A DNA stretch of 64,000 nucleotides from Siphonodentalium dalli (taxonomy: Eukaryota > Mollusca > Scaphopoda > Gadilida > Siphonodentaliidae). Every line of letters starts with the position of its first letter. Position 1 is the first letter of the stretch. The notes under the pieces are model-generated. The model did not search any database. It was given only the letters and a program-made list of their open reading frames with translations, and was not told the origin of the DNA. Shown here one piece after another: positions 1 to 64,000 of the stretch. The position numbers were made by a program, and so were the translations under genes. The DNA lies in the NCBI GenBank assembly GCA_032622095.1, contig CP136063.1, positions 26,972,987-27,036,986 of the forward strand. The letters run 5' to 3'.

Positions 1-1
1 G

Positions 2-53
2 CCGAGGTGAATATCAACTTCCGGGGGTTGATAATTACTTATGTCAACCTCGG
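2..53. repeat. nested inverted repeat (hairpin/cruciform-forming)
   Basis: Outer arms CCGAGGT (2-8) and ACCTCGG (47-53) enclose inner arms TATCAAC (12-18) and GTTGATA (27-33). Both pairs are perfect. The structure resembles the end of a foldback or DNA transposon, but the other end is not visible in the window, so the class is unknown. Confidence 0.45.
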
Positions 54-559
54 AGCAATGCAATAATTGTATAAACTATATTATCCATCTCGCCGTGTAC
101 TTGAGTATTCACGAATGGAACACAGAAATGAAAATTTTAGTGAATTTTGAGATGCAAACGTCTTGAATATAAGCCAATAACCATTGATAACCACTTCTAC
201 GTTGGTCTCAAATGTTTATAAGTCCATCTTCCATTTTAAGGTAATTTAATTACGTACTATCATGTCTCATTTGAAGCACATTGATGCATGTGCACTGATT
301 GACCCAACCAGCCAACACGGCAACAGGCCAACTGCGACACTGTTTGGTTCAGTGAGAATAAATCAATAATGTTGTATAATTTTGGAAGACTGTTGTCTTT
401 GAATTGGTAAGGTATTATTCTTAAAATCAAGTTTCATGTACTCTGGTACAATACCATAATATGATTTGTCGAGAATCTTAGAAAAAAGTGCAGGCAGGTA
501 CGATGTCACCCTAATAACAATCATAACTAGAGGGGTAAAATTCTGGCCTGCAGAATTTT
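54..559. other. unassigned AT-rich DNA
   Basis: No gene, RNA or clear repeat is recognised. The short open frames on both strands lack start context, known motifs or splice signals that would support a gene. Confidence 0.4.
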
Positions 560-1000
560 GATACTTCCATATAAATTCCCCATCCCCGATCACCATCCAT
601 AATTCAATCCTCCACCCACCGCTATTCAATCCTTACCCATAAACCGCTTCATAACCCTGATATTTCGATAAGAACAACCTTAGTCGTAGCCGATCTATAA
701 TCACAACCCTTTCCATAGACATATCTACAGCACTTAACTCTAACCCAATAAAATACCCTGAACATATTCATTACCCTCCCGCAAACCATATCCATAGCTA
801 TACATTGACCTTACCATAACCCTTTCGATAAGCATAGTCATACATACACAAGTACCCAAAACCAAATCCTTTGTAAAACTGACACCGTCACAATTTTGAC
901 ATTCACAATATCCACAACTGTAACCCAATTTATAAACCACATCATGTCCATAACATTAACATTAAACATAACACTGATCTACACATATCTATAATCATAT
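560..1000. other. G-poor, A/C-rich strand-asymmetric stretch
   Basis: The plus strand is strikingly depleted of G. It is rich in CATAACCC- and CATA-like words (for example near 647, 814 and 950) without a strict period. It looks like a decayed simple or minisatellite repeat. No coding frame is supported. Confidence 0.45.
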
Positions 1001-1460
1001 ACTTAATGTATTATATAGTCATCAGGGTATGAAATATTAAATATGAGTCGAAGAATTCTGACCGGAAATTATTCTATTGATTAATATTGATTTCATTTCG
1101 AATATCTACTGGTCTAAAAATGTGTGGTTGTTCAGCTAACGAACAATAGTTGTTACTGTTACCAGTGACCAGGTCTGTTCTAAAAATAAATCAATAACTT
1201 GTCCCAATTAATCATCTCATTTCATAATGAAATATTTGAAATAAATTCAATATGAGCTGATAGAAGTCTTTCCGGACAAGGGTCTTTAATTCATATTTAT
1301 CATTTTGTATCCACAAAACTATTTCAAACTTGTTATTTAAAGAGTTAGTCATATTGTTAACCCTTCACATTAAATTTTATAACTGTATACTGTCATCCGG
1401 GAGTATTTTTCTACATGATAAGTGAATGCATGTAACATCTATCAGGCACTTAATCTTGAT
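1001..1460. other. unassigned AT-rich DNA with a possible ~210-bp degenerate duplication
   Basis: The stretch near 1036 (AATATGAG, then GAAG, then CCGGA) is loosely repeated near 1246. Conservation is weak. Nothing coding is recognised. Confidence 0.25.
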
Positions 1461-1539
1461 TAACTCATTGGGCATTCATTTGAAAAGTTAAACAAATTCA
1501 CCGAATTTCCACGTGGATAGTACCGACCACATCCAATTT

Positions 1540-2480
1540 GTTTTATCTCAATTTCTCCATTTTGTTCTTTGCTAGTTTAACTTGAAGTTGCCAAAAGCCT
1601 CGACCAACCGATGCGTGTTCTCCGTTAGACGGATGGCTTTTATACCACAGTCAAACTTTCAGGATGTATCTATTGTATACTGATGCAGATGCTCATACAT
1701 TTCACTCACTCCTTCACTATCCTGCCTGAATTTCGACTTTTGCCATATATCGATGTAGGCTGTGTTCCTATGCATGTAGTATGTATTACGCTATATATCG
1801 TCGCCACGAGTGAATCATTTGCTCTAAAACTTAAGAAATCGCACCAGTGTTGGGCGTTGGTATCCCTTATCACAACCACACGTCAACAAAATTTTATCTC
1901 CATATTTGATTTTTCCAAGTATTTTTAGACTTTTGGTTTTTGTTGGAATTTGCCAATATGTACCCACCTGAACACGAGCTGTCCGTTAGTCAGGTTGCTC
2001 TGTCAGTAGAGGGGTCAAACTTTGGGATATTAACAAAAATATATCAACGTACCTGCTCCTGCATTACCTCGCTCCTTCATTAACCCTTTCGGATTTGGCG
2101 AGAAAAATAGCTTAGTGATACAGCACTTAAATATACGTGTTAACATTATAAAGCCTCGCCACGGGTAAACCTTCTACCTTAGGGCAAATTAAGCAGATAT
2201 CGATAAGTTGCGCTTGGATACTATCTATCATATCCACTATTCAAAAAAATTTAATATCGATGTTTGATTTTTAGACAATTTTCCCCCCTTTGATTTTCGT
2301 TGGAAATTGCAAAAAGTCTGAACTCACCGGAAGCTAGCACGCTGTTTGATAGTTTACTGTTACAGTAGAGCTGTCAAACTTTGGGGGGCTACCTACGGGA
2401 TAATGCAGTACCTGCTCCTACATTAACCTTGCTCATCAATTAGCCCGTTGGATTTGGCGCCAAAAATAATTCATTTTTAT
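1540..2480 (+). repeat. three degenerate tandem copies of a ~358-bp repeat
   Basis: A landmark like GTTGGAATTTGCCAA recurs at about 1583, 1942 and 2299, a period of ~357 bp. Each is followed by a CTCACC..GCT..CTCCGTT block, GTCAAACTTTGGG, then CCTGCTCCTGCATTA and a GGATTTGGCG block. Related copies lie on the far side of the 1398-bp array at 23170-23560 and 23999-24265. Divergence between copies is large, so this is an old family. It has no recognised coding capacity. Confidence 0.7.
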
Positions 2481-2594
2481 TGTCGATGTCGTAGATCGGT
2501 AACGGTTAGGGAAAAAACTTAAAAATGGTATATTCCGGTGCGAATCACTCTTCCCATTCGGAAAATGCAATAAAAATATTATACCGCTGGACTT

Positions 2595-2595
<1 letters not shown>

Positions 2596-2627
<32 letters not shown>
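2596..2627. repeat. 32-nt T homopolymer
   Basis: Uninterrupted T run. On the minus strand it would be a poly(A) tail downstream of the 2628-2776 sequence, possibly a retroposition tail. A slippage or base-calling artefact is equally possible. Confidence 0.9.
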
Positions 2628-2629
<2 letters not shown>

Positions 2630-2660
2630 AAAATCTGCCGTTTACATCCGCCACCCGTCA

Positions 2661-2730
2661 GCCTGGTCTCACCACCCTCGGCCTGGTCTCACAACCCCGA
2701 CCTGGTATCATTACCCAGCATGGTTTCGGC
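2661..2730 (+). repeat. 20-bp minisatellite, about 3.5 copies
   Basis: GCCTGGTCTCACCACCCTCG repeats with substitutions at 2661, 2681 and 2701, with a decayed fourth copy near 2718. It abuts the left edge of the 1398-bp array. Confidence 0.75.
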
Positions 2731-3228
2731 GCCTCCCCGGTTATGCTTCATCCTCTACCATGCTCCTTCATTAGCCAAAATTTTGCCCCCACCCAAACCC
2801 CAAAAATATAAGTCCGTCGCTGTTCAAAACTTTTTTTCGTATCAAGTTGCTAATGATTAACTGCATAGAAGATCTCAAATCTGGATACCTTGCATGCCAT
2901 AGCCAGACACAGGATATGAAATAAATCGAGTTTTGCGAACCATGGGCGACAACTCTGTGGCGAAAGCGCGGACATAAATTGTAATGCATTCACCCAATAG
3001 GGCATAATGAGGTGCACATATGGTCCATATTTGGAGTCTCTGCTGCTCATACTTTTCGAGATACAGCATCCCCATTTTTTCACAAAAGGGGAGATAACTC
3101 TGTAAATCAAGGGCGGACAATATCCTATATAGTCTATTGACCTAGAATTAGTATAGGTCTATATACGTACGAAATTCCAGATCTCTATATATTGTACTTC
3201 CAGAGATATAAGAGTTACAAAATTGCTA

Positions 3229-3256
3229 AGAATAATAATAATAATAATAATAATAT
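3229..3256. repeat. (AAT)n microsatellite inside each 1398-bp unit
   Basis: About nine AAT repeats. The tract has the same length in the full units I compared, which is unusual for a microsatellite and points to very recent copying of whole units. Block 1 ends inside this tract at 22819. Confidence 0.85.
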
Positions 3257-3284
3257 TGGAAAAAAATAATAAATTGAATAACAA

Positions 3285-3314
3285 TATACTTCCATATTAA
3301 AATATGGAAGTATA
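3285..3314. repeat. 30-bp perfect palindrome in each 1398-bp unit
   Basis: Arms TATACTTCCATATT and AATATGGAAGTATA are exact 14-bp complements around a 2-nt AA spacer. The palindrome recurs in every full 1398-bp unit (next at 4683). A related palindrome with different inner arm sequence occurs in the 1723-bp family (26517-26547). It could form a hairpin or cruciform or bind a dimeric protein; function unknown. Confidence 0.9.
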
Positions 3315-6300
3315 ATAAGGGAATCGCGCGAAATTGATTGGTATGTCGATATTATGGTTTATTGACATTTCTGTGTTCAGTTTGAACGTTCTGGTGTGAC
3401 CTCCACCCATGCCTCGAAATTTGGTGACGTGGATAGAAAAGTCGCCATATCTCGGCCAATTTTTGAGATATCTTGCTAATTTTTGCGTCATTGTGTTCGT
3501 ATTTGATGCCCCTATACTATTTACCAGGGTTTTGGTGAGGTATTGTGCCGATATTTTATAATGTAGGCCAATATGTATGTTGTTCTGTTCATACTTTTCG
3601 AATATCTCTCGCCTCTATCGACATAATACGGCAAGTAGGTAATCGTTTAGAAGTACTAGAAATTCCCCATCGAATGACACCAAACACGTGACGATTGGTT
3701 GAAGGAATTTAAATTCATAGTGCATTTTCTGTAAACTTGAAAAAAAAGGAAGTGGCCACAATTTCTACATTTCTCAACCGATTCATAAAATTCACTCATA
3801 ATGACACTCAGTACATCTTATAGATACTTCACAACAATTTTGGTTCAAATCAGCGACCAAAAAAAATTGACAAATTTTGACCCCCTCCCTAGTGCGGACA
3901 AATTTCATTGGATCTTGGTCAAAATTTCACCATTTCATCTTCTCTCTATAGATAAGACGCTCACATAAACCAAATCCAGTTTATATGCGTCGTCTAGGAG
4001 GAGATAGAGTCAAAAGCACTTTCTCCTCAATTGATGTATCAATACAATGTTCGATGGTCTGTAACTTGGACATTTCTCAACCGATTTACAAAATTCTTTC
4101 AGGAGGATCATTAGTACGTCCTATAGATACACGACAGTAAAAATATTTGAAATCATCGCAAAAAAAAAATTGCGAAAATTTTGCCCCCACCCAAACCCCA
4201 AAAATATAAGTCCGTCGCTGTTCAAAACTTTTTTTCGTATCAAGTTGCTAATGATTAACTGCATAGAAGATCTCAAATCTGGATACCTTGCATGCCATAG
4301 CCAGACACAGGATATGAAATAAATCGAGTTTTGCGAACCATGGGCGACAACTCTGTGGCGAAAGCGCGGACATAAATTGTAATGCATTCACCCAATAGGG
4401 CATAATGAGGTGCACATATGGTCCATATTTGGAGTCTCTGCTGCTCATACTTTTCGAGATACAGCATCCCCATTTTTTCACAAAAGGGGAGATAACTCTG
4501 TAAATCAAGGGCGGACAATATCCTATATAGTCTATTGACCTAGAATTAGTATAGGTCTATATACGTACGAAATTCCAGATCTCTATATATTGTACTTCCA
4601 GAGATATAAGAGTTACAAAATTGCTAAGAATAATAATAATAATAATAATAATATTGGAAAAAAATAATAAATTGAATAACAATATACTTCCATATTAAAA
4701 TATGGAAGTATAATAAGGGAATCGCGCGAAATTGATTGGTATGTCGATATTATGGTTTATTGACATTTCTGTGTTCAGTTTGAACGTTCTGGTGTGACCT
4801 CCACCCATGCCTCGAAATTTGGTGACGTGGATAGAAAAGTCGCCATATCTCGGCCAATTTTTGAGATATCTTGCTAATTTTTGCGTCATTGTGTTCGTAT
4901 TTGATGCCCCTATACTATTTACCAGGGTTTTGGTGAGGTATTGTGCCGATATTTTATAATGTAGGCCAATATGTATGTTGTTCTGTTCATACTTTTCGAA
5001 TATCTCTCGCCTCTATCGACATAATACGGCAAGTAGGTAATCGTTTAGAAGTACTAGAAATTCCCCATCGAATGACACCAAACACGTGACGATTGGTTGA
5101 AGGAATTTAAATTCATAGTGCATTTTCTGTAAACTTGAAAAAAAAGGAAGTGGCCACAATTTCTACATTTCTCAACCGATTCATAAAATTCACTCATAAT
5201 GACACTCAGTACATCTTATAGATACTTCACAACAATTTTGGTTCAAATCAGCGACCAAAAAAAATTGACAAATTTTGACCCCCTCCCTAGTGCGGACAAA
5301 TTTCATTGGATCTTGGTCAAAATTTCACCATTTCATCTTCTCTCTATAGATAAGACGCTCACATAAACCAAATCCAGTTTATATGCGTCGTCTAGGAGGA
5401 GATAGAGTCAAAAGCACTTTCTCCTCAATTGATGTATCAATACAATGTTCGATGGTCTGTAACTTGGACATTTCTCAACCGATTTACAAAATTCTTTCAG
5501 GAGGATCATTAGTACGTCCTATAGATACACGACAGTAAAAATATTTGAAATCATCGCAAAAAAAAAATTGCGAAAATTTTGCCCCCACCCAAACCCCAAA
5601 AATATAAGTCCGTCGCTGTTCAAAACTTTTTTTCGTATCAAGTTGCTAATGATTAACTGCATAGAAGATCTCAAATCTGGATACCTTGCATGCCATAGCC
5701 AGACACAGGATATGAAATAAATCGAGTTTTGCGAACCATGGGCGACAACTCTGTGGCGAAAGCGCGGACATAAATTGTAATGCATTCACCCAATAGGGCA
5801 TAATGAGGTGCACATATGGTCCATATTTGGAGTCTCTGCTGCTCATACTTTTCGAGATACAGCATCCCCATTTTTTCACAAAAGGGGAGATAACTCTGTA
5901 AATCAAGGGCGGACAATATCCTATATAGTCTATTGACCTAGAATTAGTATAGGTCTATATACGTACGAAATTCCAGATCTCTATATATTGTACTTCCAGA
6001 GATATAAGAGTTACAAAATTGCTAAGAATAATAATAATAATAATAATAATATTGGAAAAAAATAATAAATTGAATAACAATATACTTCCATATTAAAATA
6101 TGGAAGTATAATAAGGGAATCGCGCGAAATTGATTGGTATGTCGATATTATGGTTTATTGACATTTCTGTGTTCAGTTTGAACGTTCTGGTGTGACCTCC
6201 ACCCATGCCTCGAAATTTGGTGACGTGGATAGAAAAGTCGCCATATCTCGGCCAATTTTTGAGATATCTTGCTAATTTTTGCGTCATTGTGTTCGTATTT

Positions 6301-9300
6301 GATGCCCCTATACTATTTACCAGGGTTTTGGTGAGGTATTGTGCCGATATTTTATAATGTAGGCCAATATGTATGTTGTTCTGTTCATACTTTTCGAATA
6401 TCTCTCGCCTCTATCGACATAATACGGCAAGTAGGTAATCGTTTAGAAGTACTAGAAATTCCCCATCGAATGACACCAAACACGTGACGATTGGTTGAAG
6501 GAATTTAAATTCATAGTGCATTTTCTGTAAACTTGAAAAAAAAGGAAGTGGCCACAATTTCTACATTTCTCAACCGATTCATAAAATTCACTCATAATGA
6601 CACTCAGTACATCTTATAGATACTTCACAACAATTTTGGTTCAAATCAGCGACCAAAAAAAATTGACAAATTTTGACCCCCTCCCTAGTGCGGACAAATT
6701 TCATTGGATCTTGGTCAAAATTTCACCATTTCATCTTCTCTCTATAGATAAGACGCTCACATAAACCAAATCCAGTTTATATGCGTCGTCTAGGAGGAGA
6801 TAGAGTCAAAAGCACTTTCTCCTCAATTGATGTATCAATACAATGTTCGATGGTCTGTAACTTGGACATTTCTCAACCGATTTACAAAATTCTTTCAGGA
6901 GGATCATTAGTACGTCCTATAGATACACGACAGTAAAAATATTTGAAATCATCGCAAAAAAAAAATTGCGAAAATTTTGCCCCCACCCAAACCCCAAAAA
7001 TATAAGTCCGTCGCTGTTCAAAACTTTTTTTCGTATCAAGTTGCTAATGATTAACTGCATAGAAGATCTCAAATCTGGATACCTTGCATGCCATAGCCAG
7101 ACACAGGATATGAAATAAATCGAGTTTTGCGAACCATGGGCGACAACTCTGTGGCGAAAGCGCGGACATAAATTGTAATGCATTCACCCAATAGGGCATA
7201 ATGAGGTGCACATATGGTCCATATTTGGAGTCTCTGCTGCTCATACTTTTCGAGATACAGCATCCCCATTTTTTCACAAAAGGGGAGATAACTCTGTAAA
7301 TCAAGGGCGGACAATATCCTATATAGTCTATTGACCTAGAATTAGTATAGGTCTATATACGTACGAAATTCCAGATCTCTATATATTGTACTTCCAGAGA
7401 TATAAGAGTTACAAAATTGCTAAGAATAATAATAATAATAATAATAATATTGGAAAAAAATAATAAATTGAATAACAATATACTTCCATATTAAAATATG
7501 GAAGTATAATAAGGGAATCGCGCGAAATTGATTGGTATGTCGATATTATGGTTTATTGACATTTCTGTGTTCAGTTTGAACGTTCTGGTGTGACCTCCAC
7601 CCATGCCTCGAAATTTGGTGACGTGGATAGAAAAGTCGCCATATCTCGGCCAATTTTTGAGATATCTTGCTAATTTTTGCGTCATTGTGTTCGTATTTGA
7701 TGCCCCTATACTATTTACCAGGGTTTTGGTGAGGTATTGTGCCGATATTTTATAATGTAGGCCAATATGTATGTTGTTCTGTTCATACTTTTCGAATATC
7801 TCTCGCCTCTATCGACATAATACGGCAAGTAGGTAATCGTTTAGAAGTACTAGAAATTCCCCATCGAATGACACCAAACACGTGACGATTGGTTGAAGGA
7901 ATTTAAATTCATAGTGCATTTTCTGTAAACTTGAAAAAAAAGGAAGTGGCCACAATTTCTACATTTCTCAACCGATTCATAAAATTCACTCATAATGACA
8001 CTCAGTACATCTTATAGATACTTCACAACAATTTTGGTTCAAATCAGCGACCAAAAAAAATTGACAAATTTTGACCCCCTCCCTAGTGCGGACAAATTTC
8101 ATTGGATCTTGGTCAAAATTTCACCATTTCATCTTCTCTCTATAGATAAGACGCTCACATAAACCAAATCCAGTTTATATGCGTCGTCTAGGAGGAGATA
8201 GAGTCAAAAGCACTTTCTCCTCAATTGATGTATCAATACAATGTTCGATGGTCTGTAACTTGGACATTTCTCAACCGATTTACAAAATTCTTTCAGGAGG
8301 ATCATTAGTACGTCCTATAGATACACGACAGTAAAAATATTTGAAATCATCGCAAAAAAAAAATTGCGAAAATTTTGCCCCCACCCAAACCCCAAAAATA
8401 TAAGTCCGTCGCTGTTCAAAACTTTTTTTCGTATCAAGTTGCTAATGATTAACTGCATAGAAGATCTCAAATCTGGATACCTTGCATGCCATAGCCAGAC
8501 ACAGGATATGAAATAAATCGAGTTTTGCGAACCATGGGCGACAACTCTGTGGCGAAAGCGCGGACATAAATTGTAATGCATTCACCCAATAGGGCATAAT
8601 GAGGTGCACATATGGTCCATATTTGGAGTCTCTGCTGCTCATACTTTTCGAGATACAGCATCCCCATTTTTTCACAAAAGGGGAGATAACTCTGTAAATC
8701 AAGGGCGGACAATATCCTATATAGTCTATTGACCTAGAATTAGTATAGGTCTATATACGTACGAAATTCCAGATCTCTATATATTGTACTTCCAGAGATA
8801 TAAGAGTTACAAAATTGCTAAGAATAATAATAATAATAATAATAATATTGGAAAAAAATAATAAATTGAATAACAATATACTTCCATATTAAAATATGGA
8901 AGTATAATAAGGGAATCGCGCGAAATTGATTGGTATGTCGATATTATGGTTTATTGACATTTCTGTGTTCAGTTTGAACGTTCTGGTGTGACCTCCACCC
9001 ATGCCTCGAAATTTGGTGACGTGGATAGAAAAGTCGCCATATCTCGGCCAATTTTTGAGATATCTTGCTAATTTTTGCGTCATTGTGTTCGTATTTGATG
9101 CCCCTATACTATTTACCAGGGTTTTGGTGAGGTATTGTGCCGATATTTTATAATGTAGGCCAATATGTATGTTGTTCTGTTCATACTTTTCGAATATCTC
9201 TCGCCTCTATCGACATAATACGGCAAGTAGGTAATCGTTTAGAAGTACTAGAAATTCCCCATCGAATGACACCAAACACGTGACGATTGGTTGAAGGAAT

Positions 9301-11146
9301 TTAAATTCATAGTGCATTTTCTGTAAACTTGAAAAAAAAGGAAGTGGCCACAATTTCTACATTTCTCAACCGATTCATAAAATTCACTCATAATGACACT
9401 CAGTACATCTTATAGATACTTCACAACAATTTTGGTTCAAATCAGCGACCAAAAAAAATTGACAAATTTTGACCCCCTCCCTAGTGCGGACAAATTTCAT
9501 TGGATCTTGGTCAAAATTTCACCATTTCATCTTCTCTCTATAGATAAGACGCTCACATAAACCAAATCCAGTTTATATGCGTCGTCTAGGAGGAGATAGA
9601 GTCAAAAGCACTTTCTCCTCAATTGATGTATCAATACAATGTTCGATGGTCTGTAACTTGGACATTTCTCAACCGATTTACAAAATTCTTTCAGGAGGAT
9701 CATTAGTACGTCCTATAGATACACGACAGTAAAAATATTTGAAATCATCGCAAAAAAAAAATTGCGAAAATTTTGCCCCCACCCAAACCCCAAAAATATA
9801 AGTCCGTCGCTGTTCAAAACTTTTTTTCGTATCAAGTTGCTAATGATTAACTGCATAGAAGATCTCAAATCTGGATACCTTGCATGCCATAGCCAGACAC
9901 AGGATATGAAATAAATCGAGTTTTGCGAACCATGGGCGACAACTCTGTGGCGAAAGCGCGGACATAAATTGTAATGCATTCACCCAATAGGGCATAATGA
10001 GGTGCACATATGGTCCATATTTGGAGTCTCTGCTGCTCATACTTTTCGAGATACAGCATCCCCATTTTTTCACAAAAGGGGAGATAACTCTGTAAATCAA
10101 GGGCGGACAATATCCTATATAGTCTATTGACCTAGAATTAGTATAGGTCTATATACGTACGAAATTCCAGATCTCTATATATTGTACTTCCAGAGATATA
10201 AGAGTTACAAAATTGCTAAGAATAATAATAATAATAATAATAATATTGGAAAAAAATAATAAATTGAATAACAATATACTTCCATATTAAAATATGGAAG
10301 TATAATAAGGGAATCGCGCGAAATTGATTGGTATGTCGATATTATGGTTTATTGACATTTCTGTGTTCAGTTTGAACGTTCTGGTGTGACCTCCACCCAT
10401 GCCTCGAAATTTGGTGACGTGGATAGAAAAGTCGCCATATCTCGGCCAATTTTTGAGATATCTTGCTAATTTTTGCGTCATTGTGTTCGTATTTGATGCC
10501 CCTATACTATTTACCAGGGTTTTGGTGAGGTATTGTGCCGATATTTTATAATGTAGGCCAATATGTATGTTGTTCTGTTCATACTTTTCGAATATCTCTC
10601 GCCTCTATCGACATAATACGGCAAGTAGGTAATCGTTTAGAAGTACTAGAAATTCCCCATCGAATGACACCAAACACGTGACGATTGGTTGAAGGAATTT
10701 AAATTCATAGTGCATTTTCTGTAAACTTGAAAAAAAAGGAAGTGGCCACAATTTCTACATTTCTCAACCGATTCATAAAATTCACTCATAATGACACTCA
10801 GTACATCTTATAGATACTTCACAACAATTTTGGTTCAAATCAGCGACCAAAAAAAATTGACAAATTTTGACCCCCTCCCTAGTGCGGACAAATTTCATTG
10901 GATCTTGGTCAAAATTTCACCATTTCATCTTCTCTCTATAGATAAGACGCTCACATAAACCAAATCCAGTTTATATGCGTCGTCTAGGAGGAGATAGAGT
11001 CAAAAGCACTTTCTCCTCAATTGATGTATCAATACAATGTTCGATGGTCTGTAACTTGGACATTTCTCAACCGATTTACAAAATTCTTTCAGGAGGATCA
11101 TTAGTACGTCCTATAGATACACGACAGTAAAAATATTTGAAATCAT

Positions 11147-11226
11147 ATCGCAAAAAAAAAATTGCGAAAATTTGCCCCCACCCAAACCCCAAAAATATAA
11201 GTCCGTCGCTGTTCAAAACTTTTTTC
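11147..11226. repeat. variant segment of the 1398-bp unit with compensating indels
   Basis: Relative to neighbours this copy has an extra AT dinucleotide before the A run (near 11147), one T fewer before CCCCCACCC, and one T fewer in the following T run. The net length change is zero, so the spacing to neighbours remains 1398 bp. Confidence 0.85.
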
Positions 11227-14200
11227 GTATCAAGTTGCTAATGATTAACTGCATAGAAGATCTCAAATCTGGATACCTTGCATGCCATAGCCAGACACAG
11301 GATATGAAATAAATCGAGTTTTGCGAACCATGGGCGACAACTCTGTGGCGAAAGCGCGGACATAAATTGTAATGCATTCACCCAATAGGGCATAATGAGG
11401 TGCACATATGGTCCATATTTGGAGTCTCTGCTGCTCATACTTTTCGAGATACAGCATCCCCATTTTTTCACAAAAGGGGAGATAACTCTGTAAATCAAGG
11501 GCGGACAATATCCTATATAGTCTATTGACCTAGAATTAGTATAGGTCTATATACGTACGAAATTCCAGATCTCTATATATTGTACTTCCAGAGATATAAG
11601 AGTTACAAAATTGCTAAGAATAATAATAATAATAATAATAATATTGGAAAAAAATAATAAATTGAATAACAATATACTTCCATATTAAAATATGGAAGTA
11701 TAATAAGGGAATCGCGCGAAATTGATTGGTATGTCGATATTATGGTTTATTGACATTTCTGTGTTCAGTTTGAACGTTCTGGTGTGACCTCCACCCATGC
11801 CTCGAAATTTGGTGACGTGGATAGAAAAGTCGCCATATCTCGGCCAATTTTTGAGATATCTTGCTAATTTTTGCGTCATTGTGTTCGTATTTGATGCCCC
11901 TATACTATTTACCAGGGTTTTGGTGAGGTATTGTGCCGATATTTTATAATGTAGGCCAATATGTATGTTGTTCTGTTCATACTTTTCGAATATCTCTCGC
12001 CTCTATCGACATAATACGGCAAGTAGGTAATCGTTTAGAAGTACTAGAAATTCCCCATCGAATGACACCAAACACGTGACGATTGGTTGAAGGAATTTAA
12101 ATTCATAGTGCATTTTCTGTAAACTTGAAAAAAAAGGAAGTGGCCACAATTTCTACATTTCTCAACCGATTCATAAAATTCACTCATAATGACACTCAGT
12201 ACATCTTATAGATACTTCACAACAATTTTGGTTCAAATCAGCGACCAAAAAAAATTGACAAATTTTGACCCCCTCCCTAGTGCGGACAAATTTCATTGGA
12301 TCTTGGTCAAAATTTCACCATTTCATCTTCTCTCTATAGATAAGACGCTCACATAAACCAAATCCAGTTTATATGCGTCGTCTAGGAGGAGATAGAGTCA
12401 AAAGCACTTTCTCCTCAATTGATGTATCAATACAATGTTCGATGGTCTGTAACTTGGACATTTCTCAACCGATTTACAAAATTCTTTCAGGAGGATCATT
12501 AGTACGTCCTATAGATACACGACAGTAAAAATATTTGAAATCATCGCAAAAAAAAAATTGCGAAAATTTTGCCCCCACCCAAACCCCAAAAATATAAGTC
12601 CGTCGCTGTTCAAAACTTTTTTTCGTATCAAGTTGCTAATGATTAACTGCATAGAAGATCTCAAATCTGGATACCTTGCATGCCATAGCCAGACACAGGA
12701 TATGAAATAAATCGAGTTTTGCGAACCATGGGCGACAACTCTGTGGCGAAAGCGCGGACATAAATTGTAATGCATTCACCCAATAGGGCATAATGAGGTG
12801 CACATATGGTCCATATTTGGAGTCTCTGCTGCTCATACTTTTCGAGATACAGCATCCCCATTTTTTCACAAAAGGGGAGATAACTCTGTAAATCAAGGGC
12901 GGACAATATCCTATATAGTCTATTGACCTAGAATTAGTATAGGTCTATATACGTACGAAATTCCAGATCTCTATATATTGTACTTCCAGAGATATAAGAG
13001 TTACAAAATTGCTAAGAATAATAATAATAATAATAATAATATTGGAAAAAAATAATAAATTGAATAACAATATACTTCCATATTAAAATATGGAAGTATA
13101 ATAAGGGAATCGCGCGAAATTGATTGGTATGTCGATATTATGGTTTATTGACATTTCTGTGTTCAGTTTGAACGTTCTGGTGTGACCTCCACCCATGCCT
13201 CGAAATTTGGTGACGTGGATAGAAAAGTCGCCATATCTCGGCCAATTTTTGAGATATCTTGCTAATTTTTGCGTCATTGTGTTCGTATTTGATGCCCCTA
13301 TACTATTTACCAGGGTTTTGGTGAGGTATTGTGCCGATATTTTATAATGTAGGCCAATATGTATGTTGTTCTGTTCATACTTTTCGAATATCTCTCGCCT
13401 CTATCGACATAATACGGCAAGTAGGTAATCGTTTAGAAGTACTAGAAATTCCCCATCGAATGACACCAAACACGTGACGATTGGTTGAAGGAATTTAAAT
13501 TCATAGTGCATTTTCTGTAAACTTGAAAAAAAAGGAAGTGGCCACAATTTCTACATTTCTCAACCGATTCATAAAATTCACTCATAATGACACTCAGTAC
13601 ATCTTATAGATACTTCACAACAATTTTGGTTCAAATCAGCGACCAAAAAAAATTGACAAATTTTGACCCCCTCCCTAGTGCGGACAAATTTCATTGGATC
13701 TTGGTCAAAATTTCACCATTTCATCTTCTCTCTATAGATAAGACGCTCACATAAACCAAATCCAGTTTATATGCGTCGTCTAGGAGGAGATAGAGTCAAA
13801 AGCACTTTCTCCTCAATTGATGTATCAATACAATGTTCGATGGTCTGTAACTTGGACATTTCTCAACCGATTTACAAAATTCTTTCAGGAGGATCATTAG
13901 TACGTCCTATAGATACACGACAGTAAAAATATTTGAAATCATCGCAAAAAAAAAATTGCGAAAATTTTGCCCCCACCCAAACCCCAAAAATATAAGTCCG
14001 TCGCTGTTCAAAACTTTTTTTCGTATCAAGTTGCTAATGATTAACTGCATAGAAGATCTCAAATCTGGATACCTTGCATGCCATAGCCAGACACAGGATA
14101 TGAAATAAATCGAGTTTTGCGAACCATGGGCGACAACTCTGTGGCGAAAGCGCGGACATAAATTGTAATGCATTCACCCAATAGGGCATAATGAGGTGCA

Positions 14201-17200
14201 CATATGGTCCATATTTGGAGTCTCTGCTGCTCATACTTTTCGAGATACAGCATCCCCATTTTTTCACAAAAGGGGAGATAACTCTGTAAATCAAGGGCGG
14301 ACAATATCCTATATAGTCTATTGACCTAGAATTAGTATAGGTCTATATACGTACGAAATTCCAGATCTCTATATATTGTACTTCCAGAGATATAAGAGTT
14401 ACAAAATTGCTAAGAATAATAATAATAATAATAATAATATTGGAAAAAAATAATAAATTGAATAACAATATACTTCCATATTAAAATATGGAAGTATAAT
14501 AAGGGAATCGCGCGAAATTGATTGGTATGTCGATATTATGGTTTATTGACATTTCTGTGTTCAGTTTGAACGTTCTGGTGTGACCTCCACCCATGCCTCG
14601 AAATTTGGTGACGTGGATAGAAAAGTCGCCATATCTCGGCCAATTTTTGAGATATCTTGCTAATTTTTGCGTCATTGTGTTCGTATTTGATGCCCCTATA
14701 CTATTTACCAGGGTTTTGGTGAGGTATTGTGCCGATATTTTATAATGTAGGCCAATATGTATGTTGTTCTGTTCATACTTTTCGAATATCTCTCGCCTCT
14801 ATCGACATAATACGGCAAGTAGGTAATCGTTTAGAAGTACTAGAAATTCCCCATCGAATGACACCAAACACGTGACGATTGGTTGAAGGAATTTAAATTC
14901 ATAGTGCATTTTCTGTAAACTTGAAAAAAAAGGAAGTGGCCACAATTTCTACATTTCTCAACCGATTCATAAAATTCACTCATAATGACACTCAGTACAT
15001 CTTATAGATACTTCACAACAATTTTGGTTCAAATCAGCGACCAAAAAAAATTGACAAATTTTGACCCCCTCCCTAGTGCGGACAAATTTCATTGGATCTT
15101 GGTCAAAATTTCACCATTTCATCTTCTCTCTATAGATAAGACGCTCACATAAACCAAATCCAGTTTATATGCGTCGTCTAGGAGGAGATAGAGTCAAAAG
15201 CACTTTCTCCTCAATTGATGTATCAATACAATGTTCGATGGTCTGTAACTTGGACATTTCTCAACCGATTTACAAAATTCTTTCAGGAGGATCATTAGTA
15301 CGTCCTATAGATACACGACAGTAAAAATATTTGAAATCATCGCAAAAAAAAAATTGCGAAAATTTTGCCCCCACCCAAACCCCAAAAATATAAGTCCGTC
15401 GCTGTTCAAAACTTTTTTTCGTATCAAGTTGCTAATGATTAACTGCATAGAAGATCTCAAATCTGGATACCTTGCATGCCATAGCCAGACACAGGATATG
15501 AAATAAATCGAGTTTTGCGAACCATGGGCGACAACTCTGTGGCGAAAGCGCGGACATAAATTGTAATGCATTCACCCAATAGGGCATAATGAGGTGCACA
15601 TATGGTCCATATTTGGAGTCTCTGCTGCTCATACTTTTCGAGATACAGCATCCCCATTTTTTCACAAAAGGGGAGATAACTCTGTAAATCAAGGGCGGAC
15701 AATATCCTATATAGTCTATTGACCTAGAATTAGTATAGGTCTATATACGTACGAAATTCCAGATCTCTATATATTGTACTTCCAGAGATATAAGAGTTAC
15801 AAAATTGCTAAGAATAATAATAATAATAATAATAATATTGGAAAAAAATAATAAATTGAATAACAATATACTTCCATATTAAAATATGGAAGTATAATAA
15901 GGGAATCGCGCGAAATTGATTGGTATGTCGATATTATGGTTTATTGACATTTCTGTGTTCAGTTTGAACGTTCTGGTGTGACCTCCACCCATGCCTCGAA
16001 ATTTGGTGACGTGGATAGAAAAGTCGCCATATCTCGGCCAATTTTTGAGATATCTTGCTAATTTTTGCGTCATTGTGTTCGTATTTGATGCCCCTATACT
16101 ATTTACCAGGGTTTTGGTGAGGTATTGTGCCGATATTTTATAATGTAGGCCAATATGTATGTTGTTCTGTTCATACTTTTCGAATATCTCTCGCCTCTAT
16201 CGACATAATACGGCAAGTAGGTAATCGTTTAGAAGTACTAGAAATTCCCCATCGAATGACACCAAACACGTGACGATTGGTTGAAGGAATTTAAATTCAT
16301 AGTGCATTTTCTGTAAACTTGAAAAAAAAGGAAGTGGCCACAATTTCTACATTTCTCAACCGATTCATAAAATTCACTCATAATGACACTCAGTACATCT
16401 TATAGATACTTCACAACAATTTTGGTTCAAATCAGCGACCAAAAAAAATTGACAAATTTTGACCCCCTCCCTAGTGCGGACAAATTTCATTGGATCTTGG
16501 TCAAAATTTCACCATTTCATCTTCTCTCTATAGATAAGACGCTCACATAAACCAAATCCAGTTTATATGCGTCGTCTAGGAGGAGATAGAGTCAAAAGCA
16601 CTTTCTCCTCAATTGATGTATCAATACAATGTTCGATGGTCTGTAACTTGGACATTTCTCAACCGATTTACAAAATTCTTTCAGGAGGATCATTAGTACG
16701 TCCTATAGATACACGACAGTAAAAATATTTGAAATCATCGCAAAAAAAAAATTGCGAAAATTTTGCCCCCACCCAAACCCCAAAAATATAAGTCCGTCGC
16801 TGTTCAAAACTTTTTTTCGTATCAAGTTGCTAATGATTAACTGCATAGAAGATCTCAAATCTGGATACCTTGCATGCCATAGCCAGACACAGGATATGAA
16901 ATAAATCGAGTTTTGCGAACCATGGGCGACAACTCTGTGGCGAAAGCGCGGACATAAATTGTAATGCATTCACCCAATAGGGCATAATGAGGTGCACATA
17001 TGGTCCATATTTGGAGTCTCTGCTGCTCATACTTTTCGAGATACAGCATCCCCATTTTTTCACAAAAGGGGAGATAACTCTGTAAATCAAGGGCGGACAA
17101 TATCCTATATAGTCTATTGACCTAGAATTAGTATAGGTCTATATACGTACGAAATTCCAGATCTCTATATATTGTACTTCCAGAGATATAAGAGTTACAA

Positions 17201-20200
17201 AATTGCTAAGAATAATAATAATAATAATAATAATATTGGAAAAAAATAATAAATTGAATAACAATATACTTCCATATTAAAATATGGAAGTATAATAAGG
17301 GAATCGCGCGAAATTGATTGGTATGTCGATATTATGGTTTATTGACATTTCTGTGTTCAGTTTGAACGTTCTGGTGTGACCTCCACCCATGCCTCGAAAT
17401 TTGGTGACGTGGATAGAAAAGTCGCCATATCTCGGCCAATTTTTGAGATATCTTGCTAATTTTTGCGTCATTGTGTTCGTATTTGATGCCCCTATACTAT
17501 TTACCAGGGTTTTGGTGAGGTATTGTGCCGATATTTTATAATGTAGGCCAATATGTATGTTGTTCTGTTCATACTTTTCGAATATCTCTCGCCTCTATCG
17601 ACATAATACGGCAAGTAGGTAATCGTTTAGAAGTACTAGAAATTCCCCATCGAATGACACCAAACACGTGACGATTGGTTGAAGGAATTTAAATTCATAG
17701 TGCATTTTCTGTAAACTTGAAAAAAAAGGAAGTGGCCACAATTTCTACATTTCTCAACCGATTCATAAAATTCACTCATAATGACACTCAGTACATCTTA
17801 TAGATACTTCACAACAATTTTGGTTCAAATCAGCGACCAAAAAAAATTGACAAATTTTGACCCCCTCCCTAGTGCGGACAAATTTCATTGGATCTTGGTC
17901 AAAATTTCACCATTTCATCTTCTCTCTATAGATAAGACGCTCACATAAACCAAATCCAGTTTATATGCGTCGTCTAGGAGGAGATAGAGTCAAAAGCACT
18001 TTCTCCTCAATTGATGTATCAATACAATGTTCGATGGTCTGTAACTTGGACATTTCTCAACCGATTTACAAAATTCTTTCAGGAGGATCATTAGTACGTC
18101 CTATAGATACACGACAGTAAAAATATTTGAAATCATCGCAAAAAAAAAATTGCGAAAATTTTGCCCCCACCCAAACCCCAAAAATATAAGTCCGTCGCTG
18201 TTCAAAACTTTTTTTCGTATCAAGTTGCTAATGATTAACTGCATAGAAGATCTCAAATCTGGATACCTTGCATGCCATAGCCAGACACAGGATATGAAAT
18301 AAATCGAGTTTTGCGAACCATGGGCGACAACTCTGTGGCGAAAGCGCGGACATAAATTGTAATGCATTCACCCAATAGGGCATAATGAGGTGCACATATG
18401 GTCCATATTTGGAGTCTCTGCTGCTCATACTTTTCGAGATACAGCATCCCCATTTTTTCACAAAAGGGGAGATAACTCTGTAAATCAAGGGCGGACAATA
18501 TCCTATATAGTCTATTGACCTAGAATTAGTATAGGTCTATATACGTACGAAATTCCAGATCTCTATATATTGTACTTCCAGAGATATAAGAGTTACAAAA
18601 TTGCTAAGAATAATAATAATAATAATAATAATATTGGAAAAAAATAATAAATTGAATAACAATATACTTCCATATTAAAATATGGAAGTATAATAAGGGA
18701 ATCGCGCGAAATTGATTGGTATGTCGATATTATGGTTTATTGACATTTCTGTGTTCAGTTTGAACGTTCTGGTGTGACCTCCACCCATGCCTCGAAATTT
18801 GGTGACGTGGATAGAAAAGTCGCCATATCTCGGCCAATTTTTGAGATATCTTGCTAATTTTTGCGTCATTGTGTTCGTATTTGATGCCCCTATACTATTT
18901 ACCAGGGTTTTGGTGAGGTATTGTGCCGATATTTTATAATGTAGGCCAATATGTATGTTGTTCTGTTCATACTTTTCGAATATCTCTCGCCTCTATCGAC
19001 ATAATACGGCAAGTAGGTAATCGTTTAGAAGTACTAGAAATTCCCCATCGAATGACACCAAACACGTGACGATTGGTTGAAGGAATTTAAATTCATAGTG
19101 CATTTTCTGTAAACTTGAAAAAAAAGGAAGTGGCCACAATTTCTACATTTCTCAACCGATTCATAAAATTCACTCATAATGACACTCAGTACATCTTATA
19201 GATACTTCACAACAATTTTGGTTCAAATCAGCGACCAAAAAAAATTGACAAATTTTGACCCCCTCCCTAGTGCGGACAAATTTCATTGGATCTTGGTCAA
19301 AATTTCACCATTTCATCTTCTCTCTATAGATAAGACGCTCACATAAACCAAATCCAGTTTATATGCGTCGTCTAGGAGGAGATAGAGTCAAAAGCACTTT
19401 CTCCTCAATTGATGTATCAATACAATGTTCGATGGTCTGTAACTTGGACATTTCTCAACCGATTTACAAAATTCTTTCAGGAGGATCATTAGTACGTCCT
19501 ATAGATACACGACAGTAAAAATATTTGAAATCATCGCAAAAAAAAAATTGCGAAAATTTTGCCCCCACCCAAACCCCAAAAATATAAGTCCGTCGCTGTT
19601 CAAAACTTTTTTTCGTATCAAGTTGCTAATGATTAACTGCATAGAAGATCTCAAATCTGGATACCTTGCATGCCATAGCCAGACACAGGATATGAAATAA
19701 ATCGAGTTTTGCGAACCATGGGCGACAACTCTGTGGCGAAAGCGCGGACATAAATTGTAATGCATTCACCCAATAGGGCATAATGAGGTGCACATATGGT
19801 CCATATTTGGAGTCTCTGCTGCTCATACTTTTCGAGATACAGCATCCCCATTTTTTCACAAAAGGGGAGATAACTCTGTAAATCAAGGGCGGACAATATC
19901 CTATATAGTCTATTGACCTAGAATTAGTATAGGTCTATATACGTACGAAATTCCAGATCTCTATATATTGTACTTCCAGAGATATAAGAGTTACAAAATT
20001 GCTAAGAATAATAATAATAATAATAATAATATTGGAAAAAAATAATAAATTGAATAACAATATACTTCCATATTAAAATATGGAAGTATAATAAGGGAAT
20101 CGCGCGAAATTGATTGGTATGTCGATATTATGGTTTATTGACATTTCTGTGTTCAGTTTGAACGTTCTGGTGTGACCTCCACCCATGCCTCGAAATTTGG

Positions 20201-22819
20201 TGACGTGGATAGAAAAGTCGCCATATCTCGGCCAATTTTTGAGATATCTTGCTAATTTTTGCGTCATTGTGTTCGTATTTGATGCCCCTATACTATTTAC
20301 CAGGGTTTTGGTGAGGTATTGTGCCGATATTTTATAATGTAGGCCAATATGTATGTTGTTCTGTTCATACTTTTCGAATATCTCTCGCCTCTATCGACAT
20401 AATACGGCAAGTAGGTAATCGTTTAGAAGTACTAGAAATTCCCCATCGAATGACACCAAACACGTGACGATTGGTTGAAGGAATTTAAATTCATAGTGCA
20501 TTTTCTGTAAACTTGAAAAAAAAGGAAGTGGCCACAATTTCTACATTTCTCAACCGATTCATAAAATTCACTCATAATGACACTCAGTACATCTTATAGA
20601 TACTTCACAACAATTTTGGTTCAAATCAGCGACCAAAAAAAATTGACAAATTTTGACCCCCTCCCTAGTGCGGACAAATTTCATTGGATCTTGGTCAAAA
20701 TTTCACCATTTCATCTTCTCTCTATAGATAAGACGCTCACATAAACCAAATCCAGTTTATATGCGTCGTCTAGGAGGAGATAGAGTCAAAAGCACTTTCT
20801 CCTCAATTGATGTATCAATACAATGTTCGATGGTCTGTAACTTGGACATTTCTCAACCGATTTACAAAATTCTTTCAGGAGGATCATTAGTACGTCCTAT
20901 AGATACACGACAGTAAAAATATTTGAAATCATCGCAAAAAAAAAATTGCGAAAATTTTGCCCCCACCCAAACCCCAAAAATATAAGTCCGTCGCTGTTCA
21001 AAACTTTTTTTCGTATCAAGTTGCTAATGATTAACTGCATAGAAGATCTCAAATCTGGATACCTTGCATGCCATAGCCAGACACAGGATATGAAATAAAT
21101 CGAGTTTTGCGAACCATGGGCGACAACTCTGTGGCGAAAGCGCGGACATAAATTGTAATGCATTCACCCAATAGGGCATAATGAGGTGCACATATGGTCC
21201 ATATTTGGAGTATCTGCTGCTCATACTTTTCGAGATACAGCATCCCCATTTTTTCACAAAAGGGGAGATAACTCTGTAAATCAAGGGCGGACAATATCCT
21301 ATATAGTCTATTGACCTAGAATTAGTATAGGTCTATATACGTACGAAATTCCAGATCTCTATATATTGTACTTCCAGAGATATAAGAGTTACAAAATTGC
21401 TAAGAATAATAATAATAATAATAATAATATTGGAAAAAAATAATAAATTGAATAACAATATACTTCCATATTAAAATATGGAAGTATAATAAGGGAATCG
21501 CGCGAAATTGATTGGTATGTCGATATTATGGTTTATTGACATTTCTGTGTTCAGTTTGAACGTTCTGGTGTGACCTCCACCCATGCCTCGAAATTTGGTG
21601 ACGTGGATAGAAAAGTCGCCATATCTCGGCCAATTTTTGAGATATCTTGCTAATTTTTGCGTCATTGTGTTCGTATTTGATGCCCCTATACTATTTACCA
21701 GGGTTTTGGTGAGGTATTGTGCCGATATTTTATAATGTAGGCCAATATGTATGTTGTTCTGTTCATACTTTTCGAATATCTCTCGCCTCTATCGACATAA
21801 TACGGCAAGTAGGTAATCGTTTAGAAGTACTAGAAATTCCCCATCGAATGACACCAAACACGTGACGATTGGTTGAAGGAATTTAAATTCATAGTGCATT
21901 TTCTGTAAACTTGAAAAAAAAGGAAGTGGCCACAATTTCTACATTTCTCAACCGATTCATAAAATTCACTCATAATGACACTCAGTACATCTTATAGATA
22001 CTTCACAACAATTTTGGTTCAAATCAGCGACCAAAAAAAATTGACAAATTTTGACCCCCTCCCTAGTGCGGACAACTTTCATTGGATCTTGGTCAAAATT
22101 TCACCATTTCATCTTCTCTCTATAGATAAGACGCTCACATAAACCAAATCCAGTTTATATGCGTCGTCTAGGAGGAGATAGAGTCAAAAGCACTTTCTCC
22201 TCAATTGATGTATCAATACAATGTTCGATGGTCTGTAACTTGGACATTTCTCAACCGATTTACAAAATTCTTTCAGGAGGATCATTAGTACGTCCTATAG
22301 ATACACGACAGTAAAAATATTTGAAATCATCGCAAAAAAAAAATTGCGAAAATTTTGCCCCCACCCAAACCCCAAAAATATAAGTCCGTCGCTGTTCAAA
22401 ACTTTTTTTCGTATCAAGTTGCTAATGATTAACTGCATAGAAGATCTCAAATCTGGATACCTTGCATGCCATAGCCAGACACAGGATATGAAATAAATCG
22501 AGTTTTGCGAACCATGGGCGACAACTCTGTGGCGAAAGCGCGGACATAAATTGTAATGCATTCACCCAATAGGGCATAATGAGGTGCACATATGGTCCAT
22601 ATTTGGAGTCTCTGCTGCTCATACTTTTCGAGATACAGCATCCCCATTTTTTCACAAAAGGGGAGATAACTCTGTAAATCAAGGGCGGACAATATCCTAT
22701 ATAGTCTATTGACCTAGAATTAGTATAGGTCTATATACGTACGAAATTCCAGATCTCTATATATTGTACTTCCAGAGATATAAGAGTTACAAAATTGCTA
22801 AGAATAATAATAATAATAA

Positions 22820-23169
22820 CTAGAGGTCAGATTCCATGGAATCAGATATACTTCCATGGTATCCCATCCCATCCCATGTGAGTGTTATGCGTATATGTGT
22901 ATTCCTCTTAATTCGAATTCATATTGGTGCTTAATGATCCGATGGTGGACTTGCATTGACATTTCTAAATATTAAATATACTCCAAAGGTTTATGTCATG
23001 ATGATTAATGACTGTCTAATGCATCATGGTCCTGACCAACTGAGTCACCATTCACCCAGCCAATTGGTTCATTTGTATTCAGTAGGGATACATGTTATGG
23101 CTAATTATAACCGCTCCCCTGGATGCCCAAATCCTGTTCAACGGTCACGACATTTGTTGTGTCTGATTA
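22820..23169. other. right flank of array block 1
   Basis: Just past the array, 22847-22861 reads TATACTTCCATGGTA, one arm of the satellite palindrome in the version used by the 1723-bp family. It is preceded by a GATTCCATGGAATC palindrome (22830-22843) and followed by CCCATCCCATCCCATG. The rest is unassigned, and the 73-codon frame from 22956 has no recognisable motif. Confidence 0.55.
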
Positions 23170-23560
23170 TAGAGTAATCGGCTTGTATTTATATCAAAAG
23201 GGTGCAAATCATATTAATTTGAGTAATATATTTCACCCGTTAACAATGTTACGCGCTACCAGGATTAAACGGTCCACTCTAAAACTTATACAATCGTTCG
23301 AAAGATGCACCTGGATACTTCTGACCACGTCAACAAATTTTTGTCTCAAAGTTTTATTTTTTAAGTAATTTTCCACATTTGTTTGTGGTGGAATTTGTCA
23401 AGTCTGAACCCACCCGACGCAAGCTCTCCGCTGAGCATACATCTTGGAGGCGTACCTACAGTATACCGACGTACATGCTTCTGCATTAAACTAGATCTTT
23501 ATTAGCACGTTTGGATTTGGGGCTGCAATTAGGTTAGTGATAGACTACTTAAGTATAAAT
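23170..23560 (+). repeat. degenerate copy of the ~358-bp repeat family
   Basis: Contains the family landmarks CTCTAAAACTTA, GTGGAATTTGTCAAG, CCCACCCGACGC, a TACCTACAGTATACCGACGTA block and TTTGGATTTGG in the same order as in 1540-2480. The same old family therefore sits on both sides of the 1398-bp array. Confidence 0.65.
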
Positions 23561-23570
23561 ATTTATATTA

Positions 23571-23998
23571 TACTAGCAGGGTCCGTGCTGTTTTCCCTAT
23601 TGACAATTTTGAAGGTCAAGTCGGGGATTCGATTTGACCCGTGTAAAACATTCCCACGACAAAATTATCCCTAGGTATCAATTTCATCAAAATCCCGTCG
23701 AAAGGCGCGATTTGACCTTGAATTGACCATTTTAAAGGTCAAGGTCAGGTCGGGGACACAGTTTTACCGGTCCGAAACACTCCCCGGACAAACGTACCCA
23801 TAGGTATCAAATTTCGTGGAAATCCATCCGTTTTACACGATTTGACATTGAATTGACCATTTTTAAAGTCATGACCAGGTCGGGGTCAAAAACACTCCCG
23901 GACAAAAGTATCCCTAGATATCAAGTTTCGTCGAAATCCGTCCGGCTGTTTTCCTGGCCATACCTAACAGACAAACAGACAGAAGTCCCAAAATATGT
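23571..23998 (+). repeat. GGTCA-rich minisatellite-like dispersed repeat, ~3 degenerate units
   Basis: Starts with ACTAGCAGGGTCCG and contains three ~130-bp units with GACCATTTTxAAGGTCA, CAGGTCGGGG, AACACTCCCxGGACAAA, CCCTAGGTATCAA and CGTCGAAATCCGTCC. It ends with CCATACCTAACAGACAAACAGACAG. The CGAAATCCGTCCGGC..ACAGACAGACAG ending is a common pattern in invertebrate dispersed repeats. It lies between two copies of the ~358-bp family, as if inserted there. Class not identified. Confidence 0.6.
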
Positions 23999-24265
23999 AG
24001 TAGATAGCGTTGTCACGAGTAAACCGATCCATCTGAAAATTCGAAAATGGCACTTTAGATTTTCGGTGGAATTTACCAAAAGTCTCAACCCACCCCATCT
24101 TGCATTCTCCGTTGGGTAGGTTACTTTTAAAGTATAGCGGTCAAGATTTGGGGGGGGGTGGCTTGAATAGAATATCCAAATGTACCTGCTACGGCATTAC
24201 CTTGCTCTTTAATTAGCCCGTTTGGATTTGGTGGGAATAATAGGTGCATTTTCCCGTTCCCCGTA
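23999..24265 (+). repeat. second right-flank copy of the ~358-bp repeat
   Basis: Contains GTCACGAGTAAACC, GGTGGAATTTACCAAAAGTC, CTCCGTTGGG, AGCGGTCAAGATTTGGGGGG, a GTACCTGCT..GCATTACCTTGCTC block and TTAGCCCGTTTGGATTTGG, in family order. Confidence 0.65.
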
Positions 24266-24380
24266 TAGCGGAAAGGGGTATATATAGTCACGCATTTCAA
24301 TCAGTTTGGATATAAAGTTTAAATATACACAGTTATATGCCTATATATTTAATACTAATATATGTTCTTATAAATTAACA

Positions 24381-24460
24381 GCGCAGTGCGTAGCCGAGTG
24401 GTGAGAGCGTCAAACCTTCAGTTTGTGTTTTATTGCGACGTGAGTTCGAATCCCGTCAAA
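24381..24460 (+). repeat. tRNA-derived SINE head (degenerate class II tRNA-like)
   Basis: A-box-like TAGCCGAGTGGT at 24391-24402 and B-box-like AGTTCGAATCC at 24443-24453 have tRNA spacing. Between them are an anticodon-arm-like CAAA..TTTG and a long variable region, as in Ser/Leu tRNAs. The seven bases before the A box (CAGTGCG) do not pair with the region after the T arm (CAAATTA), and the T stem is imperfect, so this is not a functional tRNA. An AT-rich stretch follows. It most likely derives from a SINE or a tRNA pseudogene. Confidence 0.55.
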
Positions 24461-25329
24461 TTATCTACTATTTATTTTTTATTTTTAACATGCTTTGGTG
24501 TATTTTAATCATCAAATACGAATAATACCAAACTAAAGATAATGTAAAGATGCTTTTTATATTCGATAAATAACTAGAATATAAACGTCGATGTGTTATT
24601 GAATCGGATATAAAACAATAAACACGTGGGTCGGTTTTCGCATATATAACATGAAGCGCGCTTAATGAACGTTCGGTCCGAAGAATATAATGAGTGATTA
24701 ACAACAACACACAAAGAGTTTGAACGTAATCGAACAGAAAAGAGCGTTCTCTATAAGTAGATTCCTTTATGGTAGGAATAATGAGCGGTTGTTTCACGAT
24801 TGCTTTTTGACAATACTTAAATGACGGTGAACGAAACTATCAGTGGTGTTTTATTTTGCGAAAGTATAAAAGGAGTCATTTCCAATTCAGCAGACATATA
24901 CTGACGGAAATAATTGAATGTCTATCAGCAGTATACTACGGTTTATAACAATATACAAATTGTTCTTACGAAAATGATGATGTTTGCATGTTTCTATGTG
25001 TTTATCGTTGTTATCGCAAATGGAATAATTGGCTATACGTCGTCATTACGTTAGTAGAAATATACACCGTACAACGAAGGTTTGTTTGATCAAATTAATG
25101 TAATGTTTGTATTTTGTTTGGTTGTATATGATATGCAATGCGTTGAAGATGCGAAAGAAAATACAAAAGTGAAATGCACGCACGCAGATAGCTCATGACA
25201 CACTATACACGATAAAATGATAATTTACCACACACCATGGGGTACACAATTTACGAATAGGTGGGTTTATATTAAAATCCAAGTTATTTGATTTATAACG
25301 GCTCCGATATGAACTCATACCAATTGTTG
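24461..25329. other. unassigned AT-rich DNA
   Basis: No gene recognised. A 109-codon minus-strand frame (24468-24797) is rich in Leu, Ile and Tyr but has no motif, signal or splice context, and is consistent with chance in AT-rich DNA. Confidence 0.35.
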
Positions 25330-25440
25330 GAATTCGACGGGCGTTCTATCAGTTCTCTGGTAGAGGATTGAGACTGGCCCGCGGCAAGACGGGTGTATCG
25401 AATCGGAGGTAGGTTCCATCCCACGGGCGATGGGGTAGCC
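25330..25440 (+). repeat. possible second tRNA-derived SINE head
   Basis: AGTTCTCTGGTAGAGGATTG (25351-25370) resembles a tRNA D-arm, and AGGTTCCATCCC (25411-25422) resembles a B box. A GC-rich arm CCCGCGGCAAGACGGG lies between them. The A box is weak and the acceptor stem is absent. The GC content is locally much higher than in the flanks. A low-confidence SINE-like relic. Confidence 0.35.
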
Positions 25441-25704
25441 GGAGAGAGGGGAGTGACAATTTTTTGGCGTATATATAGATAATATATATTATATATATAA
25501 GCGGAATTATTTTGAAGAGCTCTTTTCACTTGACTGAGAACAAAATAATGTTCTATGTCCAAAAGTTTTGGTTGAAATATTGGAGCCTTTTTCAAAAAGT
25601 GAAAACAAAATGAACGACTTTTCTGGGACAGGTCGATTTGGATCCGTTTTGGACTCTGGATTTCCCAAAAGTCATCTCCGTTTCGCGTGTAGCATAATAT
25701 GAAT
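25441..25704. other. unassigned DNA before the 1723-bp array
   Basis: Contains a short TA-rich tract (25470-25500). A 151-codon minus-strand frame (25293-25748) overlaps both the SINE-like head and the start of the 1723-bp repeat, so it is judged accidental. Confidence 0.35.
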
Positions 25705-28700
25705 CTTCGGAGGAGATGTGTTATCAAGCACATGGGCCCAAATTGCAAACTTTGAGGGCCCGTAACTCTTGCATTTCTTCTCGGATTTCAAAAATCCTTT
25801 CCGGTATGAGTTTGTTTTCGTTCGGGAAATACATAAACTTAAATATATGAATGTCAATCAAAATTTTATTTTTCAAAAAATTTGCCCCCCACCCCAGTGT
25901 CAAAATATATGTCCGACCCTGTCAAATTTTCCTTCTCTGACTAAACTGACAACGGTCAACACGACTATGAAAACCACATGCAGTTATCTGGAATGATACA
26001 AGAGGACAACAGAGTACAATCAAATAGAGGTTTGCCAACTATGGGCGGTAACTCCTCAGGGAAAGCGCGGACACAAGTTCTGATGCCCGTGGGCAGTAGG
26101 GCATATCGAGATGTGCATACAGTCCAATTTTCGATGCTCTGCTCCTTATAATTTCCGAGATAATCAAATAACATTTTTTCAGATAAAGGGAGATAACTCC
26201 TCGGGTAAAACGCGGACAATATTCGTTATGCGACGATGGCATACAACTCTTTGATCCCAAGATACGTACCAAGTTTTAGTGTGCTACTCCTGGTACTTTT
26301 CGAGTAATAAGGGTTGCAAAAGTGTCCAGTATAATAATAATGAAAAATAATCGAAAAAGGGCCATAACTCTGTCAAAAGATATTGGACCAACATCCGGAT
26401 ACCATTATTTTTAGTAGACCTTAGATGCCTTCATTCGCTAGAGATTTCGCGGTCCTCCTCCCATTAGTTTCTGAGTATTTCCAATTAAACAGAAAACGGC
26501 CGCAGTAGAAAAACAATATACTTCCTTGGTTACACCATGGAAGTATAATAATAGGGAAAATCATGAGTGGAAAGAATCGCAGTTTCGGGACGGAAAATAT
26601 AAGTATTGTGAGTATATGTTGTCCTAACATGTGTAGGTTGATCTCAAGTGTTTGGACGTGACCCCACCCCTACCTCGAAATTGGGTGACGGGATTGGGAA
26701 AACATCAACCCTGGCACAAAATGCGAAGTTTGAGGGCCCGTAACTCCGTTAGTTTCCAACAGATTTAAAAATTGTTTTCAGTTTTGCGATCTGCCGCTGA
26801 CCTAGATTGCACAACATAAATTTCATCTGATTCGAACCCGAATAACACTTTGGTTATTGGAAAGCATATGGGCCCAAATTCAAAATTGGATGGCCAAAAT
26901 CTCCGCCATTTTCACACGGATTTACGATCTGTTTTCAGCTTCGAGATCAACGTATATGGTAGATGTTACATTCCAAGTTTCATCTGATTCGGAGAAGAAT
27001 AACAAAAATGGTACCACGGACTACCCCTCCCCTGACCCACAATACTGAACCGACACTGGCAAAATTTGGTCCACCGCGTGCCCTCTTCAGTCCGTACGTA
27101 TTTTCGTATCAGATGACATCCTATGTTCGATATCTTCGGAGGAGATGTGTTATCAAGCACATGGGTCCAAAATTGCAAAGTTTGAGGGTCCGCAATTATG
27201 TCAGTTTTCGATGGATTTTCGAAATTCTTTCAATTTCGAGATCGACTGATGTTGGAGATGTTATATTCCAAGTTTCATCTGATTCGGAGAAGAATTAAAA
27301 ATTGGTACAACGGACCACCCCTCCCCAGACCCACAATAATGAACAGACACTGGAAAAATTTGGCCCACCGCGTGCTCTCTTCCGTCCGCACACGTTGGCG
27401 TATAAGATGATATCCTATGTTCGATACCTTCGGAGGAGATGTGTTATCAAGCACATGGGCCCAAATTGCAAACTTTGAGGGCCCGTAACTCTTGCATTTC
27501 TTCTCGGATTTCAAAAATCCTTTCCGGTATGAGTTTGTTTTCGTTCGGGAAATACATAAACTTAAATATATGAATGTCAATCAAAATTTTATTTTTCAAA
27601 AAATTTGCCCCCCACCCCAGTGTCAAAATATATGTCCGACCCTGTCAAATTTTCCTTCTCTGACTAAACTGACAACGGTCAACACGACTATGAAAACCAC
27701 ATGCAGTTATCTGGAATGATACAAGAGGACAACAGAGTACAATCAAATAGAGGTTTGCCAACTATGGGCGGTAACTCCTCAGGGAAAGCGCGGACACAAG
27801 TTATGATGCCCGTGGGCAGTATGGCATATCGAGATGTGCATACAGTCCAATTTTCGATGCTCTGCTCCTTATAATTTCCGAGATAATCAAATAAAAAATT
27901 TTCAGATAAAGGGAGATAACTCCTCGGGGAAAACGCGGACAATATTCGTTATGCGACGATGGCATACAACTCTTTGATCCCAAGATACGTACCAAGTTTT
28001 AGTGTGCTACTCCTGGTACTTTTCGAGTAATAAGGGTTGCAAAAGTGTCCAGTATAATAATAATGAAAAATAATCGAAAAAGGGCCATAACTCTGTCAAA
28101 AGATATTGGACCAACATCCGGATACCATTATTTTTAGTAGACCTTAGATGCCTTCATTCGCTAGAGATTTCGCGGTCCTCTTCCCATTAGTTTCTGAGTA
28201 TTTCCAATTAAACAGAAAACGGCCGCAGTAGAAAAACAATATACTTCCTTGGTTACACCATGGAAGTATAATAATAGGGAAAATCATGAGTGGAAAGAAT
28301 CGCAGTTTCGGGACGGAAAATATAAGTATTGTGAGTATATGTTGTCCTAACATGTGTAGGTTGATCTCAAGTGTTTGGACGTGACCCCACCCCTACCTCG
28401 AAATTGGGTGACGGGATTGGGAAAACATCAACCCTGGCACAAAATGCGAAGTTTGAGGGCCCGTAACTCCGTTAGTTTCCAACGGATTTAAAAATTGTTT
28501 TCAGTTTTGCGATCTGCCGCTGACCTAGATTGCACAACATAAATTTCATCTGATTCGAACCCGAATAACACTTTGGTTATTGGAAAGCATATGGGCCCAA
28601 ATTCAAAATTGGATGGCCAAAATCTCCGCCATTTTCACACGGATTTACGATCTGTTTTCAGCTTCGAGATCAACGTATATGGTAGATGTTACATTCCAAG

Positions 28701-29639
28701 TTTCATCTGATTCGGAGAAGAATAAAAAAAATGGTACCACGGACTACCCCTCCCCTGACCCACAATACTGAACCGACACTGGCAAAATTTGGTCCACCGC
28801 GTGCCCTCTTCAGTCCGTACGTATTTTCGTATCAGATGACATCCTATGTTCGATATCTTCGGAGGAGATGTGTTATCAAGCACATGGGTCCAAAATTGCA
28901 AAGTTTGAGGGTCCGCAATTATGTCAGTTTTCGATGGATTTTCGAAATTCTTTCAATTTCGAGATCGACTGATGTTGGAGATGTTATATTCCAAGTTTCA
29001 TCTGATTCGGAGAAGAATTAAAAATTGGTACAACGGACCACCCCTCCCCAGACCCACAATAATGAACAGACACTGGAAAAATTTGGCCCACCGCGTGCTC
29101 TCTTCCGTCCGCACACGTTGGCGTATAAGATGATATCCTATGTTCGATACCTTCGGAGGAGATGTGTTATCAAGCACATGGGCCCAAATTGCAAACTTTG
29201 AGGGCCCGTAACTCTTGCATTTCTTCTCGGATTTCAAAAATCCTTTCCGGTATGAGTTTGTTTTCGTTCGGGAAATACATAAACTTAAATATATGAATGT
29301 CAATCAAAATTTTATTTTTCAAAAAATTTGCCCCCCACCCCAGTGTCAAAATATATGTCCGACCCTGTCAAATTTTCCTTCTCTGACTAAACTGACAACG
29401 GTCAACACGACTATGAAAACCACATGCAGTTATCTGGAATGATACAAGAGGACAACAGAGTACAATCAAATAGAGGTTTGCCAACTATGGGCGGTAACTC
29501 CTCAGGGAAAGCGCGGACACAAGTTATGATGCCCGTGGGCAGTATGGCATATCGAGATGTGCATACAGTCCAATTTTCGATGCTCTGCTCCTTATAATTT
29601 CCGAGATAATCAAATAACATTTTTTCAGATAAAGGGAGA
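25705..29639. repeat. 1723-bp tandem repeat, ~2.3 copies, diverged relative of the 1398-bp unit
   Basis: Landmark CTTCGGAGGAGATG recurs at 25705, 27428 and 29151, exactly 1723 bp apart. Copies differ at scattered sites (for example near 26060-26200 versus 27783-27930). Internally there are ~294-bp subunits beginning CACATGGGxCCAAA (26868, 27161, 27455) and AACTC boxes at 26050, 26195 and 26366. The order of shared blocks matches the 1398-bp unit: TTTGCCCCCxACCC, ATGGGCGxxAACTC, GGGAGATAACTC, CTTTTCGAG, AAT repeats, TATACTTCC palindrome, CCTCGAAATT. The third copy is cut abruptly at 29639 and joined to a 1398-bp unit. Confidence 0.95.
26517..26547. repeat. palindrome of the 1723-bp unit
   Basis: TATACTTCCTTGGT, spacer TAC, ACCATGGAAGTATA: 13 of 14 arm positions pair. 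It is repeated at 28240-28270. The outer nine bases equal those of the 1398-bp palindrome; the inner five differ on both arms while mostly keeping complementarity. Confidence 0.85.
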
Positions 29640-32600
29640 CATGCCATAGCCAGACACAGGATATGAAATAAATCGAGTTTTGCGAACCATGGGCGACAAC
29701 TCTGTGGCGAAAGCGCGGACATAAATTGTAATGCATTCACCCAATAGGGCATAATGAGGTGCACATATGGTCCATATTTGGAGTCTCTGCTGCTCATACT
29801 TTTCGAGATACAGCATCCCCATTTTTTCACAAAAGGGGAGATAACTCTGTAAATCAAGGGCGGACAATATCCTATATAGTCTATTGACCTAGAATTAGTA
29901 TAGGTCTATATACGTACGAAATTCCAGATCTCTATATATTGTACTTCCAGAGATATAAGAGTTACAAAATTGCTAAGAATAATAATAATAATAATAATAA
30001 TATTGGAAAAAAATAATAAATTGAATAACAATATACTTCCATATTAAAATATGGAAGTATAATAAGGGAATCGCGCGAAATTGATTGGTATGTCGATATT
30101 ATGGTTTATTGACATTTCTGTGTTCAGTTTGAACGTTCTGGTGTGACCTCCACCCATGCCTCGAAATTTGGTGACGTGGATAGAAAAGTCGCCATATCTC
30201 GGCCAATTTTTGAGATATCTTGCTAATTTTTGCGTCATTGTGTTCGTATTTGATGCCCCTATACTATTTACCAGGGTTTTGGTGAGGTATTGTGCCGATA
30301 TTTTATAATGTAGGCCAATATGTATGTTGTTCTGTTCATACTTTTCGAATATCTCTCGCCTCTATCGACATAATACGGCAAGTAGGTAATCGTTTAGAAG
30401 TACTAGAAATTCCCCATCGAATGACACCAAACACGTGACGATTGGTTGAAGGAATTTAAATTCATAGTGCATTTTCTGTAAACTTGAAAAAAAAGGAAGT
30501 GGCCACAATTTCTACATTTCTCAACCGATTCATAAAATTCACTCATAATGACACTCAGTACATCTTATAGATACTTCACAACAATTTTGGTTCAAATCAG
30601 CGACCAAAAAAAATTGACAAATTTTGACCCCCTCCCTAGTGCGGACAAATTTCATTGGATCTTGGTCAAAATTTCACCATTTCATCTTCTCTCTATAGAT
30701 AAGACGCTCACATAAACCAAATCCAGTTTATATGCGTCGTCTAGGAGGAGATAGAGTCAAAAGCACTTTCTCCTCAATTGATGTATCAATACAATGTTCG
30801 ATGGTCTGTAACTTGGACATTTCTCAACCGATTTACAAAATTCTTTCAGGAGGATCATTAGTACGTCCTATAGATACACGACAGTAAAAATATTTGAAAT
30901 CATCGCAAAAAAAAAATTGCGAAAATTTTGCCCCCACCCAAACCCCAAAAATATAAGTCCGTCGCTGTTCAAAACTTTTTTTCGTATCAAGTTGCTAATG
31001 ATTAACTGCATAGAAGATCTCAAATCTGGATACCTTGCATGCCATAGCCAGACACAGGATATGAAATAAATCGAGTTTTGCGAACCATGGGCGACAACTC
31101 TGTGGCGAAAGCGCGGACATAAATTGTAATGCATTCACCCAATAGGGCATAATGAGGTGCACATATGGTCCATATTTGGAGTCTCTGCTGCTCATACTTT
31201 TCGAGATACAGCATCCCCATTTTTTCACAAAAGGGGAGATAACTCTGTAAATCAAGGGCGGACAATATCCTATATAGTCTATTGACCTAGAATTAGTATA
31301 GGTCTATATACGTACGAAATTCCAGATCTCTATATATTGTACTTCCAGAGATATAAGAGTTACAAAATTGCTAAGAATAATAATAATAATAATAATAATA
31401 TTGGAAAAAAATAATAAATTGAATAACAATATACTTCCATATTAAAATATGGAAGTATAATAAGGGAATCGCGCGAAATTGATTGGTATGTCGATATTAT
31501 GGTTTATTGACATTTCTGTGTTCAGTTTGAACGTTCTGGTGTGACCTCCACCCATGCCTCGAAATTTGGTGACGTGGATAGAAAAGTCGCCATATCTCGG
31601 CCAATTTTTGAGATATCTTGCTAATTTTTGCGTCATTGTGTTCGTATTTGATGCCCCTATACTATTTACCAGGGTTTTGGTGAGGTATTGTGCCGATATT
31701 TTATAATGTAGGCCAATATGTATGTTGTTCTGTTCATACTTTTCGAATATCTCTCGCCTCTATCGACATAATACGGCAAGTAGGTAATCGTTTAGAAGTA
31801 CTAGAAATTCCCCATCGAATGACACCAAACACGTGACGATTGGTTGAAGGAATTTAAATTCATAGTGCATTTTCTGTAAACTTGAAAAAAAAGGAAGTGG
31901 CCACAATTTCTACATTTCTCAACCGATTCATAAAATTCACTCATAATGACACTCAGTACATCTTATAGATACTTCACAACAATTTTGGTTCAAATCAGCG
32001 ACCAAAAAAAATTGACAAATTTTGACCCCCTCCCTAGTGCGGACAAATTTCATTGGATCTTGGTCAAAATTTCACCATTTCATCTTCTCTCTATAGATAA
32101 GACGCTCACATAAACCAAATCCAGTTTATATGCGTCGTCTAGGAGGAGATAGAGTCAAAAGCACTTTCTCCTCAATTGATGTATCAATACAATGTTCGAT
32201 GGTCTGTAACTTGGACATTTCTCAACCGATTTACAAAATTCTTTCAGGAGGATCATTAGTACGTCCTATAGATACACGACAGTAAAAATATTTGAAATCA
32301 TCGCAAAAAAAAAATTGCGAAAATTTTGCCCCCACCCAAACCCCAAAAATATAAGTCCGTCGCTGTTCAAAACTTTTTTTCGTATCAAGTTGCTAATGAT
32401 TAACTGCATAGAAGATCTCAAATCTGGATACCTTGCATGCCATAGCCAGACACAGGATATGAAATAAATCGAGTTTTGCGAACCATGGGCGACAACTCTG
32501 TGGCGAAAGCGCGGACATAAATTGTAATGCATTCACCCAATAGGGCATAATGAGGTGCACATATGGTCCATATTTGGAGTCTCTGCTGCTCATACTTTTC

Positions 32601-35600
32601 GAGATACAGCATCCCCATTTTTTCACAAAAGGGGAGATAACTCTGTAAATCAAGGGCGGACAATATCCTATATAGTCTATTGACCTAGAATTAGTATAGG
32701 TCTATATACGTACGAAATTCCAGATCTCTATATATTGTACTTCCAGAGATATAAGAGTTACAAAATTGCTAAGAATAATAATAATAATAATAATAATATT
32801 GGAAAAAAATAATAAATTGAATAACAATATACTTCCATATTAAAATATGGAAGTATAATAAGGGAATCGCGCGAAATTGATTGGTATGTCGATATTATGG
32901 TTTATTGACATTTCTGTGTTCAGTTTGAACGTTCTGGTGTGACCTCCACCCATGCCTCGAAATTTGGTGACGTGGATAGAAAAGTCGCCATATCTCGGCC
33001 AATTTTTGAGATATCTTGCTAATTTTTGCGTCATTGTGTTCGTATTTGATGCCCCTATACTATTTACCAGGGTTTTGGTGAGGTATTGTGCCGATATTTT
33101 ATAATGTAGGCCAATATGTATGTTGTTCTGTTCATACTTTTCGAATATCTCTCGCCTCTATCGACATAATACGGCAAGTAGGTAATCGTTTAGAAGTACT
33201 AGAAATTCCCCATCGAATGACACCAAACACGTGACGATTGGTTGAAGGAATTTAAATTCATAGTGCATTTTCTGTAAACTTGAAAAAAAAGGAAGTGGCC
33301 ACAATTTCTACATTTCTCAACCGATTCATAAAATTCACTCATAATGACACTCAGTACATCTTATAGATACTTCACAACAATTTTGGTTCAAATCAGCGAC
33401 CAAAAAAAATTGACAAATTTTGACCCCCTCCCTAGTGCGGACAAATTTCATTGGATCTTGGTCAAAATTTCACCATTTCATCTTCTCTCTATAGATAAGA
33501 CGCTCACATAAACCAAATCCAGTTTATATGCGTCGTCTAGGAGGAGATAGAGTCAAAAGCACTTTCTCCTCAATTGATGTATCAATACAATGTTCGATGG
33601 TCTGTAACTTGGACATTTCTCAACCGATTTACAAAATTCTTTCAGGAGGATCATTAGTACGTCCTATAGATACACGACAGTAAAAATATTTGAAATCATC
33701 GCAAAAAAAAAATTGCGAAAATTTTGCCCCCACCCAAACCCCAAAAATATAAGTCCGTCGCTGTTCAAAACTTTTTTTCGTATCAAGTTGCTAATGATTA
33801 ACTGCATAGAAGATCTCAAATCTGGATACCTTGCATGCCATAGCCAGACACAGGATATGAAATAAATCGAGTTTTGCGAACCATGGGCGACAACTCTGTG
33901 GCGAAAGCGCGGACATAAATTGTAATGCATTCACCCAATAGGGCATAATGAGGTGCACATATGGTCCATATTTGGAGTCTCTGCTGCTCATACTTTTCGA
34001 GATACAGCATCCCCATTTTTTCACAAAAGGGGAGATAACTCTGTAAATCAAGGGCGGACAATATCCTATATAGTCTATTGACCTAGAATTAGTATAGGTC
34101 TATATACGTACGAAATTCCAGATCTCTATATATTGTACTTCCAGAGATATAAGAGTTACAAAATTGCTAAGAATAATAATAATAATAATAATAATATTGG
34201 AAAAAAATAATAAATTGAATAACAATATACTTCCATATTAAAATATGGAAGTATAATAAGGGAATCGCGCGAAATTGATTGGTATGTCGATATTATGGTT
34301 TATTGACATTTCTGTGTTCAGTTTGAACGTTCTGGTGTGACCTCCACCCATGCCTCGAAATTTGGTGACGTGGATAGAAAAGTCGCCATATCTCGGCCAA
34401 TTTTTGAGATATCTTGCTAATTTTTGCGTCATTGTGTTCGTATTTGATGCCCCTATACTATTTACCAGGGTTTTGGTGAGGTATTGTGCCGATATTTTAT
34501 AATGTAGGCCAATATGTATGTTGTTCTGTTCATACTTTTCGAATATCTCTCGCCTCTATCGACATAATACGGCAAGTAGGTAATCGTTTAGAAGTACTAG
34601 AAATTCCCCATCGAATGACACCAAACACGTGACGATTGGTTGAAGGAATTTAAATTCATAGTGCATTTTCTGTAAACTTGAAAAAAAAGGAAGTGGCCAC
34701 AATTTCTACATTTCTCAACCGATTCATAAAATTCACTCATAATGACACTCAGTACATCTTATAGATACTTCACAACAATTTTGGTTCAAATCAGCGACCA
34801 AAAAAAATTGACAAATTTTGACCCCCTCCCTAGTGCGGACAAATTTCATTGGATCTTGGTCAAAATTTCACCATTTCATCTTCTCTCTATAGATAAGACG
34901 CTCACATAAACCAAATCCAGTTTATATGCGTCGTCTAGGAGGAGATAGAGTCAAAAGCACTTTCTCCTCAATTGATGTATCAATACAATGTTCGATGGTC
35001 TGTAACTTGGACATTTCTCAACCGATTTACAAAATTCTTTCAGGAGGATCATTAGTACGTCCTATAGATACACGACAGTAAAAATATTTGAAATCATCGC
35101 AAAAAAAAAATTGCGAAAATTTTGCCCCCACCCAAACCCCAAAAATATAAGTCCGTCGCTGTTCAAAACTTTTTTTCGTATCAAGTTGCTAATGATTAAC
35201 TGCATAGAAGATCTCAAATCTGGATACCTTGCATGCCATAGCCAGACACAGGATATGAAATAAATCGAGTTTTGCGAACCATGGGCGACAACTCTGTGGC
35301 GAAAGCGCGGACATAAATTGTAATGCATTCACCCAATAGGGCATAATGAGGTGCACATATGGTCCATATTTGGAGTCTCTGCTGCTCATACTTTTCGAGA
35401 TACAGCATCCCCATTTTTTCACAAAAGGGGAGATAACTCTGTAAATCAAGGGCGGACAATATCCTATATAGTCTATTGACCTAGAATTAGTATAGGTCTA
35501 TATACGTACGAAATTCCAGATCTCTATATATTGTACTTCCAGAGATATAAGAGTTACAAAATTGCTAAGAATAATAATAATAATAATAATAATATTGGAA

Positions 35601-38600
35601 AAAAATAATAAATTGAATAACAATATACTTCCATATTAAAATATGGAAGTATAATAAGGGAATCGCGCGAAATTGATTGGTATGTCGATATTATGGTTTA
35701 TTGACATTTCTGTGTTCAGTTTGAACGTTCTGGTGTGACCTCCACCCATGCCTCGAAATTTGGTGACGTGGATAGAAAAGTCGCCATATCTCGGCCAATT
35801 TTTGAGATATCTTGCTAATTTTTGCGTCATTGTGTTCGTATTTGATGCCCCTATACTATTTACCAGGGTTTTGGTGAGGTATTGTGCCGATATTTTATAA
35901 TGTAGGCCAATATGTATGTTGTTCTGTTCATACTTTTCGAATATCTCTCGCCTCTATCGACATAATACGGCAAGTAGGTAATCGTTTAGAAGTACTAGAA
36001 ATTCCCCATCGAATGACACCAAACACGTGACGATTGGTTGAAGGAATTTAAATTCATAGTGCATTTTCTGTAAACTTGAAAAAAAAGGAAGTGGCCACAA
36101 TTTCTACATTTCTCAACCGATTCATAAAATTCACTCATAATGACACTCAGTACATCTTATAGATACTTCACAACAATTTTGGTTCAAATCAGCGACCAAA
36201 AAAAATTGACAAATTTTGACCCCCTCCCTAGTGCGGACAAATTTCATTGGATCTTGGTCAAAATTTCACCATTTCATCTTCTCTCTATAGATAAGACGCT
36301 CACATAAACCAAATCCAGTTTATATGCGTCGTCTAGGAGGAGATAGAGTCAAAAGCACTTTCTCCTCAATTGATGTATCAATACAATGTTCGATGGTCTG
36401 TAACTTGGACATTTCTCAACCGATTTACAAAATTCTTTCAGGAGGATCATTAGTACGTCCTATAGATACACGACAGTAAAAATATTTGAAATCATCGCAA
36501 AAAAAAAATTGCGAAAATTTTGCCCCCACCCAAACCCCAAAAATATAAGTCCGTCGCTGTTCAAAACTTTTTTTCGTATCAAGTTGCTAATGATTAACTG
36601 CATAGAAGATCTCAAATCTGGATACCTTGCATGCCATAGCCAGACACAGGATATGAAATAAATCGAGTTTTGCGAACCATGGGCGACAACTCTGTGGCGA
36701 AAGCGCGGACATAAATTGTAATGCATTCACCCAATAGGGCATAATGAGGTGCACATATGGTCCATATTTGGAGTCTCTGCTGCTCATACTTTTCGAGATA
36801 CAGCATCCCCATTTTTTCACAAAAGGGGAGATAACTCTGTAAATCAAGGGCGGACAATATCCTATATAGTCTATTGACCTAGAATTAGTATAGGTCTATA
36901 TACGTACGAAATTCCAGATCTCTATATATTGTACTTCCAGAGATATAAGAGTTACAAAATTGCTAAGAATAATAATAATAATAATAATAATATTGGAAAA
37001 AAATAATAAATTGAATAACAATATACTTCCATATTAAAATATGGAAGTATAATAAGGGAATCGCGCGAAATTGATTGGTATGTCGATATTATGGTTTATT
37101 GACATTTCTGTGTTCAGTTTGAACGTTCTGGTGTGACCTCCACCCATGCCTCGAAATTTGGTGACGTGGATAGAAAAGTCGCCATATCTCGGCCAATTTT
37201 TGAGATATCTTGCTAATTTTTGCGTCATTGTGTTCGTATTTGATGCCCCTATACTATTTACCAGGGTTTTGGTGAGGTATTGTGCCGATATTTTATAATG
37301 TAGGCCAATATGTATGTTGTTCTGTTCATACTTTTCGAATATCTCTCGCCTCTATCGACATAATACGGCAAGTAGGTAATCGTTTAGAAGTACTAGAAAT
37401 TCCCCATCGAATGACACCAAACACGTGACGATTGGTTGAAGGAATTTAAATTCATAGTGCATTTTCTGTAAACTTGAAAAAAAAGGAAGTGGCCACAATT
37501 TCTACATTTCTCAACCGATTCATAAAATTCACTCATAATGACACTCAGTACATCTTATAGATACTTCACAACAATTTTGGTTCAAATCAGCGACCAAAAA
37601 AAATTGACAAATTTTGACCCCCTCCCTAGTGCGGACAAATTTCATTGGATCTTGGTCAAAATTTCACCATTTCATCTTCTCTCTATAGATAAGACGCTCA
37701 CATAAACCAAATCCAGTTTATATGCGTCGTCTAGGAGGAGATAGAGTCAAAAGCACTTTCTCCTCAATTGATGTATCAATACAATGTTCGATGGTCTGTA
37801 ACTTGGACATTTCTCAACCGATTTACAAAATTCTTTCAGGAGGATCATTAGTACGTCCTATAGATACACGACAGTAAAAATATTTGAAATCATCGCAAAA
37901 AAAAAATTGCGAAAATTTTGCCCCCACCCAAACCCCAAAAATATAAGTCCGTCGCTGTTCAAAACTTTTTTTCGTATCAAGTTGCTAATGATTAACTGCA
38001 TAGAAGATCTCAAATCTGGATACCTTGCATGCCATAGCCAGACACAGGATATGAAATAAATCGAGTTTTGCGAACCATGGGCGACAACTCTGTGGCGAAA
38101 GCGCGGACATAAATTGTAATGCATTCACCCAATAGGGCATAATGAGGTGCACATATGGTCCATATTTGGAGTCTCTGCTGCTCATACTTTTCGAGATACA
38201 GCATCCCCATTTTTTCACAAAAGGGGAGATAACTCTGTAAATCAAGGGCGGACAATATCCTATATAGTCTATTGACCTAGAATTAGTATAGGTCTATATA
38301 CGTACGAAATTCCAGATCTCTATATATTGTACTTCCAGAGATATAAGAGTTACAAAATTGCTAAGAATAATAATAATAATAATAATAATATTGGAAAAAA
38401 ATAATAAATTGAATAACAATATACTTCCATATTAAAATATGGAAGTATAATAAGGGAATCGCGCGAAATTGATTGGTATGTCGATATTATGGTTTATTGA
38501 CATTTCTGTGTTCAGTTTGAACGTTCTGGTGTGACCTCCACCCATGCCTCGAAATTTGGTGACGTGGATAGAAAAGTCGCCATATCTCGGCCAATTTTTG

Positions 38601-41600
38601 AGATATCTTGCTAATTTTTGCGTCATTGTGTTCGTATTTGATGCCCCTATACTATTTACCAGGGTTTTGGTGAGGTATTGTGCCGATATTTTATAATGTA
38701 GGCCAATATGTATGTTGTTCTGTTCATACTTTTCGAATATCTCTCGCCTCTATCGACATAATACGGCAAGTAGGTAATCGTTTAGAAGTACTAGAAATTC
38801 CCCATCGAATGACACCAAACACGTGACGATTGGTTGAAGGAATTTAAATTCATAGTGCATTTTCTGTAAACTTGAAAAAAAAGGAAGTGGCCACAATTTC
38901 TACATTTCTCAACCGATTCATAAAATTCACTCATAATGACACTCAGTACATCTTATAGATACTTCACAACAATTTTGGTTCAAATCAGCGACCAAAAAAA
39001 ATTGACAAATTTTGACCCCCTCCCTAGTGCGGACAAATTTCATTGGATCTTGGTCAAAATTTCACCATTTCATCTTCTCTCTATAGATAAGACGCTCACA
39101 TAAACCAAATCCAGTTTATATGCGTCGTCTAGGAGGAGATAGAGTCAAAAGCACTTTCTCCTCAATTGATGTATCAATACAATGTTCGATGGTCTGTAAC
39201 TTGGACATTTCTCAACCGATTTACAAAATTCTTTCAGGAGGATCATTAGTACGTCCTATAGATACACGACAGTAAAAATATTTGAAATCATCGCAAAAAA
39301 AAAATTGCGAAAATTTTGCCCCCACCCAAACCCCAAAAATATAAGTCCGTCGCTGTTCAAAACTTTTTTTCGTATCAAGTTGCTAATGATTAACTGCATA
39401 GAAGATCTCAAATCTGGATACCTTGCATGCCATAGCCAGACACAGGATATGAAATAAATCGAGTTTTGCGAACCATGGGCGACAACTCTGTGGCGAAAGC
39501 GCGGACATAAATTGTAATGCATTCACCCAATAGGGCATAATGAGGTGCACATATGGTCCATATTTGGAGTCTCTGCTGCTCATACTTTTCGAGATACAGC
39601 ATCCCCATTTTTTCACAAAAGGGGAGATAACTCTGTAAATCAAGGGCGGACAATATCCTATATAGTCTATTGACCTAGAATTAGTATAGGTCTATATACG
39701 TACGAAATTCCAGATCTCTATATATTGTACTTCCAGAGATATAAGAGTTACAAAATTGCTAAGAATAATAATAATAATAATAATAATATTGGAAAAAAAT
39801 AATAAATTGAATAACAATATACTTCCATATTAAAATATGGAAGTATAATAAGGGAATCGCGCGAAATTGATTGGTATGTCGATATTATGGTTTATTGACA
39901 TTTCTGTGTTCAGTTTGAACGTTCTGGTGTGACCTCCACCCATGCCTCGAAATTTGGTGACGTGGATAGAAAAGTCGCCATATCTCGGCCAATTTTTGAG
40001 ATATCTTGCTAATTTTTGCGTCATTGTGTTCGTATTTGATGCCCCTATACTATTTACCAGGGTTTTGGTGAGGTATTGTGCCGATATTTTATAATGTAGG
40101 CCAATATGTATGTTGTTCTGTTCATACTTTTCGAATATCTCTCGCCTCTATCGACATAATACGGCAAGTAGGTAATCGTTTAGAAGTACTAGAAATTCCC
40201 CATCGAATGACACCAAACACGTGACGATTGGTTGAAGGAATTTAAATTCATAGTGCATTTTCTGTAAACTTGAAAAAAAAGGAAGTGGCCACAATTTCTA
40301 CATTTCTCAACCGATTCATAAAATTCACTCATAATGACACTCAGTACATCTTATAGATACTTCACAACAATTTTGGTTCAAATCAGCGACCAAAAAAAAT
40401 TGACAAATTTTGACCCCCTCCCTAGTGCGGACAAATTTCATTGGATCTTGGTCAAAATTTCACCATTTCATCTTCTCTCTATAGATAAGACGCTCACATA
40501 AACCAAATCCAGTTTATATGCGTCGTCTAGGAGGAGATAGAGTCAAAAGCACTTTCTCCTCAATTGATGTATCAATACAATGTTCGATGGTCTGTAACTT
40601 GGACATTTCTCAACCGATTTACAAAATTCTTTCAGGAGGATCATTAGTACGTCCTATAGATACACGACAGTAAAAATATTTGAAATCATCGCAAAAAAAA
40701 AATTGCGAAAATTTTGCCCCCACCCAAACCCCAAAAATATAAGTCCGTCGCTGTTCAAAACTTTTTTTCGTATCAAGTTGCTAATGATTAACTGCATAGA
40801 AGATCTCAAATCTGGATACCTTGCATGCCATAGCCAGACACAGGATATGAAATAAATCGAGTTTTGCGAACCATGGGCGACAACTCTGTGGCGAAAGCGC
40901 GGACATAAATTGTAATGCATTCACCCAATAGGGCATAATGAGGTGCACATATGGTCCATATTTGGAGTCTCTGCTGCTCATACTTTTCGAGATACAGCAT
41001 CCCCATTTTTTCACAAAAGGGGAGATAACTCTGTAAATCAAGGGCGGACAATATCCTATATAGTCTATTGACCTAGAATTAGTATAGGTCTATATACGTA
41101 CGAAATTCCAGATCTCTATATATTGTACTTCCAGAGATATAAGAGTTACAAAATTGCTAAGAATAATAATAATAATAATAATAATATTGGAAAAAAATAA
41201 TAAATTGAATAACAATATACTTCCATATTAAAATATGGAAGTATAATAAGGGAATCGCGCGAAATTGATTGGTATGTCGATATTATGGTTTATTGACATT
41301 TCTGTGTTCAGTTTGAACGTTCTGGTGTGACCTCCACCCATGCCTCGAAATTTGGTGACGTGGATAGAAAAGTCGCCATATCTCGGCCAATTTTTGAGAT
41401 ATCTTGCTAATTTTTGCGTCATTGTGTTCGTATTTGATGCCCCTATACTATTTACCAGGGTTTTGGTGAGGTATTGTGCCGATATTTTATAATGTAGGCC
41501 AATATGTATGTTGTTCTGTTCATACTTTTCGAATATCTCTCGCCTCTATCGACATAATACGGCAAGTAGGTAATCGTTTAGAAGTACTAGAAATTCCCCA

Positions 41601-44600
41601 TCGAATGACACCAAACACGTGACGATTGGTTGAAGGAATTTAAATTCATAGTGCATTTTCTGTAAACTTGAAAAAAAAGGAAGTGGCCACAATTTCTACA
41701 TTTCTCAACCGATTCATAAAATTCACTCATAATGACACTCAGTACATCTTATAGATACTTCACAACAATTTTGGTTCAAATCAGCGACCAAAAAAAATTG
41801 ACAAATTTTGACCCCCTCCCTAGTGCGGACAAATTTCATTGGATCTTGGTCAAAATTTCACCATTTCATCTTCTCTCTATAGATAAGACGCTCACATAAA
41901 CCAAATCCAGTTTATATGCGTCGTCTAGGAGGAGATAGAGTCAAAAGCACTTTCTCCTCAATTGATGTATCAATACAATGTTCGATGGTCTGTAACTTGG
42001 ACATTTCTCAACCGATTTACAAAATTCTTTCAGGAGGATCATTAGTACGTCCTATAGATACACGACAGTAAAAATATTTGAAATCATCGCAAAAAAAAAA
42101 TTGCGAAAATTTTGCCCCCACCCAAACCCCAAAAATATAAGTCCGTCGCTGTTCAAAACTTTTTTTCGTATCAAGTTGCTAATGATTAACTGCATAGAAG
42201 ATCTCAAATCTGGATACCTTGCATGCCATAGCCAGACACAGGATATGAAATAAATCGAGTTTTGCGAACCATGGGCGACAACTCTGTGGCGAAAGCGCGG
42301 ACATAAATTGTAATGCATTCACCCAATAGGGCATAATGAGGTGCACATATGGTCCATATTTGGAGTCTCTGCTGCTCATACTTTTCGAGATACAGCATCC
42401 CCATTTTTTCACAAAAGGGGAGATAACTCTGTAAATCAAGGGCGGACAATATCCTATATAGTCTATTGACCTAGAATTAGTATAGGTCTATATACGTACG
42501 AAATTCCAGATCTCTATATATTGTACTTCCAGAGATATAAGAGTTACAAAATTGCTAAGAATAATAATAATAATAATAATAATATTGGAAAAAAATAATA
42601 AATTGAATAACAATATACTTCCATATTAAAATATGGAAGTATAATAAGGGAATCGCGCGAAATTGATTGGTATGTCGATATTATGGTTTATTGACATTTC
42701 TGTGTTCAGTTTGAACGTTCTGGTGTGACCTCCACCCATGCCTCGAAATTTGGTGACGTGGATAGAAAAGTCGCCATATCTCGGCCAATTTTTGAGATAT
42801 CTTGCTAATTTTTGCGTCATTGTGTTCGTATTTGATGCCCCTATACTATTTACCAGGGTTTTGGTGAGGTATTGTGCCGATATTTTATAATGTAGGCCAA
42901 TATGTATGTTGTTCTGTTCATACTTTTCGAATATCTCTCGCCTCTATCGACATAATACGGCAAGTAGGTAATCGTTTAGAAGTACTAGAAATTCCCCATC
43001 GAATGACACCAAACACGTGACGATTGGTTGAAGGAATTTAAATTCATAGTGCATTTTCTGTAAACTTGAAAAAAAAGGAAGTGGCCACAATTTCTACATT
43101 TCTCAACCGATTCATAAAATTCACTCATAATGACACTCAGTACATCTTATAGATACTTCACAACAATTTTGGTTCAAATCAGCGACCAAAAAAAATTGAC
43201 AAATTTTGACCCCCTCCCTAGTGCGGACAAATTTCATTGGATCTTGGTCAAAATTTCACCATTTCATCTTCTCTCTATAGATAAGACGCTCACATAAACC
43301 AAATCCAGTTTATATGCGTCGTCTAGGAGGAGATAGAGTCAAAAGCACTTTCTCCTCAATTGATGTATCAATACAATGTTCGATGGTCTGTAACTTGGAC
43401 ATTTCTCAACCGATTTACAAAATTCTTTCAGGAGGATCATTAGTACGTCCTATAGATACACGACAGTAAAAATATTTGAAATCATCGCAAAAAAAAAATT
43501 GCGAAAATTTTGCCCCCACCCAAACCCCAAAAATATAAGTCCGTCGCTGTTCAAAACTTTTTTTCGTATCAAGTTGCTAATGATTAACTGCATAGAAGAT
43601 CTCAAATCTGGATACCTTGCATGCCATAGCCAGACACAGGATATGAAATAAATCGAGTTTTGCGAACCATGGGCGACAACTCTGTGGCGAAAGCGCGGAC
43701 ATAAATTGTAATGCATTCACCCAATAGGGCATAATGAGGTGCACATATGGTCCATATTTGGAGTCTCTGCTGCTCATACTTTTCGAGATACAGCATCCCC
43801 ATTTTTTCACAAAAGGGGAGATAACTCTGTAAATCAAGGGCGGACAATATCCTATATAGTCTATTGACCTAGAATTAGTATAGGTCTATATACGTACGAA
43901 ATTCCAGATCTCTATATATTGTACTTCCAGAGATATAAGAGTTACAAAATTGCTAAGAATAATAATAATAATAATAATAATATTGGAAAAAAATAATAAA
44001 TTGAATAACAATATACTTCCATATTAAAATATGGAAGTATAATAAGGGAATCGCGCGAAATTGATTGGTATGTCGATATTATGGTTTATTGACATTTCTG
44101 TGTTCAGTTTGAACGTTCTGGTGTGACCTCCACCCATGCCTCGAAATTTGGTGACGTGGATAGAAAAGTCGCCATATCTCGGCCAATTTTTGAGATATCT
44201 TGCTAATTTTTGCGTCATTGTGTTCGTATTTGATGCCCCTATACTATTTACCAGGGTTTTGGTGAGGTATTGTGCCGATATTTTATAATGTAGGCCAATA
44301 TGTATGTTGTTCTGTTCATACTTTTCGAATATCTCTCGCCTCTATCGACATAATACGGCAAGTAGGTAATCGTTTAGAAGTACTAGAAATTCCCCATCGA
44401 ATGACACCAAACACGTGACGATTGGTTGAAGGAATTTAAATTCATAGTGCATTTTCTGTAAACTTGAAAAAAAAGGAAGTGGCCACAATTTCTACATTTC
44501 TCAACCGATTCATAAAATTCACTCATAATGACACTCAGTACATCTTATAGATACTTCACAACAATTTTGGTTCAAATCAGCGACCAAAAAAAATTGACAA

Positions 44601-46317
44601 ATTTTGACCCCCTCCCTAGTGCGGACAAATTTCATTGGATCTTGGTCAAAATTTCACCATTTCATCTTCTCTCTATAGATAAGACGCTCACATAAACCAA
44701 ATCCAGTTTATATGCGTCGTCTAGGAGGAGATAGAGTCAAAAGCACTTTCTCCTCAATTGATGTATCAATACAATGTTCGATGGTCTGTAACTTGGACAT
44801 TTCTCAACCGATTTACAAAATTCTTTCAGGAGGATCATTAGTACGTCCTATAGATACACGACAGTAAAAATATTTGAAATCATCGCAAAAAAAAAATTGC
44901 GAAAATTTTGCCCCCACCCAAACCCCAAAAATATAAGTCCGTCGCTGTTCAAAACTTTTTTTCGTATCAAGTTGCTAATGATTAACTGCATAGAAGATCT
45001 CAAATCTGGATACCTTGCATGCCATAGCCAGACACAGGATATGAAATAAATCGAGTTTTGCGAACCATGGGCGACAACTCTGTGGCGAAAGCGCGGACAT
45101 AAATTGTAATGCATTCACCCAATAGGGCATAATGAGGTGCACATATGGTCCATATTTGGAGTCTCTGCTGCTCATACTTTTCGAGATACAGCATCCCCAT
45201 TTTTTCACAAAAGGGGAGATAACTCTGTAAATCAAGGGCGGACAATATCCTATATAGTCTATTGACCTAGAATTAGTATAGGTCTATATACGTACGAAAT
45301 TCCAGATCTCTATATATTGTACTTCCAGAGATATAAGAGTTACAAAATTGCTAAGAATAATAATAATAATAATAATAATATTGGAAAAAAATAATAAATT
45401 GAATAACAATATACTTCCATATTAAAATATGGAAGTATAATAAGGGAATCGCGCGAAATTGATTGGTATGTCGATATTATGGTTTATTGACATTTCTGTG
45501 TTCAGTTTGAACGTTCTGGTGTGACCTCCACCCATGCCTCGAAATTTGGTGACGTGGATAGAAAAGTCGCCATATCTCGGCCAATTTTTGAGATATCTTG
45601 CTAATTTTTGCGTCATTGTGTTCGTATTTGATGCCCCTATACTATTTACCAGGGTTTTGGTGAGGTATTGTGCCGATATTTTATAATGTAGGCCAATATG
45701 TATGTTGTTCTGTTCATACTTTTCGAATATCTCTCGCCTCTATCGACATAATACGGCAAGTAGGTAATCGTTTAGAAGTACTAGAAATTCCCCATCGAAT
45801 GACACCAAACACGTGACGATTGGTTGAAGGAATTTAAATTCATAGTGCATTTTCTGTAAACTTGAAAAAAAAGGAAGTGGCCACAATTTCTACATTTCTC
45901 AACCGATTCATAAAATTCACTCATAATGACACTCAGTACATCTTATAGATACTTCACAACAATTTTGGTTCAAATCAGCGACCAAAAAAAATTGACAAAT
46001 TTTGACCCCCTCCCTAGTGCGGACAAATTTCATTGGATCTTGGTCAAAATTTCACCATTTCATCTTCTCTCTATAGATAAGACGCTCACATAAACCAAAT
46101 CCAGTTTATATGCGTCGTCTAGGAGGAGATAGAGTCAAAAGCACTTTCTCCTCAATTGATGTATCAATACAATGTTCGATGGTCTGTAACTTGGACATTT
46201 CTCAACCGATTTACAAAATTCTTTCAGGAGGATCATTAGTACGTCCTATAGATACACGACAGTAAAAATATTTGAAATCATCGCAAAAAAAAAATTGCGA
46301 AAATTTTGCCCCCACCC
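29640..46317. repeat. 1398-bp tandem array, block 2, ~11.9 copies
   Basis: Starts mid-unit at CATGCCATAGCC (the phase of position ~2893 in block 1) and continues with exact 1398-bp spacing until the N gap. Orientation and sequence are the same as block 1. I saw no private differences by eye, but I could not compare every base. The true array is probably longer than shown because it runs into the gap. Confidence 0.97.
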
Positions 46318-46417
46318 NNNNNNNNNNNNNNNNNNNNNNNNNNNNNNNNNNNNNNNNNNNNNNNNNNNNNNNNNNNNNNNNNNNNNNNNNNNNNNNNNNN
46401 NNNNNNNNNNNNNNNNN
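46318..46417. other. assembly gap (100 N)
   Basis: Exactly 100 N, a conventional placeholder for a gap of unknown size. It falls inside a 1398-bp unit on the left and inside LINE coding sequence on the right, so the two sides need not be adjacent in the genome. Confidence 1.
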
Positions 46418-47102
46418 TGACGATAGACGAATGTGTAATCTCGATGAGTGTCATGAAGCCCTTAAGAGACATTTTCAGAAAACTTGGTCTGCAGATACAA
46501 AAAAATTACCTAAATTGAGAACCTATATATTATTTAAACACACATACGAATTAGAAAGATATGTAACTCTTAACATCAGTAAAGCTGAAAGGTCGATTAT
46601 GGCACAATTTCGATGCGGTGTTCTCCCCTTGAATATTGAGACTGGGAGGTATAATAAGGAAGATTCCGACAAGAGATATTGTTCTCTGTGTGATTGTAGT
46701 CAAGTTGAAGACGAGACACATTTTCTCCTTAACTGTCGAGCATATAAACACTTGCGATCAAAACTGATGTCATATATCGCGATTGAACATGGACAGACAC
46801 AATTTAGTGACGTCGGCTTGCTTACTCGGCTAATGAATCGGTATCCTCTTCAAGTAGCTAAATTTCGTTATAGTGATTATCAAAAAAGACATTATCTTCT
46901 TAGCAAAACCTTTTCTATCCCATGAATGTGCACAACAATTTTCTTTATTATTTTTGTTTAAAGTGACTAATAGGCCTTATTGGCCGGGTGTGTTGTTATT
47001 TTGTTACTTGACATTGTTATCACCTGTATGTGTTGTTTTGTATACACTATACACACATGTCACTATAATAAAATATTCGTTCGTTCGTTCGTTCGTTCGT
47101 TT
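46418..47102 (+). mobile_element. 3' end of a non-LTR retrotransposon (LINE)
   Basis: Comprises the C-terminal coding end of an ORF2-type protein (46419-46925), about 140 bp of 3' UTR, an AATAAA at 47067-47072 and a (TTCG)n tail (47076-47102). Microsatellite tails in place of poly(A) are known for CR1/L2-like and related LINE clades. The 5' part is lost in the gap. The clade cannot be fixed without the reverse transcriptase domain. Confidence 0.8.
46419..46925 (+). CDS. LINE ORF2 C-terminus, partial (post-RT zinc-knuckle region)
   Basis: About 168 codons remain after the gap, open to a TGA stop at 46923-46925. The frame includes KLRTYILFKHTYELERY, then FRCGVLPLNIETGRY, then a C-x2-C...H-x4-C knuckle (CSLC...HFLLNC). 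This arrangement is typical of the region downstream of the reverse transcriptase domain in many invertebrate LINE ORF2 proteins, where it is thought to help bind template RNA or target DNA. The catalytic reverse transcriptase and endonuclease domains are not in the window. The frame is intact up to the stop, so the copy may be fairly young; whether the full element is functional cannot be judged. Confidence 0.8.
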   Translation, partial: DDRRMCNLDECHEALKRHFQKTWSADTKKLPKLRTYILFKHTYELERYVTLNISKAERSIMAQFRCGVLPLNIETGRYNKEDSDKRYCSLCDCSQVEDETHFLLNCRAYKHLRSKLMSYIAIEHGQTQFSDVGLLTRLMNRYPLQVAKFRYSDYQKRHYLLSKTFSIP

Positions 47103-47402
47103 ATAGGCATGTTTCTGGACCCCGACCGATCCCACTCAAATTTGGTAGCTGTGTCTACTTTGATCACGGGAACAATATGGGCGGGTCCAATTTCACTTGA
47201 GACCGTGTCCTTGACCTTGACATCGCTCATTAACGCTCATATAGGCATGTTTCTGGACCTCGACCGATCCGATTCAAATTTGGTATAATGTAGGCCTACT
47301 TTGATCCCGGGAACAATATGGGTGGGTCCAATTTCACGTGCGACCGTGTCCTTGAACATATTGGCTCAGATAGGCATGTTTCCGGGCCGATCGAACAATA
47401 GT
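47103..47402 (+). repeat. ~135-bp tandem repeat, two full copies and a partial third
   Basis: ATAGGCATGTTTCTGGACC recurs at 47103, 47241 and 47370. Each full copy continues with CCGATCC..TTCAAATTTGGTA, CTTTGATC, GGGAACAATATGGG and GACCGTGTCCTTGA. It begins immediately after the LINE (TTCG)n tail. Confidence 0.8.
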
Positions 47403-47706
47403 TTGTCCAGGCGGAGACGATCACAAATAAATCCCTAAATATCCCGGACGAAGAGGGGGCACATCGGCTAGTGTTGTCTATTTTCGTAGACGTATTTAAC
47501 TCAAAGTTCGTTGACACCCATACAATTTTCTGATTACGCAGTTTATGAAGTTTATGTCGGGCATCCGCTTGCTGGATGCTGATTATCTAGGTTAAATTCT
47601 AGAATATTCAGCTATTAAAGCATATTCAAGCACGATAACCCTTAACTCAATCATATTTTAGATTGACTAGGGATCTCTGATTTTTTAATAGAAGATATAA
47701 AAAAAC
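47403..47706. other. unassigned DNA
   Basis: No gene or repeat recognised. Short frames here overlap the preceding minisatellite or lack any motif. Confidence 0.35.
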
Positions 47707-48035
47707 AAAGAATCCTAGAGTTACAAATATTATTATATGGATGTTAAACATTTGGTTACTAAATGCGCTGTAATGAGAATTGACTTGAATCCTATTGATT
47801 AATTTGTAGGAATGCTTACTGCTTAGCTATTAAGTTCAACAAGCAGTAACAATGTCATATTAAAAAGAGAAAAGAATCATGCAGTTACAAATATTATTAT
47901 ATGGATGTTAATGCCTTGGTGACTAAATGTGCTGTATTGAGCAGCGACTTGAATCATATTGATTCATTTGTAGGAATGCTCAGCAAATTAAACTCAACAT
48001 GCAGTAACAGATTGTTTGTATTATTAGCTAAACAT
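47707..48035 (+). repeat. 164-bp tandem duplication
   Basis: A block starting AAAGAATC, followed by AGTTACAAATATTATTATAT, occurs at 47707 and again at 47871. Both copies share CTAAATG.GCTGTA, GACTTGAATC.TATTGATT and TTTGTAGGAATGCT. Copies differ at many sites. Confidence 0.8.
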
Positions 48036-49468
48036 TCATACAAATGAATCATTAGAAATCAGTGTTATGGGTGTCTGAACCTGGCTATTATAAGGCACAT
48101 TATTATTCCTCGCTGAGAACGTGTCAAGTGAGCAGGGACGTGGGCTGGATGGTCTCCAATATTGGGGCGTCCACCTTGGAATTTCCAACCGCACCATCCC
48201 CTTGAAACAGACCAAACTCATGCACAAGGCCTGGGCTTTGGTTTTTCCCAACTGCATGACACATTATAGCTCTAGATTGTATGCCATTCTGAAGTGAATT
48301 GATCAGTAGCATTTGGTTGGCCACCATGCAAACCGGGGGATAAACTCAGGATACATGGGCCCAGTGAGAAAATGTGGATATCTGAACTTGAAAATTGCAA
48401 AAATCATCTAGACTGGCTTCAAGATTCCCAAGTGTTGGAAGTTTACAACCTGGCGCCCCCACCCCCACAAGATTGGAAATGTTCCCAACAGATGGAGAGA
48501 GAGAGAGAGAGAGAGAGATTATTTATTTTTGCAAAAGAGCATACATTATTTAATACAAAGCCCCACTATTAAATTGTTGTCAAATCAAACTAAGAGAACA
48601 ATTTCAACATGTTGTTGGTGTTAAATTTCAAACCAATCTCTTGTAAGACAAGAAATTTGTAACTGTTGAACACTTGTCCAAATTTGGGGATAGACACCAA
48701 TTAAGCACCCCCTCCCCAAGTCCCCCACCCCAATCACGTCATAACCTATCAATGATTCAGTTGAACGTGATTTCATAAGTTATATTCATGTCTGGGCGAC
48801 AAACATGTTAGTCTGGCTGTCGGAGCTGAAATATAGGATCTACCCGGAAAAAATTCTTAACAAGTTAAATTTGGTATCATTGGACAGAGGAGACATTCGT
48901 GTATAGCATATCCAAAATTCGTATAGGGGACAGAATAGGGGAGGGGTCTGACGTAATTTATAAAGGTAATTGTGACCACGGGACTCTGTATATGCGCAAA
49001 GTGATCTAGATAACAGTTGTTTTCAGTACAGAAATGTATATATAATGAACGATTATATAATTGCCACGCCATCAGATAATATATTTACATAAATATGGAC
49101 AATGTAAAACGTATTTCTTATATCATGATGAAATTCCGTTTAATTAAACTCTCTTTAATAGCTTTCATTAAACTACAAAGAGTCAGTCTCGAATTTATCA
49201 TTCTTGCTTGAACGTAACGATACACTGTGGAAAGACGACGCGATGGGCCTACGTGTAAACTAACGCTCTTTATTTTAACCATATCGGGAAATGATTCATG
49301 TTGAACGCTCTTTAATGGTCCAAGGCGATAAATTCAATGATTTATGTAATGATGCAATACAACTATCAAATAGAACGTAGCTATTGTTTCTTCAAGCGTG
49401 TAGTGACAAATAATTTATTAATATAGTTATTTTGATAGGTTTTTGTGTGACACTGTGCTTATTTTTCG
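48036..49468. other. unassigned DNA with a (GA)n tract
   Basis: Contains an uninterrupted (GA)12 microsatellite at 48495-48518. The stretch 48100-48330 is less AT-rich than its surroundings but has no convincing reading frame. No RNA gene or known repeat recognised. Confidence 0.4.
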
Positions 49469-49511
49469 CCTTCTGTTGAAACCTAACGGTGCCAACATAC
49501 GCAGAAGGCTT
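49469..49511. repeat. inverted repeat upstream of the zinc-binding protein frame
   Basis: GCCTTCTG and CAGAAGGC are exact 8-bp complements around a ~27-nt loop, about 90 bp before the preferred start codon. Possibly chance. Confidence 0.3.
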
Positions 49512-49600
49512 AGAGTACACTGAAACTGCATTGTTCTTGGTTGAGTTTTTTAAATTCTCATACTATAGTCTCATTGGTTTGGTCTGGTACGTGTTCGGCG

Positions 49601-50356
49601 ATGGCAGAACCAACCCCGTATGTAGGGGCCATAAACTTTCAAGAGGACATGTGCGTCTTATCATTTCATAGCATGTGTCAATGTAATCTGGACACTAAGG
49701 ACAAGCCATTGGTACAAGTTATGGCAAAAGGATTGGAGACTTTGATTGATTTCTCTGATAAGCGAGGATATCACCACTTATCTGAATATTTGAAGGGGCA
49801 ATTAATAACCACACCCATTGGTAAGGTCTTGGTCCATAAAGACTGTAGGCGTGATTTCACTGATAGGAAACGAACCTTCAGTGTCAATCCTGAGTGTATG
49901 GATACGGTTCCGCTCTCTAAGAAAATGAGGTCTAAACAAGACCCATTTAATTTCAAAGAAGACTGTTTCATATGTGGAAAGGGTGCCATATCAGATCCTC
50001 GTCATCCCGGTAGAAGGCAAGTGCGAACAGTAACAACTCTCCCTATTAAAGACAGAGTTTTAGAACATTGCCGAATAAGAGATGATTCGTGGGCATTGAA
50101 GGTTCAGAAACGCATTCTAAGTTGCATTGATCTCGTTGCTGCAGAAGCCGTATATCATGCATCTTGTTTCTCCATGTTCTTAGGAGAAATAAATGAGGAA
50201 CCATCGGAGAGAAAACCACAGGGCAGAACACCAAGTGTCAAAATGCAACGCTCATTTGATTCGTTGTGTGTATGGCTGGAGTCTGGAGGTGGTACAGAAC
50301 TGTATACTCTGTCCGAGTTACATACTCGAATGGTAGAGCTAGCAATTGGGTTTTGA
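49601..50356 (+). CDS. N-terminal part of an uncharacterised zinc-binding protein, C-terminally truncated
   Basis: 251 codons from ATG 49601 (MAEPTPYVG); an in-frame ATG at 49541 would add 20 residues. Two cysteine/histidine sets are visible: C26-x-C28 with H79-x2-C82 (VHKDCRRDFTD), and C122-x2-C125 (CFICG) with H186-x2-C189 (VYHASCFSMF). A GRTPSVKMQRSFDSLC segment and a short helix-like YTLSELHTRMVELA follow. This layout matches, from memory, a large uncharacterised family seen in many copies in molluscs, corals and lancelets, whose members are usually several hundred residues longer. Here the frame ends at TGA 50354-50356, next to a minus-strand LINE 3' end, so truncation by insertion is likely. 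An intron is the alternative, but no convincing donor site is visible. Function is unknown; the zinc ligands suggest nucleic-acid or protein binding. Confidence 0.65.
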   Translation: MAEPTPYVGAINFQEDMCVLSFHSMCQCNLDTKDKPLVQVMAKGLETLIDFSDKRGYHHLSEYLKGQLITTPIGKVLVHKDCRRDFTDRKRTFSVNPECMDTVPLSKKMRSKQDPFNFKEDCFICGKGAISDPRHPGRRQVRTVTTLPIKDRVLEHCRIRDDSWALKVQKRILSCIDLVAAEAVYHASCFSMFLGEINEEPSERKPQGRTPSVKMQRSFDSLCVWLESGGGTELYTLSELHTRMVELAIGF

Positions 50357-51069
50357 TTTAAACATATTTTATTGTATATCAATTATATACATGGGGATTG
50401 GGACACACGTTTTGTCAACTTAGTGACGCCCCTCTCCCGCACAAAAGGTATAACATAACATTTAAACAAGATGGCAGGATGAAATTGTGAATATTTAAGC
50501 AGGGAAACAGATGTGAATATTTGTACAGAGTGTGCTATGAGTGGAGTTTTATTGTGTCCAGTTTTACCCTCACGTTGTCATAAGTTGTGTCTAAAAAGGC
50601 CGGGCATTTAAATTTTTAATTGTTTTCAATGACAGATTGACATAACAGAGAAAAATATATGATCGAATTTACCCAAAACGTTTAGTTGCATTAATGTAGG
50701 ACTGTGTAATATGAAATAGCAATATATTTCTTCTGTGGTCATTTTCAGAGATTCCACAGAGAAGATGCATAATATTTTCTATATGAAAGTTATTTGTTTC
50801 AAGTTTGTGGTAAAATATTCTTCTCTGATTGGTGAACAATGGACAGTGGAAGAAGAAATGACTAGCATCCTCCTTCGGAAAACCACATTGACAATTAGGA
50901 CTATCAGCTATGTGATTATTTTGCATGTCACTCTTTAAGTCGCTACAATAGTTTCGGAGTTTACAATGGTTGACACTAACATTCCGATGACCTGTTCTAT
51001 AAAGTGGATAGGGTTTTGGAGCAGGGGCGATTATGTTTGGGTCAGAATCATATTCAATAAAACGCCGTT
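50357..51069 (-). mobile_element. 5'-truncated LINE 3' end, minus strand
   Basis: Contains a C-terminal ORF2 fragment (50669-51079 minus), then a ~300-bp 3' region with AATAAA on the minus strand (50368-50373) about 12 bp before the proposed 3' end. Its 5' truncation point (near 51070) is where the downstream 1.4-kb tandem repeat begins. 5' truncation is typical of target-primed LINE insertion. The exact 3' boundary is inferred from the polyadenylation signal and the end of the neighbouring frame. Confidence 0.6.
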
Positions 51070-51079
51070 CCGTGCTAGT
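50669..51079 (-). CDS. LINE ORF2 C-terminal fragment, minus strand
   Basis: An open minus-strand frame of about 136 codons, without its own start, reads PYPLYRTGHRNVSVNHCKLR, then NYCSDLKSDMQ, then a C-x-C-x8-H-x4-C knuckle (CQCGFPKEDASHFFFHC) and PLFTNQRRIFY. This is the typical tail of ORF2 proteins of invertebrate non-LTR elements. It differs clearly from the LINE at 46419-46925, so two element families are present. The first methionine (50926) is internal to the domain, so the frame should be read through it. The upstream reverse transcriptase is missing: a dead fragment. Confidence 0.75.
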   Translation of the reverse strand, partial: TSTERRFIEYDSDPNIIAPAPKPYPLYRTGHRNVSVNHCKLRNYCSDLKSDMQNNHIADSPNCQCGFPKEDASHFFFHCPLFTNQRRIFYHKLETNNFHIENIMHLLCGISENDHRRNILLFHITQSYINATKRFG

Positions 51080-52284
51080 CTATTTCTGATTGGTAATAAC
51101 AAACCGCGTGTTTTTCACTTTTGTGCGATAAGTTGAAAACGGCTGCAAAATGGCGGTGATAATGAACATTATTTTTTAAAGAGCACATGAAGCCAGCATA
51201 ACATTAATTCGTGCTCGCCAATTTACCCTTTTGAAGATTTAATAAAGTATGTATAGTTACAACTAATCGCCCGATTCTGGACATTCTTACTAATAAGTGG
51301 ATTTCATAATACTCGGGTACACAGGCGCTGGTGAAATTTCCCAGCCTAGTATATATAACAGTATGTTATAATCTGTATTATTTTCGGTCACCAAACAGTA
51401 AGTGTTATCATGCATGCAGCTAATCTATGTGTAGAGAGTGTCTTTCTCATATCCCAAATGAACGATATAAATATGTAATGTGGATTGCCAAGCTGCACAT
51501 TTTGACTATCTCAAATGGGTCACTAATTAAATTTTCACTAATCATGCTCTTAAATATTCATTAATGTGCAACTAAACCACAAACACTGTATACCATAAGT
51601 GTTTATTGGAGTGCCAGTCAACAATGTCGGATGGGGCACACTTAAGCATGTGGTCGAATCGTTGAATTATGCAATCTTATCAGCAACGAGATTATATATT
51701 GGCTCACGTTACCACATCTGTTGATAGAGTTGGGATTCTTTTCTCGATCTAGCAAGACAGCGCCTATATATCTGTTGGGAGAGTTAGATTCTTTTCTCGA
51801 TCTGGAAAGTTATAGCTCCATCTCTTGTAACAATAGTTACCCGATTTGTTTGTAAATCACATCCATTTTCAAGAGTGTTCAATGTCGCACAGCGCACCGG
51901 TTGTGTTTCTTGGTCAACACACGCCCAACTGGATTTTCCAGTTAACCCATTGGACGTGGTGCTCTAAGTTGGTCAGAGCATTGGAATATAGTTATTTACC
52001 AGAATAAAAAAAACGTTATCTGGAGCATAGCTCAATCCAGAAGAAAATAATTATTCCAATTTTTGTTTTAATCTAAAGCCATATGGCGGTTTGCACCTCA
52101 AAATACATGTTTCCCCTTTTAATTTTCCCGGTATCGAAATAGGTCTATAAATGCTTGAACTACATTTCTGTAGGCATTGCATGTGCCTGCATGTCGCATT
52201 GAAGTGAACAAAACAAAATTTTAACACGGCATTTGATTCCCAAACAACAGCCATATTGCACGGCATGGAACAGAAAAGAGCGTG
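51070..52284 (+). repeat. copy A of a ~1.4-kb tandem repeat
   Basis: 1215 bp, starting CCGTGCTAGTCTATT. It matches copy B almost throughout (for example CCGATTCTGGACATTC, ATGCATGCAGCTAATC, CAGTTAACCCATTGG) but lacks ~223 bp that B carries at 52560-52782. A 117-codon minus frame near its end recurs partly in copy B, but its sequence has no protein features. Confidence 0.9.
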
Positions 52285-53721
52285 CCGTGTTAGTCTATTC
52301 CTGATTGGTAATAATAAAGAGCGTTTTGTTTCACTTTTATGCGATAAGTTGAAAACGACTGCGAAATGGCGGTGATAATGAAAATTATTTTTTAAAGAGC
52401 ACATGAAGCCAGCATAACATTAATTCGTGCTCGCCAATTTACCCTTTTGAAGATTTAATAAAGTATGTATAGTTACAACTAATCGCCCGATTCTGGACAT
52501 TCTTACTAATAAGTGGGTTTCATAATACTCGGGTACACAGGCGCTGGTGAAATTTCCCAAAAAGGCAGTATTACAATATTATTTTCAATATGTGTTAAGG
52601 TATTGACCCCATGTTACATTTCCGATTTGCCTTGTCCGATTTGACACTATACAACCGTAATGGGTATGTCCTACTTTGACCAGAAAATAATTAGATTGGT
52701 CAATGGGCTCATTGGTGAGAGGTTGTCGTGCATGGCCAGATGTCGACTTTCGAAATAAGTTTAATACGCTTTGATTTGTTACCAGCCTAGTATATATAAC
52801 AGTATGTTATAATCTGTGTTATTTTCGGTCACCAAACAGTAAGTGTTATCATGCATGCAGCTAATCTATGTGTATTGAGTGTCTTTCTCATATCCCAAAT
52901 GAACTATATAAATATGTCATGTGGATTGCCAAGCTGCACATTTTGACTATCTCAAGTGGGTCACTAATTAAATTTTCACTAATCATGCTCTTAAATATTC
53001 ATTAATGTGCAACTATACCACAAACACTGTATACCATAAGTGTTTATTTGAGTGCCAGTCAACAATGTCGGATGGGGCACACTTAAGCATGTGGTCGAAT
53101 CGTTGAATTATGCAATCTTATCAGCAACGAGATTATATATTGGCTCACGTTACCACATCTGTTGATAGAGTTGGGATTCTTTTCTCGATCTAGCAAGACA
53201 GCGCCTATATCCGTTGGGAGAGTTAGATTCTTTTCTCGATCTGGAAAGTTATAGCTCCATCTCTTGTAACAATAGTTACCCGATTTGTTTGTAAAGCACA
53301 TCCATTTTCAAGCGTGTTCAATGTCGCACAGCGCACGGGTTGTGTTTCTTGGTCAACACACGCCCAACTGGATTTTCCAGTTAACCCATTGGACGTGGTG
53401 CTCTAAGTTGGTCAGAGCATTGGAATATAGTTATTTACCAGAATAAAAAAAACGTTATCTGGAGCATAGCTCAATCCAGAAAAAAAAATTATTCCAATTT
53501 TTGTTTTAATCTATAGCCATATGGCGGTTTGCACCTCAAAATACATGTTTCCCCTTTTAATTTTCCCGGTATCGAAATAGGTCTATAAATGCTTGAACTA
53601 CATTTCTGTAGGCATTGCCTGTGCCTGCATGTCGCATTGAAGTGAACAAAACACAATTTTAACACGGCATTTGATTCCCAAAGAACAGCCATATGCACGG
53701 CATGGAACAGAAAAGAGCGTG
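52285..53721 (+). repeat. copy B of the ~1.4-kb tandem repeat
   Basis: 1437 bp, starting CCGTGTTAGTCTATTCC. It is the most complete copy. It carries the uninterrupted sequence TTTGACACTATACAACC (near 52641), which is the empty site for the transposon inserted in copy C. Confidence 0.92.
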
Positions 53722-56350
53722 CCGTGTTAGTCTATTCCTGATTGGTAATAATAAAGAGCGTTTTGTTTCACTTTTGTGCGATAAGTTGAAAACGACTGCG
53801 AAATGGCGGTGATAATGAACATGATTTTTTTCTGAGCATATGAAGCCAGCATAACATTAATTCGTGCTCGCCAATTTACTCTTTTGACGATTTAATAAAG
53901 TATGTATAGTTACAACTAATCGCCCGATTCCGGACATTTCTTACTAATAAGTGGGTTTCATAATACTCGGGTACACAGGCGCTGGTGAAATTTCACAAAA
54001 AGGCAGTATTATGTGTTGAAGTATTGGTCCCATGTTACATTTCCGAGTTCTAATTACAATAAAGTTGCCTTGTCCGATTTGACACTTAGTCTGGTCGTTG
54101 AGACTCGATTTTGAGGTGAACCTAGAACAAATTGTTTACAAGCTGTTTTCGGTGTCATTCGACTCGGAAAAGCATCATGAACAACATATCCAAAATCCGC
54201 AAAAATCCGCGTTGGGGAAACTTTGTTATCCACGATGGCGTCCAACATGGTTGTCTATACTACATCAGTTCTCGATATAAGTCATTATACGATATATAGT
54301 GGCATCAGAATTATGCCGTTATATCAGTTTGTGTTAAATTAGAATGCGGGAGCGAGTAGAGTGACACGGACAGAAAATTATACAATCGTGGCCATGAAAT
54401 GGCTGTCAAAATGGCCGCAACTCCAAACCATACCACGTAGAAAGCAACATATTGGGTAACTACATAAGAGTGAAATACGTATTGGCAATATACAAGTCGG
54501 TTGTTAAATATTTTTAAAGGTACACACATCATTAAAACAAATCAATCTGAAGGATCATCGGTCACTGCACAGCAAGTCAACCCCCCAATGATTTACGTCT
54601 TTAACGTTTTGGGCTAAACAAAAATAGCTCGTGCATGCAACACACGAACTAATGTTTCGCCTCACAGTGCATGGTAGTTTCATTCGGCATGGTGATTAAA
54701 TATTGAATGCAACGCCGAAATTTAAGTGCATACTCTAGAGGTATAAATACTTGTTATATTTCCGGAATTGTCAACACTCCCGGTGATAATAAACGATACA
54801 CGTATGTCGCAATGGTTATTATACTGTAAAGAAACACTCATATCTTCAATGGATTAGCACCGAATCTCACCAGGTCAAAGAGACTGTACATAGTATATTG
54901 TATGTAAGACTAATTTTCATTCTGCTACCAACCCGGTTTCTTAGTAGACAATTTTGTTAAAATTACTTCAGTGGCCACTTTACAACTAGAATAAGCTACA
55001 GCGCAATGCACACTATTAGTTTTCAGTATATTTTTGTTTGAAAATATATTACCATTACCACCCACGTAATCGTGCTAAATATCAGGTGGTCATCATTTAA
55101 GATGTTATTCCAACGTTGAAAATTCACCCAATATTGTTAGTTGTGGTTCTGTGTGCAACAGACATGTGTAACATTATGGAAAATGGGTAAACGCGGTGAT
55201 GCGGTTGAAGACAACGTAGTAAGTTTCGCGTAGATGTGGCCTTGGTGAATTCAACCAAATATAATTTCCAGGTATAAACACAGTCTCTGTCACAGATTAT
55301 GTAGGCAATGTTGGTCAAGTTTTGAATTTATTGAAGACAGTCTATGGTACTCATTTGTGATTTAATAAATTTAGTTCATGGTACACCATCACGCATTCTT
55401 GTGATAAAAGGGAAATATTCGTGTTTTATCACTTGATCTGAGGCAACTATAACTACTATTTTGAGAAACGTACAATAGGATCTACGCATTCTCTCCAGTA
55501 CAATATGAACATAATTCATACCGTTTTATAGCATTTCATTTTTTAAGGTTTTATACCGTAGATAATAAATAAATGGTGATCGGTCTCATTCGTGAGACTG
55601 CTCTGAATACATATATTTCTGCTTCTAGAGAAAGGCCGCATAGTCAATACATCCCTACTAAATCCCGTTTAGCTGTTTAATTACACATATATCACACGAT
55701 TAGGACTAGCTATTCAATTTTGCACTAAATGTAAATTTCATTCGATTTTGTCCATTTTGGTGGCCATTTTGGGAAAAATATTCTACATATATGGTTTACG
55801 ACTAAGCAATGTTTGTGTATATTTCAATTTATTACGAATTTGGCATTAATTGGAGCACCTGCCGCAGAATTCAGTATTTTCCGATAACAACAGACATTAT
55901 GGACGCCATCTTCAATAGAGAATTTTCCCCAAAGCGGATTTTAGCGGATTTTGGATATGTTCCCTACATTCTGCCCGACAATAAGACACAAAAAACAGCT
56001 TGTAAACAATTTGTTCTAGGTCCAATGCTTCAACGACCAGACTAACTATACAACCGTCATGGGTATGTCCTACATTGACCAGAAAATAATTAGATTGGGC
56101 ATATGGACTCATTAGTGAGAGGTTGTCGTGCATGGCCAGATGTGGACTTTCGAAAGAAGTTTAACACGCTTTGATTTTTTTCAGCCTAGAATATATAACG
56201 GTATGTTATAATCTGTGTTATTTTCGGTTAGAAAACAATAAGTGTTACCGTGCATGCAGCTAATCTATGTGTAGAGAGTGTCTTTCTCATATCCCAAATT
56301 AACTATATAATTATGTAATGTGGATTGCCAAGCTGCACAGTTTGACATAT
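53722..56350 (+). repeat. copy C of the ~1.4-kb tandem repeat, partial and split by a transposon
   Basis: Left part 53722-54086 and right part 56045-~56350 align consecutively to copy B. The intervening 54087-56044 is absent from B. The right part ends near GCCAAGCTGCACA, after which similarity to B stops. It has small indels relative to B (for example around 54020-54060). Confidence 0.85.
54087..56044. mobile_element. 1958-bp non-autonomous DNA transposon with terminal inverted repeats and ACT target duplication
   Basis: Ends TAGTCTGGTCGTTGA (54087-54101) and TCAACGACCAGACTA (56030-56044) are perfect inverted complements. ACT flanks both sides (54084-54086, 56045-56047), and the empty site in copy B has a single ACT. 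Further complementary blocks extend inward to about 54245 and 55902: CCTAGAACAAATTGTTTACA at 54121 and its complement at about 56001-56020, then a CATATCCAAAATCCGC block, then GATGGCGTCCA. No transposase frame is visible inside, so it would need a transposase supplied elsewhere. A 3-bp duplication is known for PIF/Harbinger, CACTA and Zator elements, but the TAG-initial ends do not let me assign a superfamily. Confidence 0.78.
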
Positions 56351-56395
56351 TTCAGCCAACATTACTGTCCCAAATGCATTGATAACACTTGGTGT

Positions 56396-56475
56396 GACGG
56401 AGTTACCTCAAACGGACATAGCTCATTCAAGCTTCCAAATATTGCCCACACAGTTTGAAATGAGGTATATATATC
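56396..56475 (+). repeat. dispersed repeat fragment, related to 60219-60290
   Basis: CAAACGGACATAGCTCATTC, AGCTTCCAA and a TATATATA end are repeated in the same order near 60219-60290 (GAAACGGACATGGATCATTC, AGCTTCCAA, TATATATA). Confidence 0.5.
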
Positions 56476-56493
56476 TATATCTATATTTGCGAA

Positions 56494-56516
56494 TGTCTGT
56501 CTGTCTGTCTGTCTGT
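56494..56516. repeat. (TGTC)n microsatellite
   Basis: Nearly six TGTC units, preceded by a TATATC-rich tract (56466-56486). It heads the minisatellite block that follows. A decayed version lies at about 57832-57855. Confidence 0.85.
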
Positions 56517-58470
56517 GTTCTATAGAAATTCACAGGGGACCATCTAGATGATGCCAAAGGGGTCTACTAGGAGTAGCTTTTTACGAGAAAGATAATGGTC
56601 GGGGTTAGAATTTTCTAAAGTGACGCCGTTGTTGTCAGAAAAGGGGAGGGGCAGAAAAAAAATTGTCGGCGATTGCCACCAAACTTATATATAATAATCC
56701 CCATGATATGAGGAATCTAACGGTGTGGTTTAAATATGGCAAAAGTCGCGCCGTTCGCGTCAGGGGTGCCCGGAAGAGGGAGGGGGAGATTTTTGTTCTG
56801 TCGCCAATTTCAACCAAACTTATATATAATCATCCCCATGATATGAAAAAACCAACGGTGTGGTTTAAAAGTGGCGTCGTTTGAGTCAGGGATGCACGGA
56901 AGGGGAGAGGGGCACCAAAATTGAAAAACTAATTTTAGCGCCGATCTCCACCAAATTGATATATATTCTTCTTCATGATACAAGGAATCAAATTGTGCGA
57001 TTTAACAACGCCAAATTGTTGTCTTTTGGTTCAGAGATTAGGAGGGGGTGGGCACTAAATTTGATAATAATTGGTTTAGTCGCCGATTGCCACCACACTT
57101 ATACAAAATCATCCCCATGGTATGAGGAGTCTAATTGTGTTGCTTATATCTGTCAAATGTGGCCTCATTCGAGTCAGGGTTGCATTGAAAGGGACAGGGG
57201 CACCAAAATTGACGCACAATGTTTTGCGCCAATTTCCACCAAATTGATACACGTTCTTATCCAAGATACGAGGAATCTAATCCTGTGATTTAAAGACGCC
57301 ATAGTGGTGCTGTTTGTTTGAGAGATGGGGGGTGGATTGGCACCAAATTTGATAAAAAAAATTGTTTAGTCGCCGATTACCACCAAACTTATAAACAATC
57401 ATCTCCATGATATCAGGAGTATAATCGTGTGGTTTAAGGATGTCATAAGTTGGGCCATTCGAGTCAGTGGTGTATAGAGATGAGAGGGACACAACAAATT
57501 ATATCTATATGTTTAGTGCCGATTTCCACCAGATTGATACATATTCTTCTCTGTGATACGAGGAATCTTATCGTGTCGTTTAGATACACCAAAAGTGTGC
57601 CCTATGGGTGAGAGATATGGGGACCTTCAATTTGATACGAATTTGTATACTCGCCAATTTTCACCAATTTCATATATATGCATCTCAAATCTCTAATGAG
57701 TCTTAGTGTGTGCAGCTTGAGACTGAAATAGGGACGGGAGGGTCACCAAGATTGATACAAAATATTTTTAGTACTAATTACCATCAAATTCAGACACGTT
57801 CTTCTCAAATGATACAAGAAATCAAATCGTGCTGTCTGTCTTTCTGCCTGTCTGTGTGCGTTCTATATATAACTTCACGCGGTACAATCGAGATGGCACC
57901 AAGGCGTTCTAAGAGGGGTAACTGTTTACAAGGAAGATAACGGTGCGGGTAAAAAAATTCTAAAATGACGCTGTTGGTGTCAGGGGAAGAAAAGGGGGAG
58001 GTCGGCAAAATTAAAAATATATCGTGAAATAGTTTTGTCGCCGATTTCCACCAAACGAATACATAATCACCTTCGCAATATGGCGTTGTTCGAGTCAACG
58101 TTGCATCAACAATTGATTTAATAAACTATTTTTAACCCAGATTTCCACCAAATTGATATATTATTCTTCTCTATGATACGAGGAATATCATCGTGTGATT
58201 TAAAGACGTCAAATTGCTGTCGGTTGGGTGAGATATGGGTCATAACTATTCTCAGAATTTGTTTAGTTACTGATTACCACCAAACATATATATAATCATC
58301 GCCAGTATATCATGCATCCACGAATCTAATCTAATGGGAGTGGTTTAAATATGTCAAAAGAGGCAAACGCTGGTACAAATTTATTTGGCACCAATTTCCA
58401 CCGAATTCATACACGTTTTTCTCTAATGATATACCATGAATTAAATCACATTTGGTGTCGTTTGCGTCGC
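56517..58470 (+). repeat. degenerate ~140-bp minisatellite, about 13 units in two blocks
   Basis: The motif CGCCGATT.CCACCAAA followed by TT.ATA.A.AATCAT or a TTCTTCT variant recurs near 56670, 56800, 56939, 57080, 57229, 57371, 57519, 57652, 57776, 58041, 58139, 58270 and 58392. Units alternate between an AATCATCCCCATGATATGAGG type and an ATTCTTCT..GATACGAGGAATC type. A non-repeated head (GTTCTATA, then TTCAC, then GATGxxxCCAA) follows a TGTC tract in both blocks (56518 and 57855), so the array looks like two insertions or a duplication of one composite element. Confidence 0.8.
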
Positions 58471-59515
58471 GGATGGCGAGCGGATATGCACTATCATTGA
58501 TAAGATTGCTATAGCTGATATTCACATATAAGTTATATACAGTCACCAGGCCATCTCCATATCATTTTAAGCAGTGTTGGACGTTCACATTTCACAATCC
58601 CGACAGATGGTGACCCACTTATATTATATCTTCTTAACTGTCATATTTAAATGGGAATAGCAATCAGGGCATTCACAAAATGAGCTAGCAAAAAGAGATA
58701 CATAGAAGAAGCATTAAACGTATATTTATCATTCTATTGAAGAGATACATATATTCGTGCAAACTGAGAGACCTCGAACCGTCAGAGGATTGCATATATA
58801 TAACAAAATTGAGTCTGTTCCATTCAATACAGTTTCCACAAAAAAGTTACAATTTGTCAAGAGATATGGAAGGCCTGTTCAAAAATAGTGGTCACAGTGT
58901 GCAGTCAAATATAGTTTCTTCTGATATACAAGAAAATGCAGTTAGTAGCATAAGACTTTTCAGGATCCTCCCAATACTGCACATCTGACAAGGGTTTTAT
59001 AACAGACTCCTCGACTGACATAAACAACTCAAAATCTCGCTCTGTGCCTGGCACATGTAGCTAATATTTATGCGCATCAACATTTCGTTTAAACTGAGAA
59101 TATTTAGCCAATATATAGCACCATGAACAGAGGAGCACCTGGAAATTTCTTTGAAACATCTTTATCTTCATGGAGATATGATAGCCAGGTGTCCTCGAGA
59201 ACTTAGTCCAACCCGCTAAATTGATTGATACATCTCAATATTTAAAACCCAATTATCATCTTTTATCGAACTAATGTGTTTATGATGGTCATGTATCATA
59301 TTATAACGTCTAATGTATACGCAGTTGTAAATAAATAAATACTTCATTATTGTTGGAACGGATTAATCGCGACAAACAGAATGACAATTGACAAGGTGAG
59401 CCACTACTTATATCCCATGACTGTAATAATCATGTTTTATGATGCTATTTGAATATACAATTTATGAGAAACACTATAAGCAAGAGCATTCTCTGTCCCC
59501 AACAAATATCCACAG
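58471..59515. other. unassigned AT-rich DNA
   Basis: Nothing recognised. The 83-codon plus-strand frame from 58737 has no motif or compositional support. Confidence 0.35.
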
Positions 59516-59575
59516 CATACAGAGGGTTTTTCATCACATTAACCTGGGCAACGCCGGGTAACCCTGCTAGTATAT
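59516..59575 (-). repeat. dispersed repeat end (TACTAGCAGGGTTACCCGGC type)
   Basis: On the minus strand this reads TACTAGCAGGGTTACCCGGC followed by GTTGCCCAGG and TTAATGTGATGAAAAACCC. The same opening ACTAGCAGGGT starts the 23571 repeat on the plus strand. Ends of this kind are common in invertebrate repeats; I cannot name the family. Confidence 0.5.
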
Positions 59576-60510
59576 GATAAATTGATAAAACACGAAATGT
59601 TGATATACCGGCTTCATACGCTCTGAAACAAAATACTTGCCAATGTGACATCCATTTTTCATTTTTTTTCGCCCAGAAGTGAAAACAAACACTCTTCATT
59701 TATACCATGCATATCTGGAATAGGCTAACACAGAACGTTCTTTTATGTTCCGTGTCGTGCACTGTCGTTTATGTCGTCTATTTGGGACCCAAAGACCGTG
59801 TTGACATGTAGTTGTATTTTTGTGACTTCGTTGCAGCTTTCAGGGGCATATACTCCCCGTATATATATAAATGTATGGTGCAAGTATTTATCGACATATT
59901 GCGATACTGGAAAAAAATCGAAAGTATTGGTTTATAATATATTCATGTATTATACTCACGAATATCTTGAATGTGATCGAACACCAATTTTATCCTAATT
60001 GTATTTGGAGGTATACATATTTCGCGACATATAGGCACAATAGTTCATAACTTCGATGTTAACCAATTATGGCCATGCATGTGTGGCTTCTACTTATGAC
60101 TATATGTCGATATTGCATATGATATCGGAAATCAGTCCGGTCCAAATTTTATTTCAGGAGTTATGACTTCTAGAGTCTGTTTGGGCGTTGTTTCACAATT
60201 TGCACACTCGTAGATGGCATGCCTGAAACGGACATGGATCATTCCAGCTTCCAACTTTTGTCTACATAATTTGGAAGTATGTATATATAAGACAGGTTGA
60301 CAAATACACAAAATACTGATATCCCGGCTTCATATTTTTATTGAAAATAATTTCCATGACAGCTATATCTCGAGCTGGTTCAAGTATTTCCACATATATA
60401 GGTTAAACAGAGACTCTTTATGTTTACGGCATCAGGAACAGCCCGCAGAATAATATTTCGAGTAGTTTATTGACCTATTTCGATACCGGGGAAAATTAAA
60501 TTGCAAACAT
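59576..60510 (+). repeat. two degenerate copies of an unnamed dispersed repeat
   Basis: A block with TTGA.AAA.ACACxAAATxxTGATAT, CCGGCTTCATA occurs near 59580-59640 and again near 60295-60355. A later shared block, TTTAT.GAC.TATT.CGATAC.GG, occurs near 59888-59920 and 60466-60500. The latter is the reverse complement of CCGGTATCGAAATAGGTC in copies A and B of the 1.4-kb repeat (52130-52147, 53566-53583). Confidence 0.45.
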
Positions 60511-61779
60511 CATTAGGTTAATGTGCGGGACAAACGGCCATGTGACTTTAACTCGAAACCCAGTTCTGCCAAACCTGTACATCGAGAGTCATTACTCTTC
60601 TTGACTCGCACACAATGGGAACATTGAATATGCACAAAAAACACAGCCAGACTCGACCCATCTTATGACAAATTCCCCTGTACTCGCATCGTTGCAAATT
60701 TAAAGGTGGACTACATGTATTAAAATTGTATTTTGGGGGATTTGGTCTGATGTAATAACAAGAACTTTACCAATATACCAGCGTGAGTACAAGCGCATGT
60801 GTCATAATGCGGACCGTATATATATATATATCGATATGTGGATTTAAGGGTAGCCATAACACTATACGAAGAAAAAAAACACCATGCAGAGTTCATATTC
60901 GTATGCGGAAAGGATCCCGTCAATGGTATATAGCAAGCATATTGTGTCAAGTTTTAAAGATCAATTGGAAACGAAGAAGTCCAAACTTAGACACAATTCA
61001 GTACATGCATGTTGCCGATCATTATATCTAAGTTGAACAATGAGGATAGCTTTACTGAACAAAATCCAACAAAGCTCGTATTTGCATGTGTATAAGTTAC
61101 CATAGTGGTAAATATATGTATACTAATGTTCAAAACAATTGACCAGTAATTGGTAGAGGCTTGGTACATATAACATTTTGGTACATATAACATTTAGGAA
61201 GAATGCATCATATGGTGGTCAAGAAATACACACAAAGAACATCCAAATGTTCATCGCACACATTTTACTATTTGTATTAAGTGATGTAAAACACTCCGGC
61301 ATGGTGATAACTGTGAGGTAATGACACATGTATATAGTAGGTACAAGTCTTTATTATGTTGTGAATAAGATATGCAGTGTGTACAAATATAATGATCAAT
61401 AGTCGCCGCGAATTGGTGTCCCCGAATGGGTGATGCCTGGTGTGAATGATGCCTGGATATGATCTAGGTACGAGATGAGTCTAGTGAAAGCATGATGTGA
61501 TGGGATGTAGTTGTTTCTTATATACTATTTGGGATGCATATTAGATGAGGTGTTTGGCAATACACATCGGGATTGGTTCTTCCGTTATGGTCATCTCCCT
61601 TGACCATATTTGGGAGCCATCTTCATTGTGTGTATATCTTCGCTGAGAGTAAGACGTGTGAGGTTTCGAGAACCGAACACGAATATCTGAGTTTGGGGTT
61701 TTATATATTGGGACATTCGTATAGTTTGAATCAAGTTGTGAGATTATAATGGTGGGCCTGTCTTTCAATCTTTGCAGTT
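60511..61779. other. unassigned DNA
   Basis: Only a small direct duplication, TGGTACATATAACATTT (61163 and 61181), is evident. Short frames on both strands look accidental. Base composition turns G/T-rich on the plus strand from about 61400. Confidence 0.35.
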
Positions 61780-62085
61780 ATGAATCAACTTTTAAGTGAG
61801 TTAGAGTGTAAGTTAAGCCATGCGAGGGCGTCTGGTCTAGGTTATTTTGGGGTGATCGTCGATTCGATATATCTGACGTACGTGAATGATCAGATAGTCG
61901 ATCAATTTGAGCGGGGAAATGAGCATGCCCGGACTGGGGTATCATCCAAGAGCGATCGATATCTGTGTACGTTGTGGCTGGAGGAAAATGAGAGTTGTTA
62001 CCTCGTATTAAATTTGAGGAGGCAGATTAGGGAAGAGAGGAGAAGGTTGATAGCTCTGTGGTCGGAAGAACAGACTGACTGGTAA
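61780..62085 (+). CDS. unrecognised 101-residue frame, possibly an exon
   Basis: The ATG at 61780 lies just after a good splice acceptor: a pyrimidine-rich CTGTCTTTCAATCTTTGCAG ends at 61777. The frame reads to TAA-type termination at 62083-62085. The predicted protein is hydrophilic with an acidic/basic C-terminal helix (LRRQIREERRRLIALWSEEQ) and a Gly/Tyr-rich middle (GLGYFGVIVDSIYLTYV). There is no family I recognise, no signal peptide and no transmembrane segment. It is the least AT-rich frame in this part of the window. It could be the last exon of a gene upstream, a relic of a mobile element, or chance. Confidence 0.3.
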   Translation: MNQLLSELECKLSHARASGLGYFGVIVDSIYLTYVNDQIVDQFERGNEHARTGVSSKSDRYLCTLWLEENESCYLVLNLRRQIREERRRLIALWSEEQTDW

Positions 62086-62548
62086 GACGGAGTTGAGTTG
62101 GGCCGGCTGATGGGGGAGATTTGAGGTTTGGCAGGAGGAGTGAAGGAGAAAGATGGGCCCAATCTTTGATAGCTGTTTGTGCCTATATAATTTAACGTGG
62201 GCTACATCGTGCTAATGAAGATTGGTTTCATTGAAAACATCACATGGACATCTGAATGTGAATGACGAGTAGTGTTGCTGTATTATTTATAAAATGTATG
62301 TGTCATAGGGTGTAGGTATACCAACAGTCATGTCAATATGGATATCAAAAGGCATATGAATAAATGCGTATTGTGTACTGCTATATATAGGTTCTTATTG
62401 CTATATTTGACATGATTATTGGCGGAAATTTTTGTTGATTGTATAGTATTAGGGGAGTGCAATTGACGCATGGAATAGTAGTTCTATCTATATTGTAATG
62501 ATAATATTTGATCGCGCATTGTCACGCGGCTCTGGTTATCTTGGCGGT

Positions 62549-62579
<31 letters not shown>
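62549..62579. repeat. 31-nt G homopolymer
   Basis: Uninterrupted G run with potential to form quadruplex structures. Length is likely to be unreliable in sequencing. Confidence 0.85.
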
Positions 62580-62580
<1 letters not shown>

Positions 62581-63287
62581 ATGTATACAATATTGTCATG
62601 TTGGGAGATATTTTGCATGGTGATCTATATCGGTAGCATTGTATATGAATGGTAATTGTATGTTCCTATTTAATTGTATTGATATATTTGAACAAAATGT
62701 GTTTCTGACGTGATATTTTGTTCCTGGACAAATTATATCGGAAATTTGTATTCCGTTGTCCTATTGGAACAACTCGATGATTGTACGTGTGTGGGATTTG
62801 GATGAAGAAACTTGATGCTTCTATATACGTGGGTTCTATACATCGTTTCGCCTTAATGAATAGTAATGGTAGTATGAACTGATGTTGGACATGTGTTAAT
62901 TTGAGTTATAAGATCCGATATAGGGCGTATATGAATATGTTATTAATGACAGTTAATCATTGGCAAGTATATTTGACAATAATATATGGGGTAGGGAAGA
63001 ATATGAAAAATATTGCTTAAGGACTGACAATATTTGTGTCGTTTGGGATAAAGTGCACATGGTGAGCCTATTTTGGCACTGTATATGCACATTTTGGTAA
63101 GCGGCGGTATTGGGTGAAGTTTGTACGTGAATTTCGTGTTCACGTGTATTGGATTTTTGTTTTATGCACGATATAGATGCATGTGGGGTCCGTGTATTGC
63201 GCGTTACATGTATGTAAGAGTGAGCTTCAGTTAGCTCTGTACATGTATCTGGGATTTTTATGCACGATTGTGCACTGTGTGTTCTAT

Positions 63288-63328
63288 ACATGTTAAGTTA
63301 ACTGGGCCTTGATTGGCCGTTAACATGT
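63288..63328. repeat. inverted repeat with ACATGTTAA arms
   Basis: ACATGTTAA and TTAACATGT form exact 9-bp arms. Inside them GTTAAC and GGCC also pair with GGCC and GTTAAC around a short TTGATT loop. Confidence 0.45.
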
Positions 63329-63411
63329 ACGTTGTATTTGGAGATTTTCTTGTGGAAGGGCGTTCGGGTATCATGGGAATTGGATGGGGAATTGTATCTC
63401 ACTAGATACGT

Positions 63412-63428
63412 GGGGGGGGGGGGGGGGG
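63412..63428. repeat. 17-nt G homopolymer
   Basis: Uninterrupted G run, the second in this G/T-rich stretch. Confidence 0.85.
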
Positions 63429-63742
63429 TAAGCGTACTAAATCGTTAAGGAAGGTTCACCTATCGGTGTTCATGTCGTAATAATTGGTGTGTGTGTGTCA
63501 CTTAAGTTTGTTATTATGATACACTTGTGAGGTTGTGAACCTTGGTTAATTATTTCATCTAAATAGGATTATTTGAGTTTGATGAATAATTATGGATAGT
63601 TTTGGTTATGTTATGAGGCAGAAAAATTGGCTGGGTAATGTTTGTTTATGTTATTAGTTTATGTTGAAATATTCCTATTTATTGATATGATACTTGTGTA
63701 ACATATTTTTATTGTATTTATTTATTTTATTTTTTTGAGGGA

Positions 63743-63792
63743 AGCAAGTTTTAGCCCTGTGTGCATGGTGCACCGATGCACACTGGACTTGC
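63743..63792. repeat. two-tier hairpin
   Basis: Inner arms GTGTGCAT and ATGCACAC (8 bp, perfect) surround GGTGCACCG. Outer arms GCAAGT and ACTTGC pair as well. It is preceded by a T-rich tract. It could be an RNA hairpin or a repeat end; no identity recognised. Confidence 0.4.
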
Positions 63793-64000
63793 CAGCATTG
63801 AGTTATATCTGATTATTAGATGATGTTTAGTGTGTTTATTTATTATTGGATATTATGTTTAGATGTATCGAAGAGATATCGCTTGATAGCTGGTTAGATG
63901 TTAGCGGGAACAGGGGTTTGTAATATATATTTGAGATAGATAGTGCCTAGCATGTCCCTCGGGAATCTTCGAGAGTGCTTGCTTGGTTTGGCACAGCGTC

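Follow-up and report, generated by a model that had tools for sequence, protein, structure and literature searches.

The question raised by the 64,000-nt window of Siphonodentalium dalli DNA analyzed here (contig CP136063.1) is how two long tandem units that share a series of sequence blocks came to lie on the same contig, and whether both have grown from one short repeat. The original prediction held that units of 1398 bp (A) and 1723 bp (B) are modular paralogs, and that their family grew from an ancestor of 145–300 bp. The kinship of the two units is borne out by our analysis, but the single short ancestor is not, and we consider it likely that A and B represent complex-monomer (long-unit) satellite DNA formed via successive tandem duplications.

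Extent and copy identity of the arrays

Both predicted periods were recovered by an offset scan, 1398 bp over positions 2751–22849 (in three stretches) and 29611–46338, and 1723 bp over positions 25679–29665, with edges that are blurred by the 200-base window of the scan. The BLAST edges of the arrays are listed below together with the units taken as reference.

2774..22819, plus strand: A array, left part, ~14.3 copies of the 1398-bp unit; right edge within a (TAA)n tract
25705..29639, plus strand: B array, ~2.3 copies of the 1723-bp unit; 99.46% identity across 2212 bp
29640..46317, plus strand: A array, right part, ~11.9 copies; abuts a 100-N assembly gap at 46318–46417
2785..4182, plus strand: reference A unit, begins with GCCCCC
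25884..27606, plus strand: reference B unit, begins with GCCCCC

As in satellite DNA, near-identical units are arranged head to tail in both arrays. The A unit is AT-rich (GC ~0.36), and 21 of its 24 complete copies are identical, which indicates that the whole-unit amplification was very recent. Private variants are carried by the other three copies. The last complete copy ahead of the edge at 22819 contains two substitutions, and satellite units close to array edges often carry substitutions. The two B copies compared differ at 9 positions per 1723 bp. On the two sides of the B array, the A blocks differ in phase (473 versus 119, counted from the array start at 2774), and the local history therefore includes a deletion, a mis-join or a join of non-homologous sequence. 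By eye, the sequences that meet at 29640 share no clear overlap of bases.

Kinship of the two units

From GCCCCC through GTGACG, A and B can be aligned collinearly with 72% identity over 629 columns, corresponding to a K2P divergence of 0.35, and a BLAST comparison gave 65.4% identity over 480 bp (E 6e-47). The local score of the whole units, 257.5, is far beyond chance (300 dinucleotide shuffles averaged 32.3 and reached at most 48), and scores above all shuffles were also obtained for the part from AAT to GTGACG (78; shuffle maximum 38.5) and for the part 3' of GTGACG (68; shuffle maximum 46.5). Judged by these alignments, A and B are paralogous, collinear monomers assembled from the same modules, much as predicted.

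The additional claim that both units carry the same eight blocks in the same order holds in large part. Seven of the eight are present as written in both units, but GCCCCC.ACCC is found as written only in B, and A has the variant GCCCCCACCC, which is shorter by one base. The order is likewise shared by seven blocks, the exception being CTTTTCGAG, which precedes GGGAGATAACTC in A (3052 and 3089, respectively) but is located at 26296 in B, past 26188, so that the order is reversed. In A this block lies at the end of module Ia, and in B at that of module Ib. An additional, second copy of GTGACG is located at 3688 in A. The exact shared blocks do not exceed the length predicted from 72% identity and thus do not stand out as islands of special conservation.

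Two families of modules

The modules can be sorted into two families, type I of ~145 bp (A has two, B has three) and type II of ~145–300 bp (A has two, B has four). The modules and the segments between them are listed below, with E-values from leave-one-out profiles and with the tested range in brackets where it differs.

2938..3086, plus strand: A module Ia, E 3.6e-17
3087..3226, plus strand: A module Ib, E 6e-9
3227..3255, plus strand: A (TAA)n tract
3285..3314, no strand: A palindrome, perfect 14-bp arms, spacer 2 bp
3428..3744, plus strand: A-specific segment of 317 bp, includes 3441; no match in B or in the A modules
3745..4037 (tested: 3745–4050), plus strand: A module IIb, E 9.5e-12
4038..4335 (tested: 4050–4350), plus strand: A module IIc, spans the unit boundary, E 3.9e-18
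26036..26184, plus strand: B module Ia, E 3.1e-19
26185..26330, plus strand: B module Ib, E 1e-17
26355..26500, plus strand: B module Ic, an alignment gap in A, which lacks a counterpart, E 0.0048 (weak)
26517..26547, no strand: B palindrome, arms paired at 13 of 14 positions, spacer 3 bp
26712..26856 (tested: 26725–26868), plus strand: B module IIa, short form, E 1e-17
26857..27149 (tested: 26869–27163), plus strand: B module IIb, E 2.1e-41
27150..27442 (tested: 27164–27456), plus strand: B module IIc, 80% identity to B IIb, E 2.7e-50
27443..27757 (tested: 27457–27757), plus strand: B module IId, spans the unit boundary, E 1.9e-18

All 11 modules were recovered by the leave-one-out profiles, for which the best reversed-sequence control had an E-value of 1.8. 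These correspond to 11 of the 12 module positions originally proposed, the weakest being 26359 in B (E 0.005). The twelfth, at 3441, was rejected, as the surrounding segment gave no match to B, to the remaining A modules or to the two profiles.

Origin of the composite unit

Type I and type II have no clear relation, and growth of the whole family from one ancestor of 145–300 bp is therefore unsupported. The scores of 29 of the 30 type I/type II pairs fell within those of their own shuffles, and the remaining pair, B Ia with B IIb, exceeded all 60 by half a point. High scores were also obtained for B Ia with three further type II modules (matched by 3, 4 and 6 of 60 shuffles), and these may hint at a very old kinship between the two types. 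A search with the type I profile gave no match to the type II modules on the same strand at E 10, and a single one on the opposite strand with an E-value of 3.1. Nor did we find the common submodule ancestor expected of a higher-order repeat of one monomer, and the segment at 3428–3744 matches neither type.

In the module tree, A Ia grouped with B Ia (support 0.935) and A Ib with B Ib (support only 0.608, the type I part consisting of five short sequences). Because Ia groups with Ia and Ib with Ib, the composite appears to be older than the A/B split, which indicates that the type I duplication would also predate it. In the type II part, B IIa, IIb and IIc cluster (support 0.992), supporting a multiplication or homogenization that occurred mainly within each lineage. 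It speaks against this history that the type II modules are not cleanly grouped by position (A IIc: 55.1% to A IIb, 52.9% to B IId).

It is thus a well-supported interpretation that A and B originated from one older patchwork unit that was later copied into separate arrays, by ordinary satellite evolution. The five-sequence tree supports a first step in which type I would have been duplicated and combined with type II modules, the AAT tract and the palindrome into one composite ancestor. As shown by the alignment, this composite then gave rise to the A and B lineages, now ~0.35 substitutions per site apart. The module tree supports a third step, separate multiplication or homogenization of type II in each lineage, with module Ic as an extra in B and the unrelated 317-bp segment as an extra in A. 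Finally, copy identity indicates that each composite would have been amplified head to tail in recent time, probably by unequal crossing-over or through a circular intermediate.

The mechanism as such is already familiar. The order of such events is often lost through homogenization; with two diverged paralogs of one composite on the same contig, it may be read as module duplication, formation of the composite, split and unit amplification. No protein or known RNA gene was found within the units: stop-free frames reach at most 105 aa (A) and 111 aa (B), in line with the absence of evident genes in satellite DNA, and Rfam gave no match in the window at the gathering threshold, nor to E 1 at 22700–27700, a range that covers B and hardly A. 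As neither a coding nor a known RNA function was found, the spread of the arrays was most likely that of a non-coding satellite.

Alternative explanations

A third array was observed at 56.6–58.4 kb.

56582..58447, minus strand: array C, ~145/290-bp period, probably a distant relative of type II

In a broader scenario, which we find rather doubtful, type II, and perhaps type I, would belong to an old, unnamed non-coding superfamily of ~145 bp that is scattered in the genomes of the lineage. Such a superfamily would have seeded arrays repeatedly and in both orientations, with A, B and C as three of the products and the palindrome aiding the launch of unit amplification. If widespread, it would help to explain the origin of long satellite monomers.

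We also considered a Helentron-type origin (HINE/pearl), in which the composite would be a non-autonomous rolling-circle element with core repeats of ~145 bp, a microsatellite and a terminal palindrome, and its arrays would have been produced by read-through of rolling-circle transposition. Such elements occur as dispersed copies inserted between T and T, without target duplication. Such components are present in A and B alike, the modules of ~145 bp as repeats and the AAT tract as microsatellite, along with the palindrome. In the oyster Cg_HINE, the repeats are described as mostly 140–180 bp, with a microsatellite at the left flank and a palindrome at the right, and ~140–180-bp core repeats, a microsatellite and a palindrome are what A and B share with the bivalve elements Cg_HINE and pearl (CvA), as far as this description goes (PMC7492417). 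The order palindrome, microsatellite, modules on the minus strand would suit a junction between elements placed head to tail, the only place where the order suits. In contrast to these elements, the whole 1.4–1.7-kb composite is the tandem unit in A and B, and the array edges lie at varying unit phases with no fixed end. Furthermore, the subterminal inverted repeats of 11–12 bp that are typical of HINE/pearl were not above chance level near the palindrome, either exact or with one mismatch, although more diverged ones would escape such searches. Exact inverted repeats of at least 11 bp comprised the palindrome and one at 3872/3917 in module IIb of A, and none in B; those of at least 9 bp numbered 6 in A versus 7.1 in shuffles and 13 in B versus 6.7, some of the latter being module-motif repeats. 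With one mismatch allowed, 11-bp words within 60 bp of the palindrome had 3 partners in A, a number that 18 of 40 shuffles attained, whereas the 4 partners in B were attained by 8 of 40. We therefore consider a Helentron-type origin unlikely and rejected it.

It is very unlikely that the form of the arrays is in part an effect of the assembly, such that consensus copying or a chimeric join explains why copies are identical and why the junctions at 22819 and 29640 are out of phase. The identity of 21 A copies, the join at 29640 and the end of the A array in a 100-N gap are compatible with such an artefact, and the near-perfect A copies could in part be an assembly product. Yet, three A copies have private variants, including two substitutions in the last complete copy by the 22819 edge, and the A–B kinship itself is beyond the reach of this explanation.

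Most improbable, in our opinion, is that the palindrome is a working site, a cruciform or a target of a recombinase or nickase, that drives unit amplification. Among the exact runs common to both units, the longest two, of 14 bp each, are the palindrome arms with flanks, but 72% identity would be expected to yield runs this long. By eye, two inner pairs among the 14 arm pairs have changed on both sides with pairing kept (A-T to G-C and T-A to G-C), but one A-T pair of A is unpaired in B (T-T), template switching inside palindromes yields identical paired changes, and two sequences are insufficient as proof of selection. In the bivalve satellite phBglII400, all 16 mapped junctions are reported within palindromes, 13 of them in the longer one, whereas junctions of other satellites in the same source are described without such an association (PMC5139131). 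None of the array edges examined here falls within the palindrome; one edge, at 22819, falls in the TAA tract close by. The distance from palindrome to AAT tract is 30 bp in A and ~175 bp in B. The half-palindrome TATACTTCCATGG at 22847, just outside the array edge, is unproven as a homolog of the units, as 87 and 61 of 200 shuffles equal its scores of 27 and 28, although TATACTTCC has no other occurrence outside the arrays on either strand.

Comparison with known satellites

Interpreted as complex-monomer satellites, A and B resemble other long tandem units of mollusks, by description and not by sequence: a 1460-bp, AT-rich satellite of Rapana venosa, for which an ancestor of 400–500 bp has been proposed (PMC11121367) and which is AT-rich like A, the 3287-bp CgiSat38 of Crassostrea gigas (PMC8268682), and Ac4p1 of Adamussium colbecki, ~726 bp with a variable number of subrepeats (PMC5874043). 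Unlike in the available accounts of these satellites, two diverged paralogous units adjoin here, with two module families of no clear relation. Diverged submodules within near-identical unit copies are also reminiscent of the higher-order repeats of the primate alpha-satellite, in which units of diverged monomers form nearly identical copies. The two module families, the AAT tract, the palindrome and the unique segment argue that A and B, unlike the alpha-satellite, are not higher-order repeats of one monomer.

Matches outside the window and minor observations

The B unit had no match to phage records at E 1e-3, and a text search of the literature with the motifs returned unrelated papers only. 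The palindrome pattern matched in 7 viral contigs, and the module pattern in 3 bacterial and 0 viral contigs; compared with the module profiles, these ten loci reached a best E-value of only 0.38. At one of them (L008), the pattern match falls within a bacterial gene with repeats that, by eye, are RCC1-like. ARAGORN with bacterial settings predicted 0 tRNA genes. The measure of ten-base AA/TT periodicity was ~4 in all four sequences, the same for arrays and flanks. The segment at 24385–24465 looks tRNA-like by eye.

Kinship of the two tandem units

The tandem units compared here, A of 1398 bp (reference copy 2785..4182) and B of 1723 bp (reference copy 25884..27606), are arranged as follows:

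2774-22819, A array, left part, 1398-bp unit
25705-29639, B array, 1723-bp unit
29640-46317, A array, right part, 1398-bp unit, ending at a 100-N gap of the contig

For the comparison, the units were cut at GCCCCC (2785 in A, 25884 in B; one base earlier in B for the shuffle-test alignment). The global alignment was collinear across the entire unit, and the local score of 257.5 exceeded all 300 dinucleotide shuffles of B (mean 32.3, maximum 48), which confirms the original prediction that A and B are akin. Between the AAT tract and GTGACG the score was 78 (best of 300 shuffles 38.5), and past GTGACG it was 68 (shuffle maximum 46.5). Furthermore, BLAST aligned 2777-3251 with 25877-26351 at 65.4% over 480 bp (E 6e-47), and from GCCCCC to GTGACG the units were 72.0% identical over 629 aligned columns (K2P 0.35), a gap-optimised and hence somewhat high figure.

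The longest exact runs shared by A and B measured 14, 14, 13, 12 and 11 bp, whereas shuffled matches gave a mean longest run of 16.9. Since the runs are no longer than expected, the predicted blocks are no more than the parts where two diverged relatives match best. Their proposed common order is borne out by the collinear alignment but broken by one of the exact words: CTTTTCGAG lies at 3052 in A, ahead of GGGAGATAACTC (3089), and at 26296 in B, behind GGGAGATAACTC (26188), at the end of module Ia in A and of module Ib in B. Likewise, the block GCCCCC.ACCC, thought to be present in both units, as written fits B only. From GGGAGATAACTC and GGGCCATAACTC we guess, as did the original prediction, that the window comes from a mollusc.

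Two module families

Both units contain two families of modules, type I and type II, the copies of which are labelled Ia-Ic and IIa-IId:

A 2938 and 3087, type I, about 145 bp
B 26036, 26185 and 26355, type I, about 145 bp
A 3745 (IIb) and 4038 (IIc), type II, about 145 or 293-303 bp
B 26712, 26857, 27150 and 27443, type II, about 145 or 293-303 bp

Leave-one-out profiles recovered all 11 of 11 modules (E 2.7e-50 to 0.0048, the weakest being Ic), as compared with a best E of 1.8 in the reversed sequence. A further module had been placed at 3441 but was not confirmed: A 3428-3744 was reported by neither profile; its scores of 16 and 24 against two stretches of B were reached by 200/200 and 151/200 shuffles, and the 26.5 that it scored when compared with the remaining A tail by 45/200.

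The units were also thought to have grown from one ancestral module. This is not supported, because 29 of the 30 type I/type II pairs fell inside the range of their 60 shuffles. The sole exception, B Ia with B IIb, rose above its shuffles by half a point; B Ia also reached high scores against A IIc, B IIa and B IIc (equalled by 3/60, 4/60 and 6/60 shuffles) and a low one against A IIb (41/60). The two types are thus not clearly related, and a very old kinship could have lost its traces.

Order of events

The type I tree joined the Ia modules of the two units (68.9% identical, support 0.935) and likewise their Ib modules (60.7%, support 0.608). Inside one unit, by contrast, Ia and Ib were only 49-52% identical; the Ia/Ib duplication is therefore most likely older than the A/B split. 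Modules B IIa, IIb and IIc formed one group in the type II tree (support 0.992), and B IIb and IIc were 80.4% identical, so that these three would most simply have arisen after the split. A IIc resembled A IIb (55.1%) more closely than it did B IId (52.9%), the B module in the same place.

Amplification of the units is the last event: an exact anchor was used to cut out the complete A copies, of which 21 of 24 were identical, and two compared B copies differed at 9 positions. The three variant A copies carried a net one-base insertion, a one-base deletion and two substitutions, respectively, the last of these being the final complete copy ahead of the edge at 22819.

That edge falls within (TAA)n, and the right A array restarts at 29640 out of phase (473 vs 119, counted from the array start at 2774), with no clear base overlap at the 29640 A-B join by eye. 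Had a single A array simply received a clean insertion, its phase would have been preserved; the junction therefore reflects a deletion, a mis-join or a non-homologous join. The sole TATACTTCC outside the arrays lies in 22819-22870, 28 bp past the (TAA)n edge, and is followed by ATGG, matching the palindrome of the units; this alignment is not significant by itself.

The palindrome and known repeat systems

The palindrome of A (3285-3314) has perfect 14-bp arms with 2 bp between them, and in that of B (26517-26547), with 3 bp between the arms, 13 of the 14 positions pair; both hairpins are predicted at about -15 kcal/mol (RNA parameters). By eye, two inner pairs were altered on both sides with pairing kept, and one A arm pair was mismatched in B. 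The pattern is suggestive, although two sequences cannot tell selection from template switching.

A and B are best read as long-unit satellite DNA, a kind already known in molluscs, where units measure 1460 bp in Rapana venosa, with a proposed 400-500-bp ancestor (PMC11121367), 3287 bp in CgiSat38 (PMC8268682) and about 726 bp, with subrepeats, in Ac4p1 (PMC5874043). We also considered a Helentron-type element (HINE/pearl), since the repeats, microsatellite and palindrome described for such elements (PMC7492417) also occur in A and B. However, subterminal inverted repeats were not beyond chance: A had 6 exact inverted repeats of at least 9 bp where its shuffles gave 7.1, and B had 13 where they gave 6.7; none of at least 11 bp stood beside the palindrome, and its 60-bp flanks had 3 one-mismatch 11-bp partners in A (reached by 18/40 shuffles) and 4 in B (8/40). 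A motif text search of the open-licence literature, where repeat sequences are seldom printed in text, returned unrelated papers only.

A third array and other features

A further array lies on the opposite strand to A and B:

56582-58447, minus strand, degenerate tandem array, 145/290-bp period

The type II profile matched 57416-57331 (-) at E 2e-4, four places within 56588-57103 (E 0.011, 0.028, 0.044 and 1.1) and 57839-57793 (E 5.1), against a best E of 1.6 in the reversed sequence. Four matches in a 2120-bp stretch (7.5-15.2 bits), which are tandem copies and non-independent, lay above the 5.5 bits that 100 shuffles reached at most. A reciprocal profile of five copies from this array, chosen for their type II resemblance and hence rechecking the same similarity rather than proving it independently, had a single match elsewhere in the window, within A IIb at 3836-3889 (E 0.0012), and none in the reversed sequence. 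The type I profile had no match at this array. This array is likely kin to the type II modules, distantly and over a short stretch.

Another family of degenerate repeats, matching at 61-74%, flanks the left A array (1532-2468) and reappears between that array and the B array (23239-24252). The region 22820-25704 holds repeats akin to the left flank (1822-2150 vs 23277-23572, 66%; 2289-2477 vs 24055-24252, 72.5%), as well as tandem repeats of about 123 bp, about 72% alike (23599-23944). The stretch 24385-24465, tRNA-like by eye (GTAGCCGAGTGG start, GAGTTCGAATCC box), received no tRNA call from ARAGORN (bacterial settings) and is possibly a SINE head. A 280-aa open frame without a Pfam match (49514-50356, plus strand) is possibly a gene or element fragment. 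A 136-aa frame (50669-51079, minus strand), whose zf-RVT match is weak (E 0.02) and falls short of the curated cut-off, may be the tail of a non-LTR retrotransposon. Finally, 51338-54086 is a tandem duplication of 1.44 kb, 94.5% identical, with more partial copies at 51059-51380 and 56045-56354.
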